The translations under genes were made by a program, and so were the position numbers. Below are positions 1 through 64,000 of a stretch of 64,000 nucleotides of DNA, piece after piece. Each line of letters begins with the position of its first letter. Position 1 is the stretch's first letter. The notes under the pieces were generated by a model. That model did not search any database. It worked only from the letters and a program-made list of their open reading frames with translations, and was not told where the DNA came from. This stretch comes from Apostichopus japonicus (lineage: Eukaryota > Echinodermata > Holothuroidea > Aspidochirotida > Stichopodidae), in the NCBI RefSeq assembly GCF_037975245.1, contig NC_092576.1, positions 41,065,611 to 41,129,610 of the forward strand, read 5' to 3'.

Positions 1-97
1 TAGAACTCGATTGAGGATCAAGTGCGGTGTGAATCAAACCAACGTGTTGCTACTTGTGATACCGCCTTTTACTGATTTCAAATTGCCCGCTTTCTAG

Positions 98-250
98 TAA
101 GCCCAGGCTGTGACGTAATTAACTATACTACGTTATTGTTACTAACCAACTGGATTAGCCAACCAGTGAACTGCAAAGTGACAGACAGTAAACTTTATCA
201 TTGTGATGTGACCGGAAATTTCACTTGCTTATCTGGAAATGGTATTTATA
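98..250 (+). CDS. candidate internal exon, Cys-rich extracellular-type (low confidence)
   Basis: An acceptor-like TTTCTAG precedes base 98 and a good donor (A|GTAAGT) follows base 250. The 153-nt interval is open in one frame and has phase 1 at both ends, as extracellular modules often do. The roughly 50-residue translation has four cysteines and several N-glycosylation sequons (for example NYT, NFT). No domain family is recognised. It would belong to a + strand gene entering from the left. It does not join in phase to the candidate exon at 824, so either one of the two is wrong or an exon between them is missing. Confidence 0.3.
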
Positions 251-823
251 GTAAGTGAGCAGTATACTTTTCTGTTTCGTACATATATTGCGGTGAGTAT
301 TTGCAGAGAGTTGTTATAACAACTCCCTGGTATTTGTGCGTTTCATCGCTTTACTTCTTCGAATATCACTTGAGGGCATATTGAGAGAAACCGGCAGAGC
401 AAAAAACGGACTGTTGAAATCTATCTCGACTAATCTATGAAAAAGGATATGGACAATGGGAATCGTAAGAGGAGCATTTAAAACGGGGGGAGGGGAGGGG
501 GAGGGAGGGGCAGGGGGCATGTGGTAGGAGGTTGGAGGTTGGAAAAAGTTTCGCACAAAATTTAAGCAAAAATTACTTAAATCTCAAATATGGATTTGCG
601 CCGCTATGACCGACAAAGTTTAGCCGAGGTTTTTGAAGCCTGACACTGAGTACCGATTGTTCGATATCCCAGTTCCGAGGCTTGTGTGCCCCCCCCACCC
701 ACCCACCCTGTCCCCGTTTTTAAATAAATGCCCTAAATAGCTATTCTGGACCCGACCATTTCTAAAGCCGCAAAAACGGCATCACCAAAGAACCGGCTAA
801 TTATATTTGAATTTCTATCTCAG

Positions 824-1085
824 GACTAAACTCGGAGGGGGTACATATAGTTGGATAGAAGGAGACATCCACAAATATCCAAAATATGACTCATTTGTAA
901 TATTAGATGAATTATATGACCATGCATTCTGGATCAGTTTAGGGGAAAATGTTGTATCCATGAGATGTCAATGTGTTCCTCGAGCACCTAACTTTCCAAT
1001 TAAAATTAACGGATTACATTCTATAACAAAGGCATATGCAATTAAACAGGTTCATAATAAAATTAAGAACGATTCTTTGCATTAA
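824..1085 (+). CDS. candidate 3' exon, function unknown (low confidence)
   Basis: A pyrimidine-rich acceptor (TTTCTATCTCAG) precedes an open frame of about 87 codons ending in TAA. The translation contains TYSWIEGD, WISLGENVV and MRCQC, which look like genuine protein rather than low-complexity sequence, but I recognise no family. Entry would be in phase 2, which does not match the phase-1 donor at 250. A poly-G tract starts about 35 bases after the stop. Treat it as a possible terminal exon of the same unknown gene as the exon at 98. Confidence 0.3.
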
Positions 1086-1447
1086 CAGTTATGTTTACCA
1101 CACATTGGGGAACCTGACGAGGGGGGGGGGGGGGAGTGGGTGGGGTGCACCACATGGTTGCATTGGGTCCCCAATATAGCGTTAAAGGAGGTCTAATTAA
1201 AGTACCCTAATTATTGTTTATGCTCATTTAAACGTCGCGGGTTCTCGGAAGCTAACTTGGCGAAAACAGCAAAGGGAAAACTTGATTGGATTTCAAGTGA
1301 CAAAAATTGTGCGATGCTATGTACTCAGTGTGAATCCTCCAAGCCATAGTTTTTTTGTTTTTTTGTTGTCTTGTCTTCGAAAAGTCTTCAACGCAAAGCG
1401 ATTCTTTTCACATATCAGTTGATGGAAACTGCAATTATTATATTATC

Positions 1448-1824
1448 CAAGGGCGTAGGAACCGGGGGGCTGGGAGGGGGGGGGGGCGCCAGCCCCCAGT
1501 GCAAAATATGGGGGGCGGAAGTATCATTCCGCCCCCCCCCCCCGCTCCGCAAGTCAGAAAACCCCTTTTTCATTTCAAATGAGAAAAATATCTCATTTGA
1601 AGCACCAAATTGCATCTAAGGCCAGGTGAAAATGCAAAATTCTTTACAAAATGGAGTGGGTGTTGAAGTGTGCTATATTGCACCAAATTGCATCTGAGGC
1701 CACCTGGAAATGCAAAAAAATTCCAAAGGGGAGGGGGACACCCCCTCCCCTTAGACCACTCCCCCAGGCCGGCCATCAGTCTTCAGCCCCCCCCCCCACT
1801 CAAAAGTACCTTCCTACGCCACTG
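1448..1824. mobile_element. hAT-like MITE, copy 1
   Basis: A 377-bp non-autonomous element. It starts CAAGGGCGTAGGAA and ends TTCCTACGCCACTG, a terminal inverted repeat with an exact 10-bp core, GGCGTAGGAA. It is flanked by an 8-bp direct repeat, ATATTATC (1440-1447 and 1825-1832). The 8-bp target duplication and the CA..TG ends are typical of hAT elements. The interior carries long G and C runs and two internal copies of a CACCAAATTGCATCT segment. No coding capacity. A second copy of the same family lies at 16785. Confidence 0.9.
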
Positions 1825-1870
1825 ATATTATCATTATGTTCTACTAGTCCATAAATTTGTTAGTACAATC

Positions 1871-1890
1871 ATGGAGGTAAAAACCTCCAT
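1871..1890. repeat. short perfect hairpin
   Basis: ATGGAGGT and ACCTCCAT are separated by four A residues, forming an 8-bp perfect stem. It lies just after the hAT-like element and resembles other GGAGG/CCTCC hairpins in the first 9 kb (8211-8233 and 8383-8418). Confidence 0.5.
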
Positions 1891-2626
1891 CATACAATGG
1901 TACAATGTCCTTTCTACGCTTCTGTAGCTCCGTAGTTAGCATCCAACATTGATATTTCCGAATTCTACGGTCCAGCAACAATAGGCAGCTAAATTCAAAT
2001 CTGTATGGAAGCCGTGAACTGCCGCTTCTAAAACTTGTTGACGATCTCGTGAACTTATGTTAAAGTCGGAGAAAAATTAATATAGCAGTTTGTCGATCAT
2101 TTAAGCATGCTTTGACTCAGTGATCAAATAGAAGCTGGAATCTTACAATAAACAATTAAACAATGTGAAGCGTGTCACAGTGACAATAGCATTTGATATT
2201 TACATGTTATTCAGTATATCACGCCTTTTTGACAGTAATCAGAAACACATTCTTGCTATATTTTTCAGAGACCCACGAGTTATCATTTTAAAAGGTTTGA
2301 AATTCTGACACTCTTCAAAATGCGGCAGTATTTAATTTTTAATTTTATTCAGTTCCTTATGAACAGCGTAATGATATAGCTACATTCCATTTTTGACATT
2401 CAACATATTAAACATCACTTGTGTATTTAACGTTACTTGATCGAGACGTAGTTTGCAATAATTTTCAGGAAAATTCGTTTCATATATATAACTATTGGAG
2501 AATAAAACCATTACCTTGATCCGGCACATGCATATGGATTTCGCTGTGTGTACTACGTATTGTAATGTAGGCGCTCTATTTTTGCCTTTATACGGCACTT
2601 ATGTATGTTTATTTACTATTTATTTA

Positions 2627-2629
<3 letters not shown>

Positions 2630-2709
<80 letters not shown>
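2630..2709. repeat. (TA)n microsatellite
   Basis: About 80 bp of nearly pure TA dinucleotide. It directly abuts the 3' end of a minus-strand tRNA-derived SINE, so it is probably the expanded tail of that SINE. Confidence 0.95.
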
Positions 2710-2713
<4 letters not shown>

Positions 2714-2830
2714 ATCGTAATGAGTTTGTAAATTAAGAACAGTGAAACAAACTTTCAGCCTCCACCAGGATTCGAGCCACGGGCCTCCCGCTCTGTACGC
2801 GGACACCCTAACCACTAGGCTATATGGACG
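2710..2830 (-). mobile_element. tRNA-derived SINE with TA-repeat tail
   Basis: On the minus strand the sequence reads like a tRNA gene head: a box A type stretch (TAGCCTAGTGGTTAGGGTG, complement of 2804-2822) and a box B type stretch (GGCTCGAATCC, complement of 2768-2778), spaced as in a tRNA. A short unrelated body then runs into the TA repeat. A functional tRNA is unlikely, because no closed acceptor stem is evident and the 3' side continues into SINE-like sequence. Confidence 0.7.
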
Positions 2831-3178
2831 CTGATTGTATGTCCAGAGGTTCGAAACCGGTAAGGAAGGTCTATATGTTTGGGACTTGCTATTCTGTTTA
2901 TTTAAGACTTGCATGTGTCTCAAGCATGAATGTATTACGGTACCCTCACAGGATAATACTTCCGTGTCTCAGGTATGCATTTCTTTAATGGAATTATATA
3001 ACAGACACAGGACAATCTTAGCTATTATATATTTGCATATACGTGCGTGATTTTTACAAACACCACACGTGAATATGCCAATTTTTTGGCATAATGCTTA
3101 TTTTCTCAAGCGATATAAATTATTTTCGACATTTCCGTAAAAACTAAACAGTAATGAACGTCGTTTACGTATTATACA

Positions 3179-3344
3179 CAGGGACGTAGCTAAGGCCTGA
3201 TGATTGAGAGTGGGTAGGGGGGGGGGGGAGAGATGTAGTGGCTGAAATTCCAACTGGATGGGATTTGGAGCCAGAAAATTCCGACTGCTGCCTTGTAACC
3301 CGCAGCCCCCCCCCCCCCACACACACCCTACTCGTTAACGATAC
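3179..3344. mobile_element. MITE-like dispersed repeat, copy 1
   Basis: Starts CAGGGACGTAGCTAAGGCC and is closely matched by 57416-57538, including a segment around GTGGCTGAAATTCCAACTGG and GAGCCAGAAAATTCCGACTG. The CAGGGRCGTAGC start resembles hAT-type ends. The mirrored right end is not visible, so the copy may be truncated. It contains a poly-G and a poly-C run that copy 2 lacks. The overlapping open frames are repeat sequence, not genes. Confidence 0.7.
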
Positions 3345-3689
3345 AGTCAGTGTCAGTCAGTCAGACACTCCATCTTTCGCGACTGCACTTTTGTTTTTTT
3401 CGGTACATTTGTACCACTGGCCCTCACTTCACAAATTTATTAATCACTCTGGTAATTAGCGAGTAAGCAATGAGTATAAGTTATCTACTTGATAGGCTAC
3501 ATAGACTACCAACTAAAAAAGCTATGTTAATGTAACAAAGAGGAAAACTTTTCTTTTTCAACAAATTATATTCGACGACATAGTGAACTACCCCAAAATA
3601 CAGTGCTTTTTCCTAGCGCGCTTAATATTATTTTCTTGGGGGGGGGGGGGCTATTTACCACTCACATGAAAAAAATTAAATTCTTCACT

Positions 3690-4035
3690 TCATTCCAACT
3701 GAGCATTGGGAATGAAGTGAACAGTTAAACATTTTGCAGAAAAATGTTGAGTTGACGAGATGCGATAAGTTGCCAATTAAACATTTCGCAGAAAATTGTA
3801 CAATTGCTCAATTGGGATGAAGTGAACAATTGAACATTTTGCCAAAAACATGTCCAATTAACGAGATAAGATAAGTTGTCAATTGAACATTTTGCAGAAA
3901 AGTTTTCAATTGCTCAGATGGAATGAAGTGAACAAGTGAACAATTTGCAGCAAAATGTCCAATACACGAGATATGATAAGTTGTCAATTAAACACTTTTC
4001 AAAAATTGTTCAATTGCTCAGTTTAAGCAACTAAG
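3690..4035. repeat. ~105-bp tandem array, about 3 copies
   Basis: ATGAAGTGAAC recurs at about 3712, 3818 and 3923. Each is followed by AACATTTTGCAG-like and GATAAGTTG-like segments, which gives a period of 105-106 bp. The copies are diverged by substitutions and small indels. No coding potential. Confidence 0.8.
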
Positions 4036-4689
4036 CAATCCAACATTTTTCTGTTTTTTTTTTTGGATAAGATTTTATCTTGTTATTTTAACAATTTACT
4101 GAAAAATTTCACTTTATGGGCAAAGTTTTTCTTATGTTGATGGCCATTTTAAGCTTCCGTAGAATAGCATTGAGCGTTTTTATTGTATACGTTGTACAGT
4201 AGTTTATTAGGCATTTTTTTTAGAGTATTCAAAATCACACGAAGTTTTGTATGGTGGAGTATAAGAACCGCGAGATACAATTTCTTAATATGACAAGGAA
4301 AACGTGGTAAATATGACTGATTAAAGGTCAAGTGTGACCGAAAATTGTAGGTCACTCACAAATAGCAAGAATTTATGAAAAATAGAGTGCGACAGTCGGA
4401 AAAATTAGAGTGCCACAGTCGGAAATTCCGTACTCATAAGCGTACGTATACAATTTTAATCTAAGGCTGATGGGTACAGTTTCTTCCTCGTTATAATCCC
4501 TCACTATAATTTTCAGTTGATATATGTCATCAACATATTATGTTAAATTAAAAGTAAGTATAGGTATCATCAACCTATATATGAAATTGATCGCAGAGTC
4601 AATCAGGCGTAATAGATTTAGGGAGGGGAAAATTGATTGTGGGGTGAGGGGCTTCGAGTTCAAATACGTATACTCATCAAAAGTAGTCT

Positions 4690-5045
4690 GTAATGGCCCC
4701 AAATTACGGCATGCTGTAATTGCTGGAAGTTTTCAAAAAAGTCCTTTCCTGAAGGTCTTCACTCTCCATATTGTTCGCTGACATTATAAACACACACAAC
4801 AAGATGACTAAATTTCCCAGTTAGGTAAATTTCCTCCAAGGTGGTTAATAAAACAGTTTAAGAATTTTAACATAAGGTGACCATATTTTTATATGTAGCA
4901 TATATGGGACCAATAAATCATACTTAGTATGATAGTAATATTTAGTAGTGTAGGGTCTACTCGTTTGTATTGGGCTTTAACCTAGTGAAGTTGCATATAA
5001 CAAGGTTTGAACCTAACTGGAGACCAAAACTTCCCGGTACGTAAC
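4690..5045. repeat. long flanking repeat X, direct copy 1
   Basis: This stretch is homologous to 6870-7205 in the same orientation (shared segments around GGTCTTCRCTCTCCA, AAGATGACT, and TTGCATATAACAAG followed by TTTGAACCTAACTGG). It is homologous to about 7490-7725 and 9051-9270 in inverted orientation. It bounds the satellite-like array on the left. Confidence 0.7.
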
Positions 5046-6775
5046 ACCTTCGAAAAATAAATGAAGAGGCGCGGGAGGGGGGGGGGGGGGTCGGGGGTCG
5101 GACAGAGGATTCAAGAAATTATGTAATATATTGGCTTCTTTAATAGTGCAGTTCCACCGGGGTCTACTCGTTTGTATTGGGTTTTAATTCCTTCTAAATT
5201 GCTTAATTTTCAAACATGTTCTGTGAAGACTTCTATATTTCAGTCATACTTTCCCAAGCGTGGGCACAATTCCCCTAAGCGTGGGCACAATAAAGTTACT
5301 GTCACACATGCATGTTAACCAATATGTATACGGGTATATATGTATATGTGTCAGGGGGGGGGGGTCGGGTGTCGGAAAGAGGATTCTAACATAAAGGCTT
5401 CTTTAATAGTGCAAAGCGTGGGCACAATAAAGTTACTGTCACACATGCATGTTAACCAATATGTATATGTGTATATATGTATATGTGTCGGGGGGGGGGG
5501 GGTGGTCGGGTGTCGGAAAGAGGATTCAAGAAAGTATGTAATATATAGGCTTCTTTAATAGTGCAGTTCCTAAAGGGTCTACTCGTTTGTATTGGGTTTT
5601 AATTCCTTCTAAATTGCTTAATTTTCAAACGGTTTCTGTGAAGACTACTATATTTCAGTCATACTTTCCCAAGCGTGGGCACAATTCCCCTAAGCGTGGG
5701 CACAATAAAGTTACTGTCACACATGCATGTTAACAATATGTATATGTGTATATATGTATATGTGTCGGGGGGGGGGGGTCGGGGGTCGGAAAGAGGATTC
5801 AAGAAAGTATGTAATATATATACTATATGTACTATATTTCAGTCATACTTTCCCAAGCGTGGGCACAATTCTCCTAAGCGTGGGCACAATAAAGTTACTG
5901 TCACACATGCATGTTAACCAATATGTATATGTGTATATATGTATATGTGTCGGGGGGGGGGGGGTCGGGTGTCGGAAAGAGGATTCAAGAAAGTATATAA
6001 TATACAGGCTTCTATAATAGTGCAGTTCCTAAAGGGTCTACTCGTTTGTATTGGGTTTTAATTCCTTCTAAATTGCTTAATTTTCAAAGGGTTTCTGTGA
6101 AGACTACTATATTTCAGTCATACTTTCCCAAGCGTGGGCACAATTCCCCTAAGCGTGGGCACAATAAAGTTACTGTCACACATGCATGTTAACCAATATG
6201 TATATGGGTATATATGTATATGTGTCAGGGGGGGGGGGTCGGGTGTCGGAAAGAGGATACTAACATAAAGGCTTCTTTAATAGTGCAAAGCGTGGGCACA
6301 ATAAAGTTACTGTCACACATGCATGTTAACCAATATGTATATGTGTATATATGTATATGTGTCGGGGGGGGGGGGGATGTCGGGTGTCGGAAAGAGGATT
6401 CAAGAAAGTATGTAATATATTGGCTTCTTTAATAGTGCAGTTCCTAAAGGGTCTACTCGTTTGTATTGGGTTTTAATTCCTTCTAAATTGCTTAATTTTC
6501 AAACGGTTTCTGTGAAGACTACTATATTTCAGTCATACTTTCCCAAGCGTGGGCACAATTCTCCTAAGCGTGGGCACAATAAAGTTACTGTCACACATGC
6601 ATGTTAACCAATATGTATATGGGTATATATTATGTATATGTGTCGGGGGGGGGGGTCGGGTGTCGGAAAGAGGATTCTAACATAAAGGCTTCTTTAATAG
6701 TGCAAAGCGTGTGCACAATAAAGTTACTGTCACGCATGCATGTTAACCAATATGTATATGTGTAGTGTATGCGGC
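5045..6775. repeat. higher-order satellite-like tandem array
   Basis: GCGTGGGCACAATAAAGTTACTG-type starts occur at about 5279, 5416, 5694, 5878, 6153, 6290, 6568 and 6707. Spacings are 137, 278, 184, 275, 137, 278 and 139, so a short and a long unit alternate to give a higher-order period of about 415 bp. One irregular 459-bp step contains a truncated long unit. Each unit carries an ACACATGCATGTTAAC segment, a TATATGTGTATATATG stretch and a 9-13 bp G run followed by a TCGG motif. Open frames inside are artefacts of the repeat. Confidence 0.93.
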
Positions 6776-6869
6776 TGCGTACATTATACATATGTTGTCT
6801 ATGTATATATGTTAATCGTACATTATGTCTCTATCTGAGACTGTATCTGTGGACTGTATTGGCCGCAAA

Positions 6870-7205
6870 TTAAGCAACTTGCAATAATTGCTAGGAATGT
6901 TCAAAAAAATACTTTCCTTGGAGGTCTTCGCTCTCCAAATTGTTCTCAAACATTCTTAATGAACACAAAAGATGACTGAATGTCTAGTGAGGTAATTTTT
7001 CTTCCAAGGAGGTAATATAACCGTTTAAGAATATTGACCAGGGGTGAGGTGACCATTTTTGAATATATGGCATATATGGGCCAATACAGCATACTTTAAT
7101 CCTTCTACATAACCTATATTAGTTGCATATAACAAGTTTGAACCTAACTGGACACCCAAACTTCTCCCGTAGCAACGTAAACACCTTAGAAAATTAAACA
7201 GGTGA
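6870..7205. repeat. long flanking repeat X, direct copy 2
   Basis: Diverged direct copy of 4690-5045 on the other side of the array. It is followed by another G run and TCGG-type motif, as in the array units. Confidence 0.7.
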
Positions 7206-7433
7206 GGGGGGGGGGGTCGGAGTGTTTGAAAGAGAATATAAGAAAGTATATGATGTATAGGCTTTTGTATCACTTGCATTTTTTTCATGGGGCCTTCTCG
7301 TTTGTACATGGTGTAATGCCTTCAATATTGTTAAATTTAAGAACAGGTTTTATGACAACTAGCCAAATATATTTCAATCATACTTTCCTCGTAAAACGTG
7401 TTTGGTAAAGTATGTTCTTTACTTTGAATCTTT

Positions 7434-7730
7434 TACTTGCAATTGTTTAGATTTTACACCCCAATACAAAACCAGTATATCCCGCTCCAAAGGTTTGCTG
7501 TTTTGGCCCCTAATATGCCAGGTATTCAAATATGGTCACCTTTGATACAAAAAAAAAATTGTATTTGTATTACCACCCTTGAGGAAATTAACATTCAGTC
7601 ATTTTATGTCTTTAATTTAGAAAGTATGAGAACAATTTGGAAAGTAAAGACCTCCTGGAAGGTAATTTTTGTAAACTTCTGGCAGTTATATATAGCGTGC
7701 TATAATTTGTGGCATATGCAGACTACCTTT
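7434..7730. repeat. repeat X, inverted copy 1
   Basis: The complement of this stretch matches 6850-7200 (for example CTTCTGGCAG near TAGCGTGCTATAATTTGTGGC, against the direct TTGCAATAATTGCTAGGAATG region). With the direct copies it forms a large imperfect inverted repeat. The 139-codon open frame here is a by-product. Confidence 0.65.
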
Positions 7731-8210
7731 CATCCATTTAGCCACCGACAAATTGCTCAACGGGCAAGTATTAGCTTTGAAGTTATGTTTTCAGGATCAC
7801 CGCCCTATAAGTGTGTTATACATGTGCACATAATGGTAGCAGTGTTATACATATGAGCTGTTAATGTTACCCTAAAACTGTGGATTTCTAGGCATTAACC
7901 CATCATTTCATGCTCACGACCCGAACTATAGCCAGATTGTTTAACAGGTGAGTTACAACTCCCTGATTTAACTAGTAATTAGCTAGGAAGCACATTAACG
8001 CAGGAGGATCGCCATCCTTTTGGAAAATTTCCAGTTCATATACTCCCTTAATGGGGTATAAGAGAATGTATAGCAAACGCTGATACGTGTGCGAAAATTA
8101 TCAAAGGAGAAAACAACCTCCCCGTGTGAAAAGAAAACAAAGAACAATAAGAAAGCAGACGCTAATTCAGTAAGAGTATACTATTACTTTCAAACGTATA
8201 TAGTATCAGC

Positions 8211-8418
8211 AGGGAGTTGTTATGCAACTCCCTGGTATTAGTCAGCCATACATTTCGTACGCTATTCGCGGTCGCATTATTAACCCTACTGTTGTCATGT
8301 TAGCAGCTTCGACCGCGTTTGAAAACAAGCGCGTTTTTTCATGCTGGTTTTGCTGTCGTTTGATTGGAGGATGAACAGCGACTGATCAGGGAGGTCTAAA
8401 ATATCACCTCCCTGATCA
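8211..8418. repeat. pair of GGGAG/CTCCC palindromes
   Basis: The first hairpin (8211-8233) has arms AGGGAGTTG and CAACTCCCT. The second has perfect 13-bp arms (TGATCAGGGAGGT at 8383-8395 and its complement at 8406-8418) around a 10-base loop. A related perfect 18-bp palindrome, GAGTTGTTATAACAACTC, lies at 308-325. Both 308 and 8211 are followed by CTGGTATT, so these are probably copies of one small hairpin element. Confidence 0.55.
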
Positions 8419-8918
8419 ACAGATGAGGGTTGTTCATTGCGGTTTCACAAATTCTCTACAATAAACCAATTTGATGCACTGTTCTGTTTGATACAGTATA
8501 AGGCAGGCCGTATCGTGTATTTTCATTGTTGTATCTGCATATGCATCAAGAAGCAGATAAACCAAACACGTACCATACTAATCGGACATAAATAATAATA
8601 ATAAATAATAAAAAACGTCAGGCCAACTTACTTTAACACATAAATAATTATACATAAAAAAGTTAGACAGACAGATGAGGAGACCCGTGTATGTGTCTTT
8701 TCATCTGTTTTCTCATGATTCCAGCGCTAGTGATTAGAATATCGATCAGCCATGCCAAAGCGCCAAACTTAATTCTTTGTGAGGGCGAGCTGTTTGTTGA
8801 GGTATTATGATCGAGGGCCCGCAACGTGAATTACGTAACTTACCAAAATGAGCAACCACGAGGAAATTTGCTGATACTCTCATAGAATTAGCTTGAGGAG
8901 TTTTGTTGGTTTGACGGC

Positions 8919-8921
<3 letters not shown>

Positions 8922-8966
<45 letters not shown>
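8922..8966. repeat. (AT)n microsatellite
   Basis: About 45 bp of pure AT dinucleotide. No adjacent SINE head was recognised. Confidence 0.95.
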
Positions 8967-8969
<3 letters not shown>

Positions 8970-9050
8970 ACTGAACAAAGTATGAGAAATACATTGTGAG
9001 GTACATATGGTTGTATGTATGTGCAAGCCATGCACATTCACGTTGAAAGA

Positions 9051-9270
9051 TATATGCTGTATTAGAACAATGTCAGATATTCAAATATGGTCATCTTTGG
9101 TCAAATCCTTTAACTTTTTTATATTACCACGTGCACGTGCACCCTGAAGGAAATTTACCTCACTGGACATTCAGTCATCTTGTATGTCCATTTACTAGAA
9201 TTTCAAGAGAACATTTTGGAAGAGTTAAAACCTCTCTTTTTGAAAACTTCTAGCAAGTACTTTAGCATGC
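9051..9270. repeat. repeat X, inverted copy 2
   Basis: The complement matches 6870-7100 (shared AAGATGACTGAATGTC, AGTGAGGTAA and GTAATATA). With 4690-5045 it is the outermost arm pair of a possible foldback-like element of about 4.6 kb enclosing the satellite array. Confidence 0.65.
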
Positions 9271-9339
9271 TATAATTACAGACGAACATATAATGAACCG
9301 AATAGGCAGATGATTGTCTCGGTAAAAATTACCCCTGGG

Positions 9340-10290
9340 TATAAATTAAATGTGACGTATATGGGCGTTGTAATCATACCGTAATCACGTTCTGTGTATT
9401 TTTTGAAATTTCCGACGCTTAAGTTAATATTAATCATCTCTTAAATTCCGAATTTTTATTGAGTCAACGTAAGCGAAGTTTATGTAATCATGCTGTACTG
9501 ACACTCGTGGTATGTGTATGCTCTGCGCTCGACGCGTAAGTGAATCGTAATCTTCCCGTAAATTCCAAATTCAGTGGAGAATACATTCAACGTAAACGCA
9601 ATGCGTAAGTTGGTGTAATCATGCTGTAATCCCGTGGTGTGCATGCTTCGGAATTTCCGACGTGAATATCCTAAACATGCCGTACTGTGCCTGTTTCAGG
9701 TGAACGAAAATAACTTAAACTTGACGTTTAAGGATTTCGTAATCAATACGTAAACGCTGAAATGGACGTATTTGGGTATTTGTAAGTTAATTGTAAATAT
9801 ACAGTACATTTTTAACTGCACTCGTTTCAGCCAACGTAAATGTTGAAATTTTGTTCATGAGATGCAGTCACAGGGTAATATCATTATCGGAAAGATTGAC
9901 ATGAGAATTGTGTCCAGTGTTTTATTTCATGGAACAATCACCGTTAACGTCATGCTTAAGTTTGGCGTAAGTTTGTTGTAAACGCGTTGTGTCTATGCTC
10001 CGAGTTTCCGATGTGTAAGATAATCGTAATCCTGTCGTAAATTTCTTCGTGGCGAGATTAAGGTCAACGTAAACGTGGAGAAGAAATAAGTTTTAATAAA
10101 TACGAAAGTAATTATTAACTTCCGATATGTAAGTTGTCATAAACGTAACGGAAATCTGTTGTTCCGTGTTTACAATGTTTACGGATGCGTAATCACATCG
10201 TAAACGAAATGTACGGGTTTCCGATGTTTAAGGTGACCGTAAGCAAGACGTAAACATCCAAGGACTGTGCTTACGATAACTTAAATGCGT
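9340..10290. repeat. degenerate CGTAA-rich tandem array
   Basis: By eye, 19 exact CGTAA words lie on the + strand of this ~950-bp stretch against about 2 of the reverse word TTACG. A second motif, TTTCCGAYGTNTAAG-like, recurs near 9410, 9655, 10007, 10121 and 10219. Segments starting GTAATCATGCTGTA recur near 9485 and 9615 and, more weakly, 9370, suggesting a heavily diverged unit of about 115-130 bp. No coding frame. Confidence 0.7.
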
Positions 10291-10475
10291 GTCTTTTTCC
10301 CGTGATTTAAAAAAAAGCGCAACAGATGTTTCCGAAATCATGCGGAAAACCGTTATGTAGAACAATATCAATTTTTAGAGACATTTATTCCTCATACAGT
10401 GTCGTATATAGCTTCACCATAGAAAGGGTGGGCTGTTGAATTAGAACACACCTACTCAAAACTATGACTTTCTGG

Positions 10476-10785
10476 CAGGCGCGTAGCGAGGAATTTGCTA
10501 AGGGAGGGGCGAACCTGTAGGCAAACTATTAGAGCAGTAGATTCTGCACCGGAAACTATCTAAGCGTAGCGCCACCATGAGTTGGCGCGAAGCGTAGAAG
10601 AACATTTTGGCCGAAAATGCCTCCCAGATCGCTGGAAATAGCACTTCCCAGGCCTTGTAAGGTGCATCTAAGCATTTTCTATTTTGAAATTACTATCGAT
10701 ATCATTAAAACATACGAACAAATTTGTTCAAGGGGGGGGGGGGGTCGGTTGCCCCTTTGCCCCCCTTTCGCTACGCGAGCGCCTT
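10476..10785. mobile_element. dispersed repeat with GCGTAGCG ends, copy 1
   Basis: Starts CAGGCGCGTAGCGAGGAATT and ends near CGCTACGCGAGCGCC, so the ends are approximately inverted. Internal segments (GGGAGGGGCGAA, TTGGCGCGAAGCGTA, CCTCCCAGAT, CACTTCCCAGG.CTTGT) match 49205-49450 as a diverged second copy. It holds a 13-base G run. No gene is supported. Confidence 0.6.
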
Positions 10786-10789
10786 TTCA

Positions 10790-13030
10790 GGGGAAATCCC
10801 GACGCGCGTCCGTAATTACACTTATCGCAAACGTCTTTGTACGACGGTCTTGTTGGGATGTCTATATATCCAGGGTCTCTGATAGATTCATCATCAAACG
10901 CTTTGTCTGGAAAAATTATATAAGTTAATTAATAATGATGAAACGATTACTAAAATAAGTTTGTCATCTAAAACGAGGTAAATCTTGTTGCTACGCACAT
11001 ATTTTTCCGATCTGAGATAATATCGAACTAAGTCACTAGTTCTAACATTTCGCAGAGTGTAATGAGTGGCTTTCAAATGATTTCAAAAGTGAGAGAGGGA
11101 AGAAGAGGGGGGGGGGGGTGGCGGGGCGTGGGCGGGGAGTCATATTACCAGCAAAAACCAACTGGAAATGACAGAGGCGAATTAGGGACTATATAAAGGA
11201 GGGCGCTGCTGTGGTGGTCACCGACTTTCCACGTATGAGGGATCTGGGGTCCTCCACCACCCCCATGCCCACAAACAGAGAAATCAAAATGTACTCTCTG
11301 AAAGGAATTATTCATATCATTAGGTCTTTCTAAGTAGGTCTGAACGGAAAGTTGAGCTCATAAATAATATTTAATTTAAAATTTCTCTGACTGATGGGAT
11401 CTTGAACCTTTATGGGAGCCCAGAGGCGATTATAGGAGTTTATAGTAGAGGGCCAGGTACTGTCATGGGGTCACTGAAGCCGTTCCCTATGTAGGGGAAT
11501 TTTGGATTCTTCCGCAGGAAAAAAAACACGACAGATTAGACGTCAATTGGTGCATTCTGAAGCATATTTAGACCATCCATTAGGTATATATATGTGTACG
11601 GGTTAATTCGAGCTTGAATGCAAGCGAGCGGTTGGACCAATGACCGTTTCCATGTAGGGGCAGGATGAGCATTGGCTAAAGTCGATTCAATTTGTCATTG
11701 TCTTGGATTATGGTTGTTGCATAGCTATGCATGACAAAGTAACAATGTTTGGCAATGTTCATACCTCCATGGTATATGCATCACGTGCCCATTTACTCTT
11801 GCTCTACCTGCTGTGTGAGTTGTAGTATACCACCCTCTTTATTCTCAATTCGCGTCGCGAAGATGAACGAAGCTGTTGCTACAGGATATTATAGCGCGAA
11901 GACATTGTGACGTCATGTTATTGACTTTGCGCAGTTTTAATAGTCACTTATCTTTGCTTATCTTTGGGTTTATGCCACTTTGTAAAATTGAGGTACTGAT
12001 TGTGGTGGTGTGTTTGTTTGTATTGCGAGAGATTATGGACTATGCCCCCTAACTGTATCGTGTAACCCTTTATTACAACAGTTGGTTGTATTCGCGTTGT
12101 ATTAGGTTGTATTTGTTAACGCCAGTGCATTCCAATTATAAGAGCCCGAGTTCGAGTCACTCCGAGATTAATGTATGTCGTCCAGTTACACAGTTGTTGA
12201 CAATTGACAATTGACAATTCATAATCATGGACGTTAAATATGAATCTAAGAGACTGACTTCGGTCAGCTTGCGGCTTTGATAAGCCAGTGATGGCTGCTT
12301 CGCGAGTTCCTGCGTGCAGGAGGATCTAAAATACATACATACATACGTAAAGTTGCAGCATAATCTTCATCGTCACATAACACGCTGTTAAAGAGAAACT
12401 TTATTCTGTTATAATATTATCACAGTAAAATCTGGATAACGTCTGTTATCATACAAAGCAAGTATCAACACGTACACTACTACCTGACCCAATCATCAGT
12501 TTCAGACATGCGTTCGCTGTAGGCTAATTTACATATACACAAATGTTTTATCACATAAATAAATACTGGTTAACTATACTGGTAAGCAAATTTCACCTCT
12601 ACTTTGCACGACAAGAAAGCCTTTATATACTTCAAGGAAGTTTGGTCAAATGAGAAATGCTCTGAAGAACACTGGAATACCATGAAAGGTAAAGGGCGAC
12701 CTCTATTGTAGGCCGCACATTATATGAAACAGTACAGTAACCTTCCAAGGTATACACTTCTCATATAAAGCTTTAATGTTTTTGGTCAACGGAAGAACTG
12801 TGACTCAAATGTAAAGCGCCACCAATCCATGCTACCGAGAGGTATCTATTATTTATGTACTACTTTGCGAGGAAACTGCCGTCTGTCATTTTGTTTTCCG
12901 CTTGATTTCCTTTCAATTCAGTTCATGTTAAAGCGTGTTATGTTGACTTCGATTGATTGGTTAATTTAGTATTTTATTACTGAAAAAAGCCCAGCACAAT
13001 GAGTACCTTAGCTTTTATTGAACACCTTAT
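10790..13030. other. intergenic, no gene seen (includes a probable SINE)
   Basis: No exon-like frame with splice sites was found. It contains a G-rich tract (11104-11142). Around 12148-12350 a box B type stretch (GAGTTCGAGTCACTC), three TTGACAA copies and an ATACATACATACATAC tail look like the 3' part of a tRNA-derived SINE. Confidence 0.5.
12110..12355 (+). mobile_element. probable tRNA-derived SINE with (ATAC)n tail
   Basis: A box B-like GAGTTCGAGTCACTC lies at about 12148-12162, a body contains (TTGACAA)3 and the complementary pair CTTCGGTCAGC/GATAAGCC, and a terminal ATACATACATACATAC tail follows. A convincing box A is not visible, so the head may be truncated or degraded. Confidence 0.4.
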
Positions 13031-13039
13031 ACCATAACG

Positions 13040-13414
13040 CAAGGTTTCCCTAACTTTATCCCCCCCCCCCACGAACCCCCTGTGGATGTCAGAGTTGTCC
13101 ACGAACCTCCAACTTTTCGAGACACGATCTGAGTCATTATTATACTATATATAATATGCATAACAGTGCTTTGTAAAAGATCAAGTTCATAGTGTAATAA
13201 TGTAATGAAACATGCACGATACGGCAACATATGCGTATGGAACGCGAAAAGAGTTGTCGATAGATACGACTTTTGTTCATTACTAAATTATATGATATTT
13301 CAGATATTAGTTCAACAAAAAGGACTTTAGTTTGACTTTCAGAAACGTCTCACGAATCCCCTGGGATAAACACGCACCTCCGGGGATTCATGCACCCCAG
13401 TTAGGGAACCCCTA
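13040..13414. mobile_element. second hAT-like MITE family
   Basis: A 375-bp element whose ends form imperfect inverted repeats (CAAGGTTTCCCTAAC at the left; the complement of the right end reads TAGGGGTTCCCTAAC). The flanks CCATAACG and CCCTAACG match at 7 of 8 bases and look like an aged 8-bp target duplication. A poly-C run lies near the left end. It has no genuine gene; the only open frames cross the homopolymer. Confidence 0.65.
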
Positions 13415-13419
13415 CCCTA

Positions 13420-15080
13420 ACGCATGTCTCTGTGCTTTATAGTTGGAAGTTGTATGTTATTCAATTTGTCTTACTCATGATGCCTGGCCTACATTTGTAG
13501 CGAAAAGTCTAATGTTCAGAAATAACCAATAGATAATCATCGGAAATTCCGAGTCAGATTTCAACTATTCATTTCCTTAGAGATAAAGTACGAATTAATA
13601 ATAACAGCAATTTCTAGTTTTTCTTTAATTCTGTAGGTTATCAGCTACCGTAGAATAACGGTTTCACTCTCTTTTATCAAACAATACAATTTTAGAAGTG
13701 CATTGTCACACCGTGGGACTTTATGGTGATCTATATCATATTTCAAGATCATAAAAACTTTCTTTACTTCATAACTTGGATTTTATTTCTGTTTCGATAA
13801 CTTTGTTTTAATTCTAACAAAACGTATCCTTTCAAATCAAACCAAACCTTTTCTTTATTGACTGTTATAAATACTTCGACGAATAATCGAACTCAAATAG
13901 ACAATAAATATTTTAGTTTTGATTATGAATGCTATCAAGGAAGGGCTGATTTCTAGGAATAATTCCTTTCGTTTTCGATAAGAATCGCAGCATATGTCAG
14001 TTGTATTGTTTTCAGCAAATTGATAATATAAATTTAAAAGGCACTATATAGTCGGTTAGTGTGGGGAGATTATGATTATACAAAAGTTCTCATTGATGCT
14101 CAATGTATATATCATCTTTTCCGGCCCGGGAATAAGGGTACTACGAACATATAGGCCCCGCGTTTGCTTCGCGGTTCATCCCAGCCTATTGTGCTTGTCT
14201 CTACTCTCCACTGATATGTCTTTTTTATGTTTAGTGAAATGTAACTATTTAATATGTATTCGGTTTGTTTTCCCTTCAATTATCCACAATTTCAGCTTCC
14301 TGGATATTTGGCACCCCTACCCGCCCCAACAAATATTGAGTGCTGTGGAATAAGAAGTAGTTCTTTCTCTACAAACGTGGGACCAGATTTTGAAAAAGAA
14401 GAGGGTGTGTCCCTCTAGTTGTTGAAACCGCCGTCTATATGTAGAAGTTCTGGAGTTTATAACGTTTTAGTGATGAAATGGTATAGGCCTATACTGAGGA
14501 ATGTGTATTTCATAAAGTAAGCCCGTCTACACGTAAGATTGTTCTCATAACCACTTTGAATATTTTTGTGAGGAAAAGGAAGGGGTGTACACTCTTCACA
14601 CCCTGCTATAATCGCTTGCTTTATATTTCATACCTGACTGGTGAATGTATTCAGCTCGCTAGTATTGTCCAGACTTTGGCCCTTCAGTTGGCTGTGGAAA
14701 AACGGACCTGGAACACTCTCCGTTAGGTCCAAATTTATTTAATTTGGGTAACATTAGGCGAAAAAATGCTAAACCTTCCAGGGTTTCCCACCTGGACCCC
14801 TCAAGGGCTTTTAAATGCATTCCAAATAATGAAATTGGAATTTCTAGGGTATATTCCATTGATTAAGTTAATATATTATGATATCTCCAAATCCAACAAC
14901 TTCCGGGGATTTTCCGTCCGTACTTCCCAATTGAATTTTTCTCTCTCGTATGTAACCCTTTAAATTCATACGAGAGAACATAGAATATCTGAATACCTTG
15001 AGCTTCATGTGAGCCGCCTGGACGCCCATTAGGTCGTTTAGATACATTTCAGAGAAATGTAGGCCTACTTTTAATTCATC
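13420..15080. other. intergenic, nothing recognised
   Basis: AT-rich sequence with short open frames lacking convincing splice sites or protein-like composition. No repeat family was identified. Confidence 0.5.
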
Positions 15081-15084
15081 ATTC

Positions 15085-15518
15085 TGACATCATTTTGCTC
15101 TCTAAAATCGCTACAAAGGCGAACATTGTACACACACTGCTCGTAGCTTTTAAAAAAGAAGTAGCCTGTATAAAGTAGATGTTAAACACAGTGACGTCAC
15201 CCGGAACTTCAAAGTGGTGGAACCGAGTAGGGCACAAGTAAGAAAGAGAGGGGAGAGGGGATTTGAATGTGCGAAACCGCACCTGTATAGAGTGCACGCC
15301 ACGGGAAAACTTAGGGAATAGGGAACACTTCCTAACTTGCGTCCGACTTGTGACTATAGATGAGTAGCGTTTCGAAAAAGACCAAAACAGCAACTTGATT
15401 TATGATTGTAACTTCATACTATTATTGGCTGGGAATGCATGAAACCCAGAAGCTGCAGCACTTTTCGGTAGATCTTGTTCGCCTTTATAGCGATTTTAGA
15501 GAGCAAAATGATATGTCA
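15085..15518. mobile_element. 434-bp element with ~40-bp terminal inverted repeats
   Basis: The left arm 15085-15124 (TGACATCATTTTGCTCTCTA ... AAAGGCGAAC) is the complement of the right arm 15477-15518 apart from a 2-bp indel and one substitution. A clear target duplication is not visible, so the superfamily is open. A 104-codon minus-strand frame inside looks incidental. Confidence 0.75.
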
Positions 15519-15519
15519 T

Positions 15520-16784
15520 AAGGATATTTAATACAAACATATACACAACAAATATTCATGCAATTCACAGCTCTGTTTGAAATATATCATTCAGCTCAAG
15601 CTAGTACGTTGAACAAGCATTTTTTTTTTATATGAGAAGTGAACTTTCATTTATCCGTTCTAATACAATATAGGCTTATGTTTGATACGGCGCTACAATG
15701 CTGTATGTATCCTTACTAATTCTTTGTCGAAGAAAAAACAAGGGAGGGAGAGTGGGGGTCTCTGAACCGTTCGTTCAAGTGTTTACTTTTCGATAGGTAC
15801 CCGTTATTGAATCTGATAACAATCAACTCGAGTTAGACTTATTAACTTGACCTTTGAATTGCGGCTATAAATGCATTACTTATTTAGTGCCGATGTCTTT
15901 AGGTGACAGATTTTTTTTTCTGATATGAAAATTGTTCGTGTCATTTTGGCAAACAGAAAAGCACGGGATTTTCTTATGATAGTCACGGGATTTAAAAGCG
16001 GAATCTAACAGTACTTCTACAGCATAAACGTTCCACAGTAATGTAAATGTTATGTATGGTAATATAATGTTGAGTCAAGTATCGAACACAAAGCTATATA
16101 CGGGTGTGGGCTTGGTATGACGCCTGTCTAGCTTGTATCATATCATGTAATGTGGCGAATAAAGGTAGAGACGGTTTCATCGTTGCCCATGTGGAACTTT
16201 TTTTGGGTAGGCTATGTTGGAAGCCCAAGTAAAAGAAGTTCCACTCAGATAAGCGATGAAAAATTTCTGGTAATTTAAGATGATATATTCGCTCCGTGAC
16301 AATTATAAGTTCAATCAAACGCTGTAAAATTAATTAAAGATATCGTTTGCAAACAGATAGATATAAATAATAAATATAATAAAAATGTAATAAATATTAA
16401 ATTGCCTGTGTAAAAACTGCTCAGAAGTTGCGGTTTTCTTGGGGTCACATGTGATAGGGCATCTGGTCCATGATTGGTTTAATATAAGCTACTTTGGAAG
16501 ATCATTAATATTCATCAATCTACCACCGTATGAAGCAATCATTAGTAAGAAAGAAAGCAACACCTGGTCCTTTTTTTGGTATGTCTCTTTTTGTCTGAAA
16601 ATACGGGCTAATAAACTAGACGTCTAGACGAAAATGGGCCGAACAATTTCTTTATTCGGGAACCGTGGGAACTAACGAGGGGGGGAAACTTGAAGGTCAA
16701 AAGTGCAAAGGCTTAAAGACCTTGTATGAGTTTGAAAGGAACTTAAAGGATGAATAATATCACTTCACGACAATATGTCGACAG
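15520..16784. other. intergenic, nothing recognised
   Basis: AT-rich, with no splice-supported frame. The second hAT-like element copy begins at the right boundary. Confidence 0.5.
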
Positions 16785-17134
16785 CAAGGGCGTAGGAACC
16801 GGGGGGGGGGCTGGGGGCGCCAGCCCCCCGGTGAAAAATGTGGAGGGGCGGAAGTATCATTCCGCCCCCCCGCTTCGCAAGTCAGAAAACCCCTTTTTCA
16901 TTTCCAAATGAGAAAAAAAATCTCATTTGGAGCACCAAATTGCATCTAAGGCCAGGTGAAAATGCAAAATTATATACAAAATGGAGTGGGTGGGTTGAAG
17001 TGTGCTATATTGCACCAAATTGCATCTGAGGCCACCTGGAAATGCAAAAAAAACACCCCCTCCCCTTAGACCCCTCCCCCAGGCCCGCCATCAGTCTTCA
17101 GCCCCCCACTCAAAAGTACCTTCCTACGCCACTG
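16785..17134. mobile_element. hAT-like MITE, copy 2
   Basis: A 350-bp element of the same family and orientation as the one at 1448. It is flanked by a perfect 8-bp duplication, GTCGACAG (16777-16784 and 17135-17142). The ends are CAAGGGCGTAGGAA and TTCCTACGCCACTG. It differs from copy 1 mainly in homopolymer lengths and a short internal deletion. Two clean insertions with different duplicated targets define the element ends precisely. Confidence 0.92.
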
Positions 17135-17144
17135 GTCGACAGTA

Positions 17145-20100
17145 CTGCAAAATGGTGCAGGAGCGAATCATGAGAAACTATTTGTAAAGAGTTTAGCAAT
17201 AACTCGCTGTATATCATACAAGAATATAAAAATACAAGAGTCAAACCGGCTTCATTCCCAAACTATATATCAAAAAAAAAAGAAGTCCAAAACGAAAACA
17301 ACTTCCAACTGTTGGCGAAAGTTCAGTCATTATGTAATGTGCCAAACACTGGCGTACATGCAGGGGCGTAAACATCCGGGAAAGGGTGGAGGACAGGGGA
17401 CATGCCCTTTCTCCCAATTCAGTTAGCATTCTTATCCTATTCCGCTTGCCAACCTCACACACCATACAGGAAAAATAAAATATGTGCGGGACAGGAGGGA
17501 AAGAAATGGAGTGGGGGTATTGAGGCTGTTACGGTTGGGACCTCATGCCCATTTATTGTTCTCATCCACCCGTTGGAAGGGGGTGGGGAGGGGGTTCATC
17601 AACTTCTGAAGTAGTATAAGGTGTCTGGTAATGCTCCTACCCTAATTCCAAGTAGTGATAACTTATGCTGAGACGGTGAATCATTTGAGATAGCTAAAAG
17701 AGAACCATGAAATATAATGATCAAATTTTATATTTTTATTCCTGATAATCCTTGAATTATATTTGAGAATATACAAGACGATTAAATGATACACATGAAA
17801 CGTCGTAAATGCACGGCTAAATAGTGTTATTTAATCTGTTGGAGACCCTATACAGAAATATGATGGTACTTCTGGTTAAGAGAACCTAGTACCTCTGCCC
17901 ACGTCTTTCTTTCCCTTTTCCAACTTTCCATGCTTCTTTCGAAACTGAGAAGCCTGAAATGACTCCTGATTTCTATCTAATTGCTACCTATCAAATAAAA
18001 GCTGTTAAATGAAAACTTATGTGAATATTAAAGATGCGTTGAAGAACCGAGATTGTAAAGTTTACTAGAAATATAACAATTTAATAGTTACAAAATATCA
18101 ACACAAACACAGATATATAAAAAATAATATAATTTAATTTCTACTTTATACTTTAGTAGTATCAGTTCATTTGGCCAGAATCATCTCTTAGTTCTTGTAT
18201 TCTTGTGGCTGAAGTTGAATTATTAATAAAATATGTACAAATGTTTCATTTCTTTAAGTTAAAATAATAACCTCATAACATATTTTATGCCGGATATATG
18301 AGTTGGTTTCGACTAGTTATATTTGCAATACTAGAATGATTAACTTCGTCAGCAATTGAAATAAAAATGTGATAAAATGTAAAGTATGTGTACACAGAGG
18401 CTGGTTTCTACCAATAATTGAAAAGTATAATGATAGTAAAATATCACATATCACGATATATAAAAAAGTAGCTTCCAGCATGGAGCAACAATTCCCTCCA
18501 TGGAGTAAAATAGGGTATAAATCCAGTAAAATTTGAGAACATACTACGAAAGAAAATTAATTCAGTTACTGAAAAGATATTGAGATGGCGATTTAAAACT
18601 AACAGTGCAGAAAAATTCTCTTCTAAGATAAGTGTTACAGTGGTATCGGAATATCTGTTTAAAGTAAATATTGTTCATACATTAATAGTCACGTGATTCT
18701 TCGAAAAAGGCTATCACTATCAGTGTTATTGTACTTGATTTTTTTCTGAGCTTGTTTGGTTAATGAAAGGTTATCACCATTTGGATGTTTATGACCATAT
18801 CCTTTTAAAAAAAGAGATCTAATAATAATATAGGTCAATACAATCAGGAGCACAAAATAATAGTTTGATTATGCTTTCTTATGCCGGTTAGAAACCAATT
18901 GGTTTGTATATTCAATACTCCGATTGTGAAGCAACACCATCTAATACGTAAAAGCGAACATATAGACATACATAACTGTTACATATTCATGTCTTGACGC
19001 GTATCTTTGTTAGAGTGTTTCCTCCAAAACAATCCTCGATGCTGGAGCTTATATTGCAAAAGTCAATTCATTTCGGAAGGTCATCGATATTATTCATGCA
19101 TCTTCAAACAGGTCGTACAAAGTGCTGTTCTTTTCCAATTATGATGATGCTATTTTTTCATCGTTTATCGCGTATTTCTTTGCTTTTGCAGAATCATTTA
19201 TCGCATATGTCATGCTAGAAACTTAATACAGAATAATTTGGCGTTTGGTAAGATCAGTGTGTGTATAGCAATCGATTGTAATTGCACGCCGATACAGGGT
19301 TAAAAAAAGGGATCGGTAAGGCCCTGACGACATTGAAGTCAATAACAATGTAAGGGATTGGACGAACCTCTTCCAGAAGAAATATAGATGTGAAATTTTG
19401 CATTCTGGATAATGAGTAGGCTATAAAATACCGGAACGGTTGAGTTCTTTACACATCGATGTGCTAACAATAATAGTTTTGATTTTTCAGTGGGGTCGAA
19501 AAGGAGGGGGGGGGGGGTCGTTGTTGTAAGCTTTGGCCCCCAAGATCCGTTTCTGCAGGACATTAGACTTACGACTCGTTCCAAACGGTGACCTATAAAA
19601 AGGAGGAAAAAAAAAAATCAAGTTCCGTTACTGCTCGACTGATCGAGATATTTAGCTAAAGATAGGTTTGTCACATAATAAGTACAGTAAGTAGTCGTAG
19701 TAACAAACATTGAAAATGGACAAAGCATGTAATTAAAGGGAATTATGGTCTAACAAAATGAATGAAAACATGCGTGATGAATCTTTACGAACTTCAAAAT
19801 ACCATTGCTTTGCACCTAATTACAACTGCCTACATTAAACATATGATAACACGTGTCGATTAACCATTCATAATGATCATGAATGTAATAGTATGAACAA
19901 TCCCACACCCTTCACCAGTAGAGTGTTTCTTGTATCAAAGAAGTATAACATTACCACTTTATCATATTCTTCTTTAGTAAGTTTGGACAAACTTTCGGTT
20001 TGCTGTGGTGAGAAAAGAAAATGAGCATTATTCCACTAGATCATGTGTTAAATATATCATCAACGACAGACTATCAACAGATATTAAAGTTATATGAAGA

Positions 20101-22450
20101 GTCATTCAGTACCAAATTATGCAACATTTACCTTAGGCAAATTACTGATAGCATCCCACCCCCCCCCCCCCCCAACTTCAGAACAAGTGGTCTTAGGAAA
20201 TTCTTGAAGGAGAGACCTATTTCTCATATAGGGGTTGTGCATGGACACTTTAATAGGTTGAGAGGAGAGGTAGGGATATGGTGCCTTAGGTCGTTAGATT
20301 TGACACTAGAGTCATGCCATATAGGACCATTGAACATTTGGACAGAATCTAACATAGTCTTACCAGAATGCTTACTTGGTTAAGAAGTAAAATGCCCATA
20401 TTGTTAAATATAGTGAGAATTTAGCGTGTAGTTTATGCGGTAGTTAAAATATTGTTTATGTTTCTTTTGCAACTGTCATTCACAGTTGAATATTCTGTAA
20501 TGTTTACTTTCATCAAATGTATGGGCGACAAGGGGGGGGGGGGATTGATTGTATTTGTAATTTTTAAAGGAGGGCACGGCCCCTGGTTTCAATTGGTCCG
20601 TCATTATCTATTCGCAACATTGTATCAGCTTGTAAAAGCGACCACTATCACAAAATGAAAGTGTCTATTTTAGGAAAAGGAAAACTTAGCACATATACAT
20701 GAGCAGTTCATACAAGTTAAAGTTAGCGTACCTGCCAAGTTCCAGAATCCATATCTAATGAGTAACAGTTGATTGAGGAGTACCAAATGACTGAAAAAGA
20801 AAGTGAAGACATGAGAATTAATGTGGATTATGCTTAACAATTCGATCATAATGTTCCATATGACGGTTCAATGCTATATAACATACCAAATGAGTTTGTT
20901 GTTGAGTATGATTATTCATATTCATATCAGTGATAGTATTGTAAGAATGTTTCACGCCAGCGGCGTAACGTGTGGTGATGATCATGGGAGAACCTTCAGG
21001 CCTCGCAACATAAAGGACCCCAAGATTATATAAACAATAAAAGGTACGCAGGTTATATATGTCATCTAAAAGATGTGGAAACCAAATCGTATTGCAATTG
21101 TACGGTAAGGTTAAGAAACAACATAATCTACAACAAATATGCCAATATCTCTCCTTGTTCCCTTTTTTTTTAATCTTCTATTGACTAATGCTATTCATAT
21201 ACATATAACTGGTTCATACTTTACTTATTAAATTATCCTCACTCAAAAAGGGCCCGTGATAAGATGAAAAAGCCCGAGTTTCAGCAAAGGGCAACTGTCT
21301 GCTATCGCTTTATCGGTCCCAGTTAATCCGTGGCCCACAGGCCCCGAGTTAATCGTTACCCCATACTAGGCAATATTACTAAAATTTACTAACAAGAAAT
21401 ACATTTAGACTGAAAGTTGGAAGACAATTGCCCAGTTAGAGAATTCTGTTTGACTTCAACATGTAAATGTCTTATAATAAACAAGAAATTCACATGTAAT
21501 TAAAATACTGAGTTAAGATATTTCCAATTTGTACTTGGAAACTAATTGGGTTTAAAGTTGACATAACGATGCAGTTGGAAATGTCCAAAACATTATTATA
21601 AACATTTATAAATGCTGATCAGTTACAAATAAATCGAAATGCAAACGTTACCTTTGATGTCATTCAAGCCATTTGATTTTAAATGCATAAACGCAGATTT
21701 ATCTTTAATCTTTAAAGGCATCAAGACAAATGCAAAACTGGAAGAAAGAAAAACGGAGCTTAAATAATAAATTATGTAATATGTCAGTCGGAAGACGTAT
21801 GTATGATTAAACTGTTCAAATGCTCATTATTGGCATATGCACATATGTATTTTGCTAGTGTATTTCATTTAGTTTCCTGTTACCTGATGTAGTTAACGCG
21901 ATATTGTACAAAACCAGAAAGCTGAATAGACAAACGAATTACCAAATGAAGTGAGTCTTAACTTGAATAAATCCTTCCTATGTTTTCAAGAAGTAAATAT
22001 TTTGTTGACAGTTTGTCGTCAAAAGACTTTCTTGGGTATGCAGAAATCATTACCCCATTAGAGATTGTATGTGTCATTTTTTCTTCCTATGCAGCTGTTT
22101 CTTCTCATTCATCCCACCGGTTTGCTTCTGAAGTCAGTTTACGCAGTGAAGTTACTGTAGTGATTACTAAAACCATAATCACATCCCTTTAATATACAGT
22201 ATTCAGTTACCAGTTGAAGTCGAAGTACCTGAGACACGTTCACGACTTTTCCAGATGAATCATGTATAACCTTGTTACGAAAATACTGACTTAAAAGTTA
22301 CAGAACCTCCCTCTAACCTATCGTTTGCTCTCCTCTCCACTCGTAAATTAAATAATATTGTAATATATTGTAATATTGTAATCGAAAAAAATTTCACTCT
22401 GAGACAAAGTGTCATGTTGATCTGTATTATTTGATAGATGAGTTGCAAAT
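17145..22450. other. long intergenic or 3' region of gene A, no exon confirmed
   Basis: No reliable exon. It contains a hAT-like start CAGGGGCGTAAACATCC (from about 17362), a G run (19506-19518), a C run (20158-20174), another G run (20532-20542) and a possible repeat edge CAGCGGCGTAACG (20959-20971). Further C-terminal exons of gene A must lie here if its transcript continues beyond 22454. None with correct phase and homology to gene B could be demonstrated. A possible short minus-strand terminal frame (ending SEANRWDE, near 22105-22165) was seen but is unsupported. Confidence 0.45.
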
Positions 22451-22453
22451 TAC

Positions 22454-22662
22454 CTGATTTCTTTTAAATTCCTACAACTTGAGGCGTATTTGAAAATGTC
22501 ACTTAGAACTTCTTCACTAAGTTGAAATCCCTTTTGGTGGAACCACAGCTGGCTGACGTCAATCAGTGGTGGTAAACGAACGTCAGTATTCAGAACGATC
22601 TCATTCCGTTCGAGATCAACTGTCTTGAAACATTCATCGAGTGTAAACTTTTTAATTGTAAT
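22454..22662 (-). CDS. gene A exon 9, C-terminal conserved segment
   Basis: The acceptor TTCTCTTTCGCAG is followed by ITIKKFTLDECF and later LPPLIDVSQLWF, SEEVLSDIFKYASSCRNLKEI, then the donor ATCAG|GTAATT (phase 2). The length (209 nt) is identical to gene B exon 9, which has the same motif order. It looks like the start of a C-terminal helical or repeat region. No clear leucine-rich repeat is present within it. Confidence 0.8.
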
Positions 22663-25600
22663 CTGCGAAAGAGAATGAAAGATAAATATACATGAATCAA
22701 AATTTGATTAATGATCCTAAACAATTTTAACATTTGTTCATCAGCTAAGGTATCCTCTCTGCATTTCATAAACCGGAAAATATGATTCCAAACTTTCTAT
22801 CACAAAACGTCAAAACTGATTATGAGTATAATTACTAAGGTACTATGATATTTTACCTCTCTACTGACAGCTATTTTGAGTAGTTGTATCACTGATCTCT
22901 GTAGTATTCTGGTGTCGTGATGGCGAAGCTGTAGGCCTTCTTCTCCAGAACAAAGGTTCCGCACGTTGTCGATGATAGCATCTATGTTCCCACCTTGCTC
23001 AAGAATACATAAAATGGAAAAGGACTCCATCGCTTTCTGACTGACATCCAGATAATCTAAGATTTGTTTTGCAGCTTTTGGCTTGATACCGCATGCAAAT
23101 CGGTAAACATACTGGAGATGAGAAGGCTCTAAATCTTCCAAAATCTGCCATTTTCCTTCTTCATCGTTTTTCCCTGGTGTAATCTTATCTAAAGCATCAG
23201 CTAGATGATGGGCGGCATACCATTCACAGAATAGACTGTGATAGAAACGAACGTGTGAAACGGTCTTCACATGGTCGGAAGCCTGGACCCACGGCTCATT
23301 CGACATTACGACACTTTTCTCTTCTCGTAATATTCCGATGCTTAAGTAATGTTCAAGGAATTCGTTTCCTAGCTTTTGTATAAGAATGTCTTTGCTAATA
23401 TCGGGGTTATATGAGTGTCCGTTGAGATGATCAAAACAAAGTTTGTCCAACACTTCATGAAAATTCTCACTTAACAGTAACATATCAACGTTCTCATCTT
23501 TTAATTTTAGTTTCAAATGACTATGCAGACACGTGATCATGTAGCGGAAGAAACTGGTCACGGAAGTGCAGTTTCTCAGGGCATCACTCTCTAAACTAAG
23601 ATGTGCATACATCACGAAGAAAAGAGGAACCACGCAGAGATCATTAAGAATTGGATTTGCTTCTAGCCATTCTTTAATTGTATTCTCCATGGATTTGTGG
23701 CCGTTGACGGTCACAGCTTTTTGCATGTACTTATCTTGTGCTTCGGTTTTGAAGCCTGTGAGCCTAATAACGTTCGTCCGGGGTGCGTAGTCCTTAGGAC
23801 GTTGAAGCGACCTTGTTGTTAGAATTACTTTACATTCAGGCAGCATCTTGCCGTTGATGATATCATATACATCTGAGTTTTCTTTAGAGTCTCTTTCAGG
23901 ATATTCATCGAATCCATCCAAAATTATCAAGACAGAGGAAGAGTTAGCTATAAAGTCTTTAATATCATTAACAGTAAATGACGAATTCTTCGGTAAGATG
24001 AACATTTTAATTGCTTCATAAATAGACTTTACTCCTTTCAGTTGTCTCAGGCGTATGAAGAGAAATATGTCGATGTCACTCATGAATGACCCTGGAACTT
24101 TGTTGCACCACTCATAAGCAAGTTGTAATGATAGGGTTGATTTACCATATCCTGGTTCTCCTTCAATAATCCAACGATTACCCATCATCTCAGGATGAGT
24201 AAAAATATTGTTGTAAGAATCTAAAGGTTCCCAAGGATTCTCTTTTTTCTTGTTTTTCGACTTGTATTCAATGCCACCTTCAACATACAGTTCATGCACT
24301 GTAAAATTTCCATGTAAGAAAGGGATTGGTTTGACTGCACTGTAAAGGTTTTCGTAGATAGACTTCAGTTGAGAGAGGAAGAGTGAATCTACATAGACAC
24401 AACATAAACATGAAAAAGTTAACGTAAAACGGTTATTGTAAAATATTTCGAGTGTAAGTTCTGTTTTTTGAATATTTTGTTATATATCAGAAGCACGGCC
24501 AGTGTTCGTCAGAATGTATCAGCTTCCACGTGATCGTTACGTAGAAGAGTACTGGTTACCATGACAATAAGTCTCACACCTAAAAGTGTAATCAGCCACC
24601 CATGATCATATGTCAACACCATTTATACTGTTACAGCATTAGCCCAGATATAATCAATAATTAATTTTACCATTCCTCAATGGCTGACAAATTGGAGGGT
24701 CAGGCTCCATACAAGTACTACTGGAAATTCTATAGATGTTGACTTTTAATGACTTATCCACGTGGTGTTAACGCTAAGATAACTGATTGGTTAACTGCCA
24801 ATTCTACCCTCGATATGTGTTTAAAATTGCTATTGTATCAGCTTTTAATATAGTGATATGAAGTTAAAGGAGAATATCATAAACATTAAAATACGAATTA
24901 AAATGTCGTATTAGAATGTAATAATTCAGACAACGGTACCTTGCCTGGTGACCAATGGGACGCGCTGTAGAAGAGGGAAAAACAAAGAATTAAAATGTAC
25001 ACATCTAGATAAATAGAACATGACCTTCTTATGAGGCATAGTTTCAGTTCACGTGTAGTCATTAAAATGTGCACGTCGAGATAAATAGTGATATGACCTT
25101 CCTTTGAGACATATCTTCAGTTCACGAGTTTTCATTGCATATTTTCTTAATGAAATGGCATAAAACTGTTGGCTTCGGTTAGTTGATTTCAATTATATCT
25201 CTTTAGATGTCATTACTTGCATTTTAGTTGGAAGTTACAAACCTCTTCATCTTTCTGTGGTAATTTCGATCGTTGTCTTCCCCCAAATACTGCAAAGAGG
25301 TGAAAAGAAGCACATCTTTGAGCTACTTATCGTATAATTTTTTTTCGCAGATAACAGTACATTTATCAGCTATTACTAGTATCTAGGCTACCAAGCAAAA
25401 AATAACTTAATCATGCTGTGTAAGTGTACGACGGGTACATGACGTCATTATTTGGTAAAATACCTGTGTAAAGAATTCCAGCAACGATTACCACAATGAC
25501 AATGATCAAGATGACGACAACGACGATGATGACAGCTATGCTTGTAGAGGGCTGGGTGGTTTCAGCCGTAGTTTGCCCGGTAGGATCCGGCTTAACTGCA

Positions 25601-28600
25601 GACAAGATCAGCATGAAATACAATCAGTAAAGCTAAAATTATCTTAAAGCAAAGAGTCTGTCATACTCCCTAAAAAAACAAACAAACAAATCCTTTAAAT
25701 CAGTTGGGACTACTCCTTAGGCCTGCAATAACATTTTACAGTTTATGGGACGTCAAGAGTTACTATGAAAAACTATCATTTAGTGGGTTATGGAACCCCA
25801 CTTCCCGCTGGATATTGGGTCTTATGCATTTGAACAGCGAGCAGGCACTATTGTAAGTAATTTAATAAGTTCCGTGTTAACAATACACTGTACTACAATT
25901 GATCTGGGAAACCGTTACTGATGCCCATACTTAGAATCCATTTTGTTACTCTTTATGTAGAACCTACAATGTTATAAATAACACGTTTTTGATGTAAACA
26001 GAATACATAGATCATCTTTCACGTGAGTTCAACTTACTTAGTCCAGGAAATAACAAATCAATTTTCGAGGACAGGTTAAAATGTTTCGCATTAGATCCTA
26101 TGACTCTGCATTCAACAGTTAGTTTCTTTTCAGCCGTTTCTTTCGTCGTGAAATGTGTAGTAAGAAATACGGTAAAGGTTTCGTCATTGGATGTAGTTTT
26201 CAGTTGCTGATCGTGAAGAGATATCATCTTTGTAGAATCTTCGTGGTACACCCTCCACTCTAATTCTACCTCTGGTCTTATGCCCCTCACACTGCATGTC
26301 AGGCTTCCTGTGTAACCCACATCCAGTACACAGTATTGCTTATGTGTGCATCCCTCGACAACAGGATACCCTGGGATGGGGATCACTAAATAATTGAGAA
26401 TGAGCACAGATACAAGGTTGTTATGAAATTGAAGCTATAGTTTCGTTCATTACAATTAAAATAGATTCCACGAATGATTCAGTTAAAATATTACCCCTAA
26501 TACATGATTATGTTCCCTGTGTACGGAACTCTCACTAATCTTTGAATTTGTAAACAATTTGACACTCTTCAGTAGCAGTTTGTAATATATTTTATCACAT
26601 ATTTTTATTCAGATATTTTCAGAAATGTATACTATTGAATGAAAAGAATGGAACACACCTTTGTCTAATAATATTTATAGTTTTAGTCGTATTATAAAGT
26701 GTGAACTCGTGTTAAGCCTGTTAGTATGCTGCCTAATGAATTACTAATATAGCATGTATGTGATAATATTTCATAAGAATTTCTAAGGAAATCAGCTGTT
26801 CAGACTCGAAGCATCATACATCATTAACAGAACAACGCCTGAACATACCGTACACCACAAGATTAACTGTGGTGGTTCCCTCTGTAGTACCGTCATTGTA
26901 TGTACATCTGTATAAACCTTCATGATGTATGTCCACTTGATCTATGATTAAATTCCCCTCTTCGAGTTTATATTCATCTGATACAACGGATGTTTGACCA
27001 TCACCAACAGCATCGATAAGGACAGTAGTATCAGTAGTAATAGCGTTGTCAGTCTGTGTGATCTTCTCCCAAACGAGTAACTGGTGATGTTCGGCATCAC
27101 ATGGAAGTCGAATCTTCTTATTTCGCTCAACTGCTACCTCTCTTGTTTCCAGCGATGGTGATTCTTTCTCTTGGTTATGAACTAGAACTAAAGATTCAGT
27201 TAGATCCAACAAGTTATATTGATCATCAGCTTTACATACTAGCAGTGCTAGATATGATGAGTGTATAAACGGATCATCCACAGATAGGGAGCTTGTCCAT
27301 GAGTTCGCCAGACTTGAATAAGTCGTTTCGTTGTTTACCGCAATATCACCTCCTATGGTTCTAACTAACCAAGTTAACGCCATGCCAGGTCTAGCTTGTT
27401 GTATTCGACATACTATGGGTCTTTCGTGCTGCCATTGAATGTAGCAGACATCCCCAAAGGCGGCACAGTCGTCAATAACAGGGTGTGTAGGTTCCGGTCG
27501 AACTATAGGTTAGAGATGATTACACACATTTTAACTTCCCTAAAGACTTTAAATTATACTTATATAAACAATCTCGGTTATTATAATTGTATAATGTAAG
27601 TAAGAAATATATACAGGTATTATTCAATTGTTCTATGTTTAGATAAACTTATCATGTCTGGTAAAAGAATGACAATAAATAAAATTATCAATCTTGGTCC
27701 TGAATTATTTTTAACATATAGCGTCATAATATCAAACTTATTTAAGTCAGCTCTATTATATATTATTTTACCTTAGAACTTGTCATCCAAGAAAACAATA
27801 TATACAGTGTGAAGTTTAATCTCAACTAAGGACTCAAAGACAGAGTGATGACCAATTATTAACATGTCCACACAAATGCCATTATTAAAAATGTTGTTGG
27901 GATAACCCCATAATAAATAGAATGTGTACTTACTAAAAGTAATAATATTTATTTCATATTCCCGAGGAAGGTCTTGTAGCGTTTCAAATTCAACCACCGA
28001 GAATTTAGCTTCGTGTTCCACCGATACGTTATTGATTACTAAAGATCCATCTGGATCGATGTTGAACTCCCCTGAAGTATATCCGGTACCGTCTACCCCA
28101 TTGCTGCTGTAACTAATCGTTGGAAGTCCATCTTTTACATCTAAGTTAAAATACCAGTGGATGCTAGAGAAATCCTCACTGAAAGAACACACGATCTTCC
28201 CAGACTTCCCAATTTCGAGAACTTGTGGAGTTTTGCAAACATCTTCGTCAGCTTTATCATAAAATGCAAAGATCATAGTGTGAATTATTTTTCGAATTTA
28301 AAGTAAGTTTCTGCTCGGAACTTCCTTCACCGTATAGTCGTTTGCACATTTTGTGAATATTTATATTATTATGATATATGTTACTGAAAAAAGTGCTGTC
28401 GATGTAGCATATGAGACAGTGTCAACTTCTACCTTCGTATTGCCAAAAAGCAATTTACATTTTGGGGTATGTTTCACATGCTGCAGGTACTGTTACGATT
28501 TACAACAACAGAGTTTATGAAAAGGCAAGACACTAGAGAAGTTCTGATAAATGTATTTCCCATGTATTCGCCTATGTAGGTTATACAGTAGAAACAAAAT

Positions 28601-28725
28601 GAAAATAAGAAATAAACGCGAATGCTGTGGGTAGAAATAACGTGGGATTAATAGTTACTCAACTCACCCAATGCAAAACTTGCAAAAATTATGAAAGCTA
28701 CTGTAAGAATCGGTTGCTTTGCCAT
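22454..28725 (-). CDS. gene A: Ig-transmembrane-NACHT receptor
   Basis: Nine minus-strand exons assemble with consistent phases: 28668-28725, 27934-28251, 26849-27502, 26038-26385, 25464-25595, 25243-25289, 24940-24964, 22857-24388 and 22454-22662. The product, about 1,108 residues so far, has a signal peptide (1-19), Ig1 (about 20-125), Ig2-Ig3 (126-343), Ig4 (344-459), a Pro/Thr stalk and one transmembrane helix (about 479-502), a basic juxtamembrane segment, and a NACHT module (P-loop near 605). It predicts a type I plasma-membrane receptor with extracellular Ig domains joined to a cytosolic STAND ATPase. The ATG (GTGATGG context) begins a hydrophobic leader. Exon order and lengths match gene B, which supports the model. 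The last exon ends in phase 2, so at least one more exon is expected. A 455-bp tandem array lies directly upstream. Confidence 0.85.
22857..24388 (-). CDS. gene A exon 8, NACHT ATPase module
   Basis: A single exon of 1,532 nt (phase 1 in, 0 out). After a conserved pre-NACHT stretch (FTVHELYVEGGIEY) it has the Walker A loop GEPGYGKST, Walker B LIILDGFDEYPE with the extra acidic residues typical of NACHT proteins, sensor-1 LTTRS, and a winged-helix part with RFYHSLFCEWYAAHHL followed by LQYVYRFACGI. All key nucleotide-binding residues are present, so ATP binding and oligomerisation typical of STAND ATPases are expected. No stop or frameshift. About 70 percent similar to gene B and clearly but more distantly related to gene E (by eye). 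Confidence 0.95.
24940..24964 (-). CDS. gene A exon 7, 25-nt microexon
   Basis: Bounded by CTTCTACAG and AAG|GTACCG, encoding RVPLVTRQ plus one base. Gene B has a microexon of identical length and phase with related sequence (NVPMVQNA). This conservation and the exact phase join (0 to 1) with the flanking exons are the evidence. It sits in the linker between transmembrane segment and NACHT. Confidence 0.7.
25464..25595 (-). CDS. gene A exon 5, stalk and transmembrane helix
   Basis: A 132-nt phase 1-1 exon: a Pro/Thr/Gln stalk (KPDPTGQTTAETTQPSTS) followed by about 24 uninterrupted hydrophobic residues (IAVIIVVVVILIIVIVVIVA). The next exon (25243-25289) supplies a basic stop-transfer segment, GGRQRSKLPQ, which fixes the topology as extracellular Ig and cytosolic NACHT. 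Confidence 0.85.
26038..26385 (-). CDS. gene A exon 4, Ig-like domain 4
   Basis: A 348-nt phase 1-1 exon. The translation includes VEGCTHKQYCVLDV, GSLTCSVRGIRPEVELEWRV and LTVECRVIGSNAKHF, a C2-like Ig unit with the tryptophan in ELEWRV. The RGIRPEV(E/D)LEWRVYH stretch is nearly invariant between genes A and B, suggesting a structural or binding constraint next to the membrane. Confidence 0.82.
26849..27502 (-). CDS. gene A exon 3, Ig-like domains 2 and 3
   Basis: A 654-nt phase 1-1 exon holding two Ig-like units. The first has a Cys-rich start (DDC, GDVCYIQW, VCRIQ), core LTWLV and closing LLVCKAD. The second has IRLPCD, LLVWEK and the classic HHEGLYRCTYNDG followed by the G strand TTTVNLVVYG. 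Gene B exon 3 (645 nt) aligns throughout. The donor is TACG|GTATGT. Confidence 0.82.
27934..28251 (-). CDS. gene A exon 2, Ig-like domain 1
   Basis: A phase 1-1 exon of 318 nt encoding a V/I-type Ig fold: a first-sheet cysteine in GKIVCSFSEDFSSIHWYF, a core tryptophan and a strand with DGSLVINNVSVEHEAKF. The usual YxC is replaced by VVEFE in the position expected for the second cysteine, so the canonical disulfide appears to be lost. An extra cysteine near the start (DEDVCKTP) may pair differently. Gene B exon 2 has the same pattern (VYEYE). Confidence 0.8.
28668..28725 (-). CDS. gene A exon 1, signal peptide
   Basis: Starts ATGGCAAAGCAACCG and encodes a hydrophobic leader beginning MAKQPILTV and ending near ASFALG, with a phase-1 donor G|GTGAGT. 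The length (58 nt) and phase are identical to gene B exon 1. An acceptor-like TTTTTTTTTCCTCGTGCAG about 20 nt upstream suggests a 5' UTR intron, or that the ATG exon is not the first exon. Confidence 0.8.
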
Positions 28726-28904
28726 CACTTTATCGTAACGGTCTGCACGAGGAAAAAAAAATCAAAATTATCTTTACTGTATTGTATTGTGCTGTTGTGC
28801 TGTGTTATACATTTAGTTAAACTATACTACTGCAGAACGCTTTTGCAAGGTACAAGCTGATATATTATATTTACATATAACCAGCAAAGTCAACTTTCGT
28901 TTCA

Positions 28905-30290
28905 CAAAACACGCGATGAATGCTTGAAAGAGATCAAAGTGCGACAATTTATACAATATGTACGTTATATATGCTGTGTCTGAAACTATATGACCGATAT
29001 ACCGAAATGCGCAGTGGCTCTCTGTAACGTTAATTTCACACAGGTGACAGGGGTAGTATTAACACTATTCAGTAAGAAATTTTACGCTACTGCATTTTAG
29101 TTATTTGCTGGGCTGTAGTCGATTCCACTAGAATCAAGTCCGTGTCCGAGTCTTTCAGGGCACCCAGTTGTTAGTCCAGGCTATGAATTATGCAATGTAA
29201 TCTCATCTACCCGAGTTCCCTGCCTCTGCCCCCCCCCGTATCCCATGTAGTTACATATGTCCATAATATATCTATATATGCTCCTGTGATGTAATATATT
29301 TGAGCAGTTCAACTGGGGTAAGGTGTACACTCCGGTTAGCTGTACCATCAAAACACATGGAAAAGCTGCTTGGAAATACTTGTAATAGATCAAAGTGAGA
29401 CAATGTATAAACACGTACGTTGTTTATGCTATTTTTGAAACTATATGACTGATATACCGAAATGCGCAGTGGCTCTCTGTAACGTTAATTTCACACAGGT
29501 GACAGGGCGTAGTATTAACACTATTCAGTAAGAAATTTTACGCTACTGCATTTTAGTTATTTGCTGGGCTGTAGTCGATTCCACTAGAATCAAGTCCGTG
29601 TCCGTATCCGAGTCTTTCAGGGCACCCAGTTGTTAGTCCAGGCTTTGAATTATGCAATGTAATCTCATCTACCCGAGTTCCCTGCCTCTGCCCCCCGTAT
29701 CCCATGTAGTTACATATGTCCATAATATATCTATATATGCTCCTGTGATGTAATATATTTGAGGAGTTCAACTGGGGTAAGGTGTACACTCCGGTTAGCT
29801 GTACCATCAAAACACATGGAAAAGCTGCTTGGAAATAATAGATCAAAGTGAGACAATGTATAAAACACGTACGTTGTTTATGCTATGTTTGAAACTATAT
29901 GACTGATATACCGAATTGAGCAGTGGCTCTCTGTATCGTTAATTTTACACAGGTGTCTGGGGTAGTTTTAACACTATTCAGTATGAAAAATTACGCTTCT
30001 GCATTTTAGTTATTTGCTGGGCTGTAGTATATTCCACTAGAATCAAGTCCGTGTCCTTGTCCGATTCTTTCCAGGGCACCCAGTTGTTAGTCCAGGCTTT
30101 GAATTATGCAATGTAATCTCATCTACCTGAGTTCCCTGCCTCTGCCTCCCCGTATCCCATGTGGTTACATATGTCCATGTTTTATCTATATATGCTCCTA
30201 TTCTGTAATATATATATCGAGCAGTTCAACTGGAGTAAGGTGTACACTCCCCTTAGCTGTAACAGTAATACACAGGGAGACTCTGCATTT
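28905..30290. repeat. ~455-bp tandem array, 3 copies, upstream of gene A
   Basis: GATCAAAGTG recurs at 28932, 29388 and 29841, with several hundred bases of near-identical sequence after each. Periods are 456 and 453 bp, and the third copy is more diverged. The array begins about 180 bp upstream of the gene A start codon. Open frames inside (for example at 29181-29414 and 29553-29846, near-identical) are repeats of one another, with no independent evidence of translation. Confidence 0.93.
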
Positions 30291-30299
30291 CAGGAACAC

Positions 30300-31780
30300 C
30301 GATGATACATCGATTACACCAACCCACCCTGATTCAAACATAATGGTTGCCCCTCCCCTACGTGTTGTTAAAAATGATTGCTCCAGAACTGCAACACTGG
30401 TTGAGATTCGCTTGAGTCATTTAGTATTACCAACACGACCTGGGGAGTGTGGTAATGGGTAGGGTCGATGGGGTATACAGAAAGCGAAAATGGGGCCTAA
30501 ATATATATGACTTTAGACAGAATCGATATTTTAACGTCTTCGAAGAAACAAAAATCTAGTGCAGTTTTAATGCCTGTTGCTCTTTATACTCTTTGTATCA
30601 GCATCTTCTTTCTACACCAAATATGTACGAACTTTGGGTGGATAGGCTACTTGGAAGAACCTATATGTTAACAAGACAGTAACGTGTGTTGTACACCCAC
30701 TATTATGTATCGTAATTCATAATTCTCTCTCTCTCTCTGGTTTCAGCGTACTGTCATTCTCTGACGCAAATATAACCTTGTTCCATAATTGTTTTCCATA
30801 ATGTTTTTGGCATTAACTTTTGATGAAAAGAATTAACGTCATTTGACGGTGAATGTTTATCAACCATGAGTCAACACCGGCCAAAATCACAGACGCCATG
30901 TTGTCTAGATTCATTTCGGTCACAATAGCATTATGCTTTATTCCTAGTCTTCATTAACTATACCTATTCAATATCTGTTTGATAGGGTACCTTAAAGCGA
31001 GTACTTACTATTAAATATGATCTCTTCTTCTCTTCTTCTGAGAAAATTACTTCGGATATTGGAGACTGGTTCACGACCTGTGCCTGTGGTATATTAACAA
31101 GTACCTCGTAATACTATAACTATATAAAAATCACTGCATTGTTCAGTTAAGGCAACCTAGCGCTCGATCACTGCAAATGCAACATGCATAATCATGAATG
31201 CCACGCGAAGGTCATGTTTACCAAAACCGTTAGTTCAAAATAATAAATAAAAAAATATAATGAAACACGGCACAGCCTGTAGGCTAAAGTCCATTTACTA
31301 ATCTACGATTTTAGTTCTGCAACAAGTGTAGTAAGTGATTGATAAATCCTACAATGGTAATGGTTGCGTTCGTGGCGACGCTAACGGGAAGGGGCACAAC
31401 CAATTATACTTCTGGAGATGGAAAGTGGAAGTGGGAAGTGGGGAAAGATTTCGTCAAGAAAAGCCCCCCCCCCATATGCAGATAGAATATTAAAAAAGAT
31501 AATAATGAACAGTACATAAAGGTATACATGTAAATATGGGAAAACCTATACAGTCAAACAATTATACAACTTGGTGTGAATAGCTGAAACAACTTTGCTT
31601 CTTAACATGCTTCATTTTATGTAAATGTCCTTATAGATCCCTCCCATAGATGACTTTATATATTAGCCTCAATCCCACCCCCAACAACCAACCAACCAAC
31701 CAACCACAATACAAAAGGTATGATCGCGCACTTGTTAAATGTGCATCAGTATCTCTAGTGAATATAATTTACAATATATT
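30300..31780. other. intergenic, nothing recognised
   Basis: Contains a CT microsatellite (about 30725-30738), a C run (31464-31472) and a short (CAAC)n tract (31684-31706). No splice-supported frame. Confidence 0.5.
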
Positions 31781-31787
31781 TCTGTAG

Positions 31788-31927
31788 TGTTAAAGTATTT
31801 GAAAAAGAATGTTACTTCGGTACATCTTTCAAAAGATTATTGCCTTATGGATGACAATGGACGTTTACGTGTCGTTTTCTTAAGGAAGGTTGGACTGAAT
31901 TCCATAATAAGAGGATACTTGAGATAA
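31788..31927 (+). CDS. weak candidate 3' exon
   Basis: The acceptor TATATTTCTGTAG is followed by an open frame (phase-1 entry) with protein-like segments (VTSVHLSKDY, DDNGRLRVVFLRK) to a TGA-type end. No homologue was recognised and no partner exon is assigned. It could belong to an Ig-like gene related to C. Confidence 0.2.
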
Positions 31928-32404
31928 CTACACAGAAAGTCACTCATCTTAAAATCTCCCTGAAATGTTGTTTTAAACGCATAATTAACAAGGAGAGGTA
32001 TGTGTGATGTCTCCATCGTATACGTACATTCACGAAAATGTAATTACACTTGCATTTTTAATGTATCTGTATCGCACTCCACCACAACGGTCATGGTACA
32101 TGAAAGCACAATCTACTATATGTTAATTCATGAAAATTGCACAGAAAACCATTCAATTATAGGCAAATATACGAGGTTTGGAAATTAAGGTATCAATTTC
32201 TCCCTTGATTATTTTTTTTTGGACATAAAATGTTTTTTAATAGTCTTGTAACCTTTAGTAATTACCAAGGTAACTGAGAATTTGATGGTTTTTCTTCATA
32301 AAATTAACTTTGAAATGCAACGCTTTCCTTAATACCGCAAAAAAGTTCTGTATTTCGAATTTCCGGGCTTTATTATTTGAGGCAGGCAACTGGATGTACA
32401 TTCG

Positions 32405-32716
32405 TTGAGAGCGTGGTGGCCAATTGGCTATGGCGTCGGAATCGTGATCCAAGGATTGCTGGTTCGATTCCTGCCTAGTTCATTACGTTGTGTCATTGGG
32501 CAAGATGCTATATCTCACTTGCCTTTCTCGACCCAGGGTTAAATGGGTACCCGTGAGGTAACTTGTCATTGGGCGCAGTATATAACTGTTGCCAACTGGA
32601 GGGATTGTCTCTGGGACAGGTTATCATTGAGCAGGGGTAATATAACGTCTGTAAGCGATGTGATATGGTTTACCATGAATAGCGTAGCTAAATGCCTAAT
32701 ATTATTATTATTATTC
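32405..32716 (+). mobile_element. tRNA-derived SINE with (ATT)n tail
   Basis: The head reads as a tRNA gene: box A type GTGGCCAATTGGCTATGG (about 32415-32432) and box B GGTTCGATTCC (about 32461-32471). A SINE body (CATTGGGCAAGATGC, TAAATGGGTACC) follows, with an ATTATTATTATTATT tail. A free-standing tRNA is unlikely because of the long body and tail. Confidence 0.75.
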
Positions 32717-33104
32717 ACAAATCTCCAAAAGAGGAATAACATATATTGTTGAAATGGTACATGTCTTGGTGTCGCCGACATCAAGTTATATCCAAATGCT
32801 AGTAACAACTTCAAGTGTATTCCAGAGGCGCAAAACCATAAACATCTCGCAACCAGAATGTACAAGCAAAAAATACATTCAGGTGTGGTACCGCCTATAA
32901 ATATTCAAAAAAAGTATTCAACATTGCTTCAAAAGTAAAAACCATTCTGCATACTACAACACTCCATTTTACCAAATTTTCTCAAATATGAAGGGAAACG
33001 CCTTCCTTCGACAAACTCAACATTTTAGCCCCAGTAAAGTGGTTGCACTCTACACTGTTTTCACATACACAGAAGCATGAATACATACACTAAATTAGGT
33101 TCTT

Positions 33105-33530
33105 GAGAGTATGGTGTAAGATTTGACAAACTCTGTGCCTCGGAAACCGGATGCCTTCAGGAATATACCAGTCAATTTGTAAAATGTATCAGATATCATG
33201 TCTATGGCACTACTTCTATAATTATATAGTGGCGTTAGTGAATATAAACGTTCTGCCATTACAAAAAGTAACGTATGGTATTTCAGTGACATGCAGAGGT
33301 AGATGAAGGGTTGGGGGTGGGGGGGGGGTGTTGCCATGCAAAACTCTTTCTCTCAAAAACCAGTAGCGTGTCAGGAATATACCAGTCAAATTGTATTGTA
33401 TTTCTACAGCATTACTTATATTATTATATAGAGGCATTGTAAGTGAATATACTAATTCTGGTAGTACAAAGATTAACGTATGGTATTGCAGTGATATGCG
33501 CAGGGAGTTGGATTGGGGAGCCAACACATT
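33105..33530. repeat. ~214-bp tandem duplication
   Basis: AGGAATATACCAGTCAA occurs at 33159 and 33373, followed by parallel segments (AACGTATGGTATT.CAGTGA). The first copy contains a G run and the second lacks it. The overlapping minus-strand open frames mirror the duplication. Confidence 0.8.
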
Positions 33531-33758
33531 TCCTATTAGTGACATAATTTGAAATTCAGAAAACTATGTTATTCCCTTAAATAGCAGTATGTGCCATAAG
33601 AGATTGCATCCGATACTCGATATATTAACAATATATTTACTACAAATAATATAGTTCATATATTCATTTAATTGAATAACATATTTTATTGTGTTTTAAT
33701 AATGATATCATTGTTCAGTCCTCTAATCGATCGCAGTTTTATTGCTGTTGTATTCCAG

Positions 33759-33901
33759 GTGTTAAAGGCATCCGTATGAATAATAATGAACTGAAAGTCG
33801 TAGTAAATTTCAATGGGGGTTTATCAAAACTTGCTCCTTCTAGTCGATCAACACCTTACGCGGAAGGAAACTGTTTGCTCTTCTATAATATCAAGATATA
33901 A
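33759..33901 (+). CDS. weak candidate terminal exon
   Basis: The acceptor TTGCTGTTGTATTCCAG is followed by a frame encoding VKGIRMNNNELKVVVNF and APSSRSTPYAEGNC, ending in TAA. Entry is phase 1, the phase used by the Ig exons here. No upstream exon could be assigned, and gene C starts only 120 bp later. Confidence 0.25.
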
Positions 33902-34020
33902 TGTTTCTTTCAAGCGAAATCAACCCTTCTGCTTCGTGAACTTTTAAAAGATGAGCTGTATATTTCATGGTTATCGTGTCTTGTATTTTTAGAAAAAGTA
34001 AACTTTTTTTTGCTATTATA

Positions 34021-34342
34021 ATGTCTGCTGCAAAGGTTCTAATTTTCCTATTGTCAACGTTTGTCTTACATCATACATGGGCAAATTCCCGAATAGTGAA
34101 GACCTTTTCCGATTCTGTTTTACTTGAAACTTGTTGCGAGACAACGCAAACGATTAACTGGAAATTTAAAGAAAATTTTCTCTTTTTCAAATGGATTCCA
34201 CTGGAGAATGTTATCAAAGACACTGTTTCGCTTGATGTTAATAGTTCACTATGTATAAGTAACGTATCTCTCTTACATGAAGGCGTCTATCAGTGTATGT
34301 GCAACGATATTTCTGTGAAAAATTACTCATTGGAAGTGGAAG
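34021..34342 (+). CDS. gene C exon 1, signal peptide plus Ig-like domain
   Basis: 107 codons plus one base, donor GGAAG|GTTTGT. Aligned with gene D the conserved residues are the signal peptide, S(D)SV, the CC pair, W-K-F, FF.WIP, IKDT(V/I)SLD, a S.LHEG.YQC.C motif and VKNYSLE. The paired CC and CxC suggest two disulfides across the Ig sandwich. Confidence 0.8.
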
Positions 34343-37300
34343 GTTTGTTAGTGATTAGTATTTTGTTTCAAATATTTTTGAGTAACCTCCAATATGGTTT
34401 CTGTTTGCTCTACCGAGTTAACAGACAGTACTTGTACTGTGAATGTTATCGTAAGCAAGTAGTATGATTTTGAGCTTTCAATACATTTATTTAAGTCAAA
34501 ACCAGTAACATTGTAAACATTCAAAAAGTAAAAATATAGATTAGACTTAATAGCAACCCAAAAGAGGCAGGTGAGTTTATAAGAATGAGCCATATCTTAC
34601 ACATGCACAAGAGATAAAATATCAATAAGGGGAAAACAAAAACAATTATTAATTGAATAAACATAATGTAAATATAAAGGCGAATAAGGAACATTCATAG
34701 TATTGATATCGAAATATCATTACATTAAAACATAGTAAAATGTTTGCATTATAGCGAAGAACTCGATCGTAGAAGTAGGGAAAAATTACAATTGCTGGTA
34801 ATTACTTTTGATCTTTATTTTCCACCATAGCAATATTTGCAAGCGACAACAGACGTAATAAAAATATCACATTTTTAACAATTAGGGGTTAGTCATATAT
34901 GTTTGTGAATAATTTGTTAACTTTTGGTTGTGAATTGGTTGGTTTGAACATATCTTAACCTGACTTGAGGATTGGTAGACGTAGTCTTATAATGCTCACC
35001 ATTTCATATGAAACAGATTGAACCAGAAAAAAATGCATCAATATTTCTTATAAGAAAGCAAGAAATAAACAAACATATTGGAGATAGAAGAGTGTGTTTT
35101 TATTGGAAACTTATCTTTTCAAGAACTCATGTCATTATTGTATGTATATATTGAAAGTGTTAGTAAATAGTAAAATGTATATACTAGATTTTAAACAGCA
35201 CCGCACGTTGCGACTTATCACATTTGCTGTACAAGTTGATGGTAAGATGCAGAGACTTGTCAGTAGGAACGTATTTCAATACACATTATAAACATCAATT
35301 TTGGCTGAATAGACACAATGATGGAGATAATAAAATTGGAGAAATTTTACATTCTTATAACTAATTTCTCCATTTCTGACTTATGTGTGCAGATATCAAG
35401 TAGGGAATGTGATGATAGTCTGGACTTGTAATAGGTCACGCTACAACTTCAGTCTGTGCAAGGTAAATAAATGATTGCAACATATCAGTCAATATAATGT
35501 TATCTTCAATGACCTTTTTAAGTATTCATTCAACGGACAATACGTATATATTTAATTACTCAATATCTTTCATGTTTCATTAATAATGTCCACTGCACAG
35601 ACGTTAAAGGCATACAAGTAATGTAGTGTGTTTCACATTCATTCATAATGAAGTTAATATTTCTATGTTCCCCTAAACAAAATTATCCGTTTTTTTATTG
35701 AATTGTTTAAACTTACGTTTTGATTTTATTTTTGGAGTATGATTTTATTTTTTATTTTGCCTGTTGAGTGCAAATAATGTCAAAGGTTGGCAAAGGGAGG
35801 TGGGCGTGGGCAAATTCAATCCCCTCCTCTGATTAAGGTAGGAACATGAACCTTAATATAAGATCCAGGTGCAAATGAATGCGTTTATTAATATTCTATT
35901 GTGGAAGGTATTCTCACCGTTAAAAGTTAGTAAATCTAATGAAGCATTTGAAGGCATCATTAGGCCATGAATTAGGCCTATAAATAGCACTAAACACAAC
36001 ATATGTTAAACACTAAACCATTTTCATTTCTGGAATTCATTTTTACAGCCAAAATGTAGCAAATTGGACTCGAGTCATTTCATGATTTAAGTCAACATAC
36101 GACGTTAACGAAGAAATTTTTGTAGAGTTACTATTTGGTAAAGTATGATACAGTGGAATTCAGGAGGCTGAAGGAAATCGACTACATCAGTGATGGGTGA
36201 AAGGTGAAACTCGCAAGAGTTCATATGGTATATAAATAATCATACATGTGCTTAAAAGAACTATTCCTTTGTAGTGCGGTTTATAAACCATGGGAAATGG
36301 GGACGGGAATGTGCAACCCAAAACACTGGATCAGCGCCGGGTATCATAACATATCATATATTAGCTGTCCATAAAAAAAACACCCACGCAGAACACCCAA
36401 TTATGTTAATTTCTGTAATTTATACTACAAAAGGCAACTGCTAATTCATTTTGCGCCTGGCTCAAGACTACTCTTATTGCCAATCGGCTCCTCGCGAATT
36501 TTGCCACTCTCATGTGGATTTCTTATTCTGATTCTCATTGCACAGTTGGTTTGCCTAGTAGGAGTAGAATGATATCGCTATATATTTACCTATTGTGAAT
36601 CACACGACCTAAACAAATTACACACCTGTGCGAAAAGCTAACAACAAGTGAATAAATGTTATTATGTGAATGTATGATCACAACTACCTGAAACCAAATC
36701 CAACCTCAAGGAATTATATAAGTAGCTTTTCGAGAAACTTTAGAACACATGACAATATGACTTCATTTATTTGAAATAATTAAATAATATTTCTATCTTG
36801 CTTGGATATTGTGAAACATTGTGGAAAATATATCTTTTAATTTTTTTTATAAAATAATTAAGATATATATCGCTTTAAACTACTTTATCTTTATTCCAAG
36901 TCTGTATGTAGAGTTCAAATAGCGTGATGTAAATCGCCTTAATCTAGTTTATCTTTATCACTGGGTGTTTGTTTATTGATGAACAATCAAGCCACTCCAC
37001 ATATCAGGTCACGTCAGCATGAACGATATACATGCTATATAGTCTCTACAGGCGATTGTACAGATATGATTAATAAATGCCCTTTGTACCTCAAGAGTAT
37101 ACTCCTTTCTGTTTCAGAAAGGGCCAACCAACCTAGTAGAATACGTCTGTTGTCGAATGAATACAGCTGTGATGGAAAAATCAGTTACAATCAAACTATA
37201 TATTCTAATGTAAATAAGTACTATCGGTTTCGAAATAATGAAAAGCAATTATTAAGAATATTTTTCTAAGGTTTTTACATCTTTGTAGAGCACAGAGGTG

Positions 37301-38055
37301 TTTACTAAAAAATTGACCCTCCAAATTCCACTCACAGTTGAAACTAGTGTTTTATAAAGGGTGTTTCTGAGCTAGACAATTTCGAAATTTAATGTTTAGT
37401 TTCATTTAGAAAATATACTACTTAGTGACCAACAGGACAACAGTGAATAACATAAAGTGTAACTTCAGTACGTAGAAAAGTTAACAGAGAATACGTGTTT
37501 ATCTTGTAAAACTATACCAATGCTGCATGTACATGAAGGAAGGTAGTAAGCATCAAAAGAGAGCCATATGCCCAACAAACACACATCTTTTACGGGTGCA
37601 CTCCCCTTCCCCTGTCATACAACAGCCACTTAGTTCCTTGTGTCATAAGTGTTTGTGTCAGCTAATTTAAATTAAAAAGGAAATAATTTTTCGGTGTTAA
37701 TCCGTGAAATGGAACGCAGATAGCGTTGGGCGTTGATCCAAGGACAATGTCATCCAAATTAACGTTTCATATACTTTAAAATTTTCAGCTTACTAAGTTA
37801 GTCGACATACACACTTTGCAAATTCACGACGACAGACACTTGTGTCATCATATTGCCCATATCAAACGTTCTAGAAAACGAAAATGGCAAGCCAAAGTTG
37901 ATGATGAACCGAATTCCTTCATTCCTCGAAAACACGGAAGGCCGCAACCTATCGAAGAAGTCAATGACAATAATGTATTAGCTGATTTATACTCAGCTAC
38001 AACTGTACTGAAGACAACAATAAATAGTTGCCTTCAGAGAATATGTTCATGTTGA
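34021..38055 (+). CDS. gene C: signal peptide + single Cys-rich Ig-like domain protein
   Basis: Exon 1 (34021-34342) has a signal peptide (MSAAKVLIFLLSTFVLHH, cleavage near WANS) and one Ig-like V domain with ETCC, the core INWKF, a D-E strand LCISNVSL and LHEGVYQCMC; its donor is phase 1. Two downstream pieces fit in phase. One is 37118-37209 (after CTGTTTCAG, phase 1 to 0, with NEYSCDG and a NQT glycosylation site). The other is a terminal exon 37789-38055 (after ATTTTCAG, phase 0, with a basic patch KRSRKRKW) with AATAAA signals within 30 nt of its stop. If joined, the product is about 226 residues with no transmembrane helix, so secreted. Exon 1 is solid because gene D encodes a clear paralogue; the two later exons rest on phase and composition only. 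An in-frame ATG at 33967 is a less likely start. Confidence 0.55.
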
Positions 38056-38453
38056 CCTAACATTTACAAAAATAAATAAAAAGAGAGAATATTCGCTGAT
38101 AAAATCTCATAGGAAAGTCAAAGGGTCATTCCATACTTCATCTTGTTTACTTTAAATCTAACTTATGATAACATCCATTTTCGAGATGCAATAAGAAGGA
38201 GAAGACGAATTTACAGCAGTGAAATTTTAAAACTCCCGTTAATGTCAACTTATGTGACTCCACATAACCTTTGATCTGCACCATTGACAATTGATCTAAC
38301 ATACATGCATATACACATATGAATAGTACGTTTCTGATTTAACCAGAAGTAGCTGTATGAGCTTAGTTATCAGTTTATTGTACAAATGTAGCTCAATTTG
38401 AACTTACAATTACTCCGAAATAATCCCGAAAATCTAACGAAAAAAACACTTAC

Positions 38454-38501
38454 CATTTTTTTGTATTCCTGTTCGGTCATGCGGGACGAACCGATGTTTT
38501 T
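38454..38501 (-). CDS. probable short downstream exon of gene B
   Basis: 48 nt with strong signals (TTTGCTTTTCACAG and ATG|GTAAGTG), phase 0-0, encoding KNIGSSRMTEQEYKKM. It follows 38641-38745 in phase. The terminal exon was not found; gene C converges from the left and ends at 38055. Confidence 0.5.
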
Positions 38502-41500
38502 CTGTGAAAAGCAAATATGCACACAATTTATATTACGATAATTCGAATAAGTAGCACGTCTGATTCTTATTGGAAGTATAACACGGATATTTGTGAATCA
38601 ATTTAATCTTATAATCTTATTGTAATAAGAGCACTTTTACCTCATCGTATGTATGTAAATGTGTCATTCCCAATTCATAGAAACCACAAGAAGATTTGAG
38701 TGAGGTTAGTTTTGACTCCAAGGCTATCCAAAGTCCTTTAAGCCACTGAAATATCACTCTAAAGACAACAGCCAGAAGGTGGTTGAAATATGGTACATAA
38801 AGTATCATATCAGGTTTCAACTATTTACACTGATAGATAAAAATTAATAAATACAGCTTGTATCTATTCAGACTCTTACCACCCAATAGCCGGAGTTTAA
38901 ATCTAGATCAAATCGTATTGACGACGGAAACCAACATACTGTAAGGAAAGCGAAAACAAAGACAAGCATGTTACAAGATTTAATCATCACATGTGCGTTT
39001 CCGAAATCATGTATCATTCTAAGCGTTAGGAAAAGCGCGTTGGAAATCTGCTTAAAGCAAGGTCTTCAGTTGGTTTTGATAAATGTCCTGTTTGTACTAA
39101 ACTTAAATATCAAAAGAGCTCTGTAGATTACCAAGCAAAGCTTCAATCAAAATAGTCGAGTAAAGATAAAAGGAGAATTTGTTTTAACTTACTGTGTTTG
39201 CTATGCCACAACAAAAGGACGACAAAATGTTGAGGACTGAAGTTCTAAAATTAATTACTCAAAATTCCTTGATGTGGACACATCATGGCAAGTGACTAAC
39301 TGTAATTAAATCTAATATCTACAAAATGATCAATGCTCGTAAAGTTGTCAAAGTTGATAACCGACCTCAAGAAGTTACTTTAACAAGAAAATCGGTTGGA
39401 TGATCTGTTAATATGTTTCAAAGTAAATAGAGAATTCTATATTTAAGATATAGTAATAAATTTAATGGTATGAAATAGTTCAAATATCATTGAGTTAATC
39501 CATTATCAAGATCTCCAGAGAAACTTCTGTTATAAAGCAGTTCAAATGAGAAAGGAAATGTTTTTCAAGAAAGTGATAAGCCACTTGTCGTCAGTCGCGA
39601 GTACTCGTTTGCTCGTTACAATATATAAAAACCCCTAAATGATACAAAAGGATACAAAAATATGCCTTCTTATCAAATTGCGGTCCCCTAATTGGATAGT
39701 TGCAATTTGTTTGCACCTATTATTACTATGTTTCAAAATGGTAAAAATCATGCCTTTGACATTTTTGGCGCTCAGCTGTCTTAGAACAGGTTTTGCATCG
39801 ACCTTGTAAGGTAATAAGCTGTAAAGGAATCTGAAATTAAGAAAACGGGATAACTTGGTTTTAGAAGTGTCACGATTTGAATTAATATCATCATGTCATT
39901 TACATAGGTGCAGGTGTCACAATTTTCCTTACAAAAATTCAAGGATATAAACTTTTCATTTAGAAAATTTTGTTTACAGACGACGTTAGTTGATATCATC
40001 CTATTGGTTACAAACCTATACCATAAACTCCTCAGTAATGTGTTATCTAAGTGAAATTTAAAGAATCCGATAGCATCTAGTCAATGGACAGATGACAGAC
40101 GAAGTTCGTGGGAAATCTTTATCCTTCATGAATTGTTGACGCTTAAACTCAGTCTTAAACATATATAACTATAAACATGATTATTGCATTCTCTGAGTAA
40201 ACAAATGTGTTATTTTCATGAATTGCTTACGCTAAAACTCAGTCTTAAACATATATAACTATAAACATGATTATTGCATTCTCTGAGTAAACAAATGTGT
40301 TATTTTCATGATATCAAATAATGTTGTAAAGCAAAATTAAATATTAAACATGTTAGCGTTACTGATATACTGTTTTCATACCTGCTTTCTTTAATATTCC
40401 TGCAATGAGAGATATATTTAAAGATGTCTTCCAGAATCTCGTGACTAAACTCCATTTCTTTGTGCTCGAAGGATAATTGGCTGACGTCACATAGTTCTGG
40501 CACGAATACTTCAGAGTTCAAAACGATCGCATTGTTTTCGGTGTCAACTCGTTTGAAAGATTCGATGAGAATAACTTTCGGAATTGTAATCTGTATAACA
40601 AGAAAAACAAAATCCTTTAAGATTGATTTTTATACACCTTACAAAATGAAAACACCGCGAAACTTTCTTGATAAATACGTACTAAAACACTTACGTTACT
40701 ATTGTGCTTTACACAGATAGATACCGAATGATGGCTAAGTGAAGTATCTTAATATACCAAACAAATTATTTAAATGAGTGTTGTCTATGGCAAAATCATT
40801 GACAGTCTAATAATTTTGCATCATATTAAAGAATAAACGTCTTAAAAGAGTAATAATTAATCATATAAACTACAAAACTGTGGTTTTACCTGTCTACTTG
40901 CAGCTAGTTCCAGTATCGTGATGACCGATCTCTGAATTATTTTGTTGTCCTGATCTCTTATTTGCAGAGTTCCTGAGCAAACTTCTCGTAGGTTTTCTAC
41001 AATTTTGTCAACATTTCCAACCTGTTCGAGAATGCATAGAATCGGAAGGGCTTCGATACCCTCCTGGCTTATCTTCAGATGGTCTAGAATATGTTTCGCT
41101 GCAGTTGGTTTAATACCGCATGCAAATCTAACAACGTACTGAAGCTGAATTGGATCCAAATCTTCCAGTATCTCTAACCCATCTTCTTCAAGTTCGTCGT
41201 CTAATGTAACTTTATCCAAGACACTAGCAAGGTGATGGGCTGCATACCACTCACAAAACAGGCTGTGATAAAAACTAATCTTTGAAACGATCTTTACGTG
41301 CTCTGAAGCTTCAATGCCTGGTTGATTGGACATCACAAGGGTTTCTTCTTCTCGTAATATCCCAATAGTTAAGTATTGGTCAAGGAAATCTTTTCCTAGC
41401 TTTTGAACTAAGTCTTCTTTGTCCATGTCAGGATTAAACGAATGACCGTTGAGCTTTGAAAAGCATAACTCGTCAAGCTGTTGATGATTGTTTTCATTTA

Positions 41501-44500
41501 TCTCAAATTTCTCAACGTTCTCATCTTTGAACTTTGATTTCATGTGACTGTGAAGGCACGTGATCATATAACGAAAAAAGCTTGTCATTGAAGTACAGTT
41601 CTTAAAGGCGTCACTCTGTAAACTAAGATGAGCGTACATGACAAAAAATAGTGGAACCACGCAGAGCTCTTTAAGAACAGGATTTTCTTCTAGCCATTCC
41701 TTGATTGGATTTTCGAAGGACTTGTAGCCGTTGATCGTCACAACCTTTTGCAAATATTCTACCTGCGCTTCGGATTTGAATCCTGTGAGCCTAAGATGAT
41801 TAGTCTGCGCTGCGTATTCCTTGGGAAGCCGTGACGATCTTGTTGTTAACAAAACTTTACAATCAGGGAACATTTTTCGTTGAAGAATATTGAATATGTC
41901 CGAGTTCTCCACCTCCTTTTCTGGGTATTCGTCAAAACCATCCAATATGATCATCAAAGAAGGACATTTATCGATGAAACTCTTAATTTCCTCGATAGTG
42001 AATTGAGAATTTGTGGGCAAAATAAACCTCTTGATTGCTTCATAGATTGATGAAACGCCTTTCAATTGTCTTAGTCTGATTAAAAGAAATATGTCTATGG
42101 AGCACAGAGATGATCCTGGAACTTCATGGCACCATTCATAAGCAAGTTGTAGAGCTAGAGTTGACTTACCGTACCCTGGTTCAGCCTCAATTATCCAGCG
42201 ATTACCTCTCAGCTGTGGATGCGTGAACAAATTTTTATAGGAATCAAAGCGTTCCCATTTTTGCTTCATTGCTTGGCCCTTTAATAAGTATTCAATGCCA
42301 CCTTCAACATACAATTCGTGCACGGTGCAGCGATCTTGCATGAACGGTATTGGTTTGATTCCGCTGTAGAGATTTTCGTAGTTTAATTTTAGCTGTGTGA
42401 TGAAGGTTTCCAGTGCATCAGATTCTGAGGAAAAATAACAACCAAATAAATACAATAAAGGACTTATGTCATGGTGATTACCGGAGAATTTGCATAAATT
42501 AGTTTCAACAACTTTATTGAATATGTAATTTAAGATACCGTGTTAGAAAAGGTAGCTCTTATTATTACGGTTCGTTATATAAAAAGTTAATTGAAACTTT
42601 TGGTAGCATAATTTGGCGTTATACGAGTGATGATCACAACTTTACCTGCATTCTGTACCATTGGCACGTTCTGTGGAAAGATAAAAAATGGAAATCATAA
42701 AATGAAATATGGAATGTGAAATATTCTGCAGAGTTTGCAGTACCATCTTCTTGAGTCTAGCAATAAAATTCGTTAACTATTTGATGATGCAGTTAAAGTT
42801 CTTGCTAAGCTCTCCTCAACGTGTAATATATGATCATAAGTTACATATCTTTTGGATCTGTTTCACAATTAAAGTTGAATAATCTTCCATACTCAGCATA
42901 ATAAATATGTATACCTTAGGAACATTTCTTCAATGTTGTGGTAAAGCTAAACTTGCTTAATACGCTTGAACAACTTCTTTTTAATCTGCAATGATTGATG
43001 CTTAAAACATAACCGATGCGAAGATTTGATGAACTTAAGTTACCTCTTCAATGTTTGCTGTGGATACCTGTGGATCTCTCGTCTTTCGATAACCTTCCAG
43101 GAGCAACGAAGAAAAAAAACTTGATACATTTCTATTTATAAATAAAATATACATTCCAAGAAGGTTCGTTCATATACAAAAAGATAGTACATTTCTGTGC
43201 ACCTGTTCGTTAGTAGAGATAAGAAAGAAGGTACTGTAAGGTAATAAATAACATAAAATATACATAAGTTAAACAGTTTATTAAAAGAAGGATTGCTGTT
43301 TAATTGCAGAATGCATTCCCTAGTCATTATTATAAGTTCTTTGCTCCACAAATTGGTTACAATACGTATTCATTATTTCTTTGCTGGGGTGTAAGTCAAA
43401 CTTATATAAGTTAAGTAATGAGACCTTATTTTCTTTTCGATAGCACGAGTGAAAAGGAAGGAAGCAAAAAGAAAACAACAAGACATGAAAGTGTAGAAAA
43501 TCTTGTATAGAAATCAAGAAAGCAGCGTGAGAAAATATTAACAAATTCTGAAAGAACAATTTGTAATTAGTGAATCATTTGTCTGTTGTGAGAACAAAAA
43601 AAAAACAATACCTAAGTAGATGCAACAAGCTCCCATTAGTATACCAACCGCGACGACGAGGATAATGATGAAAACAAAAGTATATTGATTGTTGATTGTA
43701 GGTGGAAGACTACCGTCTGTGTTGACGATTTTGTTAGTTGTCTGTGGTTCTACTGTGTAGAGAATATATGTAGACAGTATATACAGTACATACCATATGA
43801 TGGGAAATGCTTACCCTAATGATATAAATTAGTCAAAATCGAAAATATAATATTGAACATTGAATTTCGTACAACTGTATCTTTATTATTAAAATGAAAT
43901 TGATATGAACTTGTGTAATTTGGAGTCTGGGAATGAACACTTAAATCAATGGGTATTCATGGTAGGAAGGCAGCAGGCATGAAGATAAAATAGATGTAAT
44001 AAACCATAACATAAATTGTAGACATTTTAATATTGAGCATAATTTATGATCTGATTCATGTTAATGGATGTTGAACTAACCTATTCCTTGAAATAATAAT
44101 TCAGCTTTGGAGGTAAGTTGAAAAAGTTTTGCATTTGTTCCTACAGCTCTGCATTCGACAGTTAGTCTGTCATTTGACGTGTCTTTGACAGTGAACTCTG
44201 TCGTAAGGATTATGTCAAATGTGCCGTCAATGGATTTTGTTTTCAGCTGCTTTTGTCCATGGAATGTAATCATCTGTGCAGAGTCGTCGTGGTACACTCT
44301 CCACTCTAAGTCTACCTCTGGCCGTATGCCCTTCACGGCGCACCTTAATATTTCGTTATAGTTTACATCTAGTACACAATAGCGATCCTGAGTACACCCA
44401 TCAATGATGGGATAGTTTGGGATTGGATTTTCTGCAGGAAAGGAAACAAATATGATTGAATTGCTACTCGAGTATTGATATATAACTACGATTGACTGAT

Positions 44501-47234
44501 GAAACTCTGATTTGAAATTCTAAATAAAAGAGGGGGGGGGGGGCGGAGGGGCGTGGGGATACAGACAGCGATCGTCGTACATAAAAATAATAGCATCGTA
44601 GCGAGGTTATTAAAACCATTGTCATCCGCAACTAGGTATAGCACTTACCATATACAACGAGATTGAATAACATGACACCTCCCATAGTACCGTGAGTGTA
44701 TGTGCACATGTATATTCCCTCGTGTCTCAGTTGTACATCACGTAATATTAAATTCCCTTCTCGTAACTCATAATCTCTTGATATTACGTATGTTGCATTG
44801 GCTGTATCCACATCGACAACAACAGGTGTGCTAATATTGTCCTCTGTAGAGATCATTTCCCAGACGAGAAGCAAATGATGACCATCAATGCATGGAAGCT
44901 CTATCTTCTCGTTTCGCGCAACTGATACTTCTGTTGTATCAACCTGGGATGTTTCCTTCCCTTTGTTATGAACCAAAGTCAATGCCTCGCTATGCACCAG
45001 CAAATTAAGCGGATCGGCGGCTTTACAAACGAGTAGAGACAGGTATGATGATTGTATGAAAGGTTCAGTAACAGTCAGGAAACTTGTCCACGTGCTCGTC
45101 TTGTGTTTGAAAATGGTTATGTTGTTTAATTGTATGTAACCTTCTACAGTGTTGGCCAGCCATGTTAATGACATGGCAGGTCTAGCTTCCTGCATTCGAC
45201 ACGTTATTGATCGTCCCTGTTTCCATTGGATATAACATACGCTACTTTGTATGTCACAATCGTCAACAACAGGGAAAGGTGGGTTCGGCCGAACTAGAAA
45301 TTTGGAGATGAAAGAAAAGATAAAGACGGATTTTCAGTAAAACTGGTAGGTGATGCATACTTTATAGTGGACCATTTTATTGGAGGTTTAACTGCAAGCC
45401 TTAGTTTTCATACCACGTTTCCAGGAAATTGGATCCCAGTATCATTTGTCTCGACGGCCTTTTTCTTTCGGAACACATTTTGGGCTATAACACTTACTTA
45501 CCACATCTTCTAGATAGTCCTCCTCTCACATTAGATCAGGTATTATTTAGGCCTACTTATTGTAATAACATGCGAATTAACTAATAAACAATACCAACAA
45601 TTTTGGAGGTGTCAAATAATCTATAGAATATAGTTTTATGTCTTCAATGAACAGTCAGGTTCATGATATTCGAGGTAGACAATGATTGCTAAACACTTTG
45701 AAGGTTTGAATATAATGGATGTTATGCTCACTGTAGGACTTATATCAATATAAATATCTTGCTAGGCTGTTCTGATCAGTTTTGCATTCATACATAGTGA
45801 ATCTGGTTTCATGTCCGACAGACACGTTCTTGATTATGTACTTTTGTGTAGAGCTTATGATGTCAATAATTATAATAAAATTCATCAATCCATTACTATG
45901 GCTTCATATTACGTTGAATCATGAGGACTCATAATTTTCGAATTATATTCAAAGTTAAAATAAAGTAAATAAGTTGTCTCATATATAAAAAGAAGTAAAA
46001 GATACAATGGTTTGAATCCAGTAAATATATAGTATTTACTTACTATAGGTAATTAGATCGATATCATGCCTTGCTAGGCTTTCCTGATCCGTTTCATATT
46101 CATACACCGTGAATTTGATTTCGTGTTCCACCGATACGTTGTTGATTATTAATGATCCATCTGATCGGATGTCGAATTCCCCTGAGTCATAACCTGCCCC
46201 TTCAGCATTTTGGTTAGTGATGAGGCTTACTGTTGCTGGACCGTCTGTTATGGTAAGCTTATAATACCAATGAATGCTAGAGAAGTTATCACTGAAGCTA
46301 CAAACAATCGTCCCTGTTTTTCCAATCTCAAGATACTGAGGAGATTTACATCCATTTTGGGCAGCTGTTAGGTAAGGAAATACAATATCATAGTTCATAA
46401 TACGTCTTAGGATTTGCAAATGTTGAAAAAAAAAAACTCTTGTTTAAGAGACTGAAGACTTTAACTCCAAACAAATCGTTAAGTCCTTATCGATTCTCAA
46501 TCAGATTCCGTGGTGATAATAATATTCATGGATCAATTGAAAACCTGATAGACAAGATGGCAATCCATGGAGTTGTAGATCTCATGCCTTCTATAATGGA
46601 ATGGATCTACATTGATCTTTGCCCTTGACCTTTGAAAACTACATAAATACTATTTTCAAATTTAACTTATGATTTTCTAGATATCTTGTAGTTAAATTAC
46701 TTTTTCCAACGAACTGACAAGCAGAAAATGGCAGAAAACAGTTTTGGGGTATTTGAACTTTTGATTTACATAATACCTCTAAGGATTATTAAAAAAGGCG
46801 TTAAAGACTAAAGACTTTAACTACCATTGTTAAGTCGATAAGTCTTTGTCGATTTTCAATTATATTTCTAGGTGCTAATAATATTCATAGATCGATTGAA
46901 AACAAAATGGAAAAATTTGTATTTTCTTTTATTTCAGCTATTGAACTTAATTGTAACATATATAGTGCACATATCCAAACCATATCAAATCTTATAGAAT
47001 ATATTATTACTGTTGATACTACGGATTCTTGGTATGGTCAGTTCGACGCATTAACTTTATACTACTTACTATGGCTTTGACGACAAACTAATTTAATAAC
47101 AGGTCAGCACATAGGAAGTTGACATAGGAAGTTGAAGTATGACTATGTGAAAACATTACTTTGGATAGTTACTCACCTAAGGAAATATTAGCAAGAACCA
47201 TGAGAAATATAGCCTGTGCTGCCTTATTTGCCAT
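38454..47234 (-). CDS. gene B: Ig-transmembrane-NACHT receptor
   Basis: Paralogue of gene A. Minus-strand exons with matching phases: 47177-47234 (signal peptide), 46044-46364 (Ig1), 44649-45293 (Ig2-Ig3), 44081-44431 (Ig4), 43612-43752 (stalk and transmembrane helix), 43044-43093 (basic juxtamembrane), 42646-42670 (microexon), 40890-42424 (NACHT) and 40382-40590. Together about 1,112 residues. Further downstream minus exons are likely: 38641-38745 (35 codons, phase 0-0) and 38454-38501 (16 codons, phase 0-0), with a possible 28-nt linker exon 39803-39830 that would correct phase 2 to 0. The predicted role is a type I membrane receptor linking extracellular Ig recognition to a cytosolic STAND ATPase. 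The exons before 40382 are strongly supported by conservation with gene A; the last three are assigned by splice signals and phase only. No stop codon was located. Confidence 0.83.
38641..38745 (-). CDS. probable downstream exon of gene B
   Basis: Acceptor GATATTTCAG and donor GATGAG|GTAAAAG bound 35 codons in phase 0-0 (WLKGLWIALESKLTS ... ELGMTHLHTYDE). The splice signals are good and it lies on the gene B strand 1.6 kb downstream of exon 9. No domain is recognised. Confidence 0.5.
39803..39830 (-). CDS. possible 28-nt linker exon of gene B
   Basis: After the acceptor TTTTCTTAATTTCAG, 28 nt end at a weak donor (CAAG|GTCGAT). The length converts phase 2 to phase 0, exactly what is needed between 40382 and 38745. 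No homologue in gene A, so this is a hypothesis. Confidence 0.25.
40126..40310. repeat. 90-bp tandem duplication
   Basis: Two nearly identical 90-bp units (AGTCTTAAACATATATAACT at 40151 and 40241), with the start of a third (TTCATGA). It lies in the gene B intron just downstream of exon 9. Confidence 0.92.
40382..40590 (-). CDS. gene B exon 9, C-terminal conserved segment
   Basis: 209 nt. ITIPKVILIESF, then VPELCDVSQLSFEHK, SHEILEDIFKYISHCRNIKES and donor GCAG|GTATG in phase 2. Homologous to gene A exon 9. Without splicing, the frame would continue for about 20 residues to a TGA. Confidence 0.8.
40890..42424 (-). CDS. gene B exon 8, NACHT ATPase module
   Basis: 1,535 nt, one exon. Pre-NACHT CTVHELYVEGGIEYL, Walker A EPGYGKSTLALQLAYEW, Walker B MIILDGFDEYPE, sensor LLTTRS and winged-helix SFYHSLFCEWYAAHHL, followed by LQYVVRFACGIKPTAAKHIL. 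Intact and with all expected catalytic motifs. The exon ends ASRQ|GTAAAA in phase 0. Confidence 0.95.
42646..42670 (-). CDS. gene B exon 7, 25-nt microexon
   Basis: Acceptor CTTTCCACAG, sequence encoding NVPMVQNA plus one base, donor GCAG|GTAAAG. Same length and phase as gene A exon 7. Confidence 0.72.
43612..43752 (-). CDS. gene B exon 5, stalk and transmembrane helix
   Basis: 141 nt, phase 1-1. A Thr/Asn/Pro stalk, then a hydrophobic helix FVFIIILVVAVGILMGACCI. The following exon (43044-43093) gives GYRKTRDPQ, basic and so cytosolic. The two cysteines at the inner leaflet could be palmitoylated (inference). Confidence 0.83.
44081..44431 (-). CDS. gene B exon 4, Ig-like domain 4
   Basis: 351 nt, phase 1-1, with acceptor TTCCTGCAG. 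Contains DGCTQDRYCVLDV, GIRPEVDLEWRVYH and LTVECRAVGTNAKLF. The membrane-proximal Ig domain. Confidence 0.83.
44531..44560. repeat. G-rich tract in gene B intron
   Basis: A run of 12 G followed by CGGAGGGGCGTGGGG, with quadruplex-forming potential, between the Ig3 and Ig4 exons. Confidence 0.7.
44649..45293 (-). CDS. gene B exon 3, Ig-like domains 2 and 3
   Basis: 645 nt, phase 1-1. The first unit has VVDDCD, SVCYIQW, ITCRMQEARP, LTWLA and LLVCKAAD. The second has IELPCIDGHHLLLVWE and LRHEGIYMCTYTHG before the donor TATG|GTAAGT. Confidence 0.83.
45741..45834 (-). pseudogene. relic copy of the Ig1 exon 3' half, inside gene B
   Basis: The minus strand encodes IKNVSVGHETRFTMYECKT then DQNSLARYLY and a stop, matching the end of gene B exon 2 (INNVSVEHEIKFTVYEYET ... 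DQESLARHD). It lies in the intron between Ig1 and Ig2. No acceptor or full domain upstream, and the donor position is lost, so it appears to be a decayed partial exon duplicate. It still carries a YEC at the position where exon 2 now has YEY. Confidence 0.75.
46044..46364 (-). CDS. gene B exon 2, Ig-like domain 1
   Basis: 321 nt, phase 1-1. GTIVCSFSDNFSSIHWYYKL, DGSLIINNVSVEHEIKF and VYEYET parallel gene A exon 2, including the absent second canonical cysteine and the extra N-terminal cysteine (NGCKSP). Confidence 0.82.
46440..46935. repeat. ~357-bp tandem duplication in gene B intron 1
   Basis: AAGACTTTAACT occurs at 46454 and 46811. Parallel segments (TAATAATATTCATRGATC.ATTGAAAAC) follow each. 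The copies are diverged and the open frame in the first is not conserved in the second. Confidence 0.7.
47177..47234 (-). CDS. gene B exon 1, signal peptide
   Basis: ATG in strong context (AAAATGG) encoding MANKAAQAIFLMVLANISLG, with donor G|GTGAGT in phase 1. Same 58-nt length as gene A exon 1. Confidence 0.82.
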
Positions 47235-47479
47235 TTTATTTGACGTCAGAGAGCTGCAGAATATAAACGTCATGTGGTTTAACGTAGTAACTTAGCAAAG
47301 GTATAGTAAAAGGGAATAAACTAAAATCATTTTGGGATTCGATTCCTCATGCAAACAGAGTTATAAGCTTGCTTTGTTACATAATTGTTATATGTCATAG
47401 TTCAGTACTATGCTATCAAACTCAGTCTGGCGAGTAGAACATGGTTTATCAGTGTGATGTTGCAGGTTGCTACATTAAA

Positions 47480-48045
47480 TGCGAACGTTATTGTATCGGT
47501 TCTGTTTACAGCACAGCTGGGTGCATCAACCACATTACATTGAGAACTACGTAACGCATACATGTAAATTTATAACTTTTGGCCCTCAGATTCCTTCTTC
47601 GTTGAAAATCCATGAACACTAACACTTAATTTATCGTTAAACTGTAGCATGAACCAGTATTTGTAAAACCCTGCAGTTATCCACCAGGCATAACTAGCTT
47701 ACATCACGTGACGATCATGGCGACCTTCGTGGACTTAAAGCTATGCATGTTTATGTTCCTTCTTTTGAGTTACCGTTTCTCGAATGTTATTGTATCTGTT
47801 CTGTTTTTACAGCATAGCTGGGTACATTTTAACGTAACCACATTACATTGATAACTATAAGCACATTTGTAATAGCTTGCACCCTTCTGCGTCGAAAATC
47901 CATGAGCACTAACAAAATGTATCGTTAAACTGTAGCACGAACCAGTAATTGTGAAATCCTGCAGTAATCCACCAGGCTTATGACTAACTTACACCACGTG
48001 ACGATCATGGAGACGTGGAATCACGCCTGTGTACGTTTGAGTTAT
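47480..48045. repeat. ~299-bp tandem duplication upstream of gene B
   Basis: GTTATTGTATC.GTTCTGTTT occurs at 47487 and 47786. Both copies keep AAAATCCATGA, a TATCGTTAAACTGTAGCA segment and CACGTGACGATCATGG, which holds an E-box palindrome. It begins about 250 bp upstream of the gene B start codon, a position similar to the 455-bp array upstream of gene A. Confidence 0.85.
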
Positions 48046-48049
48046 CTTT

Positions 48050-49200
48050 TCGCAACAGTCGCGTGTAACGTTCATGGAACATTACTGTAGAATGTATGGC
48101 AACTGTCTTGGCAATGTCTTTATCGATAAATATATATCTTAATAGTGATACTTTATGTTAAACTTACCTTATAGGCCTATGTCAAACCGGCGCGAAGAAT
48201 ATAACCGGCGCGAGGAATAACACATAATCTCATGTATGTTTACAGCATACCCAGTTATGATAATTAGATTCACGGGCGTGGGTATGTACGAATCAAAGGT
48301 TAGGTTGTTACTTAAATCAGATCAATGTGTATGTGTGTTGTACGAATTTAGCACAATGGCGCGGTATGCATTTTCCTCAAGCACTACGGTATCAAAGTTC
48401 ATATTTCTTATAGATTTTGTTTAACTAATCGCAACAGCATGAGGGTTAATTCCTGGTTGAAATTCACATGCAAGGAAAAACTCGAAATTTTCCGAAAGGT
48501 AAAATGGTGGGAAGCAAGCATCGGTGCATATTTACTAGGAAAAGAATACATGCGTTCTGCGTACTGTTACTTATTATTATCACAAGTAGAATGATAGTGA
48601 TAGTGAAAGATATTTAACGTTAAAAATACCCAAACTCTGATTGTTCTGTACACATAATTCGAAACTTTCGTAAGCTATTACTGTATTGTTCGGACTCCCA
48701 TCAATAGGGTCCGAATGAAGCTGTCCAATAATCATTCATGAATTTGATGAGTGATGGGTATATAAGTGTATACTTTATAACCTAATTACCAAAGTTAATC
48801 AATAGATTGTGCTTACAAGCAGACTTTTATTTTTTTATTTGCCTAGAAGATTACTAAACTTTAAGTTGATCTATCATTAATTGAAGACTTGTCCATCAAT
48901 AACAATTCAAGCGTCCTCCAATTGATTTATTAATGTTAATCGTTTGCTTTCGAATCTCCCTAATATGAATGTTTGAACACTACTAACAATAAATTACACA
49001 CTATGGATGACGGTTCTAAGGTCCTTTGCTTTATCACTGTCAAGCAAACAGAAAATATGAAACAGCTTCCCCAATAAAGAAGCAGACGTTACCGAAACCA
49101 TTGCAATTAATATGTTCCGAAGCAACGTGTCTTCTGAACGGACTTCATTGCGGCGCCATACGGTAAAAACTAATTGAAATAAAAGTTAAATCTAATACAG
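48050..49200. other. intergenic, nothing recognised
   Basis: AT-rich. A duplicated CCGGCGCGA(A/G)GAATA pair lies near 48187-48215. No splice-supported frame. Confidence 0.5.
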
Positions 49201-49204
49201 TTGG

Positions 49205-49455
49205 CAGGAGCGGACCCATAATTTTCTTAAGGGGGAGGGGCGAAGTTGATCTGATGAACGGAATTGTCACCACCATTGATTGGGCGCGGAGCGTATCAAG
49301 AATGATTTTTTTTTTGCCAAAAAGTCTCCCAGATGACACTTCCCAGGACTTGTCATGTTAGTTGCATTTATTATCTTTATTTTGCGATCTCATATTTTAG
49401 AAATTTACGATTACACAAAATCTGGTCTCTATAGCCTACTGCGCGCAAAGCGCGT
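49205..49455. mobile_element. dispersed repeat with GCGTAGCG ends, copy 2
   Basis: Diverged copy of 10476-10785. The shared ordered segments are AAGGG(G)GAGGGGCGAA, TTGGGCGCGGAGCGTA, TCTCCCAGAT, CACTTCCCAGGACTTGT and TCTTTATTTTG. The right end is near a GCGCGCAAAGCGCG palindrome. The 64-codon minus frame here is part of the repeat. Confidence 0.55.
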
Positions 49456-50490
49456 CTAATATAGCTATACCAAAAACACATTGATAGACTATACATTAAT
49501 CATTAGCTTCTGAAAGGAGGATTGAGTCTGGGACGGTTTTTGGAGTGAGGAGGAGGGGGACTCACATGGAAGTCGACGGTCAGTGTGATGTGTGACCCCT
49601 TTTTAGAGGCAAACTTCAAACGAAATGAACCGCCGATACATCATGTTTGACAAATCTATTTCCATTTCCAGATGCATTACTATCAAACTGATTTTACAAA
49701 AAGAAGGCAATGGTTGTAAAATTAAGCTGCTTTTTCATTTAAACAAAAGTAACTTTTAATTTTATACATTGCAGGAAACCTACCTCTAAATCACAAAGGG
49801 TCATTATAATTACCAGATAGGGGTTGAAACGGACGTAGTTTTTAGTTATTTTTTAATAAATATGTGGTGGAACGAAGTAGGCATATAGGTATCATGTCCA
49901 CAAAAATGCCCCGGTCATATTTATATTTTTTATTAGTATTTATTCACATGTGGATAATATGGTAATAAAACAACTAGTTATCCGATGAACGCAACATAAT
50001 AGCGCTCTCGATTTTGCATATCACCATATAATCTATGTGGCAATAGCGGTTTACAAAACTGTATATAATGGATTCAAGGTGATTACCGTAACATTATAAT
50101 ATGTGCCGTTTTTTCGAGTTTTATCCGGAGGAGTAAAACATAACATGTTTTTTTCAGCCAATGTGCGTACTCTTTGTAAACAAACGTGTAATTTGTAACT
50201 CGTCATTATCACAGATGTACTTAGCAGCTTCCGTAGATTTTGTGAGCAATCGAAAGTTCAAGCAGTATATGGAATTGAATCGTTCTTTGTCCGTTTGAGA
50301 TTCAAAGCTAAGCTTAACGGTTATTTCTTAGTAGGATCTATTTCGTCAACTACAGTGCTTAATATCTGATTTTGCCATAGAATGGTTATTTCTCTTTAGT
50401 GTTTTAATTGAAGAATCATCGCGTTTGAGTATTTAAAAAAGCATTAAGGTATTCTGCGCTCCTGTTCGTCGTCCACCGTATTAAGTATAT
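49456..50490. other. region upstream of gene D, nothing recognised
   Basis: No exon or repeat was identified. It would hold the gene D promoter, but no convincing core motif could be picked out. Confidence 0.45.
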
Positions 50491-50500
50491 TGATTTAAAT

Positions 50501-50828
50501 ATGTCGCTTGTCATTAAAATACGCTGTCTTCTTGTTATAATGTACTGCATCCACTACAGTTTGGGTAATTATCTCATCGTGTCGGAAAAATCGGATTCTG
50601 TCATATTTGAAAATTGTTGCCGTGGAAGGCAAAACAAAACTTGGAAATTTGAGAGCGACGTTCTGTTTTTTAATTGGATTCCGAGCATGAAAAGTCCTAT
50701 CAAAGACACTATTTCACTCGATTCTAGTAATTCACTACGTATTAATGACCTGTCTCTGATACATGAAGGAATTTATCAGTGTATATGCGATAATCATCAT
50801 GTGAAAAACTATTCATTGGAAATTAAAG
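50501..50828 (+). CDS. gene D exon 1: signal peptide plus Cys-rich Ig-like domain
   Basis: ATG followed by a hydrophobic leader (IKIRCLLVIMYCIHYSLG), then an Ig-like domain with ENCC, TWKF, FFNWIP, DTISLDSSNSLRINDLSL and HEGIYQCIC, ending VKNYSLE. The phase-1 donor is AAAG|GTTGGT. Clear paralogue of gene C exon 1, on the same strand and opposite to genes A and B. Later exons are not confidently identified; a terminal-like frame after GTGTTTCAG near 51650 is possible but unsupported. Confidence 0.75.
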
Positions 50829-50829
50829 G

Positions 50830-52690
50830 TTGGTGAAATTGTTTGGAAAATATAATAGGAAAATATGTTATTCATTTCACGTCTTTCAGCTTTTTTGTAG
50901 TAACTGTTCAACTGTGTCATAATTAACCGATCAAAACATAACATGACTCAGTTGTCTTTTTCAAAGTAGCATATTAACTATCCACCTTATCCAATGATAC
51001 CCATGTATACAAGTAGTGCTGTTATGCATTAAATTGTCCAAGTCAAATTTAACTATAGGGATTTAGGATTTCCGGTAACTTTTTTATGAAGTGTCATCTT
51101 GCGTTATAATTTTTCCACAGCAAAAAATCAAATAAATAAATAATTGAAAAGAAACGGAACGGAGAAGGAACAAAGATCGAAGACAAATTTAAATTTAAAA
51201 ACATTAACTCTGCAGTATTTCCTGTTATTACCTTCCATAATGTTACCTGTTTGAAGTAGCCAAGCATCTTGTAGTTTGAGATATTACTAGTGTAGCTTAT
51301 AGCTTTCTCACTAGAAAACAAGGGTTGGCGTTCCGCGTACTGCCAACTCGTTCAGAAAATTTACATATTTAAGAATCAACAACTTGGTATTACAGTTGAA
51401 AATCTGGCTCATCACATAGCAAAGCTATGTGTTTCAAATTAACTAAAAGTTAACTACATTGTTAAGGAAAACTTATATCATAGAATTTGCCAAGATAGAA
51501 CTAAAATTGTCAAAGGAAAATGAAGAAATGTTCGTTTTACCGCCATTACCAATCCTCTTTAACTCCATAAACGTCACAAACTATTACAATGTAAGACGCA
51601 TTCACAGTGACTATCCTAAACCAAAGTTTTACTTATCGGTGTTTCAGACTTTAAAAAGATATTTTCCTGGACATTTTCTAAATCAAACAAAGACGATCAT
51701 TTTAGTCTGTCAATGTATCGTCTGATCTCATTTAACAATCTTCACGATGTGAGAATAGTTTTAACTACATTTCGTTAGAATTGTTTTAGTGTTTGCAGTT
51801 ATCTTAAGATTTTATGGCTTATACCCATCGAAAAGAAATAAACTTATAGTACGGATAATCATCCTTCATATAGTGGTCGTAAACTCCATACGAACAAGAA
51901 ACTATTTAAGGACTGCCAGGTTAACGGCAAACCCAAAACAATGTATATCAATTACAACATTTTGTTAGAGTAGTGAAGGCATACGAAAGTCGGGTTTTCA
52001 ACGCAAATCACGCCCACCGTCTGATAGCCAGACACACATGTCATCAACATTTACTATTCCTACAGTGTTTTGATTTGCACACTGCATACCGCTTATTAAA
52101 CTTGGTTGTTTTCGTGTAACAAACATGGACAATATGATTTTAATTTTGGCTTTATTTCCAGTGCAAAATCATTAGATCTAGCTTAACATTCCAGTGAAAA
52201 GTTACTTAGAAAAACAGATATGCATATTTGTTTTAGTAATATTGTCATACTATTTACAAGTCGAAACGGATTCCGTGTTTCAAATTAACTTGCATAAGTA
52301 CATTACATCAATGGGTCTTCTCATAAATGTGGTGTTTTTAATACACTACTTTAATCCGCCCTCATTACAAGAGATGGCGGTATCTTTGAATCATGTTTCG
52401 CGGATATTTCAAGAACTTTACTGGGCCTAGTTTATGCTTCCTTTATCCATTCCATATCCCAATAATTCATTTACCAAGGAGGTGAAAATGTTATTCAGCT
52501 TTCGTGTCGATAAGTTAACTACTTAATTTCACGTTTCACCATATACTAAAAAGAGGAAAATAAGTGCTTGTAAGTTTCGTAGAAATCGATACAATAATTT
52601 TAAAGCAAGTAAGTTGGCGAAACGTGTCCAAGATAACAACCCGTTGTTACCCCCCCCCCCCCCACACACACCTGCCATTCTCTCTCACAC
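50830..52690. other. gene D downstream region, exons not resolved
   Basis: Several frames of 60-90 codons exist, but none has both good splice sites and protein-like conservation. A poly-C run sits at about 52650-52663, followed by (CA)n. Confidence 0.4.
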
Positions 52691-52700
52691 ACACGTTTAA

Positions 52701-52797
52701 GGTTGGCCACAGTGGACAAAAATTATCGAATATATGTCAGCATTTAATCGAACATATGTCGGCATAAATTATCGAATGTTGACCACTGTGGCCAACC
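52701..52797. mobile_element. 97-bp hairpin MITE-like element
   Basis: Starts GGTTGGCCACAGTGG and ends with its complement CCACTGTGGCCAACC. Inside, AATTATCGAATA/T repeats are mirrored. Almost palindromic throughout. Flanks are AA on both sides, too short to call a target duplication. Confidence 0.7.
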
Positions 52798-53155
52798 AAA
52801 CACGTTGCAGTTAATAGATATCTGTACGTTATAGTGATCCCATGTAGGCTTATTGTGGCAATGAAGGTATCAATTTATTGTATGCAAATGAAACGTAGAA
52901 CATTAATTTACTCTGTAACCGCTTACAAGTCACCAAGCAAACAACTAATTAAGTTGTATCAGGTACTAAGTATATTGCAAAGTACAACATATATAGATGG
53001 AGACGGTAAAGAGTCACATGAATGATGAACTTTAACACAGACAAAAGATAACATAGACAACAGATAAACCGATTCATATGCAATCACAATCGCCAGTTTT
53101 TCATAAGAAGGTTTAAGTTGTAAGAGCTAATTTATCTAACGCAAACAATTGTATT

Positions 53156-53380
53156 TTAAATATCATTCGTTTGCAACTTCAAGACGGTTATGGTAGCCGC
53201 CATTTTGTCTGTAACTGAATGTAAGCTGTTCAAATTTGGTACTTGTGCTGGAAATTCGTCTTCGATGTGAAGGATAGCAAGTGACTTCGATTGTGATTCT
53301 GAATACAATGGTAAGTATTCGATTGCTGAAAAACAGTCATACAGGGTTCTTACTGAGTCTTTTAGAACCATGTGCACCAA
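53156..53380 (-). CDS. weak candidate terminal exon
   Basis: After a possible acceptor (TTTGCGCAG) a minus-strand frame reads LVHMVLKDSVRTLYDCF, then SAIEYLPLYSESQSKS and LAILHIEDEFPAQVP, ending in TAA. The composition is protein-like, but there is no recognised family, partner exon or paralogue in the window. Confidence 0.22.
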   Translation of the reverse strand: MVHMVLKDSVRTLYDCFSAIEYLPLYSESQSKSLAILHIEDEFPAQVPNLNSLHSVTDKMAATITVLKLQTNDI

Positions 53381-53754
53381 CTGCGCAAACTCGCGGGCAA
53401 TCAATTGAGTTTACTTGTAAGGTTAGGATATAACGCTCTTGAGAGCAGAACTTAGTTCATTGGGTTAACATATATTTATTCGTATGTCATATGCTCATTT
53501 TTGTTTATAAACGCGTTCCATCAATAAAAAACTTAAAGCGCTTTTAACAAGAAAATATAAACAAAGTTGTTCAGAAATTTTGTGCAAATAGAAAGTGAAA
53601 ACAATACCTTAAAGCAATTACAAAAACGCAAAACAATATAGGAAACAAATATCAGTTAACGGTTAAATTAAATCCCTTACATCTAAATAGCAGAGACTAT
53701 AATGGCAATGAAAGTAGTACTGTAAATGTTTCCAAACAAAAATGACTTCTAGCC

Positions 53755-54210
53755 TAAGGACAGATGCATACTTCTCCGACCCGATTGCGACCCGACGCAA
53801 CTGACAAAAAATCAGTCGGGTTGGTCCAGTGTGCGGGAAATCTTGCTTCCGACCAGACCACGATCAGACTGTTGGTCCTAATCGTGACCAAATCGAGCAT
53901 AAAAAATGTTGCGTAGCAGTCGTTGCGTAGCATTTGAGTCGGATTGTGTCGGTCAACGACCCTAATCCGATCCGATTCTAATGGATATCCAATGAGGAAG
54001 CGTAGTAAAGTCAGGTAACGGTTGAAGAAATTCAAAATGGCTGCCGCCTGTAGACTGATGAGCAGAAGACTAAGCTGTGGCGACGGGCTAGTGTGCGGCT
54101 AACATACAATCCGACTGCAGCCCCACGCCGACCCGATTGTCTCCAATTCATCCCCGACGATTAGTTGGGGTGAGTTGCGTCGGGTCCGTGCAGTGAGCGC
54201 CTGCTTTTAC
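53755..54210. mobile_element. ~450-bp element with inverted GACCCGACGCAACT ends
   Basis: The left part contains CGACCCGACGCAACTGAC followed by an AATCAGTCGGG stretch. The complement of the right part reads CGGACCCGACGCAACTCACC followed by AATCGTCGGGG. GC content is higher than the surroundings. Exact ends and target duplication could not be fixed. The 93-codon minus frame within is probably repeat-derived. Confidence 0.6.
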
Positions 54211-57200
54211 TCCTCAGCAAAATACATAAATGTTCGTCCACCCGTTCTGACAATTATGTTCTCACAATTAGTTCCGAAAAGGGGTCAATTAAATATTTAT
54301 ATTAAAGCTATCTCATTTGAAACTTCCAAAAAGGCAGCCATATAAACCAAAGAAAAAATACAGTGTGGTAATCTATTTTCCCATGATATGAGCCAGCTGA
54401 ATAATTCAGCAACTCAACATAATCACCTCTGGGAACAGAAAAATTATCCTGATTACCCTCGCCTTTCAACGGGCGTTGATTCCTCTATCCTTTCATCTCC
54501 ACCCATGCTGCTACTTCAGTTATAAAATATTGAAGCTTACTATGAGGAACCCATGACGTAATGGGGTAGAAACATTTTACAAACATGAGTAAGGTAAGTA
54601 AATTAAAGAAGAAATTGTGAAGATGCTTTATTACGTCAGAAAGTTATCCAATCTTTTAATTAACATTTCAATTAAAATATCGCAACAGTAAAAACAGTTC
54701 TGAAATACAATCAGTACTACTCTCTTCAATAATTCCATATTGTGAGGTCAAATATCGCAAATGAAGATGGTTTTGTAGATTTCAGAGATAAAATAGTAAT
54801 ATAGTCCAATTAAACCGCTTATCGTTTAGATTAAATTACATTTAGCAAGGTTATATGCCTCCTTCCCGCCATGCCAAACTAATCGTCTACCTCAGTCCCA
54901 AATCGGCCAGTTCAGTGCCATACCATTGATGTTGTAATTTCTCTAACGATTGTATTAACCCCACCTCCCTCCCCCCAAGAAGAGAGTAAAACAAGAACTT
55001 GTGGATATATAGTAATGTATAATTAAGTGAGATAAGCATACGTATACATTGGTAATGTATGCGAATTTGACGATACGTAACGGGGTGTGAAGAAATGGTG
55101 ATTTGGAGGAACCGCTTAGATTAATATTTCTGATCCATTACCCGGGACAATTGAAATGGCCTGATCAGGCCTTCTTGTGATTTACAATGGAACGATGCAT
55201 CAATAGCTTCCACAAATTATGAATGAAAAGAAAATCAAACCTTAAATGAACTTTTAGGATCCCACAATATTCTTATGTATCACGTGAGAGGGAAAGGGGA
55301 GTGTTGCGGGAAACTAATACTGAGTATTTTAATACTGATAAACTATCATAATCTGACATCATCTATCTGAAGAGCTTTAACAACTTTCATAGCTTTTAGA
55401 TTAATTGTTATATGAAACTGATGCATATGAAAATATTGACAATAATTCATTCAAAGAAGGGACTAATGTATTCATCGTTCATTGTATATGAACAAGATGT
55501 GTCATACATTTTAAACACAATGCTGTTTAAAATATATTTTGCTTTCTCAAATTTGAAACGCAATTGATGAAGCCAAACTAGCACCACATATAAAGACAGA
55601 ATTGATCACGTAGTGGCGGTAATGGCAGACTGATTTTAATTGTAAAACATTGGATTGAAGCAAATTTAATGACGATGACTTTACTTTTAATATTGATTAT
55701 AGAGCTACGACCAACGTCGGTTTTTATTTATATTGAAACATCATCAGGAAGTTTGACAACCGTGTAAGGTGAATAACATATAGATAAGCGCCAGTAGCAT
55801 GGCGCCATCCCTATGCGTTTTAACTTAACAATAAACAGAAAGTTCAGCAAGATTCAATAAAAAATGCGTTCCAAAGGACGATCATTCGAATCAAACAATT
55901 TAATTTACATAAGATACGAAGAGTTCAGGTCTTATAAGTTAACCTGAGTATGTTTACTTAATGGGTGATTACTCAATCCTTGTGTTTCAAGTACAGGCAC
56001 TGTGTAACTTTGAACGTCACTGACGGTGCTCTGGAAAGATATAGTGTATATTAGCGCACTAGAGAGTTTGGTATCTAATGAGGGTGTTTTAATAATAAAA
56101 GATGACGAAGTTCATGCAGGAATATGGTTCAGATATTTCTACTGGTACCTTCTAACACCCGTTCAACATTGATTTTGGTAAATCTTCCATGATGCTATTT
56201 TAACTTTAACTGTTTGACGTCAAACTCTCTAAAAATGGTGTTCGACCGATAAATGTTTTAAGGTTGGCCAATTTAACGGAAACAAACAACTAAACAAAAT
56301 ATGCTGCTGTGAGTCCTCTTTTGATGGGAAAAAATGCGTGTTATTTGTCCAAGTCATCAACAAAAATTGAGTCCTGACACTTCTGTGATAACTTGAAAAG
56401 TTGAAAAAAATACCATTTCATCGTTTTTTCTAGTTAACGATCGACTGTCAGTTAATGTATGCAGTCTAGCATGTTAATAATATTTCATTTCTTAAACATA
56501 AAATTGCTAGGATCATGGTAGCTTTAATTATTCCTGCTTACTATGTAACTAGAAACCTAAGACAATGGTAACAAGAAACTTTTTTGTGACTTGCTGGTTT
56601 GATAGTCCCCAACCAGAGAACTGGTCTTCGTGTTGAGAATCAATAGCATAACTTTGGAGCAGAATATGCTTCCCTGTGTAGCTGTCTCTTTAACTGAAGA
56701 GTAATGCAGTATACAAAGTTAAACATGGATTTAACCATGTTTTTTATATACATACATCCCACTTATGTGTTCAATTTTTTGGAACTAAATATAGTTTGTA
56801 TTCGTTAACAACGTTTATTAATCAAAATTGCATGGGAAGTTTCTGGTTTAGCTTGTATTAGAAATATGCGTTAACTGTTCACTGTGCAAATTGAAATTAT
56901 GAACTTTAGTACATACTGCAGTTATACTGATACGTAAGCACACGTACAAACTTTTTAAACCACAGCTATTTTGCCCAAATCAGAATACAGCACTAGACCT
57001 TTGATCGTCATATTTACCTAATGTAAACAACTGAGTCTGAAATATCCGATATGGGTTGTATTAGCACATACACTGAGATGAATTGTCGACAGCGAGTCAC
57101 GTACGCCATATACCGTAGCACTCAAGCACTCAGTGTTACCATTGTAAAGACGTCGCAATTTTGTGTGTAACTGCATGAAAACTGTTCATGCTTCTTTTAT

Positions 57201-57415
57201 TCAAAGGATGCCGATTTATTCCTACAGTAATGCTTCCCTCATTACACAGGTAAGGAAATGCATTTTTGAATGATAATTTTACAGTGTTCTCACTGAGATT
57301 ATTTCAAACTCATTAACTAAGCCCATTGTCTTGGTCTGACACAATTGTTACGAATGTATTGCTAGACACTTGCATTGTAAAGTAAGCATAGCTTTTCAAT
57401 TGCCTAGGCTGCATG
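54211..57415. other. intergenic, nothing recognised
   Basis: AT-rich, with no splice-supported frame and no clear repeat apart from an isolated AAGGTTGGCCAATTTAACGG (56262-56281) that resembles one arm of the 52701 hairpin element. Confidence 0.5.
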
Positions 57416-57538
57416 CAGGAACGCAGCTAAGGCCTGGTGATTGGGGGTGGGGGAGTGTAGTGGCTGAAATTCCAACTGGATGGGTTTTGGAGCCAGAAAA
57501 TTCCGACTGCTGCCTTGTACACTACTCGTCAACGATAC
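57416..57538. mobile_element. MITE-like dispersed repeat, copy 2
   Basis: Same family and orientation as 3179-3344, starting CAGGAACGCAGCTAAGGCC. It is shorter because the long G and C runs are reduced or absent. The shared part ends around AACGATAC in both copies. Confidence 0.7.
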
Positions 57539-58249
57539 TTTATTCAGATAATATCAACTTGCTACCGCGAAATCAGCTGTCTGTTTGACCAAATGTATGT
57601 GAAGTTATTAACGGTTCCATTTAATTAACATTACGGACGGATTTTTGACCGTGGTAAATGTACTCCCCATCTTGTATGTATACTGATTGTCCAACACGAT
57701 AAACATAACATCCTTTAGGCTGATTGATACGGTCATCGGAAAGTTCAGCAGATATCGCAGTGGGCTGCCAATCCTAGTCAAACAATAATGGGACATCTTA
57801 GATTTGACTAGTTGATCTTAATGGATAATTTCCATACGTATGCAGCAGGACAATGACATGGGTACTTACTTGTATAAACGTGGTATGCCTTTTTTAGTGA
57901 TTAACAAGATTTATTACTTACAATGAATGAAGCATTTAGTCTGTCTGGTACAGTAAGTGAATTGTAGGAATTGATCTGATCATAATACATTAAAAAAAAA
58001 AAAACAGCTGGGAATAGTTTTAAAGCGAGAAGGAGCGACACAGGTTTTGATTCTGCTTGAACTTTTTTTGTACTGTTGTTATTCGTAGGAAAGGGACAGC
58101 CTGTTACTCCCCAGCTCATGACCACTTTTGTTACTGTTTATATTTAGCGTTAGTTAATATATCTGAGTTGCCTTATATTAATATCAAGCTGAAAATAGAT
58201 AGTCCAATGGGTGGAAGTTCCATTTTATACTACTATTGTTTTCTGAAGA

Positions 58250-58592
58250 ACTTGTTAGCCTTGAACAAGACGACTTTTTCTGTAACAGATATTGACGGAA
58301 ATTCTGTAATTCACAGTTGTTCAAAAGAGGATAATAGATTTATTCATCCATTTCATTGCCACAATTCCAGTCTAGACATTGATGTGTTAAAATGATCAAA
58401 TTGTTACATAAGTGATGTGACAAAGGTAAAACCTCATCAAGCGTATTTAAAACCGGTTTATGCTTCTTAAAACATTTTAATGTTTGAAATGCCAACGAGA
58501 CTGAATAGATCAAACTAGCACTAGGCAGCATTGACGCAACAGTGGTTAGAATATAAGTTTCATCATCGACTGAACTCTTTATTTTGTAGCAT
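58250..58592 (+). repeat. duplicated block, copy 1 (near gene E)
   Basis: About 340 bp similar to 60833-61186, from ACTTGTT..CC.TGAACAAGACGACTTT through AAACATTTTAATGTTTGAAATG to an intron-end-like CTTTATTTTGTAG. Both copies hold an open frame (LNKTTFSVTDI.. and MNKTTFSLTDI.., with SKEDN.FIHPF.C.NS). The first stops early with TGA, so coding is uncertain. Confidence 0.85.
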
Positions 58593-60027
58593 ATTTACGT
58601 AATATTTAATGGTAGTGTTAATACTTTTTATACTAATAAAATCATATAATTTTGCATCTAGAACATGTCAGCTTAATATTGCGCAATAAACCATATATTT
58701 CGTCTCACGTGTAGTTATGAGGGTTTAGCATGTTTGTTTAACGTTAGAACAATGTCTCTTTAAGTCTTAAATATTTTTAAGCTGAAAACGTCATCCTCGT
58801 ACAATGAATTCGGTCCATAAGAAGTTCAGGACATACATTTTTTCTTGATTATGGATCTGCTTGATTGAACTAGGTATCATAATACAATACTTATCGCGAT
58901 ATCACTCGAGCGTGTTCTGTGATACATAGCTTAATTTGACCTCACATGACCTTTGTTTATTCCATGTTGTCAACATTAACGCAAACATCATCAACTAAAT
59001 GAAATGAAAGATAAACTTCATTTTTACAAAGGACCTAATTTCGTTTACATTTTGGTCCGGATGGAGGGGCTCCAAAACAAAATGCTTGCATAAACCTCAG
59101 AGGAATGTAATTGACACAAAAAAAACCCATGTATATTGCTGGGATCAGACAGTTGTTCTATATTTCACTTTATTATTAATGCATTAATGAAGCAATGTTT
59201 TCAACAACATTGTACCCACATACCATGACCAGTGAATTGCCTTCATCTGACACTGATTCAAAGGAAACATTCACAGAAAATATAAACTTCGCATTAAAAA
59301 CACTTCATTGGGTTGTAAGTTTTCGCTAATCTGATAGGTCTTTGCTTATCTATGTGTTTTATGTGTTCAATATTGTGGTTTTCGAGAACACTGGCCAGAA
59401 GAGCAACATAACTTTTTCATTCGAAGGCAATAGTTCATACATCTCCACCCGCCCCTCCACAACACATAAGTGAAGAAATAGTTATATTCACTGAAATTCC
59501 GAAAGTTCAATCTTATCCTATCGTGTCAGTCCGAAGGTACCTCTTGTGTAAATACAGATTCATATAAATCAGATAACAATTCTATTGGTCTGATAAAATA
59601 TATATTTTTATTGATATTAGTTGTAGTACATGTATACTCAGTGGTCGCGAATTAGCTTCATGCGGACGGTTAAAGTTTCTGCTGTTGTGCATATATAGTA
59701 CCACTTGTATTTGAAATCTTTTAGTTTCCCGTTGTGTTAGACATTTGGTTCATAAGCATCGTTGGGTTACATTAAGACAATTGCGCATTCTCTAATATCA
59801 AGTTAGTTAATATCACCCAGAAATCGTGTCGACGCCGAAACAAAACGTTCTCGTTATTTAAAAAATAACGTAATGAGCAGATTAAATTCTCCGCTTGCCA
59901 AACTGCATATTTAGCATTTCTGTTTGTCACAGGGGGACGAGCTTTGCAAATGAAACATATAACATAGAACACTTCCATATTTCCATGCACAAAGGTATTC
60001 TTTCACACAGTTCGGTGATGACTGTTC

Positions 60028-60202
60028 ATGAGAATGGGAAACCGTAGATCAAAGCTTGATTCGGATGAACAAGCCAGTGGATATGAAGAACCGTCACTAT
60101 CATCATCTGCTCAAGCCGCTCAAGATTCTGTGACGTCTATTGATATACCCAAGTTTGTTGCTAGAACTGATAATGTGACGTCAACGGTTGCAAGAGGGCA
60201 AG
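60028..60202 (+). CDS. gene E exon 1, N-terminus and linker repeat 1
   Basis: Starts M-R-M-G-N-R-R-S-K. The first ATG is in weak context (TTCATGA), so initiation at the second (60034) is favoured, exposing Gly after Met. The remainder is Ser/Ala/Gln-rich and ends VARGQ with donor CAAG|GTTTGT. Confidence 0.65.
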
Positions 60203-63200
60203 GTTTGTTTCATGTATTTTTGTACACTAATGACCATGTCCTGTAAAAAGATTAGTTAGTTATATCTGTTACTCTTAATTTTCCTTCTTTACATTGAAGT
60301 ATGTGAGAATTGTTGCGATTTCTCTACTATAAGTATTGTGATATGATCGTTGTTTTTTAATTAAGCCATATTTCTTAATTACGTCCACAACGTAAGCTAA
60401 TTAATATTATATTTTTCTGAACCCTGAAGGTATTTTCCCTAATTTTTTAGTTTGTGTTGATGTTTTGTAGAGAAACTATGAGCTATTATTAGGATGTTTA
60501 TATTACTTATTTTATTTTTGGCACTCCAAATATTAGTTTATTTCACGTTTACGCATTTTCGTCATTTTTTACGTCTTCGTTTCACTTCTCTATTGATTAT
60601 ATAGTATACGTACACGAATTTTGCATTGATCGTTAACCTCTGCGTTATCTACACAAGCAATATTAAATTATTTTCACTTATTGAGTTTCCAATCTTATAT
60701 ATAAAATCGCCTAATGATGTTGATCGAGCCTCTTACCTAGAACTTTGAAACAAGCAAGAATGTACATACATTACGTCATTAAATTTAACTTTCCGTCGTA
60801 AATTCGAGTTTAGTATTTCTTCACAGACAAATACTTGTTTGGCCATGAACAAGACGACTTTCTCTTTAACAGATATTGGCGCAGAAACAATCATTCACAA
60901 TTATTCAAAAGAGGATAACAGTTTTATTCATCCATTTTATTGCCGCAATTCTATTCTGAACGTTGATGTGTTAAAATGGTCCTATTGGTACACAAATGAT
61001 GTGATAAAAGTGAAACCTCATCAAGCATATTTAAAACTATGCGGTTTATGCTTCTTAAGACATTTTAATGTTTGAAATGCCAACGAGACTGAATTGGTCA
61101 AACTAGCACTAGGCACCATTGACGAAACAGTGGTAATAATACAAGTTTTATCATCGACTGAAACTCTTTATTTTGTAGCATTTTTTTTGGAACAACCGTC
61201 ACTATCATCATCTGCTCAAGCTGCTCAATCTTCAGTGACGTCATCACAGTCAACTGAAAGACCCAACTTTGATGATAGAGCTGATAATGTGACGTCAACG
61301 GTTACAGGGGAGCAAGGTTTGTTTCATGTATGGTTGGACGCTAATGTCCACGTCCTGACAAGGGATTAGTTTGTTATCGATGTTACTTTTAATTTCCATT
61401 TTTTACGATCATGTATGTGAGAATTATTGTGATTTCTTTGTTATCAATTATTGTTATGTGAACGATATTAGCCTTAATTCTTAAATACTTCTACAACATA
61501 GGAAAATTCATTCATATATAAATGACAATATATATCCTCAAAAGAATAAGACAGAAACTCAATCACAATTGAAATACAATATAAAAGGGGACATTAAAAG
61601 TTATTCTTTTGAATACTCGTTTTCCCTGAGCTCTTAGTTTAGTATATATTCAACAACTAGAAAACCTCCAAATATTCCGAAGTTTGCATTGATCGTAAAC
61701 CTCCTGGTTACCTACATAGGCAATATTCAATTACCGGAAAAGTTGTAGTTTGTTAATTGCAAACGCTCCAGTAAGCACATTAGTTTCCTATCTGGTTGCA
61801 CTTCTAGTGGAATGTTATACGTTTTCACCTTCTCGAGAGACTCGCACAAGGATTTGGATCAAACCTCATACCTAGAACTTTAACTTTATTTGTATATTTA
61901 TTTCTGTGAGCATGTACATATATTACGTCATTAAATGTAACTTTCATCCGTTAATTCGACTTTTATATTCTTTCACAGACAAAACGGCTCTTTTAGTAAA
62001 TGCCTTGAAAAGGAGATATAGGATACAATACGACGCTATCCAACCAATACCGTACATTAAGGAGAGACTATATTGTGTAGATAAGGTATTTGTAGAAGGA
62101 GGTACCGAGTTTTATTCTGTTAGAGGAACAGCAGATAAAGGTGAATGGGTACGTGTGAATTCTTACAGAGACATCTTCACAGATTCCCGAATTAAATCCA
62201 CGCGTCGTATCTTAAAAGCAGAGGCCGGGTATGGCAAGTCAACTGTAACCCTGCAGCTTGCATATGATTGGTGCAACGGTGTAGAAGGTTCACCTCTGAA
62301 AGACGTAGAAATTCTCATTCTTCTCCGTTTAAGACAGCTTGGAAATGTCAAATCTATCTACAAAGCAATTAAACTGTTCTTGGTACCAGACGAACCGCGA
62401 ATCAAGTCCAGTGATATTAAAAATATCATTGAAAGTTGTTCTTCTGTTGAGGTACTTCTGGACGGATATGACGAGTATCCTGGTAAGGACAAAAGTACAG
62501 GAAGTGACGTAGACCGTATCATTACAAATGATCTGTTTAAGGATTTTGACGTATCCTTAACAACCAGATACCTTCCAAAGGACTATAACAAATACATTAC
62601 CAAGCAAGTGAGGTTAGTTGGATTTGACGAAAAGGCACGTGATCAGTACATTCGTAAGGCTATTGCTGGATGTAACGAAGAGATTGTTGAGGAAATTAAG
62701 CGCGCTTTGAAAGCTAACCCAATACTTGATGACTTATGTCAGGTTCCTATCTTCTTTGTTATGTATGCTCACATGACTCACGAAAAAGAATATTTTCAAA
62801 CATTCAAGTCGGTTACAGAATTCTTTCGCCACATGATCCAATGTTTCCATAATCACATGAGAAAGAAATCCCTGGATCAGAATACAAAGAAGCACATGAG
62901 TGAGTATGAAATTGAGCATACTGAACTGAGTAATGTAGCGTTTGAGGGCCTCAGTAACGAAAACCAACAACTATCATGGGGTAGGGAGAATCTTGGTAAA
63001 CGACTTGGTCAAGAGTTTTATGATCGCTATATTTCAGTTGGTATCTTGGTAGAGGAAGACGTAGCTGACGTCACAAATGAAAATACTGCAGCTGACGACA
63101 TACGGACGAATACCGAAGCAAGGTTCTATCACAAGCTCTTCTGTGAATATTTTGCATCTTTTGCATTGGTAATTAAGGTTGCTGCTGCTAAAAATGCAAC

Positions 63201-63495
63201 TGAAGTGAAGAAATGTCTTGATAAAATAGATCCATTCGATCTTCAATACCTGTATCGATTCAGCTGTGGGATTGACGCTATAGCTGGGAGCAAAATCATA
63301 GAATACTTGAAGGGAAGAGAAGACGGTGATAAGTTTGCAATACTCTGCATCCTGGAACAAGCTGGAGAGATAGATGATGACATCAAGAAAAGTGTCAGAG
63401 AGATCTGCTCGAATAGGATTGTTTTCTCTGATAGCCACAGCAAGCTACTTCAAAGATCTTCTATTCAGCTCTTGGGTATTGCGTCTAAATGTAAT
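60034..63495 (+). CDS. gene E: NACHT ATPase with predicted N-myristoyl anchor
   Basis: Three exons in phase: 60028/60034-60202 (phase 1 out), 61179-61316 (1-1) and 61979-63495 (1 in, 0 out). The second ATG (60034, AGAATGGG) has a much better context than the ATG at 60028, and a stop in the same frame lies upstream. It gives MGNRRSKLDSDEQ, which fits N-myristoylation with adjacent basic residues. A Ser-rich linker with two related repeats (EPSLSSSAQAAQ and a segment ending DNVTSTV) leads to the NACHT exon: KVFVEGGTEF, Walker A AEAGYGKST (about residue 183-191), Walker B LLDGYDEYPG, sensor LTTRY, winged-helix RFYHKLFCEYFASFAL. It predicts a cytosolic, membrane-tethered STAND ATPase without ectodomain. 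The gene continues beyond 63495 (donor AAT|GTAAGT) and probably beyond the window. Confidence 0.75.
60803..60832 (+). pseudogene. relic of the NACHT exon acceptor
   Basis: The preceding sequence (TACGTCATTAAAT.TAACTTTC) and TTTCTTCACAGACAAA closely match 61916-61983, the true intron end and first bases of the NACHT exon. Here the exon stops after a few bases and the duplicated block begins. Confidence 0.7.
60833..61186 (+). repeat. duplicated block, copy 2, inside gene E
   Basis: Second copy of 58250-58592. Its right end supplies the acceptor CTTTATTTTGTAG used by gene E exon 2. Its left end abuts a relic NACHT-exon acceptor (TTCTTCACAG|ACAAA at 60827). The open frame inside is longer than in copy 1 but has no known function. 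Confidence 0.85.
61179..61316 (+). CDS. gene E exon 2, linker repeat 2 (duplicated exon)
   Basis: The acceptor CTTTATTTTGTAG is followed by a phase 1-1 exon encoding FFLEQPSLSSSAQAAQ, a SSVTSSQS stretch and DNVTSTVTGEQ, matching the second half of exon 1. The donor GCAAG|GTTTGT is also the same as exon 1. Confidence 0.6.
61979..63495 (+). CDS. gene E exon 3, NACHT ATPase module
   Basis: 1,517 nt. KTALLVNALKRRYRIQYDAI, then IQPIPYIKERL and VFVEGGTEFYS; P-loop GYGKSTVTLQLAYDW; DGYDEYPG in Walker B; TTRYLPKDY; DLCQVPIFFVMYAH; winged-helix KLFCEYFASFAL; LQYLYRFSCGIDAIAG. All core NACHT motifs are intact. The closest relatives in the window are the NACHT exons of A and B, with clear divergence. 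Confidence 0.95.
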
Positions 63496-64000
63496 GTAAG
63501 TAAGATTTTCTCTATGTATACATTTCATCAATTACGCTATTAACTGCTGCTTCCTTAGAAATGAGAGCGATCATTTTAACTAAACAGAATATTCCGCGAG
63601 AATTGAAAATCATTTTTGAGGCAAAACGCAAACAAACATTAATTTGACTTTCACGTTAATCGGTAACATACGATATACATGCATGCAAACTGTACAAAGT
63701 TATTTGTGATATGCTCACACTAATCCGACCAATTTTCCATCCCTGATATGTATACAATGACGCAAATAGGAACACTGTCAGTAATATATAACACCTAACA
63801 AGGTGTTGAACAAGGGACAATAATTGCAACAGGTTTAAAACTCTCTTCCCGGACTAACTACTTTCTATTTCTTAACACAAGTTTCGCTCATTTGTGAGAT
63901 ATGATTCCATTTGTCATATCATGAGGACATGTGAGTTCGTGAAACTCATTGCATGTAAAACCATAATTTATCTTTACTTCATTTCATCATATTTTCTGTA
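63496..64000 (+). other. gene E intron, no further exon seen
   Basis: Begins with GTAAGTAAG. No homologue of gene A/B exon 9 appears before the window ends, so the C-terminus of gene E is outside the window or diverged. Confidence 0.5.

Follow-up and report, generated by a model that had tools for sequence, protein, structure and literature searches.

The window analysed here, 64,000 nucleotides of the Apostichopus japonicus genome, contains two tandem genes on the minus strand, gene A (28725-22454) and gene B (47234-40382), each given as far as the exon after the NACHT. Both present the same collinear order of a signal peptide, four Ig-like modules, one transmembrane (TM) helix, a basic stop-transfer exon and a NACHT, with closely similar exon lengths and phases. 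Two partner exons, placed head-to-head with these genes, and a third NACHT gene lie on the plus strand.

Gene A, minus strand
28668..28725, minus: exon 1, signal peptide MAKQPILTVAFIIFASFAL; donor phase 1 (by eye and hydropathy)
27934..28251, minus: exon 2, Ig1 (exon model and Pfam)
26849..27502, minus: exon 3, Ig2 and Ig3 (exon model and Pfam)
26038..26385, minus: exon 4, Ig4 (exon model; C1-set on the lone exon)
25464..25595, minus: exon 5, stalk and TM helix (hydropathy peak 4.18)
25243..25289, minus: exon 6 (P1), basic stop-transfer FGGRQRSKLPQKDEE (exon model)
24940..24964, minus: exon 7 (P2), 25-nt mini-exon RVPLVTRQ (relaxed criteria; similar to NVPMVQNA of B)
22857..24388, minus: exon 8, NACHT with helical and winged-helix parts (Pfam, PDB profile)
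22454..22662, minus: exon 9 (C1), 69 aa, LRR-like by eye; phase-2 donor at its end, common to B
20723..20790, minus: candidate last exon IWYSSINCYSLDMDSGTWQVR, then stop (acceptor phase and residues before the stop)

Gene B, minus strand
47177..47234, minus: exon 1, signal peptide MANKAAQAIFLMVLANISL (exon model)
46044..46364, minus: exon 2, Ig1 (exon model)
44649..45293, minus: exon 3, Ig2 and Ig3 (exon model and Pfam)
44081..44431, minus: exon 4, Ig4 (exon model; lone exon without a Pfam family)
43612..43752, minus: exon 5, stalk and TM helix (exon model, hydropathy)
43044..43093, minus: exon 6 (P1), basic stop-transfer YRKTRDPQVSTANIEE (exon model)
42646..42670, minus: exon 7 (P2), NVPMVQNA (exon model)
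40890..42424, minus: exon 8, NACHT (Pfam, PDB profile)
40382..40590, minus: exon 9 (C1) (exon model)
38868..38938, minus: candidate last exon CWFPSSIRFDLDLNSGYWVVRV, then stop (acceptor phase and residues before the stop)

Plus strand
34021..34342, plus: partner exon D, signal peptide and V-type Ig; placed head-to-head to gene A, the two ATGs 5296 bp apart
50501..50828, plus: partner exon C', signal peptide and V-type Ig; placed head-to-head to gene B, the two ATGs 3267 bp apart
61979..63495, plus: NACHT exon of the third NACHT gene, C-type (Pfam, motifs)

The exon model of an earlier note on this DNA holds in its coordinates, exon order, phases, lengths and intact NACHT, but its junction between TM and NACHT does not, as two mini-exons (47/50 nt and 25/25 nt in A/B) were missing there. 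With these added, the frame of both genes is continuous from TM to NACHT; the joined models have no stops, and all modelled introns are GT/AG. The proposal of one transcription unit, in two tandem copies, for a predicted Ig receptor that crosses the membrane once and keeps its NACHT inside the cell is supported. Position 22454 is a donor site common to A and B, and the gene probably does not end there; unspliced read-through past C1 stops immediately in A and after 24 residues in B. In A, B and the AjNLRC4 locus alike, the candidate last exon keeps one acceptor phase and has similar residues ahead of its stop; that phase calls for at least one more exon after C1. This joining exon was looked for in A and B and not found, and the 3' ends are incomplete. 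An Ig1-like remnant piece was also seen within gene B (45754-45858).

The profile search on the joined proteins suggested in the earlier note recovered the NACHT (55.6 bits in A and 55.3 in B; cut-off 26.7), a V-set domain (40.0 and 32.6 bits; cut-off 26) whose best stretch is Ig3, and an 'ig' match in Ig1 of A (24.1; cut-off 21.8), but left Ig2 slightly under the cut-off (C2-set_2, 20.3 versus 21 in B). The Ig4 exon of A, taken by itself, matches C1-set (23.1; cut-off 21), a match absent from the joined-protein list, and the Ig4 exon of B alone matches no Pfam family. Since this support varies by module, four Ig modules per protein are likely, some of them individually unproven. The Walker A and B motifs of A are GEPGYGKST and LDGFDEY. 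No CARD, PYD or DEATH effector was found by Pfam in the joined models, nor was an LRR, the 3' ends being incomplete. Against the PDB, the NACHT exon profile matches NLRC4 (9.8e-10) and NLRP3 (2.2e-5). A Foldseek search with a weak NACHT model (pLDDT 50, hence support only) returned NAIP5 (1.1e-7), NOD2 (1.8e-6) and NLRC4 (6.2e-5). The AlphaFold model of Ig2-3 (pLDDT 33) did not confirm the fold and was set aside.

AjNLRC4 and topology in the membrane

The idea that no described family has this layout does not stand: the available portions of two papers describe AjNLRC4 (2021; PMC8699970) and AjNLR-new (2026; PMC13133943), both from A. japonicus, as membrane receptors with Ig, TM and NACHT, and the second mentions several genes of this kind. 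As far as the gene models tell, A and B are new paralogues of the published AjNLRC4, and the layout itself was already known.

The AjNLRC4 primers EX-F and EX-R (one mismatch each) and qF and qR (exact) lie in order at C16:4497304-4499141, and EX-F, searched with up to three mismatches, has this single place in the genome. The model of this locus matches the published residue numbers to within two residues: the EX-F site falls at residue 31, which is also where the Ig-like part is published to start, LRTD at 177 (177-180), the hydropathy peak at 482-502 (TM, 483-503) and the Walker A segment from 599 (NACHT start, 600). The AjNLRC4 siRNA spans the Ig4/TM exon junction, with 17 of 19 bases fitting. 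The cDNA-based numbering and the primers fit one transcript with the exon plan of A and B; through AjNLRC4, this speaks indirectly against the separate mRNAs that the earlier note named as a refutation.

AjNLRC4 (MN607598) shares with A and B the signal peptide, Ig1, Ig2-3, Ig4, TM, mini-exons, NACHT and C1 with equal phases, and lies on the same chromosome. Its identity to A is 37% in Ig1, 29% in Ig2-3, 34% in Ig4 and 43% in the NACHT, and to B 39, 26, 32 and 39%, respectively. It is nevertheless a separate gene about 36.6 Mb away, and its nearest partner exon is 12.5 kb from the Ig4 exon, compared with 8.0 kb in A and 6.4 kb in B. AjNLRC4 also has the LRTD motif, described as a caspase-1 motif and claimed interaction site at 177-180 (available text of PMC8699970). 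By eye this motif has no counterpart there in the other 20 of 21 Ig2-3 exons, A and B included, so the caspase-1 branch may be inapplicable. IN-F, published as a primer for the 'intracellular domain', hits a ZZ-finger gene on C14 and not any NACHT gene, which weakens the actin-binding claim. AjNLR-new (PIK48001.1, 1197 aa) likewise joins Ig, TM and NACHT in one similar-sized protein, but its authors place the NACHT outside and the Ig inside; the comparison with A and B is by the available description only (PMC13133943).

The notion of how these proteins cross the membrane differs between reports. A double pass was published for AjNLRC4 and an inverted topology for AjNLR-new, on the basis of SMART/TMHMM predictions and of antibody or recombinant-fragment binding (PMC8699970, PMC13133943, as far as available), with localisation and binding experiments for AjNLR-new (PMC13133943). 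The published second helix (776-795), however, covers DLCQIPLFFVLFAHITF; in the PDB profile this stretch is aligned with RNLMKTPLFVVITCAIQM from the NACHT module of NLRC4. NLRC4 is a soluble cytosolic protein. A, B and the third NACHT gene all retain the DLCQIPLFFVLFAHITF segment. At the N terminus, the hydrophobic stretch occupies an exon by itself and reads as a signal peptide, and the exon after the TM is basic. A double-pass or inverted arrangement is thus unlikely, and the alignment of the second helix with a NACHT-module segment makes a single pass the likelier topology, a reading that affects both published models.

Constraint and recurrence across the genome

The exon plan, frame, constraint, family and topology signals of A and B can be read directly in the DNA. 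Between the two genes dN/dS is 0.20 in Ig1, 0.24 in Ig2-3, 0.25 in Ig4 and 0.095 in the NACHT, with dS above 1 for each of the five exons tested. Among 11 closely grouped loci the values are 0.40-0.45 in the Ig exons (Ig1 in 4 loci only) and 0.32 in the NACHT. No positive selection on Ig exons appears in pairwise averages, which are blind to single sites. The possibility that A and B, as copies within an expanding array, are decaying or not expressed could draw on the 16 relatives on C7 that carry in-frame stops in Ig4 despite a NACHT downstream, and on the Ig1-like remnant in gene B; set against the stop-free models, the GT/AG introns and a dN/dS of 0.095-0.25 at such a dS, it is very improbable.

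The layout recurs across the genome. At 69 of 167 NACHT places an Ig4 exon of the same strand occurs in the upstream 10 kb, where random expectation is about 1, and at none in any of the three other orientations; with a limit of 15 kb there are 72 in order versus 1, 0 and 2 in the control orientations. The upstream Ig4-type exon is open in at least 53 NACHT places (0 in the control orientations). Further loci (25, L011-L035) were hand-picked, non-randomly, from 106 listed, and the NACHT lists are lower bounds. That the Ig/TM and NACHT exons are separate adjacent genes, fused by an artefact of reading across the boundary, deserves very little credence. In its favour, the introns from TM to NACHT add up to about 1 kb and enclose very small exons that are easily misjoined, and 98 of 167 NACHT places lack an Ig4 exon in the upstream 10 kb. 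Against it, 18 of the 20 C16 loci fetched have an Ig4 match ahead of the NACHT on its strand, P1 was seen by eye in 11 of 13 loci and P2 in 10 of 13 (one each under relaxed criteria), and the published AjNLRC4 numbering is continuous through Ig, TM and NACHT. Taken together, constraint and recurrence place the layout of A and B beyond chance.

The third NACHT gene is a member of a separate large NACHT family; Ig4, other Ig or TM exons were looked for upstream of 61979 and none was found.

The divergent partner exon

Many receptors, A and B among them, stand head-to-head with a partner exon, and this divergent orientation recurs among the paralogues. The statistics are based on 132 open Ig4 exons, excluding the 16 C7 exons with stops; of these, the 56 followed by a NACHT within 11 kb are taken as receptor exons. 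A divergent partner lies within 10 kb 5' in 25 of the 56, compared with 1 on the opposite strand 3' and none on the same strand. When any partner within 60 kb is counted, not only the nearest, 38 of the 56 are head-to-head, 11 opposite-strand 3' and 2 same-strand 3'. Two C12 genes have two Ig4 exons each, so that both exons of a gene share a partner. The Ig of D and C' matches Pfam only below the cut-off, and a second exon was looked for in both and not found. The partner at L018 has two exons, the second of which carries a stop in L030. No report of a head-to-head receptor/Ig pairing was found in the literature searched.

A reading of the partner exon as the start of another NACHT gene was rejected, although not finally, because the NACHT lists are lower bounds. 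Among 78 partner places on C16, a same-strand downstream C-type NACHT was counted in 3 within 20 kb (C' and two copies with stops) and 5 within 30 kb, and a NACHT within 20 kb on the opposite strand in 24 on the 5' side and 2 on the 3' side, all as lower bounds. C' itself may alternatively be part of the third NACHT gene downstream.

Plant paired NLRs consist of an immune receptor gene head-to-head with a divergent partner, both partners being NLRs. The arrangement found here is alike in joining an immune receptor gene to a divergent partner gene, but the partner is an Ig exon, with the same-strand NACHT in only the 3 of 78 C16 cases given above (a lower bound). We tentatively suggest, as a possibility somewhat short of even, that the unit of the family is a pair: many receptors would have duplicated, and would probably be co-expressed, with a divergent signal-peptide/V-Ig gene whose product would be an inhibitor, a co-receptor or a subunit that binds the ligand. 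Such pairs, present about two dozen times and for the most part on a single chromosome, would be the equivalent in an animal of the paired NLRs of plants. The function of the partner and the cooperation of the two products are what we infer from this arrangement. If functional, it would amount to the sort of paired-receptor system that plants have, and the product of the partner exon a concrete candidate for the receptor's co-worker.

Proposed working and significance

Vertebrate NLRs combine a CARD, PYD or BIR effector with an LRR sensor. NLRC4, NAIP and NOD2 resemble A and B in their NACHT, helical and winged-helix parts and are the best PDB matches, but they are cytosolic, whereas A and B have an Ig ectodomain and a TM. 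For the membrane-associated NLRs of sponges (Dysidea avara, Amphimedon), TM segments are likewise reported, but no Ig ectodomain with a NACHT is described for them in the available part of the source (PMC12909245).

Probably, A and B are germline AjNLRC4 paralogues, type I single-pass surface receptors with Ig modules outside and a NAIP/NLRC4/NOD2-like NACHT inside, which would serve uptake by clustering and ATP-dependent oligomerisation. The host would be sea-cucumber cells (coelomocytes for AjNLRC4). The signal peptide would direct four Ig modules outward, one helix and the basic exon would anchor the protein, and the NACHT with its intact Walker A and B motifs would lie inside. Microbial surfaces would cluster the ectodomains and draw the NACHT modules together; this proximity would lead to ATP-dependent oligomerisation and internalisation, and these in turn to actin-driven bacterial uptake. 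For AjNLRC4, surface location, bacterial binding by the Ig part, dimerisation, internalisation and an effect on phagocytosis are described in the available text (PMC8699970). Every function assigned to A and B is one that we infer, and ATPase activity and NACHT oligomerisation would, on the same footing, extend to the whole family.

Sea cucumbers have surface Ig receptors with their own NLR-type ATPase, in a germline repertoire far exceeding the two members characterised in the literature covered, and it becomes testable whether diversified membrane NLRs serve phagocytosis in an animal without antibodies.

Exon plan and constraint of the two receptor genes

Both members of the tandem receptor pair, genes A and B, lie on the minus strand of the window (C16:41065611-41129610), and enumeration of splice sites gave one consistent exon path for each, with GT/AG introns throughout and no stop codons.

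Exons of genes A (28725-22454) and B (47234-40382), minus strand, by splice-site enumeration
Signal-peptide exon: A 58 nt, B 58 nt
Ig1 exon: A 318 nt, B 321 nt
Ig2-3 exon: A 654 nt, B 645 nt
Ig4 exon: A 348 nt, B 351 nt
Transmembrane (TM) exon: A 132 nt, B 141 nt
Mini-exon P1 (basic, directly after the TM-helix exon): A 47 nt, B 50 nt
Mini-exon P2 (in A, found only with relaxed criteria): A 25 nt, B 25 nt
NACHT exon: A 1532 nt, B 1535 nt
Post-NACHT exon C1: A 209 nt, B 209 nt

This stop-free path and the near-equal exon lengths confirm the Ig-TM-NACHT anatomy claimed in the earlier note; its exon order holds, while P1 and P2, which the frame requires, were missing from its model. Pfam searches of the joined models bore out the domains, with NACHT (A 600-751, B 608-758) and V-set (A 246-342, B 247-327) over the cut-off in both genes and 'ig' in A (29-100); Ig2 falls slightly below the cut-off, and Ig4 of A passes as C1-set solely as a lone exon. 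Rough NG86 estimates of dN/dS between A and B, with dS above 1, are 0.20 (Ig1), 0.24 (Ig2-3), 0.25 (Ig4), 0.095 (NACHT) and 0.24 (C1), and at the sequence level indicate purifying constraint in every exon tested. An Ig1-like partial remnant (45754-45858, minus strand; 60% over 35 aa) lies in the gene B intron after Ig1.

The predicted proteins reach 1107 aa (A) and 1111 aa (B) through C1, and probably extend further, because a phase-2 donor common to both follows this exon. Unspliced read-through stops immediately in A (KEIR*) and after 24 residues in B. A candidate last exon is common to A, B and the AjNLRC4 locus; its phase demands at least one intervening exon after C1, which was searched for and not found. 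AjNLR-new, a published receptor of the same species, is given as 1197 aa (PMC13133943), a length that would leave A and B room for about 90 further residues.

Published members and extent of the family

The earlier note's view that no family with this layout had been described does not stand, as AjNLRC4 and AjNLR-new are already in print (PMC8699970, PMC13133943). AjNLRC4 is described as a coelomocyte membrane receptor (Ig-like 31-132, Ig 251-353, TM 483-503, NACHT 600-757, second TM 776-795) with bacteria-binding activity in its Ig part; it forms dimers and is internalised upon Vibrio challenge, and phagocytosis falls on its knockdown (PMC8699970). The 2026 report of AjNLR-new mentions several Ig-TM-NACHT genes (PMC13133943), and another paper, citing the first genome, notes an expansion of NLR-annotated genes in A. 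japonicus (PMC13228809).

With as many as 3 mismatches tolerated, the published AjNLRC4 primer EX-F has a single genome-wide match, which differs at 1 base and lies at C16:4497304; qF, qR and EX-R follow it in order. Modelled on the A/B exon plan, this locus has the EX-F site at residue 31, LRTD from 177, the hydropathy peak at 482-502, a Walker A segment starting at 599 and a second hydrophobic peak at 774-794, in agreement with the published numbering within two residues. Of the 19 bases of the AjNLRC4 siRNA, 17 match across the Ig4/TM exon junction of this locus. Since primers, residue numbering and siRNA junction fit a locus of the same exon plan, AjNLRC4 is, as judged from sequence, paralogous to A and B (43% and 39% identity in NACHT, respectively). 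The AjNLRC4-IN primer IN-F is said to amplify the NACHT part. Its sole genome match (up to 2 mismatches allowed) is exact, at C14:1474164, and no NACHT gene matched. A ZZ-finger exon about 1.2 kb away presumably belongs to a p62/SQSTM1-like gene; the discrepancy may be an error of the primer table.

The genome (671,581,487 bases, 35 contigs) yielded at least 106 places scored by Pfam NACHT (A, B and the third NACHT gene of the window, C, not among them) and at least 84 with the NACHT of B, together at least 167 distinct places, as well as at least 148 places with an Ig4 query; all are lower bounds. At 69 of the 167 (lower bounds), an Ig4 exon of the same orientation lies upstream at no more than 10 kb, versus none in each of the three control orientations (downstream-same, upstream-opposite, downstream-opposite); at 15 kb the figures are 72 versus 1, 0 and 2, and 200 shuffles of position gave a mean of 0.99 pairings (maximum 4). 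Ig4 is open in at least 53 of the 69 (C16 43, C12 7, C7, C10 and C21 one each). The other 16, all on C7, carry in-frame stops of similar types in Ig4 and none in the NACHT match; they are perhaps a lineage losing its ectodomain.

Among 25 loci picked non-randomly from the 106, an Ig4 match precedes NACHT in the same orientation in 18 of 20 on C16 (including L028, where it sits at the locus edge) and 4 of 5 elsewhere (including L031, a C7 copy with stops). All 20 loci with both Ig4 and NACHT models have a TM-like exon, by a permissive search in which the TM exon of B was corrected by hand; of 13 loci inspected by eye, 11 show a recognisable P1 and 10 a recognisable P2. In the NACHT tree A and B are sisters (support 1.00), and their link to AjNLRC4 is weak (0.55). 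Three more close relatives lie on C16 (41.66, 40.94 and 36.06 Mb; 65, 64 and 61% identical to B). At C16:8.9-9.4 and 0.3-0.9 Mb, several Ig4-like exons are clustered at spacings of a few kb, and none of the listed NACHT places is near; these are perhaps multi-Ig genes without NACHT.

The third gene (61979-63495, plus strand) falls in a separate large NACHT family of at least 85 places among the matches listed, with many members on C17, C7, C22 and C12; for none of its 35 C16 places (34 from that family's listing, one from the B-NACHT search) does an Ig4 exon lie in the 10 kb upstream. It heads an 11-copy plus-strand array (C16:41.13-41.56 Mb), whose other copies are 86-89% (nine) or 77% (one) identical, four of the ten with stops. 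Directly upstream of it, 58250-61511 holds duplicated stretches (86% and 76% DNA identity); of the open frames there (114, 108 and 97 aa), the latter two gave no Pfam match.

Membrane topology and proposed mode of action

In the published AjNLRC4 model, a segment around PLFFVLFAH serves as the second helix. NLRC4 is a cytosolic protein, and was the top match (9.8e-10) of a NACHT-exon profile search of the PDB, in which this segment aligns to RNLMKTPLFVVITCAIQM. Because it aligns with a cytosolic protein, and is kept in both receptor genes and in the third gene, we take it for a helix within the NACHT module and regard the receptors as single-pass. AjNLR-new was published with an inverted topology and experiments in support (PMC13133943); contrary to those experiments, we infer that its signal peptide may have been misread as a membrane helix.

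In the best reading of this anatomy, microbes would cluster the Ig ectodomains, NACHT would then oligomerise at the membrane, and internalisation with actin-driven uptake would follow. A 2025 paper reports that the Ig part of AjNLRC4 binds caspase-1, with LRTD 177-180 as the proposed site (PMC11932488). This branch is given little weight for A and B, since they, unlike AjNLRC4, lack LRTD at that position (absent, by eye, from 20 of the 21 Ig2-3 exons read), and an outward Ig part cannot reach cytosolic caspase-1 unless the topology changes after uptake.

The divergent Ig partner

Each receptor gene faces a divergent exon.

34021-34342, plus strand: partner D, signal peptide and V-type Ig, head-to-head with gene A
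50501-50828, plus strand: partner C', signal peptide and V-type Ig, head-to-head with gene B

Their Pfam Ig matches are below cut-off only. Identity between D and C' is 48%, with dN/dS 0.33 and dS 1.13, a result compatible with receptor and partner having been duplicated together. Local tandem duplications lie at 5077-6764 and 28919-30286, the latter between gene A and D.

Genome searches with C' (68 matches) and with the partner exon of locus L018 (64) together gave 85 places. A C'-type match lies within 8 kb of 26 of 132 open Ig4 exons, always divergent and on the 5' side. For the 56 Ig4 exons ahead of a listed NACHT, a partner within 10 kb is head-to-head in 25 (24 distinct partners), on the opposite strand 3' in 1 and on the same strand in none; within 60 kb the nearest partner is head-to-head in 38, opposite-3' in 4 and absent in 14, and any partner is so placed in 38, 11 and, on the same strand, 2. 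Modelled start codons of receptor and partner are 707 bp apart in L018 and 710 bp in L030.

The partner exon may not be free-standing: C' could be part of the third NACHT gene, because C' (11.5 kb) and two stop-bearing partner copies in the array beside the window (4.5 and 4.4 kb) precede a same-strand C-type NACHT. The L018 partner has a second Ig-like exon followed by a good donor, and further exons sought over about 1.9 kb were not found; the second exon in L030 contains a stop, and one looked for in D and C' was not found. Among the papers listed by the literature search, judged by title or abstract start, none describes head-to-head pairing of such a receptor with a V-Ig exon. A and B are a new pair within a known, much larger family, in which the recurrent divergent Ig exon, a putative partner, is the most interesting point.
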